From a virus: DNA of 41,084 bases. The notes under the pieces were generated by a model that did not search any database, was not told where the DNA came from, and saw only the letters and a program-made list of their open reading frames with translations. This document shows, one piece after another, positions 1 to 41,084 of the stretch; within the stretch, counting starts at the first letter, position 1, and the number at the start of each line of letters is the position of its first letter. The translations under genes and the position numbers were made by a program. The DNA lies in IMG/VR virus record IMGVR_UViG_3300025141_000240, positions 1 through 41,084 of that record. One strand, written 5' to 3'.

Positions 1-2068
1 GTGATATAACTTCTGATATTTCAATAGTACTATTTCCAGCACCAGCAGTTAATAGAAATTTATCTTCTATGTCTATGGTCATATCATTATTAGAATCAAA
101 ATCTATATTTCCAGTACCAGCTGAAGCTATGTCTATAGTTCCACCAGTTATTGTGTGTATGTCTATGTTACCAGATGTAGCTGCTATATCTATTCCATTA
201 GTTCCCGCATCAATGTCAATGCCACCAGCTGCATTAGATGCATCTATAATAACAGCAGTAGCTGATCCTCCATTAGCATCTAGTTCTATGCTTGTGGCAG
301 CATCTACTTCAAAGTGAGTTAAGTCAAGACCTATAACATTTGTATTAAAATGAATTGAATCACCACTAGCCGTAAGAATGAGGTTATCAGCAGCTTCAAT
401 ATAAATATTAGAATTAGTTCCATGCGATTTGATGTTTATATCTTTATCAATTGCACTATATATATTAATGGCACCATCTGCTTCTATATCTATTTCAGCT
501 CTATGATTAGCCCCATCTACATCAGTATCTTCTTTTAATAATATTCCACCAGTAGAAGTAACTACAAAAGTATCACCAGTAGTAATAAACATATCAGCAG
601 TTACATCAACATCAACAACAGTTGAAGTAAGATTGATACTATCCCCATTTGCTGTTATAGCAATATCCGCAGCAGAAGTTAATGTAATATCACCTGAAGT
701 AGCTGTGGTTAATGTAATAGCACTACTATCAGTATCTAAAGTAAATCCTGCATCTACGTCTAAATCAATTCCTCCAACTGTATCTATCTTAAACGAATCG
801 GGAGTAGTGTCAGTTGAATAAAATTCATACAGTCCATTTTGGAATACTTTATTTCCATAGAAAGGCCAACTATCACCAGACATTTCTTTTATAGATGCCC
901 AAGAAGCTCCTACTGTATCGCCGCCATCAATTGACCACCTTGAAACTATATCTTTGTTGGCAAAGAATTTTTCACTTCTTGTTTCATCAATCCCTGGGAT
1001 GTTACCTTCAGACCATCCAAATATTGAATTGTCTTGGGTATCTCCAGTTGATTTTCTGAGAAATATTATGTATGTATCTCGATCAGTTATATCTGCGTAA
1101 GGAAGGCTGTCATCTCCATCTGGAGAAGTAAAGTTTGTTGCTGTATCTGTATCTCCCCATTCTTGAGGGACATTAAGGAACATATAAGTAGCAAAGTCAT
1201 TAAAGTTTTGAATATAAGTTCTTCTATCTAACCACTCATCTGAACTATCACCACCAGCAGCTAAAGCAGTAGCAACAGATACATATCCAAGATTTAAAAT
1301 CCAAGAATCACCACCTTCTTCACTATCACCAACAACATTTCCATTTCTATCAGCATACCAAAAAACTGTATCTCCACCAGCACTATCACCTACGAGCATA
1401 AGTTCAAGATTAATTTGTGTAAAATCAACCCCTATTGCTGCTGCAAATTCATCTCTAAAATTAACCGTATCTGTGTAAATAGCTTCAAGTAATTCTACAC
1501 CAGTAGAATACCCACCGTCACTATCACCCCAAGTTCCACCATTAAGGAAGTCATGATTTACTGTAATTCCATTAACGTTTTTTCTTTTAATACGTGCTTG
1601 AAATATATCAAAGTTATAATAATATTTAATCTCTACGCCTTCAGTATTCCAAGTTTCAAGGTTAAAAATTTCGTTAAGTTGTCTTTCAGCTACGGGAATA
1701 TTTGGCTTGTTTACAGCAAGCTTTCCCCTGTTCATTGCAACACCAGGAGCTAGGCGAACATACGTATTAGTAGTATCTCCTACTCCAGGATCTACAGTTA
1801 TAGAAACTACATCTGAATCTCCAGAAATTTTAAACTCACTTACTAAGGCACCTTTAATAACACCATTATTCATAGAAGTAAAATAAGACCAATTTTCTAA
1901 AAAGTCATGATCTTGTTGTGCGTTCTCAAAAACATTTCTAATTGGCCTTGCCATATCCTTTTTGTTTACTCTATCATTAGTGTCAAAAGCTTCTATTACA
2001 TTATAAATAGTGGTGGAATCAAAAGCGTCATCTTTGGCTAAATCACCAACACTCCATTCTCTATACAT
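1..2068 (-). CDS. Tail-fibre-like virion structural protein, C-terminus cut by window edge
   Basis: The frame is open from an ATG at 2068 (GGGAG ribosome site) leftwards to the window edge, about 689 codons with no stop. The N-terminal 150 residues (start MYREWSVGDLAKDDAF) look like an attachment or globular region. From about residue 450 the protein becomes a chain of short Ile/Asp/Thr repeats such as SGDITLTSAADIAITANGDS and NGIDIAATSGNIDI, as expected of a beta-solenoid fibre shaft. It holds 15 Gly-Asp-Ser/Thr tripeptides, far above chance. A TAAAGATA late-promoter element lies 29 nt upstream. Tail fibre or baseplate-attached spike is an inference from repeat style and length; no specific family was recognised. 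Confidence 0.75.
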   Translation of the reverse strand, partial: MYREWSVGDLAKDDAFDSTTIYNVIEAFDTNDRVNKKDMARPIRNVFENAQQDHDFLENWSYFTSMNNGVIKGALVSEFKISGDSDVVSITVDPGVGDTTNTYVRLAPGVAMNRGKLAVNKPNIPVAERQLNEIFNLETWNTEGVEIKYYYNFDIFQARIKRKNVNGITVNHDFLNGGTWGDSDGGYSTGVELLEAIYTDTVNFRDEFAAAIGVDFTQINLELMLVGDSAGGDTVFWYADRNGNVVGDSEEGGDSWILNLGYVSVATALAAGGDSSDEWLDRRTYIQNFNDFATYMFLNVPQEWGDTDTATNFTSPDGDDSLPYADITDRDTYIIFLRKSTGDTQDNSIFGWSEGNIPGIDETRSEKFFANKDIVSRWSIDGGDTVGASWASIKEMSGDSWPFYGNKVFQNGLYEFYSTDTTPDSFKIDTVGGIDLDVDAGFTLDTDSSAITLTTATSGDITLTSAADIAITANGDSINLTSTVVDVDVTADMFITTGDTFVVTSTGGILLKEDTDVDGANHRAEIDIEADGAINIYSAIDKDINIKSHGTNSNIYIEAADNLILTASGDSIHFNTNVIGLDLTHFEVDAATSIELDANGGSATAVIIDASNAAGGIDIDAGTNGIDIAATSGNIDIHTITGGTIDIASAGTGNIDFDSNNDMTIDIEDKFLLTAGAGNSTIEISEVIS

Positions 2069-2097
2069 GGTTATCTCCCGAGGTTATTTGCTGTGAT

Positions 2098-2105
2098 TAT
2101 CTTTA
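2098..2105 (-). promoter_or_regulatory. Putative late promoter element TAAAGATA
   Basis: The minus strand reads GAGTAAAGATAATC here, followed by a short leader with a GGGAG site before the fibre start at 2068. The same element recurs in front of other genes in the window and plays the part of the T4 late -10 box TATAAATA. Confidence 0.55.
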
Positions 2106-2124
2106 CTCTGAAATGTCTTATTGT

Positions 2125-2568
2125 TTAGAAACGTTCTTTATGTCTCTGAATGAGATCTGTGTAATCTGTTTTCTTCCAAAGGCCGATTGTACTTTTTCTT
2201 CTAAGATTAGTTATCTTCCTTCTCATATATCTACGGAGAAGTTTTGATTGCTCTGGGAAGAAATATTTAATACGAGAATATTTTTCCTTATTCTCAGCAC
2301 CAAGAAGTTTGGCAAATGAATCTATTTCATCTATTGCCTTACGCGCATAACGTTTATTAGAATAGTAATTTACATTCCATCCTAATAAATCCTTTCTTTT
2401 GCCATAAGTCTTTTGTCCAGGGATACCTGGGTAATTATAATCAAGTACTTTAACTCTTGGACGTTTACTGGACGGAGTATCCTTACTGTGTCCTTTGTAT
2501 GAGAATTTTACATATTCAACGCTTTCGCTAAGAGTTGGTAAAGATAATAATAGTTCTTTCAATTTCAC
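2125..2568 (-). CDS. Small basic protein with MKLKELL leader
   Basis: 147 residues starting at GTG (2568). The N-terminus MKLKELLLSLPTLSESVEY carries the short leader shared by several genes of this window, with LSE at residues 13-15 as a possible gp21-type cleavage site. The rest is rich in Lys, Arg and Tyr with no membrane segment, which suits a nucleic-acid-binding or packaged head protein. The start has no clear Shine-Dalgarno sequence; a TAAAGATA element sits only 5 nt upstream. Function unknown. Confidence 0.7.
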   Translation of the reverse strand: MKLKELLLSLPTLSESVEYVKFSYKGHSKDTPSSKRPRVKVLDYNYPGIPGQKTYGKRKDLLGWNVNYYSNKRYARKAIDEIDSFAKLLGAENKEKYSRIKYFFPEQSKLLRRYMRRKITNLRRKSTIGLWKKTDYTDLIQRHKERF

Positions 2569-2573
2569 AAATT

Positions 2574-2581
2574 TATCTTTA
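2574..2581 (-). promoter_or_regulatory. Putative late promoter element TAAAGATA
   Basis: The minus strand reads AAGTAAAGATAAATTT and then the GTG start at 2568. If this is a -10 box, the transcript begins at or next to the start codon. It lies in the 30-bp gap between divergent genes. Confidence 0.5.
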
Positions 2582-2598
2582 CTTACAAAGGAAATGAA

Positions 2599-2826
2599 AT
2601 GTCCGATGAGATGAAGCAGAAATTGGGGACTTCTGATTCAGAGGAATGGGAAACTTTTCAGGCATGGGTTCAGGGTGAAATGTCTGAAGAGCATGAGTTT
2701 GAAGTTATTCCGATACTCAAGGAAGCTCAAGCAAACAAACTTCTGATTAATCAGATTCGTGTTTTTGATGTACTTGGGTTATTGGTTAATCCGAAAGAGA
2801 AGCAAGATGAAGAGGAGAAAGAATAA
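2599..2826 (+). CDS. Small acidic hypothetical protein
   Basis: 75 residues with an AAGGAA ribosome site. The protein is acidic and probably helical (MSDEMKQKLGTSDSEEWETF..., C-terminus KEKQDEEEKE). It overlaps the next gene by one base (TAATG), so the two are co-translated. G+C is about 45%, clearly above the surroundings. It could be a tail-assembly accessory protein by size and acidity, but nothing specific is recognised. Confidence 0.75.
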   Translation: MSDEMKQKLGTSDSEEWETFQAWVQGEMSEEHEFEVIPILKEAQANKLLINQIRVFDVLGLLVNPKEKQDEEEKE

Positions 2827-3245
2827 TGGGACTGAATAAATCGATAACTGTACCGGGGACTAATTGGAAGTTGAAATACCATCGAATTGTTGAAATTCGA
2901 TATTTTCCAAAGAATCATATGCTAATCATACTCAACTCATATCCAGATGAAACGGCACGACGTGATGGGAAGCAATCTATTTCTCCGAATCCCTGTGTTA
3001 GTGTTGCGCTTATAACTACAACACCGGTTGAAGAAACGTACACTGAAACTACCACAGATGAAGAAGGGAATGTTGTATCCACTGTTGAGAAATCTCGAAT
3101 AATTCAGGGTGATCCAGTGTATGCCGAAGATGGTCTCACTGGTAATATTATGGATATCTGTTATACTTTGTTGAAGAAAGATCCAGAATGGATTGATGCC
3201 GTGGATGTTCTTGAAGAAGGACAAATATCACTTGTAGCTGAGTAA
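2826..3245 (+). CDS. Hypothetical phage protein, partner of the preceding gene
   Basis: 139 residues, translationally coupled to the 75-residue gene before it. The first half looks like beta-strands (KLKYHRIVEIRYFPKNHMLI), followed by a Thr/Glu-rich linker (TYTETTTDEEGNVV). No catalytic motif is visible. It shares the raised G+C (about 45-47%) of its partner, so the pair probably arrived together from a less AT-rich phage. Confidence 0.75.
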   Translation: MGLNKSITVPGTNWKLKYHRIVEIRYFPKNHMLIILNSYPDETARRDGKQSISPNPCVSVALITTTPVEETYTETTTDEEGNVVSTVEKSRIIQGDPVYAEDGLTGNIMDICYTLLKKDPEWIDAVDVLEEGQISLVAE

Positions 3246-3262
3246 TAAAGGATAACGGTGAA

Positions 3263-3641
3263 ATGACATTGAAGAAGAGAAAAGAAGACGGAAAAAAATA
3301 AAGAATATAAAAAAGAATGGCATAAAAGAAAGTTAGTAGAAGATGTTGAATATAGAATAAAAAGAAACTTACAAAGAAGAATTAATCACGCAATAAAAGA
3401 CTATAAAAAATCTGCTCCTACTATGGAATTGGTAGGATGTTCAGTAGAAGATTTAAAAAAACAATTTAGAGACGGTATGAGTTGGGAAAACCACGGTCGT
3501 TATGGATGGCATATGGACCATATAAAGCCTTGTGCTTCTTTTAATTTAATCAATAAAGAAGAACAAAAAGAATGTTTTCATTATACAAATTTACAGCCTT
3601 TACGGGCTGAAAAAAATCTAAGCAAAGCGGCAAAAATCTAA
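3263..3641 (+). pseudogene. Decayed HNH homing endonuclease (frameshifted, N-terminus degraded)
   Basis: From 3275 to 3641 one frame encodes the C-terminal part of an HNH endonuclease: WHMDHIKPCASFNL supplies the first His and the D-H pair, and NLQPLRAEKNLSKA the Asn and terminal segment. This frame has no ATG, GTG or TTG upstream. The only plausible start, ATG at 3263 (MTLKKRKEDGKK), runs into TAA in another frame at a run of seven A (3292-3298). The Cys4 N-terminal zinc domain present in the intact relative at 24270 is absent. It is probably a dead homing endonuclease. A start at 3423 would give only the last 72 residues. Confidence 0.65.
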
Positions 3642-3650
3642 GCCGTTCCT

Positions 3651-3901
3651 TTAATCTCCACTAAGTTTTTTACTTTTTTCAACCGTATGTGTATGATCTT
3701 CTACCTCATTACACTTCCAGTTTTTCACTTTATGAACGTGCTCTTCCCATCTATAAAATAAATTTGGTCTAATACCGTGCATAGTACTTATAGTTTTCCC
3801 ATTTCCATTTTCATCAACTTCAGACCTATGTTTGTGTCCTTCATATTAGCTTGTAATCTTTTGAATAATCCTTTATCTTCTAAGAGTTCCCTTAATTTCA
3901 C
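3651..3901 (-). pseudogene. MKLRELL-leader His-rich protein, broken by a one-base frameshift
   Basis: GTG at 3901 with a GAGG site starts MKLRELLEDKGLFKRLQAN. Near 3848 the coding sense moves to another frame, which continues YEGHKHRSEVDENGNGKTIS, then EEHVHKVKNW and VEDHTHTVEKSKKLSGD to a TAA at 3651. One extra T in AATAT would join both parts into a protein of about 82 residues. The HxH, DENGNGKT, HVH, HTH pattern is shared with the intact gene at 4582-4734. Left alone, the first frame ends at 3788 (37 residues). This is either a real mutation or a sequencing error. The GNG-T/HxH pattern suggests metal binding; function unknown. Confidence 0.6.
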
Positions 3902-4613
3902 CTTTTATCCTCTCTATGTTACCGCTCACTCTACGGTCTTTTTTTCTTAACTCTTCTTTTCTCCAAGCAGTAGCAATAGAATTTGTTACTGGTTTATCCA
4001 TCCATACAGCTATTTTATTCCACATAGCATCATATTCTGGTTGATTCTCTTCAATAGGTTTAGAGTTATCTATAACATGAAAATCATCTCCGAATAATGC
4101 TTTAAAGCCACTTATGTTTTCTTTAATTTTTTTATCTGCTTTCTCTATAAACTCTGGTGATACAACTCGGCCTCTTTTTTTATTTCTTTTCTGTGCTGTT
4201 TCTAAACCAACTTTTACGTAAATCATTTTTGTTTCGTAGCCTTTTTTTTCAAGTTTTTTCTTTTCTCTATTTGTTGAATCAACATTACTTCCAGTTCTAT
4301 CTATTGCTATTGGAAGTCTACGATCTGATGAAATTGTTAAATGGTTTTTTGTTTTTTTATTTATTGTAGGAGATATTTCTTTGTTGTATTCTTTTTGTTC
4401 TTCAGATTGCTTTTCTGAATCCAAAGGAATACCTTTTTTTTTATTTAGTTTATTCCTAATCCTGTCTGGATCATTTGCCTTAAATGAGTGAAACAGTTTC
4501 TTCCTAAGAAAACTTTTTCCACTTCCAGGTGTACCAGCGAGAAATACAGCCTTGAAAGTCCACTTGTCGTAAACGCCTTCATTAAGATTTTTTAACAACA
4601 TGCCTATGCCCAT
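3873..4613 (-). CDS. P-loop kinase (zeta-toxin / polynucleotide-kinase-like) with short leader
   Basis: 246 residues. Walker A is LAGTPGSGKS near residues 26-35, followed by DPDRIRNK (substrate Asp region), IDRTGSN and an Arg-rich lid (AQKRNKKRGRVV). These fit the zeta-toxin/PNK branch of P-loop kinases, which phosphorylate nucleotides or nucleic-acid ends. Initiation may be at 4613 or at ATG 4601; the latter gives MLLKNLNEGVYDKW, with LNE right after the start, like the leader proteins of this window. It overlaps the His-rich genes on both sides, so the three form one translational unit. The substrate cannot be told from sequence. Confidence 0.75.
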   Translation of the reverse strand: MGIGMLLKNLNEGVYDKWTFKAVFLAGTPGSGKSFLRKKLFHSFKANDPDRIRNKLNKKKGIPLDSEKQSEEQKEYNKEISPTINKKTKNHLTISSDRRLPIAIDRTGSNVDSTNREKKKLEKKGYETKMIYVKVGLETAQKRNKKRGRVVSPEFIEKADKKIKENISGFKALFGDDFHVIDNSKPIEENQPEYDAMWNKIAVWMDKPVTNSIATAWRKEELRKKDRRVSGNIERIKGEIKGTLRR

Positions 4614-4734
4614 CCTCTGATGATAGAGCTTTCCAATTTTTTATATAATGTTTATGATTAGGACCATTACTGGTTGTGGTAGTTCTACCGTTGCCATCTT
4701 TATTTACTTCTTCCATTAAATCTTTAAGTTTCAC
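4582..4734 (-). CDS. 50-residue His-rich MKLKDLM-leader protein
   Basis: GTG at 4734 with a good AGGAGA site. The product starts MKLKDLMEEVNKDGNGRT and continues with NHKHYIKNWK and DGHRHVVKKS. The D-G-N-G-x-T motif plus paired HxH motifs matches the frameshifted gene at 3651-3901, so the two are paralogues flanking the kinase gene. The stop lies inside the start region of the kinase gene. Four closely spaced His suggest a metal site (inference). Confidence 0.7.
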   Translation of the reverse strand: MKLKDLMEEVNKDGNGRTTTTSNGPNHKHYIKNWKALSSEDGHRHVVKKS

Positions 4735-4743
4735 CTTGCTCTC

Positions 4744-5151
4744 CTAAAATCCTAATATTGTGTGCCACATAAGGCCACCAGCAAATGCTCCATATAATCT
4801 CTTTAAGAAATTCTTTTTCTTGCCAATAACATCCCCTTTCAGTTCTGTTGCTGCTACTACTCCAAATGCTAGTCCAAAAGAAATGACTAATCTTATCCAT
4901 TCAGGAATAACAAATTCAATTGGATCACCAGATCTAAAAGCTGGTATATACTTAGAAAATATTATTCCAGCAGCAGCTGATGTAACCATCATAATAGAAT
5001 CAGATACTTCATATACTGAATTCCACATCTTCTTCTTTTTCTTTTTGTCTTCTTTTAACTCTTCTTCTACTTCTTCCCTAATCTCCTTCTTGAGTTTCTC
5101 TTCTTTTACCTCGGCTATGGTTTTTTTTCTACCTGTTACCATCTTTGCCAT
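4744..5151 (-). CDS. Small membrane protein with charged coiled-coil N-terminus
   Basis: 135 residues. The first 45 are extremely charged (EVKEEKLKKEIREEVEEELK), a likely coiled coil. Then come two or three hydrophobic segments (near 50-70 IMMVTSAAAGIIFSKYI, 86-102 WIRLVISFGLAFGVVAA and the C-terminal GAFAGGLMWHTILGF). It overlaps the preceding gene by 23 nt. Holin or another lysis membrane component is possible from size and context, but no family is recognised. Confidence 0.7.
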   Translation of the reverse strand: MAKMVTGRKKTIAEVKEEKLKKEIREEVEEELKEDKKKKKKMWNSVYEVSDSIMMVTSAAAGIIFSKYIPAFRSGDPIEFVIPEWIRLVISFGLAFGVVAATELKGDVIGKKKNFLKRLYGAFAGGLMWHTILGF

Positions 5152-5416
5152 TATTTTTCCCCTTCTTTGTCAGGGCAAGTTTCCCAGATTTATACATAAA
5201 TCCAGATACCCCAGCGTATATGATTGCATTCACTATTACATCAGTTGTTACTAACGGTTTAGTAATCAAGAATGATGCCGCCGCACCTAATATTAAAGGG
5301 ACAAGAATGTAGTATTTCTTGAACTTACTTTTCTTATCCAAAGTTTTTATCAATTCCGTAATTGAAACTATACCTACTATCAACGCACTATTTATACCAA
5401 TACTACTTAGATCCAT
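5129..5416 (-). CDS. Holin-like small membrane protein
   Basis: 95 residues with about three hydrophobic segments (INSALIVGIVSITELI, YYILVPLILGAAASFLI, VIVNAIIYAGVSGFMY) and a Lys-rich tail (KKGKNNGKDGNR). This is the layout of many class I phage holins: short, three transmembrane segments, basic C-terminus. It lies in a run of small membrane genes. Holin is an inference from architecture only. Confidence 0.7.
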   Translation of the reverse strand: MDLSSIGINSALIVGIVSITELIKTLDKKSKFKKYYILVPLILGAAASFLITKPLVTTDVIVNAIIYAGVSGFMYKSGKLALTKKGKNNGKDGNR

Positions 5417-5429
5417 CTTTCTTCTCCTT

Positions 5430-5720
5430 CTAATTTCGTTGTTCTCTTCCAGACATTCTTCTTTTTATTTCATCACTAAACTTTGTAAGACGTTTAGTTA
5501 TTTCTTTTTGTTTTGCTTGTAAGTTTTGTAAGTCTTGAGCTGCTTTAGGTTTTAAAAGTAAATAACCTGGTTTTTCCATTAAATTTGTATAAAGAGTTTC
5601 AATTTCTACCTTAAGAGTATCAAAACTTGATACTAGCTTTCTTATTTCCGCTTCCAAATGTTTATCATCTTTTTTAACCATAGGGTCTTCTTTTTCTTCT
5701 AACAGTTGTTTAAGTTTCAT
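5430..5720 (-). CDS. Coiled-coil protein with MKLKQLL leader
   Basis: I choose ATG 5720 over the upstream in-frame start at 5759 because it follows a strong GGGGGAG site and gives the leader MKLKQLLEEKEDPM seen in its neighbours. The product has 96 residues and is mostly charged helix (AEIRKLVSSFDTLKVEIETL), with a Lys/Gln-rich C-terminus (QAKQKEITKRLTKFSDEIKR). It overlaps the preceding gene. Internal head or scaffold-type protein is a guess from the leader; function unknown. Confidence 0.65.
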   Translation of the reverse strand: MKLKQLLEEKEDPMVKKDDKHLEAEIRKLVSSFDTLKVEIETLYTNLMEKPGYLLLKPKAAQDLQNLQAKQKEITKRLTKFSDEIKRRMSGREQRN

Positions 5721-5880
5721 CTTTCTCCCCCCTTTTTTTCTTTTTAACCATTTGTTCAAAAGAAATTAGACCATTCCCAAGAGTTGGTCTTCTTATCAAT
5801 GGCATTAGAGTTCCGTGATGTAAAACATTTCCACCTACCGCAGAACTAACTACTTGTTCTCTAATTTCCTTTAATTTCAT
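5710..5880 (-). CDS. 56-residue MKLKEIR-leader protein
   Basis: ATG at 5880 follows an AAAGG site and overlaps the end of the preceding gene by 20 nt. The product begins MKLKEIREQVVSSAVGGN, continues TLMPLIRRPTLGNGLISFEQ and ends in a basic tail. The N-terminal pattern is shared with the genes starting at 2568, 3901, 4734 and 5720. Its end overlaps the next start, so it sits in a tightly coupled run. Function unknown. Confidence 0.6.
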   Translation of the reverse strand: MKLKEIREQVVSSAVGGNVLHHGTLMPLIRRPTLGNGLISFEQMVKKKKRGEKDET

Positions 5881-6130
5881 TTGGTATAACCTTTATTTTG
5901 CGATCTCTGCTTAAGACGAATTTTAACTGATCTAAAACATTGTCAATAGCATTGACAATGAGTAAGCTTGATTGTGAGAATTTATTATATATATCGATTA
6001 GCTTATTAAACTTATCTCGCGTGATTTCTTCTATATCAAGAAAGTTCACGAAGACATTTGTTGGATCTACTGGTAGTTCCAAGTTAAGTGTTTTTTCATC
6101 AAAATTTTTAAAATTTATTTTAATATCCAT
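5861..6130 (-). CDS. Hypothetical protein
   Basis: 89 residues (MDIKINFKNFDEKTLNLELP...), mixed alpha/beta, with no signal peptide, membrane segment or known motif. It is the first gene after the TAAAGATA element at 6144-6151, with a 13-nt A-rich leader, and is coupled by overlap to the 56-residue gene that follows. Function unknown. Confidence 0.7.
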   Translation of the reverse strand: MDIKINFKNFDEKTLNLELPVDPTNVFVNFLDIEEITRDKFNKLIDIYNKFSQSSLLIVNAIDNVLDQLKFVLSRDRKIKVIPNEIKGN

Positions 6131-6143
6131 TTTACTTCTTTAA

Positions 6144-6151
6144 TATCTTTA
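6144..6151 (-). promoter_or_regulatory. Putative late promoter element TAAAGATA
   Basis: The minus strand reads ATGTAAAGATATTAAAG in the short gap between two genes, 13 nt before the ATG at 6130. It shares the consensus with the elements at 2098, 2574, 8366, 8403, 20093 and 37186. Confidence 0.5.
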
Positions 6152-6166
6152 CATTAAAAAAGTTGT

Positions 6167-6709
6167 CTAAAATCTAATAGCGGCTCCAATCGTGAAATTC
6201 ATGCCAGCTGGACTTAATAAAATATTTGCATTTGTGTATAACGAGATTGGTATTTTTAATATATCATACATGAAAAACGCTTGAACTCCATATGGAACGG
6301 CAACAAAGCCAATCCCTAAAGTAAACAATTCTATCTCTGGCATATTATCAATACAAATTTTAAGATTAGTTCGAAGATCTTCTATTTCTACTTGATCATC
6401 TTCTATCTGAATTTTTGCTATAGTTAAATCTTTATTACTTTCAATAAGAGCTTCTTCAGATCTTTTCAACAAATCTTCCAATTCTTTAATTCTTTCGTCC
6501 TTTGACGAATCACTCTCAGAAATTTGTCCTTCTAGAGAAACAATTATATCTCTCGCATCTTTTAGATCTTCTGTGGTTTCAGTTAAAGCGGCAACTGATT
6601 GTCTGAGTAAGTCTTTATATTGTTGAACTAAGGGGTCATCATGACTAAAAGATGAAAGTGTGAAAATAAATAGAAAACTAATTATTGTTAAGCGTCTCAT
6701 TAATCTCAT
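6167..6709 (-). CDS. Exported coiled-coil protein
   Basis: 180 residues with a GAGGGG site 8 nt before the start at 6709. Residues 1-22 (MRLMRRLTIISFLFIFTLSS) form a clear signal peptide. Residues 25-115 are a long charged coiled coil (LKDARDIIVSLEGQIS, KDERIKELEDLLKRSEEAL). The C-terminal 60 residues are hydrophobic with aromatics (FTLGIGFVAVPYGVQAFFMY) and end in AAIRF, the style of an outer-membrane-inserting strand. A spanin-like or other envelope-bridging role is possible in this membrane cluster; unproven. Confidence 0.7.
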   Translation of the reverse strand: MRLMRRLTIISFLFIFTLSSFSHDDPLVQQYKDLLRQSVAALTETTEDLKDARDIIVSLEGQISESDSSKDERIKELEDLLKRSEEALIESNKDLTIAKIQIEDDQVEIEDLRTNLKICIDNMPEIELFTLGIGFVAVPYGVQAFFMYDILKIPISLYTNANILLSPAGMNFTIGAAIRF

Positions 6710-6986
6710 TAATTAACCCCTCATTACTTTCAATTCTTTCATCAATTGTTTCTACAGCATCTGTTCTGGCTTCATCATTACTTTCAGAATTATCAATAGC
6801 ATCTTGAGCATCTTGTTTAATCTCATCTTGCCCTCCCCTACTACCTATTCCAATAGCAACTAGGAATATTCCTGTACCAACCCAAATTGATTTTGCAATA
6901 TTTTTCTTTCCAGAAAATTGGAAGTAAGCCCCGATTCCAGCTAATATAGAAACTATTATTACGGTTACTATAGTTTCTATATTCAT
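6678..6986 (-). CDS. Two-TM membrane protein with acidic helical tail
   Basis: 102 residues. Two hydrophobic segments (IETIVTVIIVSILAGIGAYF and SIWVGTGIFLVAIGI) are followed by a strongly acidic tail (DEIKQDAQDAIDNSESNDEA). It overlaps the next gene by 32 nt, indicating coupled translation. It resembles holin or antiholin genes in size only; no motif is recognised. Confidence 0.7.
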   Translation of the reverse strand: MNIETIVTVIIVSILAGIGAYFQFSGKKNIAKSIWVGTGIFLVAIGIGSRGGQDEIKQDAQDAIDNSESNDEARTDAVETIDERIESNEGLINEINETLNNN

Positions 6987-7264
6987 TAAATTCCTCCTGG
7001 CTGTCCAACAACTTCAGCTGTGGTTCCGTTAGCAGTATACTTCATTTCTGCTACATTTTTGGTAGCTCTTCCAGCTCCCACTATAGTCATATATGTTATG
7101 AAGAATGGAGAAAAGGGAATTAAGAATTCTTTAAATCTTTCCATAGAAATAAATGAGTTTTCAAAAGATCCTACGATTCCAGTTACTACTAATAATATAA
7201 CTATTCCTATTGATACTCTCTTAGAGAATTTACCTTTCTTTTTTACTTCAATTCCATTAGACAT
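6986..7264 (-). CDS. Small membrane protein
   Basis: 92 residues with a basic N-terminus (VKKKGKFSKR) followed by hydrophobic segments (VSIGIVILLVVTGIVG and LIPFSPFFITYMTIVGAG). It abuts the neighbouring genes with one-base or short overlaps. Part of the membrane module; function unknown. Confidence 0.7.
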   Translation of the reverse strand: MSNGIEVKKKGKFSKRVSIGIVILLVVTGIVGSFENSFISMERFKEFLIPFSPFFITYMTIVGAGRATKNVAEMKYTANGTTAEVVGQPGGI

Positions 7265-7439
7265 CTTCTAACACCCCTTTTTCTTTTATTAAAACTTTTG
7301 TTTCTTCTATTTGTTTCTTTATTTCGTTTGCTTCTTTTTCTTCCAAAGCTTCCTCAAAAGCATATAATATTATTTTATTTATAGTTAGAGCTTTCTTTAG
7401 AACTGCTTGTCTAGCTATTCCCATTTTATTCGCCCCCAT
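7257..7439 (-). CDS. Small helical protein
   Basis: 60 residues, predicted helical (ALTINKIILYAFEEALEEKE), no membrane segment. It overlaps both neighbours (8 and 14 nt), which supports real translation within the operon. Function unknown. Confidence 0.6.
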   Translation of the reverse strand: MGANKMGIARQAVLKKALTINKIILYAFEEALEEKEANEIKKQIEETKVLIKEKGVLEDV

Positions 7440-8130
7440 TCATTATTCTATTTAGCTCTTCTTCTAGAGTGTGAATCGTTTCCTGACTGAAATTAAAGAA
7501 GAGTGTTTTAATTCTTCCAATTTTCGCCCCTGGGACAATATTTAAGTTAAAAACTATTTCTCTTATCTTACTAGCCAAGCCAGTTTGGGAATGGAAAAAC
7601 TTAAGATGGAACTCTTTATTAATAAAATCCCCTATTTTTAATGGTGCTCTAAAAGAATTTAAATTGTCTATGTAATCATTCCATTTATTAATCATTTCAA
7701 GCACAAATTGTTCTCGCAGTTCAAGAATTTCTTTAGGCTTTGCTTCAACATCACTTGAAAATAATATTGCTTGGCTCATTACATTTAATAGTAAATGTCC
7801 ATTAGTTATAAGTTTTAATAAAGAAATAGAATCTTTATCTGATATTGTATGTTTTATTTTATGGTTGATAGATAAAATTGCTTGAGCTAAGTTTCTCATT
7901 AGATCAAGTATCACAGATACATCGCTTTCTGTTTCATCTACTTTATCTAATATTTTTAAAACTTCTCTATCTACAAGATCTCTTAAGCCTTTTCTTCTTG
8001 TGTAATGAAGAAATGCTTGTCCACCTACTATGACTATAATAATACCAACAAAAATAAATACAGCCCCTATTGGACCCACTGATTCTGATAGTTTAATTAA
8101 GAAGTCTGCGGAACTTGATAAATTGCTCAT
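7426..8130 (-). CDS. Membrane-anchored cytoplasmic helical protein
   Basis: 234 residues. One transmembrane segment at about residues 19-40 (VGPIGAVFIFVGIIIVIVGG) is followed by a basic stop-transfer sequence and about 190 residues of mostly helical soluble domain. It is the largest protein of this cluster. No catalytic motif is seen. It may anchor or organise the neighbouring small membrane proteins (inference). Confidence 0.7.
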   Translation of the reverse strand: MSNLSSSADFLIKLSESVGPIGAVFIFVGIIIVIVGGQAFLHYTRRKGLRDLVDREVLKILDKVDETESDVSVILDLMRNLAQAILSINHKIKHTISDKDSISLLKLITNGHLLLNVMSQAILFSSDVEAKPKEILELREQFVLEMINKWNDYIDNLNSFRAPLKIGDFINKEFHLKFFHSQTGLASKIREIVFNLNIVPGAKIGRIKTLFFNFSQETIHTLEEELNRIMNGGE

Positions 8131-8138
8131 TTAAGTAC

Positions 8139-8357
8139 CTACTTAGTTGTTTTATTATACGCTTCTAGTGCTTCTTTGAGCTTCTTTTTCTTCTTCTTCA
8201 AGTCCTTTTTTAAATCTTTTTCATAATCCATAGCAAGAAGATCTCTCTTGAATCTTCTCATAAGAATCTTATAACGAGGATGTTTTTCTGACATTGCACT
8301 GTATCCAAGTGCGCTTTCTTTTAACGCTCGTTCAAGCGAAAATTTTAGTTTAGACAT
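8139..8357 (-). CDS. Small Lys-rich helical protein
   Basis: 72 residues with a strongly basic C-terminal half (KKDLKKKKKKLKEALEAYN). It is the first gene of the leftward run, 8 nt downstream of a TAAAGATA element and without an obvious Shine-Dalgarno sequence. It could bind nucleic acid by charge. Function unknown. Confidence 0.65.
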   Translation of the reverse strand: MSKLKFSLERALKESALGYSAMSEKHPRYKILMRRFKRDLLAMDYEKDLKKDLKKKKKKLKEALEAYNKTTK

Positions 8358-8365
8358 TTCTGGAT

Positions 8366-8373
8366 TATCTTTA
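8366..8373 (-). promoter_or_regulatory. Putative late promoter element TAAAGATA (leftward)
   Basis: The minus strand reads AAGTAAAGATAATCC and then the ATG at 8357. It is paired back to back with the rightward element at 8403, as expected of a divergent late promoter region. Confidence 0.6.
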
Positions 8374-8402
8374 CTTAATGGAACAGCCTAAACATATCAA
8401 TG

Positions 8403-8410
8403 TAAAGATA
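8403..8410 (+). promoter_or_regulatory. Putative late promoter element TAAAGATA (rightward)
   Basis: AATGTAAAGATAAAAG precedes the rightward gene cluster that begins at 8440. It leaves a leader of about 25 nt that contains the GGAGAG ribosome site. Confidence 0.6.
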
Positions 8411-8439
8411 AAAGAAGAAATATATACATGGAGAGACTA

Positions 8440-8937
8440 ATGAATTTAGACAATGTTTTTAACGAAGTTTTGATAAACGAGCTAGCAAGAGCTGATCTTA
8501 AGGGGGCTGAAAAAGCACTTAAGGACGGAGATTGGGATGAGGTTGCTAAAATTTATATACAGAATACAGAAAATCGTGGTATGGATGATCACGCCAAAGT
8601 GATAGCAGGACTTGGATCAACATTCAGACCTAAGAAGGGAGAGGAGGACGTTCTTGTCGGAAAAGATGAAGACGGAGAAACAATTACTCTTACTAAAGAT
8701 GATGTTGTTGCTTTAAAGAAAGCAATTAAAAAACATATAAATTATGAGACAAAAGCAACTAAGAAAAGTAATGAGAATGCTAAAAAAGCTGCTGAGCAAA
8801 GTGAAAAAGACAGCGAAGATCTAAAAAATGCTATGCCTAAGACTGAACTTATTAAAAATAAGAATGAATCTGCCAATGAAATATATAATATTATTGATTA
8901 TATTAATGGCAAGCCAAGATGGTATAAAAGAGACTAA
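8440..8937 (+). CDS. Leader-bearing charged protein, candidate internal head protein
   Basis: I prefer ATG 8440 to the in-frame ATG at 8428, because GGAGAG lies just before it. The product has 165 residues. The N-terminus MNLDNVFNEVLINELARAD contains INE at residues 12-14, a consensus site for T4 gp21-type protease. The remainder is hydrophilic and Lys/Asp/Glu-rich, without enzyme motifs, as in T4 internal proteins. It heads a cluster of four leader-bearing genes. The packaged-protein role is an inference. Confidence 0.7.
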   Translation: MNLDNVFNEVLINELARADLKGAEKALKDGDWDEVAKIYIQNTENRGMDDHAKVIAGLGSTFRPKKGEEDVLVGKDEDGETITLTKDDVVALKKAIKKHINYETKATKKSNENAKKAAEQSEKDSEDLKNAMPKTELIKNKNESANEIYNIIDYINGKPRWYKRD

Positions 8938-8972
8938 AAATAGATTTTTTTGACGGATGTGGATCGAAAAAA

Positions 8973-9629
8973 ATGAATGTTATAGAACTATTAAATGAAA
9001 ATTTTCTTTTAGAGAAACAAGTAGGAAACTCATTGCTTTTATTAGATATTGATGATACACTACTCACAGCTCAAAATATTTTTATTTATAGAAAGCTTTC
9101 AACCGATAAGGCTGAAGTCAGGCTTACGCCTGAGCAATATGCTAAAGATCCAGCTTCTACAGTTAAGAGCAATAAACAATATTATGACTATAGAGAATTT
9201 CGTAATGCTGATAAAGTAGCTCAATCTATTAAGACTGGATTACCTATTGTTCCTAACTTAAAAGAAATGGATAGATATATTCAACGTGGTTGGAAGATTG
9301 GTATTTTAACTGCTCGCGGTATGGAAGATGTGATTGCAAAAACTATGCAAGAATGGTTAAAGATAAGAAATAAGAAAGGTGAACTTGTAGATGTTGATTT
9401 GCCAAGAAGATTAGTAAATGCTATAAATGATGACAATAAGCATTATCCAGGAGCTACAGACTTTGAAAAGAAAACTAACGTAATAAAAAAATTATCAAAG
9501 AAATTTAATCAAATTATCTTTGTTGATGATGATATAAAGAATGTAAAAGCTGTAAAAAATATGGTAAAGGAAGAAGGAATTAAAAACGTAATGGTGAAAT
9601 TTGCCACAGCAAAACCAGGAGATAAGTAA
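8973..9629 (+). CDS. HAD-superfamily phosphatase with N-terminal leader
   Basis: 218 residues. HAD motif I is LLDIDDTLLT (nucleophile Asp near 25-28), motif II is ILTARG (Thr near 114), and motif IV is IIFVDDDIKNV near 181-191. The cap is small. Such proteins remove phosphate from nucleotides, sugars or nucleic-acid 3' ends, as in the phosphatase half of T4 polynucleotide kinase. Residues 1-18 (MNVIELLNENFLLEKQVG) precede the fold and carry LNE and LLE sites, as in the neighbouring leader proteins. The stop overlaps the next ATG. Confidence 0.8.
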   Translation: MNVIELLNENFLLEKQVGNSLLLLDIDDTLLTAQNIFIYRKLSTDKAEVRLTPEQYAKDPASTVKSNKQYYDYREFRNADKVAQSIKTGLPIVPNLKEMDRYIQRGWKIGILTARGMEDVIAKTMQEWLKIRNKKGELVDVDLPRRLVNAINDDNKHYPGATDFEKKTNVIKKLSKKFNQIIFVDDDIKNVKAVKNMVKEEGIKNVMVKFATAKPGDK

Positions 9630-10351
9630 TGAACTTAAGAGAAGAAATGAGGTTCAATGGAATAATTGGACACAACAGATTTTTAATAAATGAAATGGCA
9701 GCTAAACATTTAGTAGATGTGATCAAAGATATTAAAGATGGTAAAATAGAACAAGCAGTGAAGGATTATAAGGGTCCGGCTGGTGGAGTAAGAAGAACGG
9801 TGAATGTTTACATTAAAAACAATCCTGGCCAAGATAATAAAAATTTTGAAGAGTTTATAAGTGCTTTTATTGAAAAGGCAAAAAAAGAAGGAGCTGATAA
9901 ACCTACAAGACAGTATGTACAGAAGACTGCTGAACCAGGTAGACAAGGACAACCAGCTGCAAAGAAAAGAAACGAAAAGATGATCGTTAAAAAATATAAA
10001 AGCATTGAAGAGTTTGAAAAAAATCTTAAAGATAATATATCAGATGCTGAACTTAAATCAGAAATGAAGGATACTATAGAAGATTTAAGCGTTGGTGGCA
10101 TTCACGATGATGATAAAGATATTGTCAAAAAGCTTAAAAAATTTATTAGTAATAATGAAGGAAAAAAAGCAGCAGTTAAAGCTTTAGCTGATGTTCTTTG
10201 GGGTGGAAAAATATCAACTAGAGATTTTGGATTGACCGCAGAAAGACCAGAAGGTGGGATAACACCTGAATCTATAGCAAAAGCAGATGAAAGAAGAGAA
10301 AAGATTAAAAAGAAAGAAGAAGAAGAAAAAAAGAAGAAGGGGAAGGCATAA
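9629..10351 (+). CDS. Leader-bearing basic protein, candidate internal head protein
   Basis: 240 residues. The leader MNLREEMRFNGIIGHNRFLINE ends in INE at residues 20-22. The mature part would be Lys-rich (TAEPGRQGQPAAKKRNEKM) with a long C-terminal Lys/Glu helix (ERREKIKKKEEEEKKKKGKA). This composition suits a DNA-associated packaged protein. It is coupled by one-base overlaps to the HAD gene before it and the 242-residue gene after it. No enzyme motif is visible. Confidence 0.7.
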   Translation: MNLREEMRFNGIIGHNRFLINEMAAKHLVDVIKDIKDGKIEQAVKDYKGPAGGVRRTVNVYIKNNPGQDNKNFEEFISAFIEKAKKEGADKPTRQYVQKTAEPGRQGQPAAKKRNEKMIVKKYKSIEEFEKNLKDNISDAELKSEMKDTIEDLSVGGIHDDDKDIVKKLKKFISNNEGKKAAVKALADVLWGGKISTRDFGLTAERPEGGITPESIAKADERREKIKKKEEEEKKKKGKA

Positions 10352-11079
10352 TGGAATCAGATAGAGAAGTTATATTAAAAGAAACTTATAATTATAAAGG
10401 TAACATGTTTTGGGAAAACTATATGCTTTCTAATATAGTAAGAACTGTAGCTAAAGATTTAAATGAATTTGAAAATCCAGAACTAGTAGCTGAATTTTAT
10501 ACTACTTTGTACGGAGAAGACTCAGCTGAACTATTTGAAGATATGATAAATAATAAAGAAGTTTTAACAGAAGCTGCTAAAGTAAAAGGAGTTCTTTTAT
10601 TTGAAAGCACTGGAGAAGAGAATGTTAAAGCTTATTTAAATGAAGTAGCATTCTCTTCTGTCGGACTTGGAGGAGTAGTTTCAAATGTAGCTACAGGTAC
10701 TGCGAAAAAGCAAGGAAAGGAAGTAGCCCTTGGAGTTCTTGGTGGAAAATTTTTGAGAGGCTTATGGTCTAAATTTAAAGGTATTTTTAGCAAAGGGAAC
10801 TTTACTACAATTGGAGATTTTCTAAGGAATGGTTTTGATTGGGCAAAAAATCTTGTACAAGGTGGAATAGATTGGGTATCAAAATCTCCATTTTTAAGTA
10901 CTATAGTTCCTATTCTTATGGTCGTTGGAACAGTTGCTGGTGCAAAAGCTCTTTTGAATAAGTTGAGAAAGAAGGCTGGTAAGGGTAAGATGTCACGATC
11001 TGAAGAAGTTTCATTTGAACGAGTAGCAAAAAAGAACGCCGATAAGGTGAAGAAGGCGAGAGAAAAAGTTCTAAATTAA
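10351..11079 (+). CDS. Leader-bearing protein with hydrophobic/amphipathic segments, ejection-type candidate
   Basis: 242 residues. Two consensus sites are present, LTE near residue 74 and LNE near residue 97, followed by a Gly-rich segment (SVGLGGVVSNVATG), amphipathic stretches (KFLRGLWSKFKGIFSKG) and a transmembrane-like helix (FLSTIVPILMVVGTVAGAKA) with a very basic C-terminus. The same order (leader, LNE, glycine-rich hydrophobic stretch, basic helix) is seen in the protein at 39822. Membrane insertion during DNA ejection is an inference from this architecture. Confidence 0.65.
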   Translation: MESDREVILKETYNYKGNMFWENYMLSNIVRTVAKDLNEFENPELVAEFYTTLYGEDSAELFEDMINNKEVLTEAAKVKGVLLFESTGEENVKAYLNEVAFSSVGLGGVVSNVATGTAKKQGKEVALGVLGGKFLRGLWSKFKGIFSKGNFTTIGDFLRNGFDWAKNLVQGGIDWVSKSPFLSTIVPILMVVGTVAGAKALLNKLRKKAGKGKMSRSEEVSFERVAKKNADKVKKAREKVLN

Positions 11080-11101
11080 GCTGCTTAATAACATAAAAAG
11101 C

Positions 11102-11130
11102 TTGACATTAAAATTAAACTGGTGTAAAGT
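11102..11130 (+). promoter_or_regulatory. Sigma70-type promoter (TTGACA-17-TAAAGT)
   Basis: A perfect -35 box (11102-11107) lies 17 bp before TAAAGT (11125-11130), a fair -10. It sits in the gap after the leader-protein cluster and would start transcription near 11137. Confidence 0.6.
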
Positions 11131-11136
11131 ATATAC

Positions 11137-11214
11137 CAGACGACAATTATGCGTTAGCCGCTTAAATGCGGTCCGACCCTTGCCATGTATTAATTTGCAT
11201 GGCAAGGTTTTTTT
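11137..11214 (+). ncRNA. Candidate small RNA or attenuator upstream of the LytM gene
   Basis: Between a sigma70-type promoter and a strong terminator lie about 75 nt with no reading frame that has a ribosome site. A small hairpin CCGC-TTAAAT-GCGG (11158-11171) is followed directly by the terminator stem. The RNA ends 26 nt before the LytM gene, so it is either a stand-alone phage sRNA or a leader that attenuates that gene. No known RNA family was recognised. Confidence 0.5.
11178..11214 (+). terminator. Intrinsic terminator
   Basis: A 10-bp stem, CCTTGCCATG (11178-11187) with CATGGCAAGG (11198-11207), is followed by seven T. Confidence 0.85.
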
Positions 11215-11239
11215 GTCATAAGGGGGCTTTTTATTAACT

Positions 11240-12139
11240 ATGTTAAAAAAAACAAAGTCTACTATAAAAAGTAATGCCTCGTTAAAATATAAGATAATGT
11301 TAATAGTCTCTTTCATTTTGTTTATGGATAGTGGTACTACGCTTAATAGAATTAATGAAGACAAATTCAATAACTATGAATCTATAATACAAGAAAAAAA
11401 CATAGAGATACAAGAAAAAAACATAGAGATACAAGATCTTAAATTAAAAGAACAGGAATATCAAGACTCATTAAAACGAATAGTATCTAATCTATATGAA
11501 GAAGAACTGTTTGTAGAGGCTGGTGGTGCTTCTATTGATGTTGATAAGTATGACATAAATTTAATTTATGAAGCTATTGTAAATGCTTCTCTTAATTTTA
11601 GAACCTTGATGTCTGATGTTGAGCATTACTTTGATGCAAGGAAGGAATATTTAGATAACATACCTTCTATTTGGCCTATTGCATATTCTGATTTAGCTCG
11701 TATAACTGATAACTATGGTTGGCGTATTTACCCAATGACAGGAACTCTTCACTTCCATAAAGGACTTGACATAGCTGCTGCTTCAAATTCTAAAGTTGTA
11801 GCTACAGCAGATGGCAGAGTAATAAATCATTATTTACCACCAGATGGTAATCGATATAAGGGCGACGATATATATGGTGGTATGATAGAAATAGATCATG
11901 GAAATGGATTTGTTACTCTTTATGGTCACTTATCCAAAACTTATGTAAGTGAACGTATTGGTGCTACAAATAATATAGTAGAGCGTGGACAAGTAATTGG
12001 CATAGTTGGTAACACTGGTAAGTCAAGAGGTATTCACGTACACTATGAAATTAAGTATAACAATAAATTAGTGAATCCAATGGACTTTTTAAGCTCAAAT
12101 CGTACTGTTTTTATGAATGAACAGATTGACTTAAATTAA
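11240..12139 (+). CDS. LytM/M23 metallopeptidase with membrane anchor
   Basis: 299 residues. An N-terminal hydrophobic segment (IMLIVSFILFMDSGTTL, about 20-36) is followed by a coiled coil (IQEKNIEIQEKNIEIQ) and a C-terminal M23 domain. Zinc and catalytic residues are visible: HKGLDIAA (His and Asp, about 173-177), LYGHLS and HVHYEI near 265. M23 enzymes cut peptide cross-links of peptidoglycan, so this is the likely endolysin or a virion-associated wall hydrolase. The membrane anchor recalls signal-arrest endolysins. It lies behind a possible attenuator. Confidence 0.85.
   Translation: MLKKTKSTIKSNASLKYKIMLIVSFILFMDSGTTLNRINEDKFNNYESIIQEKNIEIQEKNIEIQDLKLKEQEYQDSLKRIVSNLYEEELFVEAGGASIDVDKYDINLIYEAIVNASLNFRTLMSDVEHYFDARKEYLDNIPSIWPIAYSDLARITDNYGWRIYPMTGTLHFHKGLDIAAASNSKVVATADGRVINHYLPPDGNRYKGDDIYGGMIEIDHGNGFVTLYGHLSKTYVSERIGATNNIVERGQVIGIVGNTGKSRGIHVHYEIKYNNKLVNPMDFLSSNRTVFMNEQIDLN
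11389..11430 (+). repeat. 21-bp tandem duplication in the LytM coiled coil
   Basis: Two exact 21-bp units (11389-11409 and 11410-11430), followed by the start of a third, encode the repeated heptad QEKNIEI. Copy-number change here would keep the frame and alter stalk length by seven residues. Confidence 0.85.
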
Positions 12140-12159
12140 TAAATAGTTTACCATATTAT

Positions 12160-13020
12160 ATGGAAAATAATTATAAACAGTTCATAGACTCGATTACTTC
12201 AGGAAGAGGAGTAGAAAATGATTTTGCATCAGTCACTTCTTTTTATGGTAGTAGAATAATAACTTCAGCAGATGGTGTTGGAACTAAAATTCTAGTAGCA
12301 ATGGAATTAGAGAAATATGATACTATTGGAATTGATTTAGTGGCAATGAATGTAAATGACATTCTCACTAAAAGAGCAACTCCTTTAGGCTTCTTAGATT
12401 ATATCGCTTGCCATAGAATAGAACCATTCTTTGAAGAACTTTTCTCAGGCATAGAGAAGGGATGTGAATTAGCTGAGTGTTCTTTACTTGGTGGAGAAAC
12501 GGCAGTTATGCCAGAGCTATATGAAGAAGGGTATTTTGATTTAGCTGGCTTTGCAATCGGTGGAGAATATTATACAGCAGATAGGCCAAAAAGTTTAACT
12601 AAGAAAGGAGATATATTATATGGTATACCTTCTTCTGGTATACACTCAAATGGACTTACTGTAGCAAGAGGTGTATTACCAACTACGTTCTATGAAGAGC
12701 TTCTCACGCCTACACGCATATATACAAAAGAAGTAAAAGAAATAGAAGGACACGGTGGTGGAATTCGTTTAGCACATATAACAGGCGGCGGCTTTGATAA
12801 TATCATTAGAACAATTCCTAGTAATCTAAAATATATATTAAATTGGAAATGGGATATACCAGAGATATTTCTTGAGATTCAAAATAGAAAAAGGTGGACA
12901 GATGAAGAAATGTCTAAAGAATTTAATATGGGCATTGGAATGGTGTTTGCTGCAATGGAAGATGATAGAAAACATTATGATGGTAAATTCATAGAGATTG
13001 GATATTTAGATGATTTTTAA
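12160..13020 (+). CDS. purM: Phosphoribosylformylglycinamidine cyclo-ligase (AIR synthase, PurM)
   Basis: 286 residues, shorter than cellular PurM (about 340). It makes aminoimidazole ribonucleotide from FGAM with ATP, step five of purine synthesis. Family signatures are present: SADGVGTKILVAMELEKYDT, IGIDLVAMNVNDIL, LLGGETAVMPELY, then SSGIHSNGLT, the ribose-phosphate segment PTRIYTKEV, HITGGGFDN and FNMGIGMV. The N-terminal helix is abbreviated. The end overlaps the methyltransferase gene by 11 nt. The ATG lacks a Shine-Dalgarno sequence. With prs at 16432 it points to phage-boosted purine supply. Confidence 0.9.
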   Translation: MENNYKQFIDSITSGRGVENDFASVTSFYGSRIITSADGVGTKILVAMELEKYDTIGIDLVAMNVNDILTKRATPLGFLDYIACHRIEPFFEELFSGIEKGCELAECSLLGGETAVMPELYEEGYFDLAGFAIGGEYYTADRPKSLTKKGDILYGIPSSGIHSNGLTVARGVLPTTFYEELLTPTRIYTKEVKEIEGHGGGIRLAHITGGGFDNIIRTIPSNLKYILNWKWDIPEIFLEIQNRKRWTDEEMSKEFNMGIGMVFAAMEDDRKHYDGKFIEIGYLDDF

Positions 13021-13750
13021 TGAAGACTGTTTAGAAGGAATTAAGAAGATAGACAATGAATTAGTTAATCTCGTAGTCACTTCTCCGCCTTATAATCTAG
13101 GGGACGTTTCAGTTCATAATCACATAGAGTATAATAGTTATTCAGATGATAAAAAATTTGATGAATATATTAAATGGTTAAGAGAAATATTTCTTTTTAT
13201 ATCTCTTAAGTTACCAAAAGATGGTAGGGTTTGTATTAATATAGGAGATCAAAAGAATGGTGCTATACCAACTCATTTTCATATTACAAAAATGATGTTA
13301 CAAATTGGTTATAGTTATTTTACTACTATTATATGGAACAAATCTCAAACAGCTAGGCGTACAGCTTGGGGAAGTTGGATGAGTCCATCCTGCCCGTCAT
13401 TCCCCACTCCATTTGAATATATCCTTGTATTCTATAAAGAAGAAAGAAAGCTACAACACAAAGGTGAATCCGATATAGAAAGACAAGAATATATAGATTG
13501 GAGCTTCGCTATGTGGAACTTTCCAGGTGAAGGTAAAATGAAGAAGTTCGGACATCCTGCTATGTTCCCAGAAGAAATACCTAAAAGATTAATCAAGATG
13601 TTCTCATATGTAGGCGATGTAGTAATGGACCCATTCTCTGGATTGGGAACTACTTGTAAGGTTGCTAAAGATTTAGATAGAAGATATATCGGTTTTGAAA
13701 CTGATAAAGAATATTACGAAAAAACATTGGAGAGACTAAATGACTCATAA
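13010..13750 (+). CDS. DNA methyltransferase, beta-class (N4-cytosine or N6-adenine)
   Basis: 246 residues. The catalytic motif TSPPYNLG is at residues 24-31 and the AdoMet-binding motif DPFSGLGTT near 206-214, followed by RRYIGFE. The order (catalytic motif first, FxGxG last) defines the beta group; SPPY occurs in N4-cytosine and some N6-adenine enzymes. It lacks a restriction partner nearby, so protection of phage DNA from host nucleases, or gene regulation, is likely. Its start lies inside the end of purM. Confidence 0.9.
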   Translation: MIFNEDCLEGIKKIDNELVNLVVTSPPYNLGDVSVHNHIEYNSYSDDKKFDEYIKWLREIFLFISLKLPKDGRVCINIGDQKNGAIPTHFHITKMMLQIGYSYFTTIIWNKSQTARRTAWGSWMSPSCPSFPTPFEYILVFYKEERKLQHKGESDIERQEYIDWSFAMWNFPGEGKMKKFGHPAMFPEEIPKRLIKMFSYVGDVVMDPFSGLGTTCKVAKDLDRRYIGFETDKEYYEKTLERLNDS

Positions 13751-14051
13751 AGATATAGAAGCTCCTGGTTGGAGTTGCGGTCCTGATTTACTTAGACAAC
13801 TTATTACTTATATAGAAGAACTTGAAAAAGAAAATGAAGTTCCAGTGGAACTGGTGATGCGAATAAAGTATTCGCATCTATAGAATTATATCTCACTTGA
13901 TGGAGTTCAATGGAACTGTCCTTGGTGTGGAATAGTTCATCAATCTCAAGCTATTTTTGATTTAGATAATAGTTGGCATCATTTTGATGCAAGTGGTGCA
14001 AAACATAAATTACTTCTAGCTGATTTTGTGGAGGCTAAAAATGAGTGTTGA
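13740..14051 (+). pseudogene. Small gene interrupted by an in-frame TAG
   Basis: ATG 13740 (GGAGAG site) gives 47 residues, MTHKDIEAPGWSCGPDLLRQ to MRIKYSHL, ending at TAG 13881-13883. The same frame then stays open to TGA 14049-14051 and encodes a zinc-ribbon-like piece (WNCPWCGIVHQSQ) for which no start codon is available. Just before the TAG is a perfect 10-bp hairpin (13856-13878). Either the gene was split by a nonsense mutation or small insertion, or the amber codon is read through. The first part may still be made as a small protein. Confidence 0.55.
13856..13878 (+). repeat. Perfect 10-bp inverted repeat with 3-nt loop
   Basis: GATGCGAATA (13856-13865), loop AAG, TATTCGCATC (13869-13878). 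A shorter inverted repeat (CCAGT-GGA-ACTGG) lies just upstream. There is no T-tract, so this is not a standard terminator. It sits immediately before the in-frame TAG at 13881. Confidence 0.8.
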
Positions 14052-14346
14052 ACAAGTGGTAAGAACTTCTAATCACGAAGCTATGATCCTTGATAAAGAT
14101 GAAGAAAGAAGACTTAAAAAAGAAGAGAGAGAAAGATATAAATTTATTAATTCTAGAGACTTAAGTTGTAAAGAAGAACTCTTCTTAAGAAGATTACCAG
14201 CTCTAATGATGAACAAAGAAGAACTATATGAAATGTGGACCGCTCTTGGTTGTCCAATGAAAGGTGTCCCATCAGATACAGTAGAGTTACTTTTTGAGTT
14301 ACACGAAAATAATGATTTTAAAATAATGGAGAAGATGAGTGGTTAA
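14041..14346 (+). CDS. Hypothetical charged protein
   Basis: 101 residues. ATG 14041 is chosen over 14026 because GGAGG lies 7 nt before it. The protein is helical and charged (DEERRLKKEERERYKFIN). Its Cys residues (SCKEEL, LGCPMK) do not form a clear zinc motif. It overlaps the end of the interrupted ORF and the start of the next gene. Function unknown. Confidence 0.7.
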   Translation: MSVEQVVRTSNHEAMILDKDEERRLKKEERERYKFINSRDLSCKEELFLRRLPALMMNKEELYEMWTALGCPMKGVPSDTVELLFELHENNDFKIMEKMSG

Positions 14347-14737
14347 GATATTCGGATTTACAATTATAAGAACGAAATTGCTTATAGACAAAAAGAATAA
14401 ATTAATTGATCAAGCTAATGAAGCAAGAAACGAAAATTTTAAAATGAAAGAGAAACTTTTTAATTTAAAAATAAAAGACTCTGGCTTAGAAATCAAGGAA
14501 AAAATAAAACAGATTAATCTATTGAAGGAATTTGAACCAAGGGAATTATATTTATTGATTCAGGATATTTTTATGGCTAAGTCCACTCCTTTAGGTTATT
14601 CAGTGGAAAAAATACTTCAATCTGGACATATAATAAATCAAGTAGAAATAATGAATGATTGGAAGTTTTTTGATCATAATAAAAATCGTTATTACTTTCC
14701 AAAATTAAATGAAAAAAAGAATCTTCAAACAACCTAA
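14339..14737 (+). CDS. Hypothetical coiled-coil protein
   Basis: 132 residues from GTG 14339 (GGAGAAG site). A short hydrophobic N-terminus (KIFGFTIIRTKLL) is followed by a coiled coil (NKLIDQANEARNENFKMKEK) and a C-terminal part with aromatics. It overlaps both neighbours. Function unknown. Confidence 0.7.
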   Translation: MVKIFGFTIIRTKLLIDKKNKLIDQANEARNENFKMKEKLFNLKIKDSGLEIKEKIKQINLLKEFEPRELYLLIQDIFMAKSTPLGYSVEKILQSGHIINQVEIMNDWKFFDHNKNRYYFPKLNEKKNLQTT

Positions 14738-14999
14738 GTATACAAAATTTAAGACTCTTAATAAACTACAAGAAGTATTTAATAAATATCCTCAACAAGT
14801 ACCATCTGGCATACAAGCATTTGAACATGGATTAGTGGCAGATTTTATAGACCCAATTACAAGAAGGATTCTTTCTGCTTCTGAGATAAAATGTTTTTAT
14901 AATTGTGAAGTATTTGAAGTGGATCTATTAGATGGAAATCGAGTTTTAATAAAAGAAAACAATGGGAAGTTTATTATTAAGGTTGACAAGAAACAGTAA
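14709..14999 (+). CDS. Hypothetical protein
   Basis: 96 residues (MKKRIFKQPKYTKFKTLNK...). The basic N-terminus is followed by a mixed alpha/beta region and a C-terminal beta-hairpin (VFEVDLLDGNRVLIKENNGK). It overlaps the previous gene by 29 nt. The -35 box for the next operon lies inside its last codons. Function unknown. Confidence 0.7.
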   Translation: MKKRIFKQPKYTKFKTLNKLQEVFNKYPQQVPSGIQAFEHGLVADFIDPITRRILSASEIKCFYNCEVFEVDLLDGNRVLIKENNGKFIIKVDKKQ

Positions 15000-15011
15000 T
15001 AATGTTATTGT
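14983..15011 (+). promoter_or_regulatory. Sigma70-type promoter (TTGACA-17-TATTGT)
   Basis: A perfect -35 box (14983-14988) and a four-of-six -10 box (15006-15011) have the ideal 17-bp spacer just before the gene at 15021. It probably drives the run that includes the DUF932-like, bS21 and prs genes. Confidence 0.6.
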
Positions 15012-15020
15012 TAATAAAGG

Positions 15021-15365
15021 ATGAAAAATGGCTTTAGGTTAAATGATTTTCTAGCAACGGAAGGCACTCTTGCTATAGGTGAAGAACCAGAAAATATTTT
15101 TGATGAAATCAAATCACTCAGTCCTTATGATAAACTAAGCATAATTGGTTATATATTTATTTTTTCTGAACAATTTCCAAATTTGGAAGATTCTAACTCA
15201 TATTTAGAATTGTCAGTAAATAGATCTGAATATGAAAGAAAAAAAGATAAGATTTGGTTCAAATTCTTTAAGAGAGAAACTATGACTAAAGTCTTTAATG
15301 TTCCTCCAGTGTTTACAAAAAATGATAATAATGTTATAATTAATAAAGAAAATGAAAGGAGTTAA
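15021..15365 (+). CDS. Hypothetical protein
   Basis: 114 residues, acidic in the first half (GEEPENIFDEIKSLSPYDKL) and basic in the middle (SEYERKKDKIWFKFFKRE). It is the first gene after the promoter at 14983 and ends 2 nt before the DUF932-like gene. No motif recognised. Confidence 0.7.
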   Translation: MKNGFRLNDFLATEGTLAIGEEPENIFDEIKSLSPYDKLSIIGYIFIFSEQFPNLEDSNSYLELSVNRSEYERKKDKIWFKFFKRETMTKVFNVPPVFTKNDNNVIINKENERS

Positions 15366-15367
15366 TA

Positions 15368-16207
15368 ATGATAAATTATTTAGACATTGCTGAAGAAAGG
15401 AGAAAAGTAGATTTTCCACATGATAGAGAATCTTTAAAAACTGCGGGTGGTCTAGATACTAGAAAGGATGCGATACTAAGAACTGATACTAATACGGTTC
15501 TAGGAATTGTATCAAGGGGTCACGATTTGTTACCTTATGGACAGGTAATGGATTTTATGACAAAAACATTTGAGGATCTTGAGCTTCCAATTAAGCTTCT
15601 TGAATCACATTTACTTGGTGGTGGTAAAGCACTTCATCAAGAATATTTAATGGATGGATTTTCAATAGACACACCTGATGGAAGTGAGATGAGTCCAATG
15701 GCTATTGTCCACGCTGGCTATGATGGCAGTTATGGATTTATTAGTTTTGGTACTTATAGACACGTATGTCTTAACGGTGCTTGTATTGGAAATACAATTT
15801 CTAAGATACTTCTTAAGTATAGTTCTTCTCTTCTTGGGTCATCTGTACTTGATGACATAATTATGTCTACTGAAAAGTTTCTGCAAGTAGCAGAAAGGTA
15901 CAATGAGATTGGTAAAGAAGACTTTGATAAGTATTTTTGGAAGATACTTCCATCATCTGAATTGAATTTTGCGTTCAAGAAAGAAATGCTTAATGAGCTT
16001 CAATCAAAGGGAGTGATTGAGTATAAGGAATCTAATTTCACAAACGGAGATTTGGAAGAGAAGCCAAAGGAAGTTTTTGATCTATCAGGTTCAATGTTAG
16101 CTTGGGATTTTTACAATGTCCTTACCGCAGTAGCTACTCATAAAATGAGAACAGCTACCGCAAGAGTTACGTCTTACAATCAAATAGCTAAAGTTTTTGA
16201 AATTTAG
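15368..16207 (+). CDS. DUF932-like phage/plasmid protein
   Basis: 279 residues with an AAGGAG site. The N-terminal segment RTDTNTVLGIVSRGHDLLPY, the central HAGYDGSYGFISFGTYRHVC-type strand region and the C-terminal AWDFYNVLTAVATHKMR follow the pattern of DUF932 proteins, common on phages and plasmids. Their biochemical role is not established; some lie near single-strand annealing or recombination genes. Here it is in one operon with bS21 and prs. Confidence 0.7.
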   Translation: MINYLDIAEERRKVDFPHDRESLKTAGGLDTRKDAILRTDTNTVLGIVSRGHDLLPYGQVMDFMTKTFEDLELPIKLLESHLLGGGKALHQEYLMDGFSIDTPDGSEMSPMAIVHAGYDGSYGFISFGTYRHVCLNGACIGNTISKILLKYSSSLLGSSVLDDIIMSTEKFLQVAERYNEIGKEDFDKYFWKILPSSELNFAFKKEMLNELQSKGVIEYKESNFTNGDLEEKPKEVFDLSGSMLAWDFYNVLTAVATHKMRTATARVTSYNQIAKVFEI

Positions 16208-16215
16208 GAGCAACA

Positions 16216-16431
16216 ATGGTAACACTACGAGAGAATGAATCGTTTGATAACTTAGTCAAGAGATTTAAGAAGGAAGTTGATGACGCTGGTATTTTAAAAG
16301 AGTGGAGAGAGAGACAATATTTTGTTAAACCTTCCACTAAGCGCCATCAAGATAAAATGAGGGCAAAGAGGAGAGCGTTGAATTCTCTTAGAGAAGAGAG
16401 AGAAAAAGAAAGAACAAGAAAAGGCCGATAA
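16216..16431 (+). CDS. rpsU: Ribosomal protein bS21, phage-encoded
   Basis: 71 residues, the usual length of bS21. The core RENESFDNLVKRFKKEVDDA aligns with the bacterial start (RENEPFD...LRRFKR), followed by the aromatic/basic segment EWRERQYFVKPSTKRHQDK and a Lys/Arg-rich tail. bS21 joins the 30S platform late and contacts the anti-Shine-Dalgarno region. A phage copy can replace the host protein and may bias ribosomes to phage mRNA; homologues are known in large phages. It has a GGAG site and ends one base before prs. Confidence 0.9.
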   Translation: MVTLRENESFDNLVKRFKKEVDDAGILKEWRERQYFVKPSTKRHQDKMRAKRRALNSLREEREKERTRKGR

Positions 16432-17388
16432 ATGTCTGAAATAGCTTTAGTCGCTGGACGTTCTCACTATGACCTTACAGAAAGAATTTATAAACACATT
16501 AAAGAAAATAAAAATCAATGTCAATTGATAAGAAGAGAGATTACAGATTTCTCTAATGGTGAAATTTATATTAGATATTTAGATTCAATTCGTGGTAAAG
16601 ATGTCTTCATTTTACAGACTTTTAATGGTGATCCTAACAAAGATCTTACAGAATTATTATTATTAGCTCATACGGCATGGGAAGCTTCTGCACGAAGAAT
16701 CACATTGGTTACACCATATCTATATGGTTCAAGGCAAGATAGAAAATCTAAGCCGAGAACTCCTATAACTATCAAACTTATGGCAGATTTATTTAAAGCA
16801 GCAAAGGCTGATAGAGTGATAACTGTATCACTTCACAGCCCTCAAAGTACTGCTGCTTTCGATATTCGTTGTGATAATATTAGTACAGCTAAAATATTTA
16901 TAGATAAACTATTTGAATTACACAAAGAAAATAATTATGTAGTTGTTTCCCCTGATGTTGGTGGATTAGCTAAGTGTAGATATTACGCCAATATACTTGG
17001 AGCAGAATTAGCATTTGTTGATAAGCGTAGATATGCAGCAAATAAATCTGAAATACTACACTTCATTGGAGAAGTAAAAGATAGAAATTGTTTAGTGTTA
17101 GATGATATGATCGATACTGCTGGAAGTGTAACTGAAGTTGCAAATGGATTAAAGGAAAAAGGCGCTCTAGGAATAGACTGCCTTGCTTCCCATTTAATAC
17201 TGTCTGGAAACGCTATCGAAAAAATAATAAATTCCCCTTTTCGAAAAATTTATGGCACTGATTCGATCCAGCACGAATCTTTGCCAGTTTGTTTTGAACT
17301 TACAAATATAGATGAGTTATTAGCTGATGTAATTATAAACATTAATGAAGATCGTTCAGTTGGGGAACTAGTGGAGCATAAAGCATGA
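16432..17388 (+). CDS. prs: Ribose-phosphate pyrophosphokinase (PRPP synthetase)
   Basis: 318 residues, full length for the family. It turns ribose-5-phosphate and ATP into PRPP, the start of purine, pyrimidine and NAD synthesis. Recognisable parts are FSNGEIYIR, VTPYLYGSRQDRKSKPRTPI (flexible catalytic loop region), SLHSPQ, SPDVGG and the PRPP loop VLDDMIDTAGSV near residues 222-233. It starts directly after bS21 and overlaps the next gene (ATGA). With purM it suggests support of purine nucleotide supply during infection. Confidence 0.92.
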   Translation: MSEIALVAGRSHYDLTERIYKHIKENKNQCQLIRREITDFSNGEIYIRYLDSIRGKDVFILQTFNGDPNKDLTELLLLAHTAWEASARRITLVTPYLYGSRQDRKSKPRTPITIKLMADLFKAAKADRVITVSLHSPQSTAAFDIRCDNISTAKIFIDKLFELHKENNYVVVSPDVGGLAKCRYYANILGAELAFVDKRRYAANKSEILHFIGEVKDRNCLVLDDMIDTAGSVTEVANGLKEKGALGIDCLASHLILSGNAIEKIINSPFRKIYGTDSIQHESLPVCFELTNIDELLADVIININEDRSVGELVEHKA

Positions 17389-17741
17389 GTAATGATGAAG
17401 AGATAAAAGCGATTAGAGAAGACCTATCTGATATAAAAAAGCATCTTGGCCTTGACGTACAAAAAAAAGGCGAAAGAACTGAAAAGTTTATGCCAGAAAA
17501 AATATGGGTATGGGAAGATGAAGATTGGCGAAAAGAGAACTATAGAGTTGTTAGTGATGGATTTAAGTGGGAAGGAATTGAGTACACTCGATCTGATGTA
17601 ATAGAGGATATGATCCAAACAGCAATTCTTGATAGAGTATATACTTTCACGCCAGAAGAAGTATCAGAGATACGGCAAGATTTTAATAAAGCAGTAGCTG
17701 AAAGTGAGCAACCTAATGAACCAGGGGTAATGTCAAGATGA
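17385..17741 (+). CDS. Hypothetical acidic protein
   Basis: 118 residues overlapping prs and the following gene by 4 nt each. The N-terminal helix (NDEEIKAIREDLSDIKKHLG) is followed by a Trp-rich segment (KIWVWEDEDWRKENY) and a helical C-terminus. No known motif. It probably belongs to the prs operon. Confidence 0.75.
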   Translation: MSNDEEIKAIREDLSDIKKHLGLDVQKKGERTEKFMPEKIWVWEDEDWRKENYRVVSDGFKWEGIEYTRSDVIEDMIQTAILDRVYTFTPEEVSEIRQDFNKAVAESEQPNEPGVMSR

Positions 17742-18019
17742 AAGGACCTAACGATTTTCCATCACAGTTTGATGAACCTTCGATGGGAAAACGAATTAAA
17801 GAAACTAAAGAAAAATTTAATACATTGTTTGATTTTTATATAAAATTTAAAGAAGGCGGGGATATTATTTGGCCTGGATATCTTGAACAATATCAATTAG
17901 AAGTAATAAGAAAAGAATTAAGTAAAAACGGTTGGGCTTTAGAAGGAATGTCCTATAGTGGACAAAAGGTTACTATGATGATAGTACCGTATATTTCATA
18001 TCCACCTTTAGAAAAGTGA
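17738..18019 (+). CDS. Hypothetical protein
   Basis: 93 residues, coupled by ATGA overlap to the gene before it. The alpha/beta composition (LEQYQLEVIRKELSKNGWAL) recalls small phage regulators, but no motif is recognised. It is the last gene of the prs operon; a TTAAGATAAT element follows. Confidence 0.7.
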   Translation: MKGPNDFPSQFDEPSMGKRIKETKEKFNTLFDFYIKFKEGGDIIWPGYLEQYQLEVIRKELSKNGWALEGMSYSGQKVTMMIVPYISYPPLEK

Positions 18020-18040
18020 TAATTTATTAAGATAATATAT

Positions 18041-18585
18041 GTGGATATTGAAAAAAGAATAGAAAATGTACTAATTCTCGATGATGAAAAATCAATCCTT
18101 GAAATGCTTAAGGGTGTTTTAAGAATTAGTGGGCTTAAAAATATTTTTATCTTTGACAGTATAATGGATGCTTGCAAATACATTAAACAAAATAAAGTAG
18201 AGTTTCTTATTATGGATTATAGTTTAAAAGAAACAAAAAATGTAATAGAGAATGTTTTGTTAAAAAATTTAAAGCTTTAAATCCTTATTCACCTATGCTT
18301 GGAATGACTGGATTTTCAGACAAAAGGCAAGAAATGTTAGAAGAGAGAGTTCATTACTTTTTAGAAAAACCTTTTTCTTCAAAAGAATTTATTTTAGTAA
18401 TAGAAAATCTTTTATCCTTAAGAGAAGTTTATGAAGAGTTAGAAACAGCAAATTCTATCATTCAAGCACTATCAAAATCAGTAGAAGCTAGAGATTCTTA
18501 TTTAAAAAGGCATTCGGCGCGAATTGCTAAATACTCTTCTAAAAGAAACCGCTCACATAAATGGCGTTTGCAAAGAATATATTGA
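18041..18585 (+). pseudogene. Response-regulator receiver plus truncated HD-GYP start, frameshifted
   Basis: GTG 18041 opens a receiver domain: acidic pair DD at residues 14-15 and phospho-acceptor Asp 59 in FLIMDYS. At the A6 run 18262-18267 the frame ends in NLKL and stop, whereas the -1 frame continues KFKALNPYSPMLGMTGFSD with the conserved Thr and then the Lys in YFLEKPF. After the receiver comes SKSVEARDSYLKRHSARIAK, the opening of an HD-GYP domain, which stops at 18585 before the HD residues. The site reads A AAA AAT, a possible -1 slippery heptamer. More likely it is a decayed acquired host gene. Confidence 0.65.
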
Positions 18586-18610
18586 CAAATAATTCTATTC
18601 ATGTTATAAT
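18582..18610 (+). promoter_or_regulatory. Consensus sigma70 promoter (TTGACA-17-TATAAT)
   Basis: Both boxes are perfect with a 17-bp spacer (18582-18587 and 18605-18610). It starts the small operon 18641-20048, which ends at the hairpin 20079-20150, and is a typical strong early promoter. Confidence 0.85.
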
Positions 18611-18640
18611 TAATTAAATAAATAATTAGGAGAAGGTGAA

Positions 18641-19093
18641 ATGGGATTGGACATGTATTTGAATGGAAATATCTTTTTTTGGGATTCTGATGAAGACAGA
18701 ATAAAAGTAGATGGAAAACCAGTTAAAGAAATGAGTATTGAACTTGGGTATTGGAGAAAGTACCCAGATCTTCACGGCTTTATCGTTAGAGAGTTTGCTA
18801 ATGGAGTTGATGAGTGTCAAGATATTGAACTTGGTGAAAATGATTGTGAAAAAATAGCAAAAGCTATAGAGGATGATGATCTTCCCGAAACTCAAGGTTT
18901 TTTCTTTGGCACGAGCGACTGGCATAAAGATGAGAAAGCACAAAATGCTAAAGTATTTCGTGATGCTGTTAAATGGACTAACGGTAAAGATGATGGAAAA
19001 GTTTTAACTTTTAAATCAGCTTTAGATAAAATAGATCTTAATCTTGAACATAGTAGAGTAAGTAGATATGTTGTTTACCGTGCAAGTTGGTAA
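18641..19093 (+). CDS. MGLDMYL-type phage protein
   Basis: 150 residues beginning MGLDMYLNGNIFFW, an N-terminus that recurs in a widespread phage protein group of unknown role. The rest is acidic with many Trp (SIELGYWRKYPDLHGF, FGTSDWHKDEKAQ). It has a good AGGAGAAGG site and is the first gene behind the strong promoter at 18582, so it is probably made early and abundantly. No catalytic motif is seen. Confidence 0.75.
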   Translation: MGLDMYLNGNIFFWDSDEDRIKVDGKPVKEMSIELGYWRKYPDLHGFIVREFANGVDECQDIELGENDCEKIAKAIEDDDLPETQGFFFGTSDWHKDEKAQNAKVFRDAVKWTNGKDDGKVLTFKSALDKIDLNLEHSRVSRYVVYRASW

Positions 19094-19235
19094 GAAAAAG
19101 AAAGTGTACGAAAGACATACATGCTATACTTGTAGTGGTCAAGGAGAAATGATGACTGAATGGAGTTTCCAACCGTGTTGGGGTTGTCAAGGAAGAGGAT
19201 ACAATTATATAAGGAAATGGTTTAAAAGAAAATGA
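19068..19235 (+). CDS. Mini zinc-finger protein with DnaJ-type CxxCxGxG motifs
   Basis: 55 residues in a frame overlapping the end of the previous gene. Two Cys pairs, CYTCSGQGEM and CWGCQGRGYNY, match the CxxCxGxG repeats of the DnaJ zinc domain, enough for one zinc site. The start may be ATG 19068 or GTG 19080. The stop overlaps the next ATG (ATGA). Such mini-fingers bind partner proteins; the target is unknown. Confidence 0.65.
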   Translation: MLFTVQVGKKKKVYERHTCYTCSGQGEMMTEWSFQPCWGCQGRGYNYIRKWFKRK

Positions 19236-19330
19236 TTTTAACTTTTATAAAAATTTTTGTTTTAGGTTTTATAGCAGGATCAATGTTTTATTATTATGTA
19301 TTAGAGCCGTGGGTAAAGAGAAAAGAATAA
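19232..19330 (+). CDS. 32-residue membrane peptide
   Basis: Coupled to the preceding gene by ATGA. The sequence is one transmembrane helix (LTFIKIFVLGFIAGSMFYYY) followed by the basic tail EPWVKRKE. The stop overlaps the next ATG (TAATG). The tight overlaps on both sides argue that it is translated. Function unknown. Confidence 0.55.
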   Translation: MILTFIKIFVLGFIAGSMFYYYVLEPWVKRKE

Positions 19331-19554
19331 TGGGAGCTAGTAGAATAGGTTTCAACCTATTTAGAAAAGCAGGTTGGAGAAATTTACGTTTTGCTATAAA
19401 AAATAAGCGTTCAATTAAACATTTATGGGCAGATACATTCATTCAAATATGGTGTTGGATCGTAAAACATGAAATATATAATAGTGGTATTGATAACGAT
19501 CCTCCAGAATGGGCTTATAAAAGATGCCATCAATATATAAGAGCTAAAAAATGA
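19330..19554 (+). CDS. Hypothetical basic protein
   Basis: 74 residues. ATG 19330 is preferred to the upstream GTG because it overlaps the stop of the membrane peptide (TAATG). The protein is rich in Arg, Lys and Trp (GWRNLRFAIKNKRSIKHLWA), with an amphipathic helix that might touch membrane. It is followed by an overlapping DUF5662-like gene. Confidence 0.65.
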   Translation: MGASRIGFNLFRKAGWRNLRFAIKNKRSIKHLWADTFIQIWCWIVKHEIYNSGIDNDPPEWAYKRCHQYIRAKK

Positions 19555-20048
19555 AATATTTAACTTACGGTTGGTATCTAACGAAACATAGATGTTTTGT
19601 TATGATGGCTTGCTTTAGAAGAGGGCTTATATGGAGAGGACTTAAACACGATTTAAGTAAATATTCTCCTACGGAATGGTCTGCTTATGCTCAAAGATTC
19701 TATGGAAAAGAAAAGAAAACTAATAGAGACAAGACAGGATACTATCCTCCTAACGCAACATCTAATCCTAAATATAGAAAGGCTTGGCTTCATCACGTTC
19801 ATAAAAACGATCATCATTGGCAACATTATTGCTTAGTAAATGATGCTGATACTGGTGGAGTTATTGTTTTACCGATGTCAAAGAATGCAGTAAAAGAAAT
19901 GATTTGCGATTGGATAGGAGCTGGTAAAGCTCAGAAGAATCCAACCACTTGTAAAGAATGGTTTCATGTAAATAAAGTACATATGCATCTACATACAGAC
20001 ACAGAATTATTAATTAGACAATATTTAGCGAAATGGTTTATTATATAA
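19551..20048 (+). CDS. DUF5662-like phage protein
   Basis: 165 residues. The signature LKHDLSKYSPTEW and the His-rich HHVHKNDHHWQHY match a phage family (DUF5662) in which these His and Asp residues probably bind metal; activity is not established. The last gene of the operon behind the promoter at 18582, ending 30 nt before the hairpin at 20079. Confidence 0.75.
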   Translation: MKYLTYGWYLTKHRCFVMMACFRRGLIWRGLKHDLSKYSPTEWSAYAQRFYGKEKKTNRDKTGYYPPNATSNPKYRKAWLHHVHKNDHHWQHYCLVNDADTGGVIVLPMSKNAVKEMICDWIGAGKAQKNPTTCKEWFHVNKVHMHLHTDTELLIRQYLAKWFII

Positions 20049-20078
20049 AATAGATTAATTACAGAATCAGTACATCTC

Positions 20079-20150
20079 AACCCTTATATATGTAAAGATA
20101 TAGGCAAGGAATTCTATCTTACCTAATTTTACATCTATAAGGGTTTTTTT
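20079..20150 (+). promoter_or_regulatory. Long hairpin: terminator plus late-promoter / RBS-sequestering switch
   Basis: The left arm AACCCTTATA (20079-20088) plus ATGTAAA (20090-20096) pairs with TTTACAT (20128-20134) plus TATAAGGGTT (20136-20145), with one mismatch, and is followed by T. The right arm contains AAGGG (20139-20143), the ribosome site of the gene at 20151. The left arm contains the late element TAAAGATA (20093-20100). Read-through RNA would terminate or hide the ribosome site. RNA started at the late element lacks the left arm and leaves the site free. T4 genes e and I-TevI use this design. Confidence 0.7.
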
Positions 20151-20357
20151 ATGGTAAGTAGTGTTAAAGATGAGGCTCATCGTTTTTCTATCAAAGGGAA
20201 AGATTATGAAGTTTTTTTTGCGGAAGATGGCTATTCTGAAATTTATGAAGTCGATAATCCTGGTGAGACAGGATTCATTTTTTCTGAGTTAAAAAACTTA
20301 ATCCTATTCATAAATAATATCACAGATATAGCTGAAACTAAACTTGAAGAAGGTTAA
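20151..20357 (+). CDS. Small hypothetical protein under hairpin control
   Basis: 68 residues, acidic (FFAEDGYSEIYEVDNPGETG), with no motif. Its AAGGG ribosome site lies in the right arm of the hairpin at 20079-20150, so late-only translation is expected. It is the first gene of the late block with sigma, terminase and head genes. Function unknown. Confidence 0.7.
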   Translation: MVSSVKDEAHRFSIKGKDYEVFFAEDGYSEIYEVDNPGETGFIFSELKNLILFINNITDIAETKLEEG

Positions 20358-20358
20358 A

Positions 20359-20979
20359 ATGAAAATTACTGATGTAGTAAATAGTGTTCTATCTGAAGAG
20401 CCAAAGACTCAGGATAAAAATAAAAAGAACTTAAAAGTTTTTTATAAAACAGATATTTTAATTCAAGGGTTTCCTGAAAGAAGAGCAAAAGAAGAGGAAC
20501 CAGTTAAAGCTCTAGAGGTTAAGAAGCCTGGGACGGAAGCTGATGTAACAGCACCAACTTCTGAATCAACAATAGTAGAAGAAATCTTAAAGACATCTAA
20601 TCAAGGTGAATTGACAATCCCTGCGAATGAAGCAGATAATATACAAACTCTTGAAGATTTAATTGATTATCTTGGAGATAACAAAGGAGGTGGCAAGCCA
20701 ATTATTAATGATTTAGTGGAAGAAGTAATCTTAGCTGTTGCAGGTGTTGGAGCAAAACCATTAGAGAATATAGTTAATGAAGGTGATAAGATTTTCATAG
20801 ATATTGACTATGGAAAAGAAAAATCAGATTCTGTAGGGCTTAGAGTAAATAAACAAAGTGGTAGTACAGCGATGTCTATATCAATGAAAAAGGACAATAA
20901 ACTTATTCCTGGAGAATTTGACATAGAACAACTCAATAAACAATTAGTGTATTATCGTAATACGTTATTTGGTAGTTAA
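20359..20979 (+). CDS. Leader-bearing hypothetical protein
   Basis: 206 residues from ATG 20359 (GAAGG site), preferred over the TTG at 20344. The N-terminus MKITDVVNSVLSEEPKTQ resembles the other leaders and holds LSE at residues 11-13. A low-complexity Pro/Glu/Lys linker (KPGTEADVTAPTSESTIVEE) precedes a folded C-terminal half. The stop overlaps the sigma gene start (TAATG). Function unknown; it may be packaged. Confidence 0.65.
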   Translation: MKITDVVNSVLSEEPKTQDKNKKNLKVFYKTDILIQGFPERRAKEEEPVKALEVKKPGTEADVTAPTSESTIVEEILKTSNQGELTIPANEADNIQTLEDLIDYLGDNKGGGKPIINDLVEEVILAVAGVGAKPLENIVNEGDKIFIDIDYGKEKSDSVGLRVNKQSGSTAMSISMKKDNKLIPGEFDIEQLNKQLVYYRNTLFGS

Positions 20980-21647
20980 TGTCTGAGTTAAAGGAGACTA
21001 AAAATTACTTTAACGAAAAAGAGTTTCAAGCAATGCTCTTTGAATATCAGGATGTTACTATCACCCACCCTGATGATATTAAGCACGTTCTGTCTACTGA
21101 TCGTGTATTAGAAGTAAAACTTATTAAAGAAATAAAGAAAATAGTTAATGCGATAATTATAGTATATAGATATTATATATTTGAAGATTATGATGATCTT
21201 ATGCAACACGGATTGAATGCCTGTTACACTAATTTCATGAAATTTAAACCAGAGAAGGGAACTGCATTTAATTACTATAGTATTATTGCAAAAATTAGTT
21301 TGTTAAACTATACAGATAGAAAAAAGAAACACAGGAATCATCAGAATATAGAAGATTATAATATGATATTAGAAAATAGGGAAGAAGTTAATTATGATCT
21401 ATTTTTCGACAACCTAGAAGATACTTTGTCTGGAATTATAGATGAAAATTATTTGGGGAAGCAAAGAGGTGAATTCAATAGAATCGCTGTTCTAATTATA
21501 GATTATTTAAGAAAAACTAAGAAGTTTATAAGTAAGAGTGATCTATATACTTGGGGCCGTTCTTATGGAATTAAGAACAATCAAATACGTGGCTTTGTAA
21601 ATGAATTAAGTCAATACAATGCAGAAATATTTGAAGGTATAAGATGA
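20979..21647 (+). CDS. Late-transcription sigma factor, T4 gp55-like
   Basis: 222 residues. The central part YDDLMQHGLNACYTNFMKF, then FNYYSIIAKISLLNYTDRKK followed by KHRNHQ, has the shape of sigma region 2 in T4 gp55: an acidic DDLMQ core-binding helix and an aromatic/basic -10-recognition helix. There is no region 4, also as in gp55. In T4 this protein directs RNA polymerase to late promoters with the sliding clamp and gp33. Here the recognised element is probably TAAAGATA. Identity rests on pattern and place next to the terminase genes. Confidence 0.7.
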   Translation: MSELKETKNYFNEKEFQAMLFEYQDVTITHPDDIKHVLSTDRVLEVKLIKEIKKIVNAIIIVYRYYIFEDYDDLMQHGLNACYTNFMKFKPEKGTAFNYYSIIAKISLLNYTDRKKKHRNHQNIEDYNMILENREEVNYDLFFDNLEDTLSGIIDENYLGKQRGEFNRIAVLIIDYLRKTKKFISKSDLYTWGRSYGIKNNQIRGFVNELSQYNAEIFEGIR

Positions 21648-22111
21648 ACACTATAGAAAATAGTATTCTATCTGATGACATTGAAGAAAAATCTTTAGAA
21701 GATATAATAAATAGTATAGAGGATGAGGAAGAAAAAAATATTGTCTCTTCTCAAGATTTAGTACCAATAGAAAAGAAAGACTTAGATGTAACAGATCAGG
21801 ATGAGATAGCCAAAGAACTTGTTGATATGGTTCAAGGTGATAGAAAAAAAGCTGATGAAGTGTTTGATTTATTTTACGGAAATTTAGCTACTGATGCAGA
21901 TAGAACTACTTCATCAAAAGAAGCTTTGACTAAAGCTCTTGAGCTTAAGATAGAAGCAAGTAAGAACATACTTGAATTAGCAAAAATTAAGGCAAGAGCA
22001 GAAGAACAAGGAAGTAAAGTAGGAGTATTCTTCGGAGGTATTTCTGCTGAAAAGGCTGGATTTAATCCTAGCGAAATTCGAGAAGTTGCTGCTGAAAGAA
22101 CTTCAAAATAA
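21644..22111 (+). CDS. Terminase small subunit, T4 gp16-like
   Basis: 155 residues, close to T4 gp16 (164). The order matches gp16: acidic N-terminus, a central helical hairpin (KALELKIEASKNILELAKIK) and the short segment GVFFGGISAEKAGFNPSEIR, comparable to the FMGSPTEL region of gp16. Small terminases form rings that regulate packaging by the large subunit. Its place directly before the large subunit supports the call. Confidence 0.7.
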   Translation: MNTIENSILSDDIEEKSLEDIINSIEDEEEKNIVSSQDLVPIEKKDLDVTDQDEIAKELVDMVQGDRKKADEVFDLFYGNLATDADRTTSSKEALTKALELKIEASKNILELAKIKARAEEQGSKVGVFFGGISAEKAGFNPSEIREVAAERTSK

Positions 22112-22141
22112 ATAGTTACATATTGGTAAGATAATTATGTT

Positions 22142-24013
22142 ATGAATCAATCAACAAGTAACTTTATAGATAGTATAGAAAACAAGATAAAGAAATATCT
22201 AATACCTGTTACACTTACTGAAGCTATTAACCACATGACTGAACAAATCATTATGACTCAATACAACACTGGTAAAACAGAAAGAGTTGATATGGGAGTC
22301 GAATGGTTTTTGTGCAAAAATTCTCCGCTATATTTTTTAGTCAACTATGCTTGGATAGATTTTCCTGGTACTGGGACCATACCATTTAAACCTTATTATT
22401 TTCAAATAGAAGCATTAAAAGATTTTGAGAGTTTTCAGAAGATTGTTGTAGAGAAGACAAGACAATGTGGTATGTCTACAGTAACTTCTCTTTATTGTTT
22501 TTGGAGAGCTAATTTTCACGAAGCAGAAGAGATAGATGTTGTTTCTCTTAAACAATTAAAGGCTCAAGCTTTTGTAGCTAAAATGGATTCTACAATTAAG
22601 AAGATGCCAGTATTCTTACAAACAAGAATACTTAGAAATAATACACAATTTGTTTCATTTGAAAACGGCTCAAGAATTCTTTCTGAAAGCCAGTCAGATA
22701 ACGCAGGACGTTCTGATTCACTTTCTTTATTAGTTCTTGATGAAGCAGCGCATTATCGTTCTGATAGAATGGTTCGCGGGATTATTGCTTCTTCTCAACC
22801 TACTCTAGGTAGAACAGGTGGAAAATTTGTTATGATCTCAACTCCTAATGGAGTAGCTGGAGCTGGATCTTATTACCATGAACAAGTTGTATCAGCAAGA
22901 AGTGGACTTGAAAATGATACAAAACTTATTTCTATTGATTGGTGGGAAGTTCCTGATGTTACTGGAATTCCTGGTCCACAAAAAGGTTATAATCAAAGAC
23001 TTCAAGAAGCTATAAAGCAAAATTATTATAATCACGAAGCAATAAAGAAACAATTTCAAGATTTCTTTATACCAATAGCAGAGGATGCTTGGAGAGACAA
23101 TCCGTGGCTTAAAAAACAAATGGACGATCTTCAAGATATTCTTTATAAACAAGAAGTTCTTCATAGTTTTATTGTTGGAGAGCATCAAGTATTTAATGAA
23201 GATGTTCTTAAAAGAGTTATGGCTGCTAGTACTGAACCAATATCTAAGAATAAGCTTGGCAAAAATAGAATAGATAACCTTTGGATCTGGAAGAATCCAA
23301 TACCTAAACATAGATATATTCTTGGTGCTGATGTTTCAACTGGAACAGGAAAAGATTCAAGCTCTATTCAAATAATGGATGTTGAAACTTACGAACAAGT
23401 AGCTGAGTATAAAGGTTTTATATCAACGAAATTGTTTGGTAGATTTATTAAACAAGTAGCTCAATATTATAATCAAGCTTATGTAGTAATAGAATGTAAT
23501 GGTATTGGCGAAGCTGTATTTAATGAAGTATACTATAATGATAATGATCCATATCAAAATGTCTTCAAGCAATTGAAGAAGAAGAATAACATCTCACGTA
23601 TGACAGGATGGATTACAGATACTAAAACTAGAAAATTAATAACTAACGAATTAATAGACTGGTTTATTGTTGATGAATTATGGGATGAGTTTAAAGTATA
23701 TTCTAATCGTTTATCTTATGAAATGTCTACCTGGGTTTGGGATGGGACTAAGCCAGATCACGCAGATGGCGCACACGATGATACGCTTATTGCTATGGCA
23801 TTATGTGTTTATCTAAGAAATAAGGTAGAAGAAGCTGGTGAATCATTTCTTATTAATGATGCTGGCGATATCATAGAATATGATAGTAAAGATAATCTTG
23901 ACGAAAGTGGAAATGATGCATTCGATGTTTTCTTCGGCGAGGATGAAGAAGATGTTTATGAAAAAAAACATGGAATGACAGAAGATCAATATAAATGGGT
24001 AATTAATAAATGA
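22142..24013 (+). CDS. terL: Terminase large subunit, T4 gp17-like
   Basis: 623 residues. ATPase domain: adenine-binding region near 85-95, Walker A-like TRQCGMST (106-113), Walker B LLVLDEA (near 197-203) and coupling motif around STPNG. Nuclease domain: ADVSTGTGKDSS (first Asp, near 396), VVIECNGIG (Glu) and DGAHDDT (last Asp, near 541). The protein packages DNA through the portal and cuts the concatemer. The element GTAAGATAAT lies just before the ATG, with no Shine-Dalgarno sequence. The last codons overlap the next gene. Confidence 0.93.
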   Translation: MNQSTSNFIDSIENKIKKYLIPVTLTEAINHMTEQIIMTQYNTGKTERVDMGVEWFLCKNSPLYFLVNYAWIDFPGTGTIPFKPYYFQIEALKDFESFQKIVVEKTRQCGMSTVTSLYCFWRANFHEAEEIDVVSLKQLKAQAFVAKMDSTIKKMPVFLQTRILRNNTQFVSFENGSRILSESQSDNAGRSDSLSLLVLDEAAHYRSDRMVRGIIASSQPTLGRTGGKFVMISTPNGVAGAGSYYHEQVVSARSGLENDTKLISIDWWEVPDVTGIPGPQKGYNQRLQEAIKQNYYNHEAIKKQFQDFFIPIAEDAWRDNPWLKKQMDDLQDILYKQEVLHSFIVGEHQVFNEDVLKRVMAASTEPISKNKLGKNRIDNLWIWKNPIPKHRYILGADVSTGTGKDSSSIQIMDVETYEQVAEYKGFISTKLFGRFIKQVAQYYNQAYVVIECNGIGEAVFNEVYYNDNDPYQNVFKQLKKKNNISRMTGWITDTKTRKLITNELIDWFIVDELWDEFKVYSNRLSYEMSTWVWDGTKPDHADGAHDDTLIAMALCVYLRNKVEEAGESFLINDAGDIIEYDSKDNLDESGNDAFDVFFGEDEEDVYEKKHGMTEDQYKWVINK

Positions 24014-24270
24014 AATACCGTAGCAAAAAAATAAAAAAGATAAAAAAGAAAATGATTGAATATCAATCTAGAGAAGATTTAGATGATAATCAATTAAAAA
24101 GAATAGAGAAACTTAAACGTAGGCGTGAAATGCTTTTAAGTAGAGGTGGTAAGCACACAAGAAGTTCTGAAAAAATAAAAGGTGATGCAACTAATAAGAA
24201 CATAGATAAGAGATATAATACTGCTAAAAGAGCTATGGAAAGAATCAATGGAAAAAGGAAGAGGAACTAA
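24010..24270 (+). CDS. Small very basic protein
   Basis: 86 residues, about 40% Lys/Arg (KYRSKKIKKIKKKMIEYQSR, KLKRRREMLLSRGGKHTRS). It is coupled by ATGA to terL and by TAATG to the HNH gene. The charge suggests nucleic-acid binding, perhaps during packaging. No homologous family recognised. Confidence 0.7.
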   Translation: MKYRSKKIKKIKKKMIEYQSREDLDDNQLKRIEKLKRRREMLLSRGGKHTRSSEKIKGDATNKNIDKRYNTAKRAMERINGKRKRN

Positions 24271-24860
24271 TGACTAAAGTTTGTAATAAATGCGGAGTAG
24301 GAAAGGAGTTAATTCATTTTTATAAAAGAAGTGAAATGAAAGATGGGTTTAGAAGTGAGTGCAAACAATGTTATAAAATTATATCTGTTAAGAATTATAA
24401 ATACGAAAAGGTTCCTGCGGAAAAAAGATACGTAGCAAAATATGATGCTAAAGAATATTATAAAAAAAATAAAGATAAAATTTTGGAACAAGGAAAAATA
24501 AATAAAAGAAGATATAGGGAAAATCCAACTCATAAAGTTCAAGATAATATCAGTAGAAGTATTAGAAAAAAGATAAAAAATTTTCATCCTGATGTTAGTA
24601 GAATTAAAGAGCATTTAGAAAATCAATTTACTAATGAATTAACTTGGGATAATTATGGAACTGTTTGGCACGTAGAACATATTGTACCACAATCTTTATA
24701 TGATTTTTCAAATAAAGAAGATATAAATAGGTGTTGGAATGAAAGAAATCTTAGGCCATTAAAAGCTATAGATAATTTAAGAAAAAATAATAAATTAAAT
24801 GCTGGACTAATTGAAGAATACGGAATTAAAGATTTATTACCAGTAAGTATGGAGATATAA
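24270..24860 (+). CDS. HNH endonuclease, probably a free-standing homing endonuclease
   Basis: 196 residues. A Cys4 zinc domain (CNKCGVGKEL ... CKQCYK, residues 5-31) is followed by a basic linker and the HNH core WHVEHIVPQSLYDF, then NERNLRPLKAIDNLRKNNK with the Asn and terminal residues. It is inserted between terminase and portal genes, a conserved region often used by homing endonucleases. The decayed relative at 3263 shares the C-terminal architecture. A role in packaging cleavage is possible but less likely, since T4-like terminases cut by themselves. Confidence 0.85.
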   Translation: MTKVCNKCGVGKELIHFYKRSEMKDGFRSECKQCYKIISVKNYKYEKVPAEKRYVAKYDAKEYYKKNKDKILEQGKINKRRYRENPTHKVQDNISRSIRKKIKNFHPDVSRIKEHLENQFTNELTWDNYGTVWHVEHIVPQSLYDFSNKEDINRCWNERNLRPLKAIDNLRKNNKLNAGLIEEYGIKDLLPVSMEI

Positions 24861-24863
24861 AAG

Positions 24864-26801
24864 ATGTTAGTCAATGGTAAGGAGATACTACCTCGTCCAG
24901 GACAACCAGAATCAATTCAATCTCAAATAAATAAATTAGAAAACTTAAAGCCCGATCTTAAGTCAGAAACTGAACCAAAGAAGGGTGAAATTTATATTAC
25001 TGATGATGGAATGAGTCAAGTAGGTTTTAGTTTATTTGATAAGCAAGATGATATAGGCAGAGAAAGAAAGATCCGCTACGATTACTACAAAGAAATGGAT
25101 AATTCAGAGTTTATTCATAGAGCCTTAGAGATAGTGGCTGATGATTCTACTCAGATGAATCCAGAAGGTAGCGCCATAAAAATCTATTCAGATGATGAAG
25201 AAGTAAAAACTTTATTGACAGAATTATTTAACGAAAAGCTTGATATGAATAATGAGCTTTGGTCTATAGTTTTTGAAACTTGTAAAGCTGGTGATAACTT
25301 CTATGAGGTAGTAGTTAATGATTATAAGAATCCAAAAAATGTTATCTTTCTCAGATATTTAGAGCCAGAGAAAGTAGATAGAATAGAAGAGAATGGTAGA
25401 CTTTCTTATTATACATATAAAACTCAAGAGAAACCAAAGGATGAAAAAGAAGCTAGAAGATATGGTTATGAACAAGGTGATGAAGTAAGATATAAATTAC
25501 AACCTTGGCAAATAATTCACTTTAAATTAGAGAACAAAGGTTTTATTCCTTATGGAGCAAGTCTGTTATATCCTGGATTGGCGACATTCAGAAGACTTAA
25601 TCTTTTGGAAGATGTAATGATTGTTTATCGTCTTTCCAGAGCACCTGAAAGAAGAGTATTCTATATAGATGTAGGAAATCTTAATAAGGTAGAAGCTAAA
25701 AGATTTTTAGAGAAAGTAAAGAATTCTTATAGATCTTCATCTTTTATAGATGAAAATGGAAATATTAACAAGAAAGCTAGAATGCTTTCTATTACAAATG
25801 ATATATTTGTTCCCGTTAGAGAAGGGCAACAAGGAACGAGAATTGAAACATTACAAGGTGGTCAGGCGCTTCATAATATTGATGATATGAAATATTTTAG
25901 AGATAAAATATTAAGAACTATGAACATTCCACCTGCTTATATGGGTGATGAGTCGGATAGAAGTAGAGGAAGTTTATCTCAATTAGACATTAAATTCTCC
26001 CGTTTCATTGAGCGTATTCAAACTCAAATTATTAAAGGTCTCAATAAAATCGCAGCTTTGGAACTTTTCTTTGCTGGTTACAAGAAAGAAAAGCTGAATG
26101 ATTTTGAGATTGAACTAACTCCACCATCTAACATAAAAGAGCTTACAGAAATTGACCTTATGGGTCAAAAGATGAATCTGCTTGCTTCTATACAAGGACT
26201 TAATATTTTTAGTAATCAATGGATGCTTAAGAATATACTTAAGCTTTCTGATGCTGAGATTGTTGATATAGAACTTTATAGAAGACTTGAAGCTCAAAAT
26301 GCGCCTCCTGGTGAAAAGGTTCCAGGAGCTATAGGGCTTCCTGGAACAGGTGCAGAAGCTCTTCCTGGAGAAGAAGGCACTCCAGGATTACCAGCTCCTG
26401 AAGGTGGTGAAGCAGGAGTTACTCCACCAGAAGAATTACCAGCTGGCCAAACTCCAGAAGTTGGAGCTACTCCAGAAGAGATAGTTGCTGCAACAATAAT
26501 GAAAAATTTAGGGAAGGAATTTATTATGGAAAACCAAAAAGACTTCTTCAAAGTAATTAAACATATTAATGAGAAAAATAATGAATCTCCAATTAAAACT
26601 TTTAATGAATGGAATCAATTGAAAGAAGACTTGGGAGAAATTTTTGCAAAAGAAGAAACTGTACCTAATACAAATAATATAAGAAGACAATTTATTATTA
26701 ATGAAATGGGTGGATTAAAATTTGAGAACGGTGAAGCAGCGAAAGTTGAGCTTTATGATCAAAAGGATTCTGATAAAGTTAACACCATAGTTTTGGGCTA
26801 A
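24864..26801 (+). CDS. Portal protein, T4 gp20-like
   Basis: 645 residues. Portal-family features: the N-terminal clip/wing region (RKIRYDYYKEMDNSEFIHRA), WQIIHFKLENKGFIPYG, the stem helix region EDVMIVYRLSRAPERRVFYI and the crown part MNIPPAYMGDESDRSRG. The dodecamer forms the DNA entry vertex and prohead initiation point. Unusual is a Pro/Gly-rich insert at about residues 476-535 (EALPGEEGTPGLPAPEGGE), followed by a C-terminal extension with RRQFIINEMGG, a possible gp21-type site. Confidence 0.9.
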   Translation: MLVNGKEILPRPGQPESIQSQINKLENLKPDLKSETEPKKGEIYITDDGMSQVGFSLFDKQDDIGRERKIRYDYYKEMDNSEFIHRALEIVADDSTQMNPEGSAIKIYSDDEEVKTLLTELFNEKLDMNNELWSIVFETCKAGDNFYEVVVNDYKNPKNVIFLRYLEPEKVDRIEENGRLSYYTYKTQEKPKDEKEARRYGYEQGDEVRYKLQPWQIIHFKLENKGFIPYGASLLYPGLATFRRLNLLEDVMIVYRLSRAPERRVFYIDVGNLNKVEAKRFLEKVKNSYRSSSFIDENGNINKKARMLSITNDIFVPVREGQQGTRIETLQGGQALHNIDDMKYFRDKILRTMNIPPAYMGDESDRSRGSLSQLDIKFSRFIERIQTQIIKGLNKIAALELFFAGYKKEKLNDFEIELTPPSNIKELTEIDLMGQKMNLLASIQGLNIFSNQWMLKNILKLSDAEIVDIELYRRLEAQNAPPGEKVPGAIGLPGTGAEALPGEEGTPGLPAPEGGEAGVTPPEELPAGQTPEVGATPEEIVAATIMKNLGKEFIMENQKDFFKVIKHINEKNNESPIKTFNEWNQLKEDLGEIFAKEETVPNTNNIRRQFIINEMGGLKFENGEAAKVELYDQKDSDKVNTIVLG

Positions 26802-26825
26802 TTGGAAAGATAATAGGGAAGTGAA

Positions 26826-27278
26826 GTGGATACATATAAGCGTTCTAAATGTACAATTAACACGTTACTTGATGAACTAAAAGAACGTTTTCCACGCTTT
26901 GAAAAGAATCAGATCTTTGAAATAGTTAAATCTGTCTACCCAGACAGTAATATTCCGAAAGAAAAAAGGAATATCTCATTTGACGGTAAAGTTTTTACAA
27001 AACCTTTAGCCGTTTCTCGTCGCGATAAAGCAGTATTCATAAAAGAACACAATAAAATGGCGAACTTCTTTAAGAATCTCACAAGAGGAGATTTTATTCA
27101 AGTTATAGAAACAGATGGAGTAACCGCCAAATGCGTCAATCTTTCATTGAAAGAAGACGTTAAACAGAAATACTATAATGATGATGCGAGCATTATAATG
27201 CTCGCATTCGAAGATGTAGCCAATGGAACAGTTAGACCTTTTAAAAGAAAGGTAGATAAATACATTGGCGAATACTAA
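26826..27278 (+). CDS. Hypothetical protein between portal and protease genes
   Basis: 150 residues from GTG 26826. The N-terminal part (TINTLLDELKERFPRFEKNQ) resembles a small helical DNA- or protein-binding module; the centre is basic and the end KRKVDKYIGEY. In T4 this position holds the small core genes 67 and 68, so a prohead core role is possible by synteny only. The element GGAAAGATAAT lies just upstream. Confidence 0.65.
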   Translation: MDTYKRSKCTINTLLDELKERFPRFEKNQIFEIVKSVYPDSNIPKEKRNISFDGKVFTKPLAVSRRDKAVFIKEHNKMANFFKNLTRGDFIQVIETDGVTAKCVNLSLKEDVKQKYYNDDASIIMLAFEDVANGTVRPFKRKVDKYIGEY

Positions 27279-27293
27279 AAACGGAGGAAAATT

Positions 27294-28442
27294 ATGGCAG
27301 AGTTTACACTTAAAGAGTTTGAGAATCTTAATCTATACTCAAACGACAGTGTACAAAAAGTAGTAGCATCAGTGGTTAATTCTTCATCTAATGCAGTTCT
27401 TGTAAATATGTATGAAGATTCATTGATACTTCTTGATCACGAAGATGGTCAATTTTATATTGCAGACTATGACTTCAACGCAAAGGATCTCAAGCTTAGG
27501 ATTGAAAACTTTGAGGAAGTTGAACTGCAAAGAGAAGAAGATAATTTTAAAGAAAAGGTTTATGAATTCTTCGATGATGAAGAAGGAAATGCCGTAGAGC
27601 TTGCCGATGCATATAAGGAAGATGTAATGGATCAAGAACATTATATCGCTGAACTTATTAATGACTCAATGGCAACTAAAGACTTTTCAGAAGTAACTGA
27701 TTGGGCGCAAGTAAAAGAAGCTATTGACGATGAATCAATAGAAGAGCTTAAAAATGAAAAATTCTTCAAAGATTATGAAGAAAGACTCGTTACTCATCCG
27801 CTTACTGAAGTAAAAATGTTTGATTGGGAAAATCCAGTTAATGTGTCTCTTATAGAGACAGAGACTTCTACAATAGTTAATAGAACTGCTGTAGAGAAAG
27901 CTAATGATCTTTGGAAGAAAGATGAGTTTAAAGAAGCTTTTAAAGAAGTGGCAGAAGTTCTTGTTGATGACGTAGAAGAAGGAACTGAGAAGTTTAAATC
28001 ACTTCTTGAAGATTATCCACAAATTTTTTATCTTGACGCTGGAGATAGAAAAACTCTATTTGGAAAGACAATTCTTGCAACTGCAAGTATAAGAGAAGAG
28101 ATGAGTATTCTTATTAAAGGAATAGATATGCTTTTCGAAAATTTTGATCTTGCTGAAATGAGAGAAGAGTATCTTGCTGAAGACGACAATGAAGAAGATA
28201 TGGATGTGGATGCAGAAGCAGAAGGTAAAGAGAAGGATGACAAAGAAGATAAGAAAGCTACTGAAGTTGAGCCAATTAGTATGAAGAAAATTGCTAGTGA
28301 ACTTAAGAGTGTAGCAGAAAAGGTTGAAGACGAAGACCTTAAGAAAAAACTTGAAAATCTTATTTCTATGGTTGAAAAGGGATTGGAAGAAGGTACAAGA
28401 CCAGACGTAATGAAAGAAGCTATTTCTATATTAACATTGTAG
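27294..28442 (+). CDS. Acidic head-region protein, candidate prohead core component
   Basis: 382 residues with a perfect GGAGG site. The N-terminal 80 residues look like a beta-rich fold (AVLVNMYEDSLILLDHEDGQ). Then come helical acidic stretches and an Asp/Glu-rich linker (AEDDNEEDMDVDAEAEGKEK) before a short helical C-terminus. Acidity and place between portal and protease suit a core or scaffold-associated protein. No T4 homologue is recognised. Confidence 0.7.
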   Translation: MAEFTLKEFENLNLYSNDSVQKVVASVVNSSSNAVLVNMYEDSLILLDHEDGQFYIADYDFNAKDLKLRIENFEEVELQREEDNFKEKVYEFFDDEEGNAVELADAYKEDVMDQEHYIAELINDSMATKDFSEVTDWAQVKEAIDDESIEELKNEKFFKDYEERLVTHPLTEVKMFDWENPVNVSLIETETSTIVNRTAVEKANDLWKKDEFKEAFKEVAEVLVDDVEEGTEKFKSLLEDYPQIFYLDAGDRKTLFGKTILATASIREEMSILIKGIDMLFENFDLAEMREEYLAEDDNEEDMDVDAEAEGKEKDDKEDKKATEVEPISMKKIASELKSVAEKVEDEDLKKKLENLISMVEKGLEEGTRPDVMKEAISILTL

Positions 28443-28451
28443 GAGGGAAAA

Positions 28452-28949
28452 ATGAAAATTAAAGATATTATCGATGATGTCGAATTCGAAGATCTCCTAT
28501 TAACAATTAATGAAGAAAAAGAATCTGATACTTATGTTAAAAAGGCCGTTGATAAAGTTGGTAAGAATGTTGAATACAAACAAGTAGGTGCCTTAAAGGG
28601 CGAAGGACTATCACCAGATTTAGGTCAATGGAAAAGATCTCACGATTCTCAAGTAACTAAAGCCAATAAGATTAGAAGTAGTCTTCTTGGTGGAATGGGA
28701 GATAAAGATAAGATTGCAGCAGCTTTAAGAGAGCTTAGAACTTTAACTTCAAATATTAAAAGCTTGAGAAGTAAGATTAATAAGGCTATTCCGAAAGCAG
28801 CAGCGAAACCAGGAGAGCAAGAAGCTTCAAGGGCAAGAGCATCAGCTGCTGAAAAAAAAGAAGCTGAAAAAACAGCTTGGAAGAGAAGGGTAGGAAGTAA
28901 ATTAAAAAATCAAATGTCTAATTTTGGCGCTATAAGTAGGAACAAGTAA
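28452..28949 (+). CDS. Leader-bearing basic protein, candidate internal head protein
   Basis: 165 residues with an AGGAGGG site. The N-terminus MKIKDIIDDVEFEDLLLTIN is followed by EE, so INE (residues 19-21) is a good gp21-type site. The mature part would be very basic (SNIKSLRSKINKAIPKAAAK, then KKEAEKTAWKRRVGSK). It lies immediately before the protease gene and overlaps it (TAATG). By analogy with T4 internal proteins it may be packaged with DNA. Confidence 0.7.
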   Translation: MKIKDIIDDVEFEDLLLTINEEKESDTYVKKAVDKVGKNVEYKQVGALKGEGLSPDLGQWKRSHDSQVTKANKIRSSLLGGMGDKDKIAAALRELRTLTSNIKSLRSKINKAIPKAAAKPGEQEASRARASAAEKKEAEKTAWKRRVGSKLKNQMSNFGAISRNK

Positions 28950-29563
28950 TGGAAAGTTTATTTTTAGAAGACTTTAGTTTTATTGAAAAGTATGAACTAT
29001 TTGAATCTGAGCAAGAAGGGAACAAGAAATTTTTTCTTAGGGGAGTTTTCTCAAGAGTAGATCATCCAAATAAGAATAAAAGAATTTATACCCGTGGTGT
29101 GATGGAAGATGCGATTAATTCAGTTAGTGAATCTATTACAAATAGAGGCTTGGTAGGTGAGCTTGACCATCCACCATCACCTAAAATTAATGTGAAGGGT
29201 ATTTCACACGTTATTACTAAACTTACAATAGCTCCTGATGGTGCTGTTCTTGGTGAAGCGGAAGCTTTGAATACAGAACCAGGAAGAACACTTAAAGAGT
29301 TAATGGAAGCAAATGTAAGACTTGGTGTATCTACTAGAGGGCTTGGAAGTGTCGAGCCGTATAACGGACCACTTGTTAAGGAAGGTACGGGATATGTATC
29401 AGTAAAACCTGGCTATCGAATGAAAGCTATTGATATAGTTTTTGATCCATCACAGGAATCTTTCCCAAATTATGTAAGAGAAGAACTCGAACATCATACA
29501 GCAGTAAATCTTGGTGGTACAACAAAGTTCAGTAAAGTTTGGGAAGATGTATTCGAACTTTAG
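28949..29563 (+). CDS. Prohead core protease, T4 gp21-like
   Basis: 204 residues. GELDHP at 70-75 and GVSTRGLGS at 127-135 carry the His and Ser of the gp21 family of serine proteases, related in fold to herpesvirus assemblin. Strand segments YTRGVMEDAI and YRMKAIDIVFDPS also fit. In T4 gp21 degrades the core and trims head proteins after (L/I)-x-E. Its own N-terminus (MESLFLEDFSFIEKYELFE) contains LFLE- and LFE-type sites for self-processing. Many proteins in this window carry matching sites. Confidence 0.92.
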   Translation: MESLFLEDFSFIEKYELFESEQEGNKKFFLRGVFSRVDHPNKNKRIYTRGVMEDAINSVSESITNRGLVGELDHPPSPKINVKGISHVITKLTIAPDGAVLGEAEALNTEPGRTLKELMEANVRLGVSTRGLGSVEPYNGPLVKEGTGYVSVKPGYRMKAIDIVFDPSQESFPNYVREELEHHTAVNLGGTTKFSKVWEDVFEL

Positions 29564-29572
29564 GAGATAAAA

Positions 29573-30175
29573 ATGAGTAAAACTATAAACGAAATCCTGT
29601 TAAGATCTGGAACAAGAGAAAGACAGGATTATTTAAATGAAATGCAAGAAAGTGAAGAGTATCCTTGCAATCTATGCGGAAAGGCTTTTAAGTCACATGA
29701 AGAATATGATAAGCATAAGAGTGGTGAAAATAAAAAGAAGAAATTTTATTGTAAAGGCTTGAAAGAAGAATCATACGAAGAATTTGACGAAGAATTGTAT
29801 GAATCTGCATCTGGTTATTTTGTTAGATATATGGAGAAAGCAGTTAGCAAACTTGAAGCAAAAGATTCTTTGACAGATAAGGAACAAAAGAGCCTTAATG
29901 CAGCTAAGAAAGGTCTTAAGACTTGGAAAGGAATAAAAGATGAAGCTGATAAAAAAAGGCTTGAGAAAAAGCTTTATAAGCAAGTGGCTACAATGGGAAT
30001 ACTTGTAAAGAAATCAAGAAAATTGGATGCTTCTGATACACCTTTTAAAAAGGAACAAAAGAAAATGAAGAATGCTTTTAATAAAGCTAAGGACTATTAT
30101 GAATGTCAAAATTGTGGCAAAAAGTTCAAAGATATAAGTAAATATAAGAAACATATGAAATCTCATTTAGAGTAA
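29573..30175 (+). CDS. Two-finger C2H2 zinc protein with N-terminal leader
   Basis: 200 residues. Finger 1 is CNLCGKAFKSHEEYDKH (about 27-43), with a further Cys downstream. Finger 2 is the very C-terminus, CQNCGKKFKDISKYKKHMKS followed by H, a classical C2H2 finger. Between them is a Lys-rich helical region. The N-terminus MSKTINEILLRSGTRERQ with DYLNEM has INE and LNE sites. Placed between protease and scaffold, it may be a DNA-binding protein carried in the head. C2H2 fingers are uncommon in phages. Confidence 0.75.
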   Translation: MSKTINEILLRSGTRERQDYLNEMQESEEYPCNLCGKAFKSHEEYDKHKSGENKKKKFYCKGLKEESYEEFDEELYESASGYFVRYMEKAVSKLEAKDSLTDKEQKSLNAAKKGLKTWKGIKDEADKKRLEKKLYKQVATMGILVKKSRKLDASDTPFKKEQKKMKNAFNKAKDYYECQNCGKKFKDISKYKKHMKSHLE

Positions 30176-30177
30176 TA

Positions 30178-30206
30178 CAAAAAGGGGCTATTATAGCCCC
30201 TTTTTT
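30178..30206 (+). terminator. Intrinsic terminator
   Basis: GGGGCTA-TTA-TAGCCCC flanked by A and T runs, just after the zinc-finger gene stop. It separates the protease operon from the scaffold gene. Confidence 0.85.
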
Positions 30207-30314
30207 AGTAACTGGAAAGTTATTTATAGACGACATACATTCCTTTTTTATAAAGGAACCCGCCGATAATGTCATACATTAGTTATAATCGAAAAATTTA
30301 TTTGGAGGAAAATA
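30207..30314 (+). promoter_or_regulatory. Leader/promoter region of the scaffold gene
   Basis: 108 bp without a gene. It holds a 7-bp hairpin TTCCTTT/AAAGGAA (30240-30258), a TATAAT box (30284-30289) without a matching -35, and a GGAGG site before 30315. The scaffold is probably transcribed separately from here. Confidence 0.45.
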
Positions 30315-31139
30315 ATGGCAGTAGAAGACGAAAGCGTTGATATTCTCAACGAAGATCTAAGTCCAGAAGCTGAATCTCTTCTTAGAGAAAAGTTGGAGAC
30401 ATGGAAAGAAGAAGTTATGGTTTCTTTGATGGATGAAGCCGAAGAAGAGAAAGAGAAAATGGTTCAAGAGTTAGAGGAAACTAATCTTGAATATAGAGAA
30501 AAACTTAAAGAAGAATTTGCTGGTAAATTACTTGAAGCTTTGAAAGAAGCTAAAGATGTTATCAGAGCTGAAGTGCTTGCAGAGACTTATGAAAATAATC
30601 CTGAGTTACAAGTACTTGAAACAATTAAAGAGCTTGTTGCTCCTACTCTTGATGAAGACTATCTTGGCAATGCATATGCTAATGAACTTCAAACTCTTAG
30701 AGAAAGAGTGTTAGAATTAGAGGAAGAAGCAAAGCTTGAAGAAGGCGCAAAAACTCTTGCTGAGTTAGTCGCACCGTATTCTGAAAAAACTCAAAACATT
30801 CTTATCTCACTTATTGATGAGGGTGGATCAGAAGAAGTTACTGAACAATTTTACGAGCTTATCAAGAACTTAGAAGGACTTGATGAAGAAGACGAAGATG
30901 ATGAAGTAGACAATGATTTTGATGATGATGAAATTGAAGAAGACGACGACGATGAAGACGACGATGATGATGAAGAGGAGGATGATGATGAAGAAGAAGA
31001 CGACGAAGAAGACGACGAAGAGACCGAGGAAGACACAGATGAGGAATTTGACACCTATATTAAAGAAGGTGAAGAGGGAGCAGAAAAGATAACTCCAATA
31101 AATTCCGTTAAAGAACTAATCAGAAAAAGATCTAAGTAA
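30315..31139 (+). CDS. Prohead core scaffold protein, T4 gp22-like
   Basis: 274 residues between protease and capsid genes, the position of T4 gene 22 (269 residues). It is almost all helix (WKEEVMVSLMDEAEEEKEKM, ELQTLRERVLELEEEAKLEE), with an extreme Asp/Glu run at about 192-240 and a basic end (NSVKELIRKRSK) that probably contacts the capsid shell. ILNE at residues 10-13 and other sites would allow destruction by the protease during maturation. Confidence 0.85.
   Translation: MAVEDESVDILNEDLSPEAESLLREKLETWKEEVMVSLMDEAEEEKEKMVQELEETNLEYREKLKEEFAGKLLEALKEAKDVIRAEVLAETYENNPELQVLETIKELVAPTLDEDYLGNAYANELQTLRERVLELEEEAKLEEGAKTLAELVAPYSEKTQNILISLIDEGGSEEVTEQFYELIKNLEGLDEEDEDDEVDNDFDDDEIEEDDDDEDDDDDEEEDDDEEEDDEEDDEETEEDTDEEFDTYIKEGEEGAEKITPINSVKELIRKRSK
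30880..31045 (+). repeat. Low-complexity GAN-triplet tract
   Basis: A purine-rich run of GAT/GAC/GAA/GAG codons encodes the Asp/Glu tract of the scaffold. It is prone to slippage and length change. Confidence 0.8.
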
Positions 31140-31158
31140 GTAAAAAGCAAAATACATT

Positions 31159-31207
31159 AAATAAAGCAACCCAACTTCTTATAAGAAGGGTTGCTTTATT
31201 TTTTTAG
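31159..31207 (+). terminator. Intrinsic terminator after the scaffold gene
   Basis: AATAAAGCAACCC pairs with GGGTTGCTTTATT around an inner CTTCTTATAAGAAG palindrome, followed by a T-tract. It separates scaffold and capsid transcription. Confidence 0.85.
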
Positions 31208-31283
31208 TACATTAAACTATAAAAAAATGGTATGTGTAAAGGTAAAACTTGAAAAGATAAAATTTTAATGGAGGAAAATTAGA

Positions 31284-32828
31284 ATGCCTTATATGAGTAA
31301 AGATGCAAGAATTGCTGAAGAGCAACGTCTTACAAACAGGTGGGATTGGCTTACTGAAGATATTGAAGATTACGAACAAAAGTATAACGTTTCGTTAGTA
31401 CTTGAAAATTCATACGATCAAATGTTAGCTAACCAACAAGTTTCTGAAGGCTGGCTTGAAAGTAACGTTCTTAATGAAGATGAGCAAGAACTTAATGAAG
31501 CACCTACAATTTCAACAGATGCTGGAAGTAACCTTATTCCTAGGATCTTGTTTCCCATTATTAGGCGTGTTTATCCTACCCTTATTGCTAATAAGCTTGT
31601 TTCAATACAACCTATTCAAGCAAGAACTGGTGTTATCTACTATATTAGATATGACTTTACAAATACCAAGGGTGGAATCACAGCTGATGATGAGTACACA
31701 GGTGTAATTCAACAAGGATCTCCCGCGTATTCCAGTTGGTATACAAGTGAGAAGATCGGACCTTTTACTACTACTATTGCTACAACTGGAGACAGTACAG
31801 TTATTGATTGTGGAACTGAAATTTCTGCTTTCTTGGGTGATACCCTTTACAATGCTCTCGGCGCTCTTCAGTTCTCTCTCAAGAGAATCGAAGTTTATAA
31901 TAATGCTGATGGTACATTGTTTTCAACTACTATGCAACCTATGGTCGCTGGTGGTGGATCACCAACATGGTCTGGCGAATATGACACATATTATGATGTA
32001 AGTGCTGGCGATATCTATCTTAGAGATGTTGCTGATACTAAATCAGCTTGGGTTGGTGGTGAAGCAGTAACTGTATACTTAGTATACAATCAAGAAGCAT
32101 CAGACGATATTCCTGAGATGGAATTCTCAATCAGCAGCGAGACTGTTGAAACAACCGAACGTAAATTGAAAGTACGTTGGACTAAAGAAGCCGAGCAAGA
32201 CATGAGAGCTTATCACAAGATTGATGTAGAAGGAGAACTTGTGAAAGTTGCTTCTATGGAAATGAACTATGAAATCGACCGTGAAATCATAAGTTTTATT
32301 GGTGATCAAGTACAATCTTCATTGTCTTTCTTGCACGACTGGACATCTGATTCCCCTAATACGGGTAACAATGCAGCTGGAAACTATCTTGATAGACACA
32401 GAGCTTTGACTCAAAAAATCTATCAAGTAAGCGCAAAGATTGCGTCTTACAATAGACAAGGACCAGCGTCTTGGGCAGTTGTATCACCACAAATTGGAGC
32501 AGTATTTAACATGCTTCCTGACTATAAGGGTGAAATTGCTGCTGGATCATTTAATGTTTATGAAGCTGGAGCTTTGGGAAGTGGACTAAAGATTTTTGTT
32601 GATCCTAACAGAACTAGTGATGAAGTTCTTCTTGGATACAAGAGTTCAAATAGTACCTACGGTGCTGGAGTTGTTTACGCACCTTACGTAAACTGGGTAT
32701 CTGGTCTTGTGACAGATCCTGATAACTTCAATAGTATTCGTGGATTCTTCTCTCGTTACGCTCTACACAAAGTAGTTCGTGGACAATGGCATTATGGTAA
32801 AATTACCATAAGCAACCTTAGAATATAA
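31284..32828 (+). CDS. Major capsid protein, T4 gp23-like
   Basis: 514 residues (T4 gp23 is 521). The N-terminal 72 residues form a charged propeptide ending in VLNE (65) and ELNE (72); T4 gp23 is cut after Glu65. The mature start would be DEQELN... or APTISTDAGSN. Typical HK97-fold segments follow: LIPRILFPIIRRVYPTLIAN, the loop EYTGVIQQGSPAYSSWYTSE, and C-terminal strands VLLGYKSSNSTYGAGVVYAP and SGLVTDPDNFNSIRGFFSRY. GGAGG site. The leader contains GAAAAGATAAAAT and TAAAGGTA, late-promoter-like. Confidence 0.93.
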   Translation: MPYMSKDARIAEEQRLTNRWDWLTEDIEDYEQKYNVSLVLENSYDQMLANQQVSEGWLESNVLNEDEQELNEAPTISTDAGSNLIPRILFPIIRRVYPTLIANKLVSIQPIQARTGVIYYIRYDFTNTKGGITADDEYTGVIQQGSPAYSSWYTSEKIGPFTTTIATTGDSTVIDCGTEISAFLGDTLYNALGALQFSLKRIEVYNNADGTLFSTTMQPMVAGGGSPTWSGEYDTYYDVSAGDIYLRDVADTKSAWVGGEAVTVYLVYNQEASDDIPEMEFSISSETVETTERKLKVRWTKEAEQDMRAYHKIDVEGELVKVASMEMNYEIDREIISFIGDQVQSSLSFLHDWTSDSPNTGNNAAGNYLDRHRALTQKIYQVSAKIASYNRQGPASWAVVSPQIGAVFNMLPDYKGEIAAGSFNVYEAGALGSGLKIFVDPNRTSDEVLLGYKSSNSTYGAGVVYAPYVNWVSGLVTDPDNFNSIRGFFSRYALHKVVRGQWHYGKITISNLRI

Positions 32829-32850
32829 TTAGTTTTTAAAAACTAAATAG

Positions 32851-32879
32851 AAAGCCTCCCATTTGGGAGGCTTTTTTTA
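32851..32879 (+). terminator. Bidirectional terminator between convergent genes
   Basis: AAAGCCTCCC-ATTT-GGGAGGCTTT plus a T-tract ends capsid transcription. The A-rich left flank lets it also stop leftward transcription from 33287. Confidence 0.88.
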
Positions 32880-33287
32880 TTGTCCTTTTCCTTTGTACTT
32901 TCTGATTATTCCAATTGACTCTTGGATAATCTCTTCGTAATAACCTTGTATAACTTTAATTACCTCAAGTTTTTCTTTTCCATCATCTTCCATAGAATCA
33001 AGAGAATCAAGATTATCAAGTGTTATGGTTCCAACATTTCCCATGTCTTTTGATATATCATAAATAACGAAATCCCATTCATCATTCTTTGAATTCTTAG
33101 GATCATCATGCTTTAAGACAGCTGCGACTTTATACCCTTCAGGTATAATACAGCCAACAATATCATCGCCATAGTTATTCTCAATATAATCAACTATGAG
33201 ATTATATTCTGGGAGATCGGGACTTGGGAGTCTTACAAGATCATCCTGTGATCTACGAGCCAAAAGCATTTCTTTTCTACTTGCCAT
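32877..33287 (-). CDS. Hypothetical protein with its own strong promoter
   Basis: 136 residues. A basic N-terminus (ASRKEMLLARRSQDDLV) is followed by an alpha/beta domain (DDIVGCIIPEGYKVAAVLKH, DEWDFVIYDISKDMGNVGTI) and a helical C-terminus. It is driven by a consensus promoter at 33306-33334, separately from the VWA gene upstream. No catalytic motif; function unknown. Confidence 0.75.
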   Translation of the reverse strand: MASRKEMLLARRSQDDLVRLPSPDLPEYNLIVDYIENNYGDDIVGCIIPEGYKVAAVLKHDDPKNSKNDEWDFVIYDISKDMGNVGTITLDNLDSLDSMEDDGKEKLEVIKVIQGYYEEIIQESIGIIRKYKGKGQ

Positions 33288-33305
33288 TAATTACCACCTG
33301 TTATC

Positions 33306-33334
33306 ATTATAATAAATTTCAAAATTATTGTCAA
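33306..33334 (-). promoter_or_regulatory. Consensus sigma70 promoter (TTGACA-17-TATAAT)
   Basis: On the minus strand both boxes are perfect with a 17-bp spacer. The -35 overlaps the stop codon of the VWA gene and the -10 lies 19 nt before the ATG at 33287. Confidence 0.85.
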
Positions 33335-34899
33335 CCTTCGTACACTATTCTCTTTATGTCCTTACTCATCCATCTACTTGTTTTAGTGAAGAATAAAACA
33401 TTGCTTACACATTTTTCATATACACCAAAATCACTTGAGCCAAGATTGTCATAAAATTGACCGTCAGTAAGGACTACTAAGAATGGTAGTTTTTTTGGAT
33501 CATCAATATTGAATTGAACCCTACCTTGATTAACTGCAAGATGATTACTTTTCTTCTCATATATATCAGTTAGATAATTAAAAACTGAATGTGGTATTGT
33601 GCCACCGCCACCTTTTACAGAAAACTTTTTCCAATCACCCTTTTGATAAAGTTTTATCCCTTCTGCTATCTCAGAATCCCATTGAATAGTTAGAATAGTT
33701 CCTTCTTTAGTAAATTCAAACCATTTTGCTAAAGCCTCTACTTCTGTAAAGAAAGTTTGCATTTCTCTTTTATCATAGAAAACACTACCACTTGAATCGA
33801 TTGCTATGATTATATATTTTTGCTTATTGCCAACCTCTTCTATTTTATGCTTACACAGAATACCGTATCTACTTTTAGGATTCCAACCATAAGTTATAAA
33901 ACTTTGTCTTGTAGTTTTAGTCTTACAATTATTTGAATAAAAGAGAGATAAATGTTTATTCAATTCTCTCTTCCAATTAGTCTTTGATTTATAAAGATTT
34001 TCAATAGAAGTTGAAAAATGTCCAGCAGTATTTCCTACTGATTTACCAGAATTTTGAATCATTTCTTTTGCTTGTTCAAAAATCTTTTTAGCTATAACTT
34101 CTTGCTCCACATCATCTACTTCATTTTGTGGTAAATGAGCATCTACAGGACCAATTGATTCTACTTCAAAATCTACTTTCTTTGAATCAGAAGCAGCTCC
34201 ACCACGAACAACAGGAATGAGATCATCTATATGAAAATCTTTCTTAGCGTGAGGTTTTGATTCACCACCCATTATTTCTTCTTCAAACTCTTCTTTAGAC
34301 ATTGTTCCAACTCTATACATTGGATTGTCACAGCTATCTATTTTTCCATATTGATCCGTACCTTTAATTATAACAAAGGAACCTGGAACTAATAGGTCTT
34401 CCTTTTTAATCTTTTTATTGATTAAGTAATCATAAATTCTTCTTGTGGTGAAAGCATCCTTTCTAAGATCTCTATGCATTTCTCTATATTCTTTATCTAC
34501 AACTTCACAACCATCTATGATCTTTGGTTTAATCCCAGTTTTAGAATTAGAGGTAGGCCATCTAGAAAGCTCTTCATTGATAACCATATCCTGTGCTACA
34601 TTAAGAAGAATAGGATTCTCATCACGTAGGTCATCAAATCTATCAAGATGCTTTTTAAATATATGATATGCTTCATGTAAAATAATGAAGTATAATTCTT
34701 CTCTTGAATATTCTAATATTTGACTTTTATAATAAAACTTTATTCTTTTATCTTTTATTGTAACGCCAGCTAATCCATAATGAGGTAATATGGTATGTTC
34801 ATCATCAAGAATGAAATCTGCATTAATGATAAACAGATAAAGAAGAGGTTCATTTATCTGTGCGAACATAGCTAACTTACTTATTTTTCCTGGTCTCAT
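33331..34899 (-). CDS. Metallopeptidase-like / VWA-domain protein, partner of the AAA+ ATPase
   Basis: 522 residues from ATG 34899, preceded by AAGGAG (the longer frame from 34935 merely copies a duplicated segment). The N-terminal domain has the zinc motif HEAYH (about 75-79), as in putative metallopeptidase/VWA proteins (DUF2201-type). The C-terminal VWA domain has the MIDAS motif AIDSSGS (about 366-370), the Thr region GGGGTIPHS and VVLTDGQFYD. In cells such proteins pair with MoxR ATPases as chaperone or metal-insertion machines. Here the ATPase is encoded just upstream. Its target in the phage cycle is unknown. Confidence 0.85.
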   Translation of the reverse strand: MRPGKISKLAMFAQINEPLLYLFIINADFILDDEHTILPHYGLAGVTIKDKRIKFYYKSQILEYSREELYFIILHEAYHIFKKHLDRFDDLRDENPILLNVAQDMVINEELSRWPTSNSKTGIKPKIIDGCEVVDKEYREMHRDLRKDAFTTRRIYDYLINKKIKKEDLLVPGSFVIIKGTDQYGKIDSCDNPMYRVGTMSKEEFEEEIMGGESKPHAKKDFHIDDLIPVVRGGAASDSKKVDFEVESIGPVDAHLPQNEVDDVEQEVIAKKIFEQAKEMIQNSGKSVGNTAGHFSTSIENLYKSKTNWKRELNKHLSLFYSNNCKTKTTRQSFITYGWNPKSRYGILCKHKIEEVGNKQKYIIIAIDSSGSVFYDKREMQTFFTEVEALAKWFEFTKEGTILTIQWDSEIAEGIKLYQKGDWKKFSVKGGGGTIPHSVFNYLTDIYEKKSNHLAVNQGRVQFNIDDPKKLPFLVVLTDGQFYDNLGSSDFGVYEKCVSNVLFFTKTSRWMSKDIKRIVYEG

Positions 34900-35188
34900 A
34901 TAAAGAAATATCTCCTTTAATGTATCTCCACACATCCACTAAATTTTTGGCTGTTACTGATTCATACTCTGGGTCATATATACGATAATTTTCCTCATCA
35001 TAATGTGCTAAATTAAACATAAAAATATTTTCCTCATCATAATGTGCTAAATTAAACATAAAAATATTTTCCTCATCTTCAAAATAGAAACGGCTAATTT
35101 CTTTGCTGCCTATAAAAAGTTCAGCCAGCAAAGAAAGTTTCTTATTAAATTTCTCGTTTTGAGGTATAGTAGAAGTCTCCGAAAGCAT
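34877..35188 (-). CDS. Small protein with tandem-duplicated segment
   Basis: 103 residues with an AAAGG site, overlapping the ATPase gene end by 44 nt and the VWA gene start by 23 nt. The N-terminal motif KLSLLAELF resembles KLSFLGLLY and KLVYLGLLF in the two 80-residue proteins at 36656 and 36898. The segment DEENIFMFNLAHY is present twice owing to a 39-bp tandem repeat. Function unknown; perhaps an adaptor of the ATPase pair. Confidence 0.6.
   Translation of the reverse strand: MLSETSTIPQNEKFNKKLSLLAELFIGSKEISRFYFEDEENIFMFNLAHYDEENIFMFNLAHYDEENYRIYDPEYESVTAKNLVDVWRYIKGDISLYETRKNK
34901..34931. repeat. ~30-bp dispersed direct repeat, copy A
   Basis: The same sequence, reading GGAGATACATTAAAGGAGAT on the minus strand, recurs near 36900-36930. 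Both copies carry the AAGGAG ribosome site just before a gene start (34899 and 36898), so a ribosome-site segment was duplicated within the island. Confidence 0.75.
34989..35077. repeat. 39-bp tandem repeat (2.3 copies)
   Basis: Units 34989-35027 and 35028-35066 are identical and followed by 11 bases of a third. They duplicate 13 residues within the 103-residue protein, in frame. Confidence 0.9.
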
Positions 35189-36617
35189 TCTTGTACCTTT
35201 TATTAAAAGTATTGAGCAATTCGTGTACTTCTTTGGCTAATTTATTTTTTGAATTATAAATAATATAAATAAAAGCACATAAATCCTCTGACGAAATATC
35301 TGTATCTTCAAAGTAAGAAGACAGACTAGCGGCTATTATTTTCAAGCTACCATCCCCTTCTTTAAGCTTATCGATTGTATAGCCAGCACTAATAAGAAGA
35401 TAAAGAATTACTCCTGCTTTATCCTTAACGGCAAGAATCTTGTCTTTCACTTTATTATATTCGAATATAATTTCTTCTGCAAGAATTCTATTCTCAGCAA
35501 AGTAAGAATATCTTGACATAATTTCTGCTACTATTTTATGTCCTTCAAGTCCAAATTCATTTGATTGATTTGATAGAAACTTCATTTGATTATTTGGATC
35601 TTGAAAATACATATCAAAAGCTCTGTTTGAATCTTCTAACTCATCTTTAGCTAAATCACTATACTTCTTTGTTTCCGTAGGATCTAATTTCTCAAATTCT
35701 ATAATTGCATCAAGCAACATATTGTCTGAAACAAGTGTCCAGGAACGGGGTGAAGCTGTTCGCTCTCCACCTCCCTCATCTGGACGGAAAGAGATGGGAA
35801 TTAAGAAGGGGGAAGTATTCCCATCTTCCCTCATCTTATCCATTATGAAATACATAAGAATTGGAGAAATTCTACTAGACATAGCATGACTATCTCCATT
35901 AAAACTGAATGAGAAATTCTTTACTGCAAAATTCTTTAACCAGCTTTCAGCATTGTAATCAAGTAAAACAACTCTATGAAAACGTTCAGAAGTTGCTATG
36001 TCCATTTGATTAACAAGATTTAAATTCTCTGTATTCTCTTGTGTCTTAAAGTTTCCTGATCCAATAATAATAGTCTTCTCAGGAAGTTTATATTTCTCTG
36101 ATCTTCCAGTAGTAGCATTAAAGTCTGCACTACCACCAATCTCGCCTGTGAGAACTAAGTTCATCACAGCCGCCATCTTGTCGCTATCAGCCTTATTAAA
36201 TTCGTCCAAGTGTAAGAGCCATACTCGATCATCACCGGAAGGAGGGAGGACGGTAGGGCTAGCAAGACGAGTAACTTTAGTGCCTTCTCTGTCTTCAAGA
36301 TAAGGGAATCCTTCAAATTCTTCTACAGGAATTTTTTGGATTTCGAGTTTGTGATATATGCAACTATGCTCTTCAGCTATAGCTTTTATGATTTCTGATT
36401 TACCTACGCCCGTAGGTCCATAGATAAATAAAGAATGAAAGTTTTCGAACTTTCTTCCTTTTTGTGCGAGATTAATTAATCTAATAAGTTCTTTCCTTAA
36501 CGTCTCATAGTCTACGCTTGCATTATTCAAGCTAGGCATTTTCTTATCAAATTTAAATTTGGTAAAACCAAAATCTACTTTCTCTTGAATTTTGAACGCT
36601 ATTGCGTTTCTATCCAT
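35145..36617 (-). CDS. MoxR-type AAA+ ATPase
   Basis: 490 residues with an AAGGAG site. Walker A is GPTGVGKS (67-74), Walker B WLLHLDEFNKAD (about 133-144), sensor 1 IIIGSGNF, and SERFHRVVLLDY carries the arginine-finger region. The inserts and helical C-terminus fit the MoxR/RavA group, which works with VWA proteins. It is driven by a sigma70-type promoter at 36644-36672. With the metallopeptidase/VWA gene downstream it probably forms a remodelling machine on host or virion proteins (inference). Confidence 0.88.
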   Translation of the reverse strand: MDRNAIAFKIQEKVDFGFTKFKFDKKMPSLNNASVDYETLRKELIRLINLAQKGRKFENFHSLFIYGPTGVGKSEIIKAIAEEHSCIYHKLEIQKIPVEEFEGFPYLEDREGTKVTRLASPTVLPPSGDDRVWLLHLDEFNKADSDKMAAVMNLVLTGEIGGSADFNATTGRSEKYKLPEKTIIIGSGNFKTQENTENLNLVNQMDIATSERFHRVVLLDYNAESWLKNFAVKNFSFSFNGDSHAMSSRISPILMYFIMDKMREDGNTSPFLIPISFRPDEGGGERTASPRSWTLVSDNMLLDAIIEFEKLDPTETKKYSDLAKDELEDSNRAFDMYFQDPNNQMKFLSNQSNEFGLEGHKIVAEIMSRYSYFAENRILAEEIIFEYNKVKDKILAVKDKAGVILYLLISAGYTIDKLKEGDGSLKIIAASLSSYFEDTDISSEDLCAFIYIIYNSKNKLAKEVHELLNTFNKRYKNAFGDFYYTSKREI

Positions 36618-36643
36618 TCATAACTCCTTTTTTCATTTAATTA

Positions 36644-36672
36644 ATTATACAATTTTTAAACTTCTTTGTAAA
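36644..36672 (-). promoter_or_regulatory. Sigma70-type promoter (TTTACA-17-TATAAT)
   Basis: On the minus strand a five-of-six -35 and a perfect -10 with a 17-bp spacer lie in the gap upstream of the ATPase start at 36617. An AAGGAG ribosome site follows. Confidence 0.7.
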
Positions 36673-36898
36673 GTTCATGTTCCATAGAAATATTTCCAAC
36701 TACATCAATAAAACTTTCACTTACTTCTTTTTCATAAATACTAATAGTTATATTTCTTATTTCAACAAATTCTCCTTTTTTATTTATTCCATTTACATCT
36801 TTCATAAAATAAAAGACTTCCTCCCCTATACTATTTTTATAATTTACAGTAGGTTGTTCATTGAACAATAGTCCTAAATAAACAAGTTTACCATCCAT
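36656..36898 (-). CDS. 80-residue hypothetical protein, paralogue set of the island
   Basis: Starts MDGKLVYLGLLFNEQPTVNY and continues with beta-rich EEVFYFMKDVNGINKKGEFV. The KLVYLGLLF motif links it to the proteins at 36898-37140 and 34877-35188. The ATG overlaps the stop of the preceding gene (TAATG). The -35 box of the ATPase promoter lies at its 3' end. Function unknown. Confidence 0.65.
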   Translation of the reverse strand: MDGKLVYLGLLFNEQPTVNYKNSIGEEVFYFMKDVNGINKKGEFVEIRNITISIYEKEVSESFIDVVGNISMEHELYKEV

Positions 36899-37140
36899 TA
36901 AAGAAATATCTCCTTTAATGTATCTCCACTTAAAGTAATAGAATCTATAGAATCAAATCTGCTATCATAAACAAAATAAACATCTGGCTCTAAAGGATTT
37001 GCGCTTGAATCAAAAAAATAAAAAGTTTCATAATCCTTAAAATCCGAACTTTTCCTACCATCAGCACCTGGATAAATATCATATGGTTCTTTTAAATATA
37101 ATAGCCCTAAAAAAGAGAGCTTTGTATTTTTTTTACCCAT
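36898..37140 (-). CDS. 80-residue hypothetical protein, paralogue set of the island
   Basis: Starts MGKKNTKLSFLGLLYLKEPY; beta-rich with many aromatics (DYETFYFFDSSANP, PDVYFVYDSRF). It ends SGDTLKEIFL, the same sequence found out of place before the VWA start because of the duplicated ~30-bp segment. A TATAAT-like box lies a few bases upstream of the ATG. Function unknown. Confidence 0.65.
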   Translation of the reverse strand: MGKKNTKLSFLGLLYLKEPYDIYPGADGRKSSDFKDYETFYFFDSSANPLEPDVYFVYDSRFDSIDSITLSGDTLKEIFL

Positions 37141-37185
37141 ACACTATTATAAATTTTTCATTAATTTTCTTCAACTATTTTTAAG

Positions 37186-37193
37186 TAAAGATA
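37186..37193 (+). promoter_or_regulatory. Putative late promoter element TAAAGATA
   Basis: TTAAGTAAAGATAAAATAAG occurs 11 nt before the ATG at 37205, in the divergent gap after the leftward island. It serves the structural genes to the right. Confidence 0.6.
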
Positions 37194-37204
37194 AAATAAG
37201 AAAT

Positions 37205-37384
37205 ATGAACAGATTAATAACGATACGTCCTACGGACAAAACTAGAAGAATTCTAAGCAAGAAAGAAGATATGTCTTGTGAAGTTGAAATATTGCGTGAA
37301 GGTATATTCGAAGGAACTATAGTAAATATGACTTCTTCTGGTAAGTTTGAAATCAGATTGACTGAATTAATAGAGGTTAAGTAA
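37205..37384 (+). CDS. 59-residue hypothetical protein
   Basis: ATG 37205, product MNRLITIRPTDKTRRILSKK then a beta-rich part (EVEILREGIFEGTIVNMTSS, FEIRLTELIEVK). The stop overlaps the next start (TAATG), which supports translation. It is the first gene behind the late element. Function unknown. Confidence 0.65.
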   Translation: MNRLITIRPTDKTRRILSKKEDMSCEVEILREGIFEGTIVNMTSSGKFEIRLTELIEVK

Positions 37385-39813
37385 TGGCGGTTATAGAGAG
37401 ATTTAACTATTTAGATTATAGTACCGATGCTTCATTTTATGGAGATACCACTGGAAGAATAGAATTAGCTGGATATCCAAGTGATTTAGTATTAGCTACT
37501 TCATTCGATAGTGACATAGATGCTGATTATGCAATATCAACCGTTACTGGAGTTGGAGGAGATACTGTATCTATTGAGAATTTTGGAGTATTTGGACAGC
37601 ATGTACTAATCTCAAATGGTGGTTATGTTAGATATGATTTAGCTAATTTTGAATCTATGACAACAGAAGGTTCTGTTAAGTTTAGAGTTAGACCTAATTT
37701 TAATAATAATGGTGGCTATCAACAATTCTCAGCTACTACCGCACCAACAATACCATCTGGTGGAGATTCATATTACTTTAAACTTTTTATAGGTGGTGAT
37801 TCTTTTGGAGATACTTATGTAGCACTTGATGAAGGTGATGCAATGATTGATATCAGTAATGCTGTTAATCTATCTATTACAGGAGCAACAGCTTCAGTAA
37901 CTGGTGACTCTAAAGTAAGAGTTACTTCTGATACACTTGGAGATAGTATTTTAATTTCAGCTCCAGCTAGTGGAAACAATCTTATTACCTTAATGACTTC
38001 TGTTGAGACAGGTAAGATTCCTAATGCTCCAGTTGCAGATACAGAGATTTTAAGTTTTTATAATGGAAGTGGAGATTCTAATAGAATCTCTCTTATTCAC
38101 GATACAAGTTCTAATATAATTTTAAGAATGTATGATGATAATGGAGATACTCAAGTAAATGCAACTCTTGGATTGTGGAGTAATCATTATCTTAATTGGA
38201 ATGCTTTTGAATTAAGTTGGAATGAATCTTTAACTCAACTCTTCTTAAATGGAGCTCAGTTTGGAGTTACTACAACTGGATTTAGTAGAGGTGATAGTAC
38301 ATATTTATTCTTACAATCAAATAGCGGTGATACATATAGATATGATGAATTATTAGTTTATAATGAATATCAAAATAATGGAGCTTATACAGTAGAAACT
38401 ACTGCATTGCAACAATATGATGATACAGAACCTTATGTAGATATTCACTTTGGTACAGGTTTTGTTGAAGGTGAAGTAATAGATTTAAACTTAATTGCTC
38501 ACGCAGATACTACATATGTAGTAAAAATTGGAGCTACTTGGTATTATTATTTATCTGGATCTTGGAGAGTTTCAGATGGTAGTTATTCACAATCAGTAAC
38601 TCCTGGAATAATGGAAACTCAATTCTCTGATCTTACATTTAATTCAGATGCAGATTTAATCATAAGAGCTTATTTTAGTTCAGATGGTCAAGAACTTATA
38701 TATCTTGATGAGATTGGAATAGTAGTAGAAACAGGTGCTGCTGAAACAGCTATCATAACTGGTACAGTAGATTTAACTACTGCTGTTGATCTTTCAAGTA
38801 ATTACCTTTTAACTATTACAACTCAAGCAGGTGATAGTGAAGTAAATTTAAAGACTGGTGCTGGTGACACTACTGCCATAACATTAGCTGAGATTAAAGC
38901 AGCTATAGATGCAGCTAATGTTCCTGGATTAGAAGATGCTACAGATGATGGATCTGGACATTTAGTTCTTCAAACAACAGCAACAGGCACAGATGCTACT
39001 ATCGCCGTTAGTTCTGGTGCTACTTTTGATGCCTTGGCAACTGTATGGGGTTTTACAGCAACTGATACGGGAGAAATTGCTGTAGGTAGTACGGTAGATT
39101 ATAGTGATTTATTTAGATACATAAGGGCTAAACTTGGTGAACCATTGATACCTACTGAAATAACAGATGAACAACTTGAAGATTGTTTATCAGATGCTAT
39201 CTATCACTATAATAGAAGAAAAAATTTCGAAGAGAATGTTCTTTATACTAATCTATCTGGTAATGCAAGAAATGGATTTGATATACCAGCTACAGTTGGT
39301 GGATCAGATAACATTATAGATATTATAATGAGGCCAAGATTTCCATTTACTTATTATGCAGGACGTACTGATTTAATTACAAATCTTTATGTACAATATT
39401 TATTCCAAAGATATAAGTCTGGATTTACACAAATTCTTACTGATTACTATGTTACTATAACAACTGAAGAAGATATTAATGTAGTTCTTGGTACTCAAAT
39501 TAAATGGGAAATATTAAACGGAAAGTTATTCATTTGGCCTGAGCCAGATGCAATGGATATAGCGATTAGATATAAAGGAAGCCTTACTGCTTCAGAAACT
39601 GTAAGTAATTATTGGGTAAGACAATTAACATTAGCGGAAGCTAAGATAGTACTTGGAAACATAAGATCAACATTTAAGTCAGGAATTCCTGGTGGAGCTG
39701 AGATGCTTCAACTTAATGGTGAAGATTTAAAGCAAGAGGGTTTTCAAGAAAGACAAACTCTATTAGAGAAACTTGATAAGAATCAAGAACCACTGTTCTT
39801 GGAATTCTTCTAG
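37384..39813 (+). CDS. Virion structural protein: fibre-like N-terminal part joined to a neck-type C-terminal domain
   Basis: 809 residues. Residues 1-560 are beta-rich with a concanavalin/LamG-like part (GYVRYDLANFESMTTEGSVK, LGLWSNHYLNWNAFELSWNE) and 13 Gly-Asp-Ser/Thr tripeptides. From about 575 the style changes to a connector-type domain: LFRYIRAKLGEPLIPTEITD, LEDCLSDAIYHYNRR, FIWPEPDAMDIAIRY and LTLAEAKIVLGNIRS, with QERQTLLEKLDK at the end. The C-terminal pattern resembles T4-like neck (gp13/gp14-region) proteins. The fusion of a decorated fibre-like part to a neck domain is unusual. Confidence 0.7.
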   Translation: MAVIERFNYLDYSTDASFYGDTTGRIELAGYPSDLVLATSFDSDIDADYAISTVTGVGGDTVSIENFGVFGQHVLISNGGYVRYDLANFESMTTEGSVKFRVRPNFNNNGGYQQFSATTAPTIPSGGDSYYFKLFIGGDSFGDTYVALDEGDAMIDISNAVNLSITGATASVTGDSKVRVTSDTLGDSILISAPASGNNLITLMTSVETGKIPNAPVADTEILSFYNGSGDSNRISLIHDTSSNIILRMYDDNGDTQVNATLGLWSNHYLNWNAFELSWNESLTQLFLNGAQFGVTTTGFSRGDSTYLFLQSNSGDTYRYDELLVYNEYQNNGAYTVETTALQQYDDTEPYVDIHFGTGFVEGEVIDLNLIAHADTTYVVKIGATWYYYLSGSWRVSDGSYSQSVTPGIMETQFSDLTFNSDADLIIRAYFSSDGQELIYLDEIGIVVETGAAETAIITGTVDLTTAVDLSSNYLLTITTQAGDSEVNLKTGAGDTTAITLAEIKAAIDAANVPGLEDATDDGSGHLVLQTTATGTDATIAVSSGATFDALATVWGFTATDTGEIAVGSTVDYSDLFRYIRAKLGEPLIPTEITDEQLEDCLSDAIYHYNRRKNFEENVLYTNLSGNARNGFDIPATVGGSDNIIDIIMRPRFPFTYYAGRTDLITNLYVQYLFQRYKSGFTQILTDYYVTITTEEDINVVLGTQIKWEILNGKLFIWPEPDAMDIAIRYKGSLTASETVSNYWVRQLTLAEAKIVLGNIRSTFKSGIPGGAEMLQLNGEDLKQEGFQERQTLLEKLDKNQEPLFLEFF

Positions 39814-39821
39814 GAGATAAA

Positions 39822-40406
39822 ATGGAACTTAAAGATTATTTGGAAGAAAAAGAAATAAAGCAAATAGAAAAAGAACTTAATGAAGATGTAGCTACTTTTA
39901 TCGGTACAGCTTTGGGCTATGGAACTGTTGGTTTGTTAGGTGCTTTCGGTGGATCTCTTTTAATTCTTGGTGGAATAAAAGCTGCTAAGGGATTGAAAGG
40001 TCTTTGGCAAAAAATATTCAAAGGCACTAAGGAATTATTTAATCCAGGTAAAGTAGTTAAAGAAGTAAAGACCGATGCTCGGGTTAATAAAGTAAAGCAA
40101 CAAATGGAAGTGGCTAAAAGAAAATATGAAGATGAATTGAAATATGTTTATATAGCAATAGCCAATAAAGATTTTCAACAAGCGAGAGAAGAGTTTGAGA
40201 AAATTTCTTCAAACCTACAAAATACACCTGATGTGCATAAATCAATAATAACAGAAATTACTAAATCATTAAGAATGCCTCCTGTTTATATTCAAAGTCC
40301 TGGAAATAAAAGTTATCAAGCAGTTAAAAAAGTAATAAACATTAAACTTGCAAGAGCTGCGGCTGCTGATGTAGAAAAAGCATGGCAAGGTGCTAGTAGA
40401 GAATAA
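39822..40406 (+). CDS. Leader-bearing membrane-active protein, ejection-type candidate
   Basis: 194 residues with an AGGAGA site. The leader MELKDYLEEKEIKQIEKELN ends in LNE (residues 19-21). Next comes a Gly-rich hydrophobic stretch (GYGTVGLLGAFGGSLLILGG, about 31-50), then a basic amphipathic part (KGLKGLWQKIFKGTKELF) and a helical C-terminal half. T4 Alt, a packaged enzyme, begins MELITELFDED, a comparable leader. The architecture repeats that of the protein at 10351. A packaged, membrane-inserting protein is inferred. Confidence 0.7.
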   Translation: MELKDYLEEKEIKQIEKELNEDVATFIGTALGYGTVGLLGAFGGSLLILGGIKAAKGLKGLWQKIFKGTKELFNPGKVVKEVKTDARVNKVKQQMEVAKRKYEDELKYVYIAIANKDFQQAREEFEKISSNLQNTPDVHKSIITEITKSLRMPPVYIQSPGNKSYQAVKKVINIKLARAAAADVEKAWQGASRE

Positions 40407-40411
40407 CTGAA

Positions 40412-40653
40412 CGAAAGAAAATTCAATCAGCATAGATCCTAGATTTCAAAAAGAAATTCGTGGTGGGAGAATTGCTCCTTTAGTAGCTGGAAGATCTTAT
40501 TCTGATATATTAAAAACAGATCCTGGTTGCGATGAGATACTACAAAGAGAAAGAGTTACTACAACTTCTTCTTATATAAGTAAAGATGGAATAAGAGGGA
40601 CACCTAATTTTACACTTAGAAGATCAAATAAAGAAGATTTTGACGGAGAATAA
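40412..40653 (+). pseudogene. Open frame without usable start codon
   Basis: After an in-frame TGA near 40409 the frame runs open for about 80 codons to TAA 40651-40653 and encodes a plausible protein piece (IDPRFQKEIRGGRIAPLVAG ... ISKDGIRGTPNFTLRRS). No ATG, GTG or TTG occurs in frame. It is either a frameshifted continuation, a truncated gene or one with a rare ATT/ATA start. It ends just before the gene at 40656. Confidence 0.4.
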
Positions 40654-40655
40654 AA

Positions 40656-41012
40656 ATGGCTTTAACAGATTCTAGTGGTTTTGTTGACTTAGCTTCTACT
40701 GGCGAATTAAATTTTACAATTGGTGATACTACATGGGATAAATTTTCATTCCAAGCCGATTTTTATACTTCTGAACCTTGGGCAACTGGATACAAGGTTA
40801 AAGGAGACAGCACCTCTACATCTATTGACTTAACGACTGCGGTAGAAAAAGAAATAAAATGGGGTGTAAATTTACAAGACGTTGACCCAGACCATGTAGT
40901 TGTCGGAATGATCGATTATGGCTTTCCGTCCAGCACGTCTTACGTCCGCTCGGGTGTGGATGTATATATTGACTCTGCGGTGGAATTACTCAGATCGAAT
41001 CCTCGTTTGTAG
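40656..41012 (+). CDS. Structural-type protein whose 3' part crosses a composition break
   Basis: 118 residues. Residues 1-75 (TDSSGFVDLASTGELNFTIG, KVKGDSTSTSIDLTTAVEKE) match the phage in codon use and Gly-Asp-Thr/Ser motifs. From about residue 76 (DVDPDHVVVGMIDYGFPSST to the stop) the DNA is about 54% G+C with different codon choice. Only the first part can safely be called phage; the frame may continue by chance into unrelated DNA. Confidence 0.5.
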   Translation: MALTDSSGFVDLASTGELNFTIGDTTWDKFSFQADFYTSEPWATGYKVKGDSTSTSIDLTTAVEKEIKWGVNLQDVDPDHVVVGMIDYGFPSSTSYVRSGVDVYIDSAVELLRSNPRL

Positions 41013-41023
41013 CAGGGGGCTAT

Positions 41024-41084
41024 ATGTTTTACGCACGATTCGCGATTCGCGCCGTCATTTTGCTGGCCCTGGGATCGGTGTCAC
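41024..41084 (+). CDS. Start of a GC-rich ORF with signal-peptide-like N-terminus, cut by window edge
   Basis: ATG 41024 after GGGGG gives MFYARFAIRAVILLALGSVS and runs off the end. It has a basic then hydrophobic start, like a secreted or membrane protein. The high G+C is foreign to the rest of the window. Confidence 0.35.
   Translation, partial: MFYARFAIRAVILLALGSVS

Follow-up and report, generated by a model that had tools for sequence, protein, structure and literature searches.

The window analyzed here is the whole 41,084-nucleotide (nt) stretch of IMG/VR virus record IMGVR_UViG_3300025141_000240 and, to judge from its genes, is a fragment of an uncultured phage of the T4 superfamily, distantly related to T4. 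Profile matches place T4-type terminase, portal, and capsid genes around a gp21-type prohead protease (Table 1), a protease present in 13 records; an earlier sequence-only reading of this stretch had reported a gp21-like protease at 28949, and matches to both PF03420 and phrog_207 bear it out. The scaffold gene lies immediately 5' of the capsid gene in 13 of 13 records, and its product was assigned by position and composition because a PHROG search with it returned no match. The major capsid protein contains a conserved site, ELNE↓APT, after residue 72, which is analogous to FLTE↓AE in the T4 sequence with which it was compared. The form (L/I)(N/T)E↓AP is kept in 12 of 12 sequences in the alignment of relatives, and a cut of the same specificity as that of the leaders described below is predicted there.

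Table 1. Features of the window. Genes are named in the text by the coordinate of their first base, and ↓ marks a predicted cut site.
Coordinates	Strand	Feature	Evidence
2125..2568	-	Leader MKLKELLLSLPTLSE↓S on basic protein, GTG start	GTAAAGATA upstream
3788..3901	-	MKLRELLE leader, broken 37-aa frame	Three-frame translation
3873..4601	-	Zeta/polynucleotide-kinase-type P-loop kinase, leader MLLKNLNE↓G (4578-4601)	PF06414 E=1.6e-14
4582..4734	-	Leader MKLKDLME↓E on 50-aa His-rich mini-protein, GTG start	AGGAG 6 nt upstream
5430..5720	-	Leader MKLKQLLE↓E on coiled-coil-like protein	N-terminal likeness, T4-derived pattern
5710..5880	-	MKLKEIRE N-terminus on 56-aa ORF, unsupported	N-terminal resemblance only
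8440..8937	+	Leader MNLDNVFNEVLINE↓LARADLKG, core or cargo	Homologues between protease and scaffold in relatives
8973..9629	+	HAD-type phosphatase, leader ...FLLE↓K (8973-9014)	PF11019 E=4.5e-12
9629..10351	+	Leader ...RFLINE↓MAAK on Lys-rich protein	Sequence
10351..11079	+	Possible 98-aa propeptide ending YLNE↓VAFSSVGLGG	Site region resembles 39822 family; weak
20359..20979	+	Leader MKITDVVNSVLSE↓E	Family alignment
28452..28949	+	Leader ...LLLTINE↓EKES, directly upstream of protease	Sequence, position
28949..29563	+	gp21-type prohead protease (Peptidase_S77), predicted cutter	PF03420 E=1.9e-17; phrog_207 E=5e-41
29573..30175	+	Leader ...DYLNE↓M on two-finger C2H2 zinc-finger protein	PF00096 E=2e-9
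30315..31139	+	gp22-like acidic scaffold, N-terminus MAVEDESVDILNE↓D	Position and composition
31284..32828	+	gp23-like major capsid protein	phrog_138 E=3e-58
39822..40406	+	Leader MELKDYLEEKEIKQIEKELNE↓D, then Gly-rich hydrophobic segment; downstream of Ad2 adaptor	Sequence

The sequence-only reading had listed 13 N-termini, all present in the window at the positions given, as capsid-targeting-like leaders on an encapsidated set of unrelated proteins. These leaders comprise 8 to 23 residues, beginning with a Met and an amphipathic stretch, often M-K-[LI]-K-[DE]-[LI], and end in (L/I)xE, mostly [LI]NE. Capsid targeting of this kind is established in T4, whose IPI to IPIII and Alt likewise carry a short leader on unrelated bodies; gp21 cuts it after (L/I)xE there, as is predicted here, and the hydrophobic positions of the T4 leader may recur in the window. 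Both phages encode a gp21-type protease and a scaffold. They differ in that T4 IPIII starts MKTYQEFIAE, whereas the leaders here mostly start M-K-[LI]-K-[DE]-[LI] or M-N-[LFV] and frequently have [LI]NE, and in that the T4 bodies are small anti-restriction proteins, as opposed to the kinase, phosphatase, zinc-finger, and Gly-rich hydrophobic proteins of the window.

Because 41% of the N-termini of the window and its relatives contain [LI]xE at residues 7 to 30 (vs. 26% of internal Met segments), (L/I)xE alone is weak evidence, and the leaders could resemble one another by chance or composition, the Lys-, Glu-, and Leu-rich N-termini of an AT-rich phage being alike and often holding such a site. 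Unsupervised motif finding (two-component EM/mixture model) on the N-termini isolated no clean leader class, as that explanation would have it. Against it, the pairwise likeness of N-termini in the window exceeds that of a column-permuted null that preserves position-specific composition (6 pairs vs. 0.97, P = 0.0005), and every one of the eight best pairs falls between leader genes; the leaders are more alike than random N-termini, the comparison by which the sequence-only reading could have failed. Similar short leaders on unrelated bodies also occur outside the window, with the identical MNILQLLTE on two neighboring unrelated proteins of a relative (G006).

Within the window and its relatives, a strict leader pattern matches 7.4% of N-termini and 0.7% of internal Met segments. 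A T4-derived pattern, which allows hydrophobic residues at positions 3/6 or 4/7 (IPIII targeting positions 4 and 7), matches 37 of 579 N-termini versus 23 of 1,891 internal Met segments (P = 2e-10). This short pattern matches six of the listed genes, and the longer leaders (9629, 20359, 28452, and 29573) do not fit it. Asparagine is enriched as x at the listed (L/I)xE sites (8/21 vs. 12/147, P = 8e-4), and [LI]NE is carried by 7 of the 13 listed genes versus 2 of 43 others, one of which encodes the scaffold (P = 2e-4), both tests being somewhat favorable to the list because it was hand-picked. Together with the conservation of junctions in the kinases (79), the phosphatases (8), and further families, and with leader matches in virion proteins detected by mass spectrometry, the permutation result and the asparagine bias make chance very improbable and largely refute it for the set, while it is possible for 5880, 4734, and 3901.

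Profile matches identify the kinase, phosphatase, and zinc-finger protein that had been thought possible members of the set, each with a leader (Table 1). Among relatives of the kinase, [LIMV]xE stands directly ahead of the fold in 79 of 79, with E at position -8 and L/I/M/V at -10 from the first strand; the background rate of [LIVM]xE at one fixed position is 2.3%. The x position varies widely, as do the leaders (MKTFxELQE, MKIHDILE..., MKVNSFIQHLSE). The AF2 model of the kinase (mean pLDDT 89; residues 1 to 4 below 50) has a predicted PNK fold. IMG/VR searches with the single kinase or phosphatase protein found nothing, but alignment queries did find matches, amounting to at least 577 matching stretches for the kinase family. 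All phosphatase homologues carry an early [LIF]xE, at variable spacing (8/8), orthologues of the zinc-finger protein have [LI]xE ahead of the first finger (5/5), and the junctions in the 20359 family are LSE, LSE, LLE, ILE, and ILE (5/5).

These junctions bear on a further alternative, in which the N-terminal stretches are uncleaved helices that dock to a membrane, the host RNA polymerase, or the tail, and the E-G pair serves folding of the body. The xxEG sequence persists in longer proteins that have the kinase domain in their interior (EVTEG in Atu_ph07 gp53; also L066, L078, and L143), so that E-G may partly serve the fold, or may mark an internal cut. The leader of 39822 is modeled as a helix at low confidence, in an AF2 model (pLDDT 60) too poor for fold search. 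However, a free x and a varied leader are more in keeping with a protease site than with a docking surface, the capsid protein shows the same (L/I)xE logic, and T4-type leaders occur on enzymes detected in virions. We consider uncleaved docking helices unlikely.

Not every listed protein need be cargo. Gene 28452 likely encodes a core protein, because it lies directly upstream of the protease, in the place of T4 gene 68. It flanks the protease together with 29573 and the scaffold, and three relatives (G004, G005, and G012) have their homologues of 8440 in the interval from protease to scaffold; owing to these positions, 28452, 29573, and 8440 may be parts of the prohead core, like T4 gp67 and gp68. 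T4 core proteins likewise bear gp21-type sites (PMC9026906). Extended to the set, the leaders would address proteins to the prohead core, and several of those listed would be core or scaffold components that are cut and expelled, a possibility that we rate somewhat below even and that overlaps with encapsidated cargo, the two readings parting over what becomes of some members. In contrast, the core cluster includes neither the kinase nor the phosphatase, nor 39822, 20359, or the minus-strand genes, and recognizable enzymes such as the first two would be odd as scaffold.

Gene 10351, absent from the original list, may belong to the set, with a possible long propeptide. The body after its predicted site is hydrophobic and basic, possibly membrane-active. 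By eye only, the body of 9629 looks like two proteins of relatives (G006_30289 and G007_6427); Pfam searches of the cargo of these relatives, G006 and G007, gave no clear identity except one HD hydrolase. A relative of 39822 in G009 starts MKSFNEYL, like T4 leaders, and no relative of this family was found among isolated phages.

The list of 13 holds as a set but not in every member. Gene 3901 is broken and is a frameshifted relative of the 50-amino-acid ORF 4734, since its continuation (EHVHKVKNWK...DHTHTV) lies in another frame, and 5880 is unsupported, having no homologue. No relatives were found for 2568, 4734, 5720, or 5880, and 5880, 4734, and 2568 are weak as individual members. The case for 2568, which has a GTG start, is helped by GTAAAGATA, a shared upstream motif that may be a late promoter, exactly 14 nt before its start codon, the spacing common to six genes of relatives; the motif also lies 38 nt upstream of 8440. 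Leader genes are not significantly more frequent in operons with the putative late promoter (9/119) than in those with TTGACA/TATAAT promoters (3/70; P = 0.54). The T4 late promoter TATAAATA was rejected as a candidate, being not enriched (11 vs. 8 expected; upstream, 10 vs. 6.9).

Leaders of this type recur on proteins detected in the virions of other phages. Among the proteins given as detected in the S-CREM2 virion proteome (PMC10665884, Table 3), the SAM lyase (MKDFDSFLEE), kinase (MKRFDAFLTE), cytidylyltransferase (MKNFSSFLTE), gp13 (MKDLHSFLTE), and gp136 (MQTFSMFFSE) have such N-termini, and Cas9 has RFASFMAE↓AA near residue 25. Across nearly all S-CREM2 genes, the T4-derived pattern matches 6 of 51 detected versus 5 of 167 undetected proteins (P = 0.022), replacing an earlier loose pattern applied to part of the genes (8/19 vs. 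19/110, P = 0.028). The P value for the T4-derived pattern is indicative only, because the pattern was drawn up after sight of the S-CREM2 N-termini. The NMNAT of S-SCSM1, reported in the virion (PMC9602691), starts MKSFLQFLKE↓A. Several of the enzymes in these two phages (SAM lyase, APH-like kinase, NMNAT, and Cas9) have T4-type N-terminal leaders; they were detected experimentally and are other enzymes than those of the window. The available portions of the two papers do not mention the leader, and in both the authors caution that carry-over into the virion preparation could account for the enzymes they detected (PMC10665884, PMC9602691). In the jumbo phage Atu_ph07, gp53 to gp63 are encoded by eleven tandem genes with leaders that are mostly M[KR]WxQL[TN]E and have E at residue 8 in all; they fall within CDS 31 to 76, a range from which 29 proteins were found in virions, a count that applies to the range as a whole (PMC6102473).

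The explanation that best accommodates these observations is that some ten unrelated proteins of this phage carry T4-type capsid-targeting leaders, are packed via the scaffold, cut by the gp21-type protease, and ejected with the DNA, which we regard as quite probable. The leader would bind the growing gp22-type scaffold core and draw the protein into the prohead, where the active protease would cut on the C-terminal side of the E in (L/I)xE, just as it would cleave LNE↓AP in the capsid protein; the leader would then depart, and the mature protein would remain with the DNA and enter the host with it. Proteins of the protease-scaffold cluster may instead be core parts, cut up rather than delivered. 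We infer packaging, cutting, and delivery from the leaders, junctions, protease, and capsid site, and the kinase and phosphatase would then act early on the host. The cargo set originally proposed is upheld in part, by its T4-type leaders on unrelated bodies, its gp21-type protease, and the matching capsid site, with 28452, 29573, and 8440 as the members that may be core. It may reasonably be called larger than in T4, but in T-even relatives at least 10 types of internal protein with a common leader have been reported (PMC12373910).

Two further systems in other phages have different signals. The N-terminal 30 residues of DarB, from the unrelated phage P1, act as a capsid address for a reporter protein (PMC9024508), a signal longer than and different from the leaders here. 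In SPN3US/phiKZ-type phages, the phage protease removes propeptides from ejection proteins during head maturation (PMC5694885); several of these exceed 100 residues, and the cleavage motif is another one.

For the T4 superfamily at large, the chances seem evenly balanced that one degenerate, swappable tag of 8 to 23 residues loads varied enzymes, the cargo including kinases, HAD phosphatases, Atu_ph07 gp53 to gp63, SAM lyase, nucleotidyltransferases, Cas9, and multidomain proteins in which another (L/I)xE lies internally; the T4 internal proteins would then be a small special case of a general delivery system. From the N-terminal sequence one could then predict, in a form open to test, the phage proteins that are carried in the head and enter the host first, and the tag could explain the enzymes that recur in cyanophage virion preparations and that the authors could not tell from carry-over. 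The PNK/zeta-type kinase family and the phosphatase would be candidates for new early-acting proteins.

The IMG/VR virus record comprises 41,084 bases with a GC content of 32.7%, and no tRNA genes were found in this window. The capsid proteins of isolated phages, such as Rhodothermus phage RM378, are ~25% identical to that of the window, and IMG/VR relatives share 55 to 100% capsid identity with it. The relatives were read as fourteen records, with G011 and G014, near-identical to the window, excluded from statistics. Start codons are predictions, since the gene caller was home-made.

Features located in the window (blank, not given)
Feature	Position	Strand	Remark
T4-type terminase	22142
T4-type portal	24864
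T4-type protease	28949
T4-type capsid protein	31284
Ad2 adaptor	37384
PurM-like metabolic gene	12160-13020		near putative cargo operon; identity read from sequence by eye
PRPP-synthetase-like metabolic gene	16432-17388		near putative cargo operon; phrog_619 match
GTAAAGATA(A) motif	2106	-
GTAAAGATA(A) motif	2582	-
GTAAAGATA(A) motif	6152	-
GTAAAGATA(A) motif	8374	-
GTAAAGATA(A) motif	8402	+
GTAAAGATA(A) motif	20092	+
GTAAAGATA(A) motif	37185	+

All 13 N-termini grouped by the sequence-only reading as a leader-bearing cohort are present in the window, and the cohort stands with exceptions: the frame at 3901 is broken after 37 residues, and the sequence that follows it in a different frame matches the His-rich mini-protein encoded at 4734. 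The segment 3651-3901 (minus strand) is a frameshifted relative of this HxH protein (4582-4734). The ORFs at 2568 and 4734 start with GTG. An [LI]xE site alone is little evidence for a leader, because 41% of all N-termini have one within residues 7-30, as do 26% of internal Met segments. The leader set does exceed chance similarity: against the alternative, named in that reading, that leaders are no more alike than random N-termini, the window holds 6 similar N-terminal pairs versus 0.97 when each column is permuted among window genes, retaining position-specific composition (P = 0.0005), and leader genes form both sides of each of the top eight pairs. The middle residue of (L/I)xE is biased to N (8 of 21 sites in listed proteins versus 12 of 147 internal sites), and [LI]NE occurs in 7 of the 13 listed genes versus 2 of 43 others. 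Because this list was hand-picked, comparative evidence was given more weight.

At least 577 stretches in IMG/VR match the kinase at 3873 (PF06414). Among the best 80, all 79 with a readable core place an E eight residues ahead of the first strand, with L, I, M, or V two residues before that E and the middle residue free; [LIVM]xE at a fixed position has a chance of 2.3%. Leaders in these 79 range from MKTFxELQE, which closely resembles the MKTYQEFIAE of T4, to MKVNSFIQHLSE and MLVNEIISTNLSE. In an AlphaFold2 model (mean 89, confident except at residues 1-4), the ordered body starts directly behind the leader site, and it has the polynucleotide-kinase fold, zeta toxin being a further match. 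Because xxEG is retained before kinase domains internal to some longer proteins, the E-G may be kept in part for the fold, or may indicate a second cut. Five loci (L077, L079, L080, L089, and L111) encode longer kinase proteins with an N-terminal leader and a second xxEG ahead of the kinase domain, an arrangement in which the protease might separate two cargo domains.

Junctions are also kept in other families: [LIF]xE lies close to the start in 8 of 8 phosphatase sequences, five aligned 20359-family sequences read LSE, LSE, LLE, ILE, and ILE, and five zinc-finger sequences read LNE, INE, LEE, INE, and LKE. Leaders and capsid protein show the same site preference, since the capsid keeps (L/I)(N/T)E↓AP (arrow, predicted cut) near residue 70, before the conserved body, in 12 records, the counterpart of T4 gp23 FLTE↓AE.

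Several virion-detected enzymes of other phages begin similarly. For the T4-like cyanophage S-CREM2, a virion proteome is published together with gene coordinates (PMC10665884); virion-detected nonstructural proteins start with MKDFDSFLEE (SAM lyase), MKRFDAFLTE (kinase), MKNFSSFLTE (cytidylyltransferase), MKDLHSFLTE, and MQTFSMFFSE, and the detected Cas9-like gp12 (L153, 7704-10313) carries a CTS-like RFASFMAE↓AA around residue 25. In T4, residues 4 and 7 target and 8 and 10 process, according to a review (PMC9026906); the resulting pattern occurs in 6 of 51 detected versus 5 of 167 undetected S-CREM2 proteins (P = 0.022, indicative only, the pattern having been written once these N-termini were seen). 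The NMNAT of S-SCSM1, detected in virions (PMC9602691), starts with MKSFLQFLKE↓A, and its S-CRM01 and P-SSM2 homologues are alike. In jumbo phage Atu_ph07, 29 of the proteins encoded in CDS 31-76 are virion-detected (PMC6102473); eleven tandem genes in that range, gp53-gp63 by our own count from gp70, all have E at residue 8 and mostly start with M[KR]WxQL[TN]E. Most carry a YRGM motif (L064, covering Atu_ph07 15000-64000; record 39484-50592), one fused to a kinase domain, giving an impression of ADP-ribosyltransferases; a Pfam search of one returned no match. Two neighbouring unrelated genes of relative G006 (18755-19893, L044) share an identical leader, MNILQLLTE; one resembles an ADP-ribosyltransferase by eye (LFHYTNYSKLI), and its Pfam search returned no match. 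Different proteins in G004 and other relatives share the N-terminus MKIRNGFVSNSSSS.

In the window and relatives, GTAAAGAT-type sites, with the GTAAAGATA(A) motif, precede 49 genes versus 3.5 expected; the late genes that they precede include those for capsid, sheath, and adaptor, and several leader-bearing units. Seven sites lie exactly 14 nt upstream of start codons, with none 15-19 nt away. This excess and spacing suggest a phage-specific late promoter, some copies yielding leaderless mRNAs. An operon-based test found no significant association of these sites with leader genes, and the T4-type TATAAATA motif was not enriched.

The first ten residues of T4 IPIII suffice for packaging, and gp21 removes the propeptide (PMC9026906). 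The window encodes genes for this route (protease, scaffold-like, and capsid), and we infer by analogy that its phage would package proteins by their leaders, cut them with the protease, and deliver them to the host. Members 28452 and 29573 of the protease-scaffold cluster may, like the 8440 family, be parts of the core. The leader principle is already known from T4, and the same review suggests it as a general protein-loading route of T4-like phages. In the open-access literature, no paper was found that connects the leader with cyanophage virion enzymes. The analysis adds an uncultured lineage that has a leader style of its own and a larger, partly enzymatic leader-bearing set, a kinase family whose junction is conserved, and a link between the leader and cyanophage virion enzymes.

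Follow-up and report, generated by a model that had tools for sequence, protein, structure and literature searches.

The window analysed here, a 41,084-base IMG/VR virus record whose contig is partial, encodes a T4-type portal, capsid and prohead protease according to PHROG and Pfam searches, and belongs to an uncultured T4-like virus of bacteria from a distant lineage of the T4 superfamily. No near match to positions 15000-39000 was found in 50,697 phage records, and the best match of the portal among named phages, in Microcystis phage Mel-JY01, is 33% identical. The site of interest, on the plus strand, separates an upstream operon from the block of terminase, portal and capsid genes. The upstream operon ends with a DUF5662 gene (19551-20048; Pfam 3.2e-36; phrog_20637, PHROG 1.8e-22), and approximately 30 nt past its stop codon begins a long hairpin. 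This is followed by orf68 (20151-20357), the first gene of the late operon, which gave no PHROG or Pfam match, has no assigned function and is 78-81% identical in the relatives L002 and L003. Downstream on the same strand are o206 (20359-20979), also without an assigned function, a gene for a putative gp55-like late sigma factor (20979-21647), the terminase large subunit (22142-24013; PHROG 1.2e-36), the T4-type portal gp20 (24864-26801; Pfam Portal_T4 2.2e-83) and the T4-type major capsid protein gp23 (31284-32828; Pfam Gp23 5.3e-57). A candidate sigma70-type early promoter (18582-18610; TTGACA-17-TATAAT with TG), which agrees with the consensus at 12/12 positions, lies 1.5 kb upstream of the hairpin on the same strand and reads towards it; if it functions as predicted, read-through RNA across the hairpin is likely. 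Among related loci, the blast matches to terminase, portal or protease are split by approximately 1 kb of extra sequence in L018, L019, L021, L022, L087 and L088, possibly reflecting introns or homing-gene insertions.

The hairpin is formed by an inverted repeat with 18-nt arms (20079-20096 and 20128-20145) that are 94% complementary and separated by 31 nt. The 17-bp, one-mismatch stem described in an earlier note on this DNA is borne out, as the stem consists of 17 pairs and a single T-C mismatch (20089/20135). Atop it sits an inner stem, GGCAAG/CTTACC (20103-20123; pairing 20103-20108 with 20118-20123), which has one C-A mismatch in the window, is intact in L002 and contains one G-U pair in L003. 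The right arm holds the Shine-Dalgarno (SD) sequence AAGGG (20139-20143), where UAAGG matches the anti-SD, and the same note had correctly placed it 7 nt before ATG 20151. The intervening seven T (20144-20150; five T in L002 and L003) thus form the spacer between SD and start codon on the 3' side of the stem, and may in addition act as the tail of a weak terminator. When the window was searched for arms of 17 nt with no more than one mismatch and a loop length of 3-45, this hairpin was the only one, and an equally good one occurred in 3/100 dinucleotide shuffles of the window. The fold of 20060-20180 has an energy of -26.5 kcal/mol (z -2.07; 7/200 shuffles were as good), and an Rfam search returned six chance-level matches, all far under the gathering score.

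Nested in this hairpin is a candidate late promoter. The earlier note had located TAAAGATA at 20093-20100 within the left arm; the position is right, but because the paired arm ends at 20096, only TAAA of TAAAGATA belongs to the stem and GATA lies in the loop, so that the box straddles the two. It is better written as the 9-mer GTAAAGATA (20092-20100), which on sequence grounds is a good candidate for a late promoter. The window contains 17 copies of TAAAGATA against 6.9 expected, and GTAAAGAT was found in the 100 bases upstream of 13/182 starts against 2.1 expected, using automatic gene starts from five related sequences. The capsid gene offers support for the late box that is independent of the hairpin: in the 100 bases upstream of this gene, the sequence closest to GTAAAGATA is an exact copy at 10/17 loci, has one mismatch at 6/17 and two mismatches at one (L019), and is therefore near-exact in 16/17. 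The window's own capsid promoter, GTAAAGGTA, located 48 nt upstream of the gene, is among the one-mismatch cases, which singly are not significant (11-21 of 200 letter shuffles as good). The 17 loci include near copies (L014-L017; L021/L022), and the count does not take in L008 and L009, which are nearly the same as the window. The pattern ACCCTTNNANNNGTAAAGATA was found in 40 stretches, of which 37 are new loci (L043-L079). A search of the open-access literature found no paper on TAAAGATA as a late promoter. By analogy with T4, the late transcription start is predicted 6 nt past the box, at 20106.

Late boxes were also seen in several other settings. A second box on the minus strand (6152-6144) occupies the loop of a hairpin formed by CTTTTTTAA and TTAAAGAAG (6120-6165), just before ATG 6130 of the gene at 5861-6130; opening of the SD region of this gene is computed to cost 8.3 kcal/mol in read-through RNA, the third highest of 112 starts, versus 1.2 kcal/mol when the RNA begins at the predicted late start. 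Among the fetched loci that were searched, none had a homologue of this gene at E < 0.001. At 2538-2582 of the window, two facing late boxes on opposite strands, approximately 35 bp apart, form an inverted repeat. At other places a box nearly abuts the ATG, with a predicted leader of approximately 5-7 nt without an SD (window 37185-37207, G001 13027, L011 16266, L012 8836), and in L012 (4951-4992, minus strand) each of two tandem 18-bp repeats before one gene contains a late box. A copy of GTAAAGATA also lies within the terminase gene, at its 3' end (window 23886, G001 27936, L006 10201, L085 6867, L086 7732), 115 nt before the next gene start in the window, G001 and L006, where it is a possible internal late promoter. 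Canonical intrinsic terminators are located between or after structural genes (window 30180-30200, 31150-31200, 32849-32876), that at 31150-31200 being followed by a late-box variant ahead of the capsid gene.

The computed energies indicate that the hairpin would bury the ribosome site of orf68. We defined the opening cost as that of freeing the ten bases at -14 to -5 before the start codon, with 200 upstream bases included. For ATG 20151 in read-through RNA this is 13.5 kcal/mol, which ranks first among 112 starts of the window and G001 combined; its G001 orthologue ranks second (10.8 kcal/mol; median 2.8). The mean predicted pairing probability of the SD in read-through RNA is 0.999. From the predicted late start, opening is computed to cost 3.0, 3.4 and 2.4 kcal/mol in the window, G001 and L006, respectively, and in late RNA it is nearly constant for starts 3-9 nt past the box. 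The same method applied to T4 gene e gives a drop from 13.5 to 3.6 kcal/mol, and elsewhere in T4 it gives read-through costs of 15.0 (gene 49) and 11.7 kcal/mol (I-TevII), and 0.6-7.2 kcal/mol at 19 other T4 starts. As in the gene e class, the ribosome-binding site is thus predicted to be paired in read-through RNA, and the late RNA would lack the 5' arm, the predicted start at 20106 lying downstream of it. As counter-evidence, the predicted pairing of the start codon in the window rises from 0.50 in read-through RNA to 0.83 in late RNA, a consequence of possible pairing between CUUACC and the start region.

Comparison with two close relatives, represented by L002/L006 and by L003/L005/G001, reveals uneven conservation of the two arms. 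The left arm (20079-20096) is invariant, and together with its flank, TCTCAACCCTTATATATGTAAAGATA, it is identical at 26/26 positions in both relatives, whereas only 46/99 and 49/102 four-fold degenerate sites of three downstream genes match (46-48%). The genes just upstream differ among the relatives while the hairpin persists. The right arm has two substitutions, each an A to G change that turns U-A into U-G and so keeps the pairing; the L002 right arm has an additional one-base insertion. The contig 3300002518_000033 is identical to the window in its hairpin sequence and was not counted as independent. With three distinct sequences, compensatory double changes were seen at 0/23 pairs, so pairing is not proved by covariation, and we set covariation aside as support.

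A sister lineage (L085/L086; sigma 63%, terminase 59%) has a different hairpin at the same junction. There, CCCACTTTTCTAC is followed by CCTTATATAAAGTAAAGGTA, the end of which continues into GTAGAAGAGTGGG and a run of seven T. This forms a canonical terminator (-21 to -23 kcal/mol, T7) whose loop and right arm contain the late box. The SD lies outside this terminator, and its computed read-through opening cost is 2.7-3.0 kcal/mol. Common to both lineages is CCTTATATA, which precedes the box and in L085/L086 is located in the loop; the promoter core seems to be shared, but the surrounding hairpins differ in their pairing. Since the SD is not hidden in L085/L086, the conserved principle appears to be insulation of early from late expression and not SD hiding as such. 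Ten contigs carry a relative of the sigma gene. The nested arrangement is present in six, namely three window-clade sequences, one near-identical contig and two near-identical sister contigs, and L034 is cut before the site. In the remaining three (L033, G007, G009), no late box or such hairpin was found before the orf68 homologue, and so the function is not essential across the wider group. G007 and G009 instead have the 9-mer GTAAAGATA inside the orf68 homologue, among its first codons (L087 1561-1585; L092 reverse 3304-3326). Pattern searches with the box plus downstream bases (11 stretches) and with CCTTATATA plus the box (15 stretches) gave only unrelated matches beyond the two lineages.

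The gene at 20979-21647 appears to encode a remote homologue of gp55, with a match to sigma region 2 and to the profile of PHROG late sigma transcription factors. All three members tested match that profile, phrog_234, with a best value of 3.2e-5, and the L033 relative matches it at 6.3e-4. By single-sequence tests the assignment is weak: Pfam Sigma70_r2 scores of 9.5e-4 and 3e-4 both fall below the cut-off, and an hhalign comparison with T4 gp55, although co-linear from residue 1, has an E value of 0.029 and a probability of 1.7%. An AlphaFold2 model from three sequences (mean pLDDT 44.6) was uninformative, as was a Foldseek search with it, which gave no match at E <= 0.001. A tblastn search of named phages with the sigma found none, a scan of genome contigs found no relative, and a PDB sequence search gave chance hits only. 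In all three close phages the start codon of the sigma gene overlaps the o206 stop codon as TAATG, and o206 in turn begins one or two bases past orf68. This overlap, together with the lack of a clear SD at the sigma gene, invites translational coupling. The blocked ribosome site of orf68 could in that case silence the late sigma factor itself, so that only sigma-started RNA escapes, giving a self-opening positive feedback on late expression, which in the sister lineage would have been remade as a promoter nested in a terminator; we regard this extension as speculative and rather unlikely.

How the hairpin would act can be read in more than one way. The earlier note had suggested that the hairpin and T tract may also terminate the early operon, and it is conceivable, if on balance doubtful, that termination is the main role, with the late promoter overlapping an intrinsic terminator and SD hiding a by-product of where the right arm lies. 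The GGG followed by seven T and the closeness to the upstream stop codon agree with such a role, as does the strong terminator with a late box inside it at the same place in L085/L086. We scored terminators with a formula combined with modern energies, which is usable as a rank only, and on this scale the window (+6.2) is 10th of 2375 T-rich sites scanned, L085 and L086 reach 24.8 and 28.8, and L006 (-11.5) and G001 (-7.7), which keep only five T, are negative. Termination by the window hairpin is thus marginal. Furthermore, complete termination would deprive the late sigma gene of transcription; a site resembling an internal promoter, at 20611, was considered for this gene, and it is absent in G001 and partial in L006. 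An open-access literature search found no paper on late promoters nested in terminators.

The uneven conservation of the arms raises a different reading, namely that the promoter alone matters, the left arm being an extended late promoter and the right-arm pairing functionless. An invariant left arm is what would be expected were DNA, as promoter, the conserved thing, and the lack of compensatory changes and the presence of CCTTATATA in L085/L086, there in the loop, point the same way. We nevertheless hold this to be improbable, as a 17-bp, one-mismatch partner for the left arm is rare by chance, as shown by the shuffles, and both right-arm substitutions retain U-G pairs. In addition, CCTTATATA is found at only 4/32 distinct late boxes, all at this junction, and is therefore not a general promoter need. 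That the near-perfect inverted repeat overlaps a promoter could also reflect a DNA-level palindrome, either a regulator operator or a cruciform, but the 31-nt spacer, the asymmetrically conserved arms and the fact that the sister lineage has another repeat, tailed by T7, at this position make this highly improbable.

Evidence from sequence, ranging from the hairpin with its box and buried ribosome site through the computed energies and the conservation to the sigma-like gene and the terminator of the sister lineage, suggests that the feature is probably an early/late insulator hairpin with a nested late promoter, which in the window would act mainly by burial of the ribosome site. We propose that host-sigma70 RNA polymerase transcribes the early operon from approximately 18610 into 20079-20150, and that the read-through RNA would fold into the 17-bp hairpin, burying the orf68 SD, while the T tract ending the stem may terminate part of the early transcripts. 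Late in infection, polymerase carrying the phage gp55-like sigma factor would start from GTAAAGATA near 20106, and the resulting RNA, without the left arm, could not fold and would be elongated and translated, opening the orf68-o206-sigma-terminase-portal operon. In L085/L086 the same insulation would be achieved by termination instead of SD burial. The start site, its timing, the translation block and the action of the sigma factor on the box are inferred.

This mechanism is already known from T4. In the account of gene e given in PMC3014915, late promoters are nested by the left arm and the SD lies in the right arm, so that the long early RNA is blocked and the short late RNA is open; the change that we computed for gene e (13.5 to 3.6 kcal/mol) closely resembles that in the window (13.5 to 3.0). 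Of the T4-like logic claimed in the earlier note, the late box and the gene e-like geometry are supported, by the capsid-gene promoters, the near-identical energies and the conservation found here, and the stage-specific switch would follow by analogy. Two points differ from that reading: with a gp55-like sigma gene in the downstream operon, this is not an isolated late gene as in T4, and SD hiding as such is not the conserved principle. T4 gene e is a single lysis gene, whereas the window hairpin heads an operon with sigma, packaging and structural genes. The ribosome-binding sites of T4 soc, 49, I-TevI and I-TevII and of Aeh1 mobE are likewise described as sequestered on early or middle RNA (PMC3014915, PMC2988022), but these hairpins shield single genes inside early operons, several of them homing endonucleases. 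T4 late transcription, as outlined in PMC2988020, uses gp55, a diverged sigma region 2 protein, at single-box 8-bp late promoters. The window resembles this system in its single-box promoter and its putative sigma region 2 protein; however, its box, GTAAAGATA, differs from the T4 box, TATAAATA, and its sigma homology is remote.

The novelty lies in the lineage and its box, in the location ahead of an operon for sigma and packaging proteins, and in the swap of mechanism from one sister lineage to the other. The gene e logic would thus extend to a distant, uncultured lineage of the T4 superfamily with a different late box, where it is placed at the early/late border, ahead of a sigma gene. Two lineages have built different hairpins round one promoter, in one case apparently burying a ribosome site and in the other forming a terminator. 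This suggests that the selected property may be the insulation of late genes from early read-through, which can be tested by comparative genomics and simple reporters.
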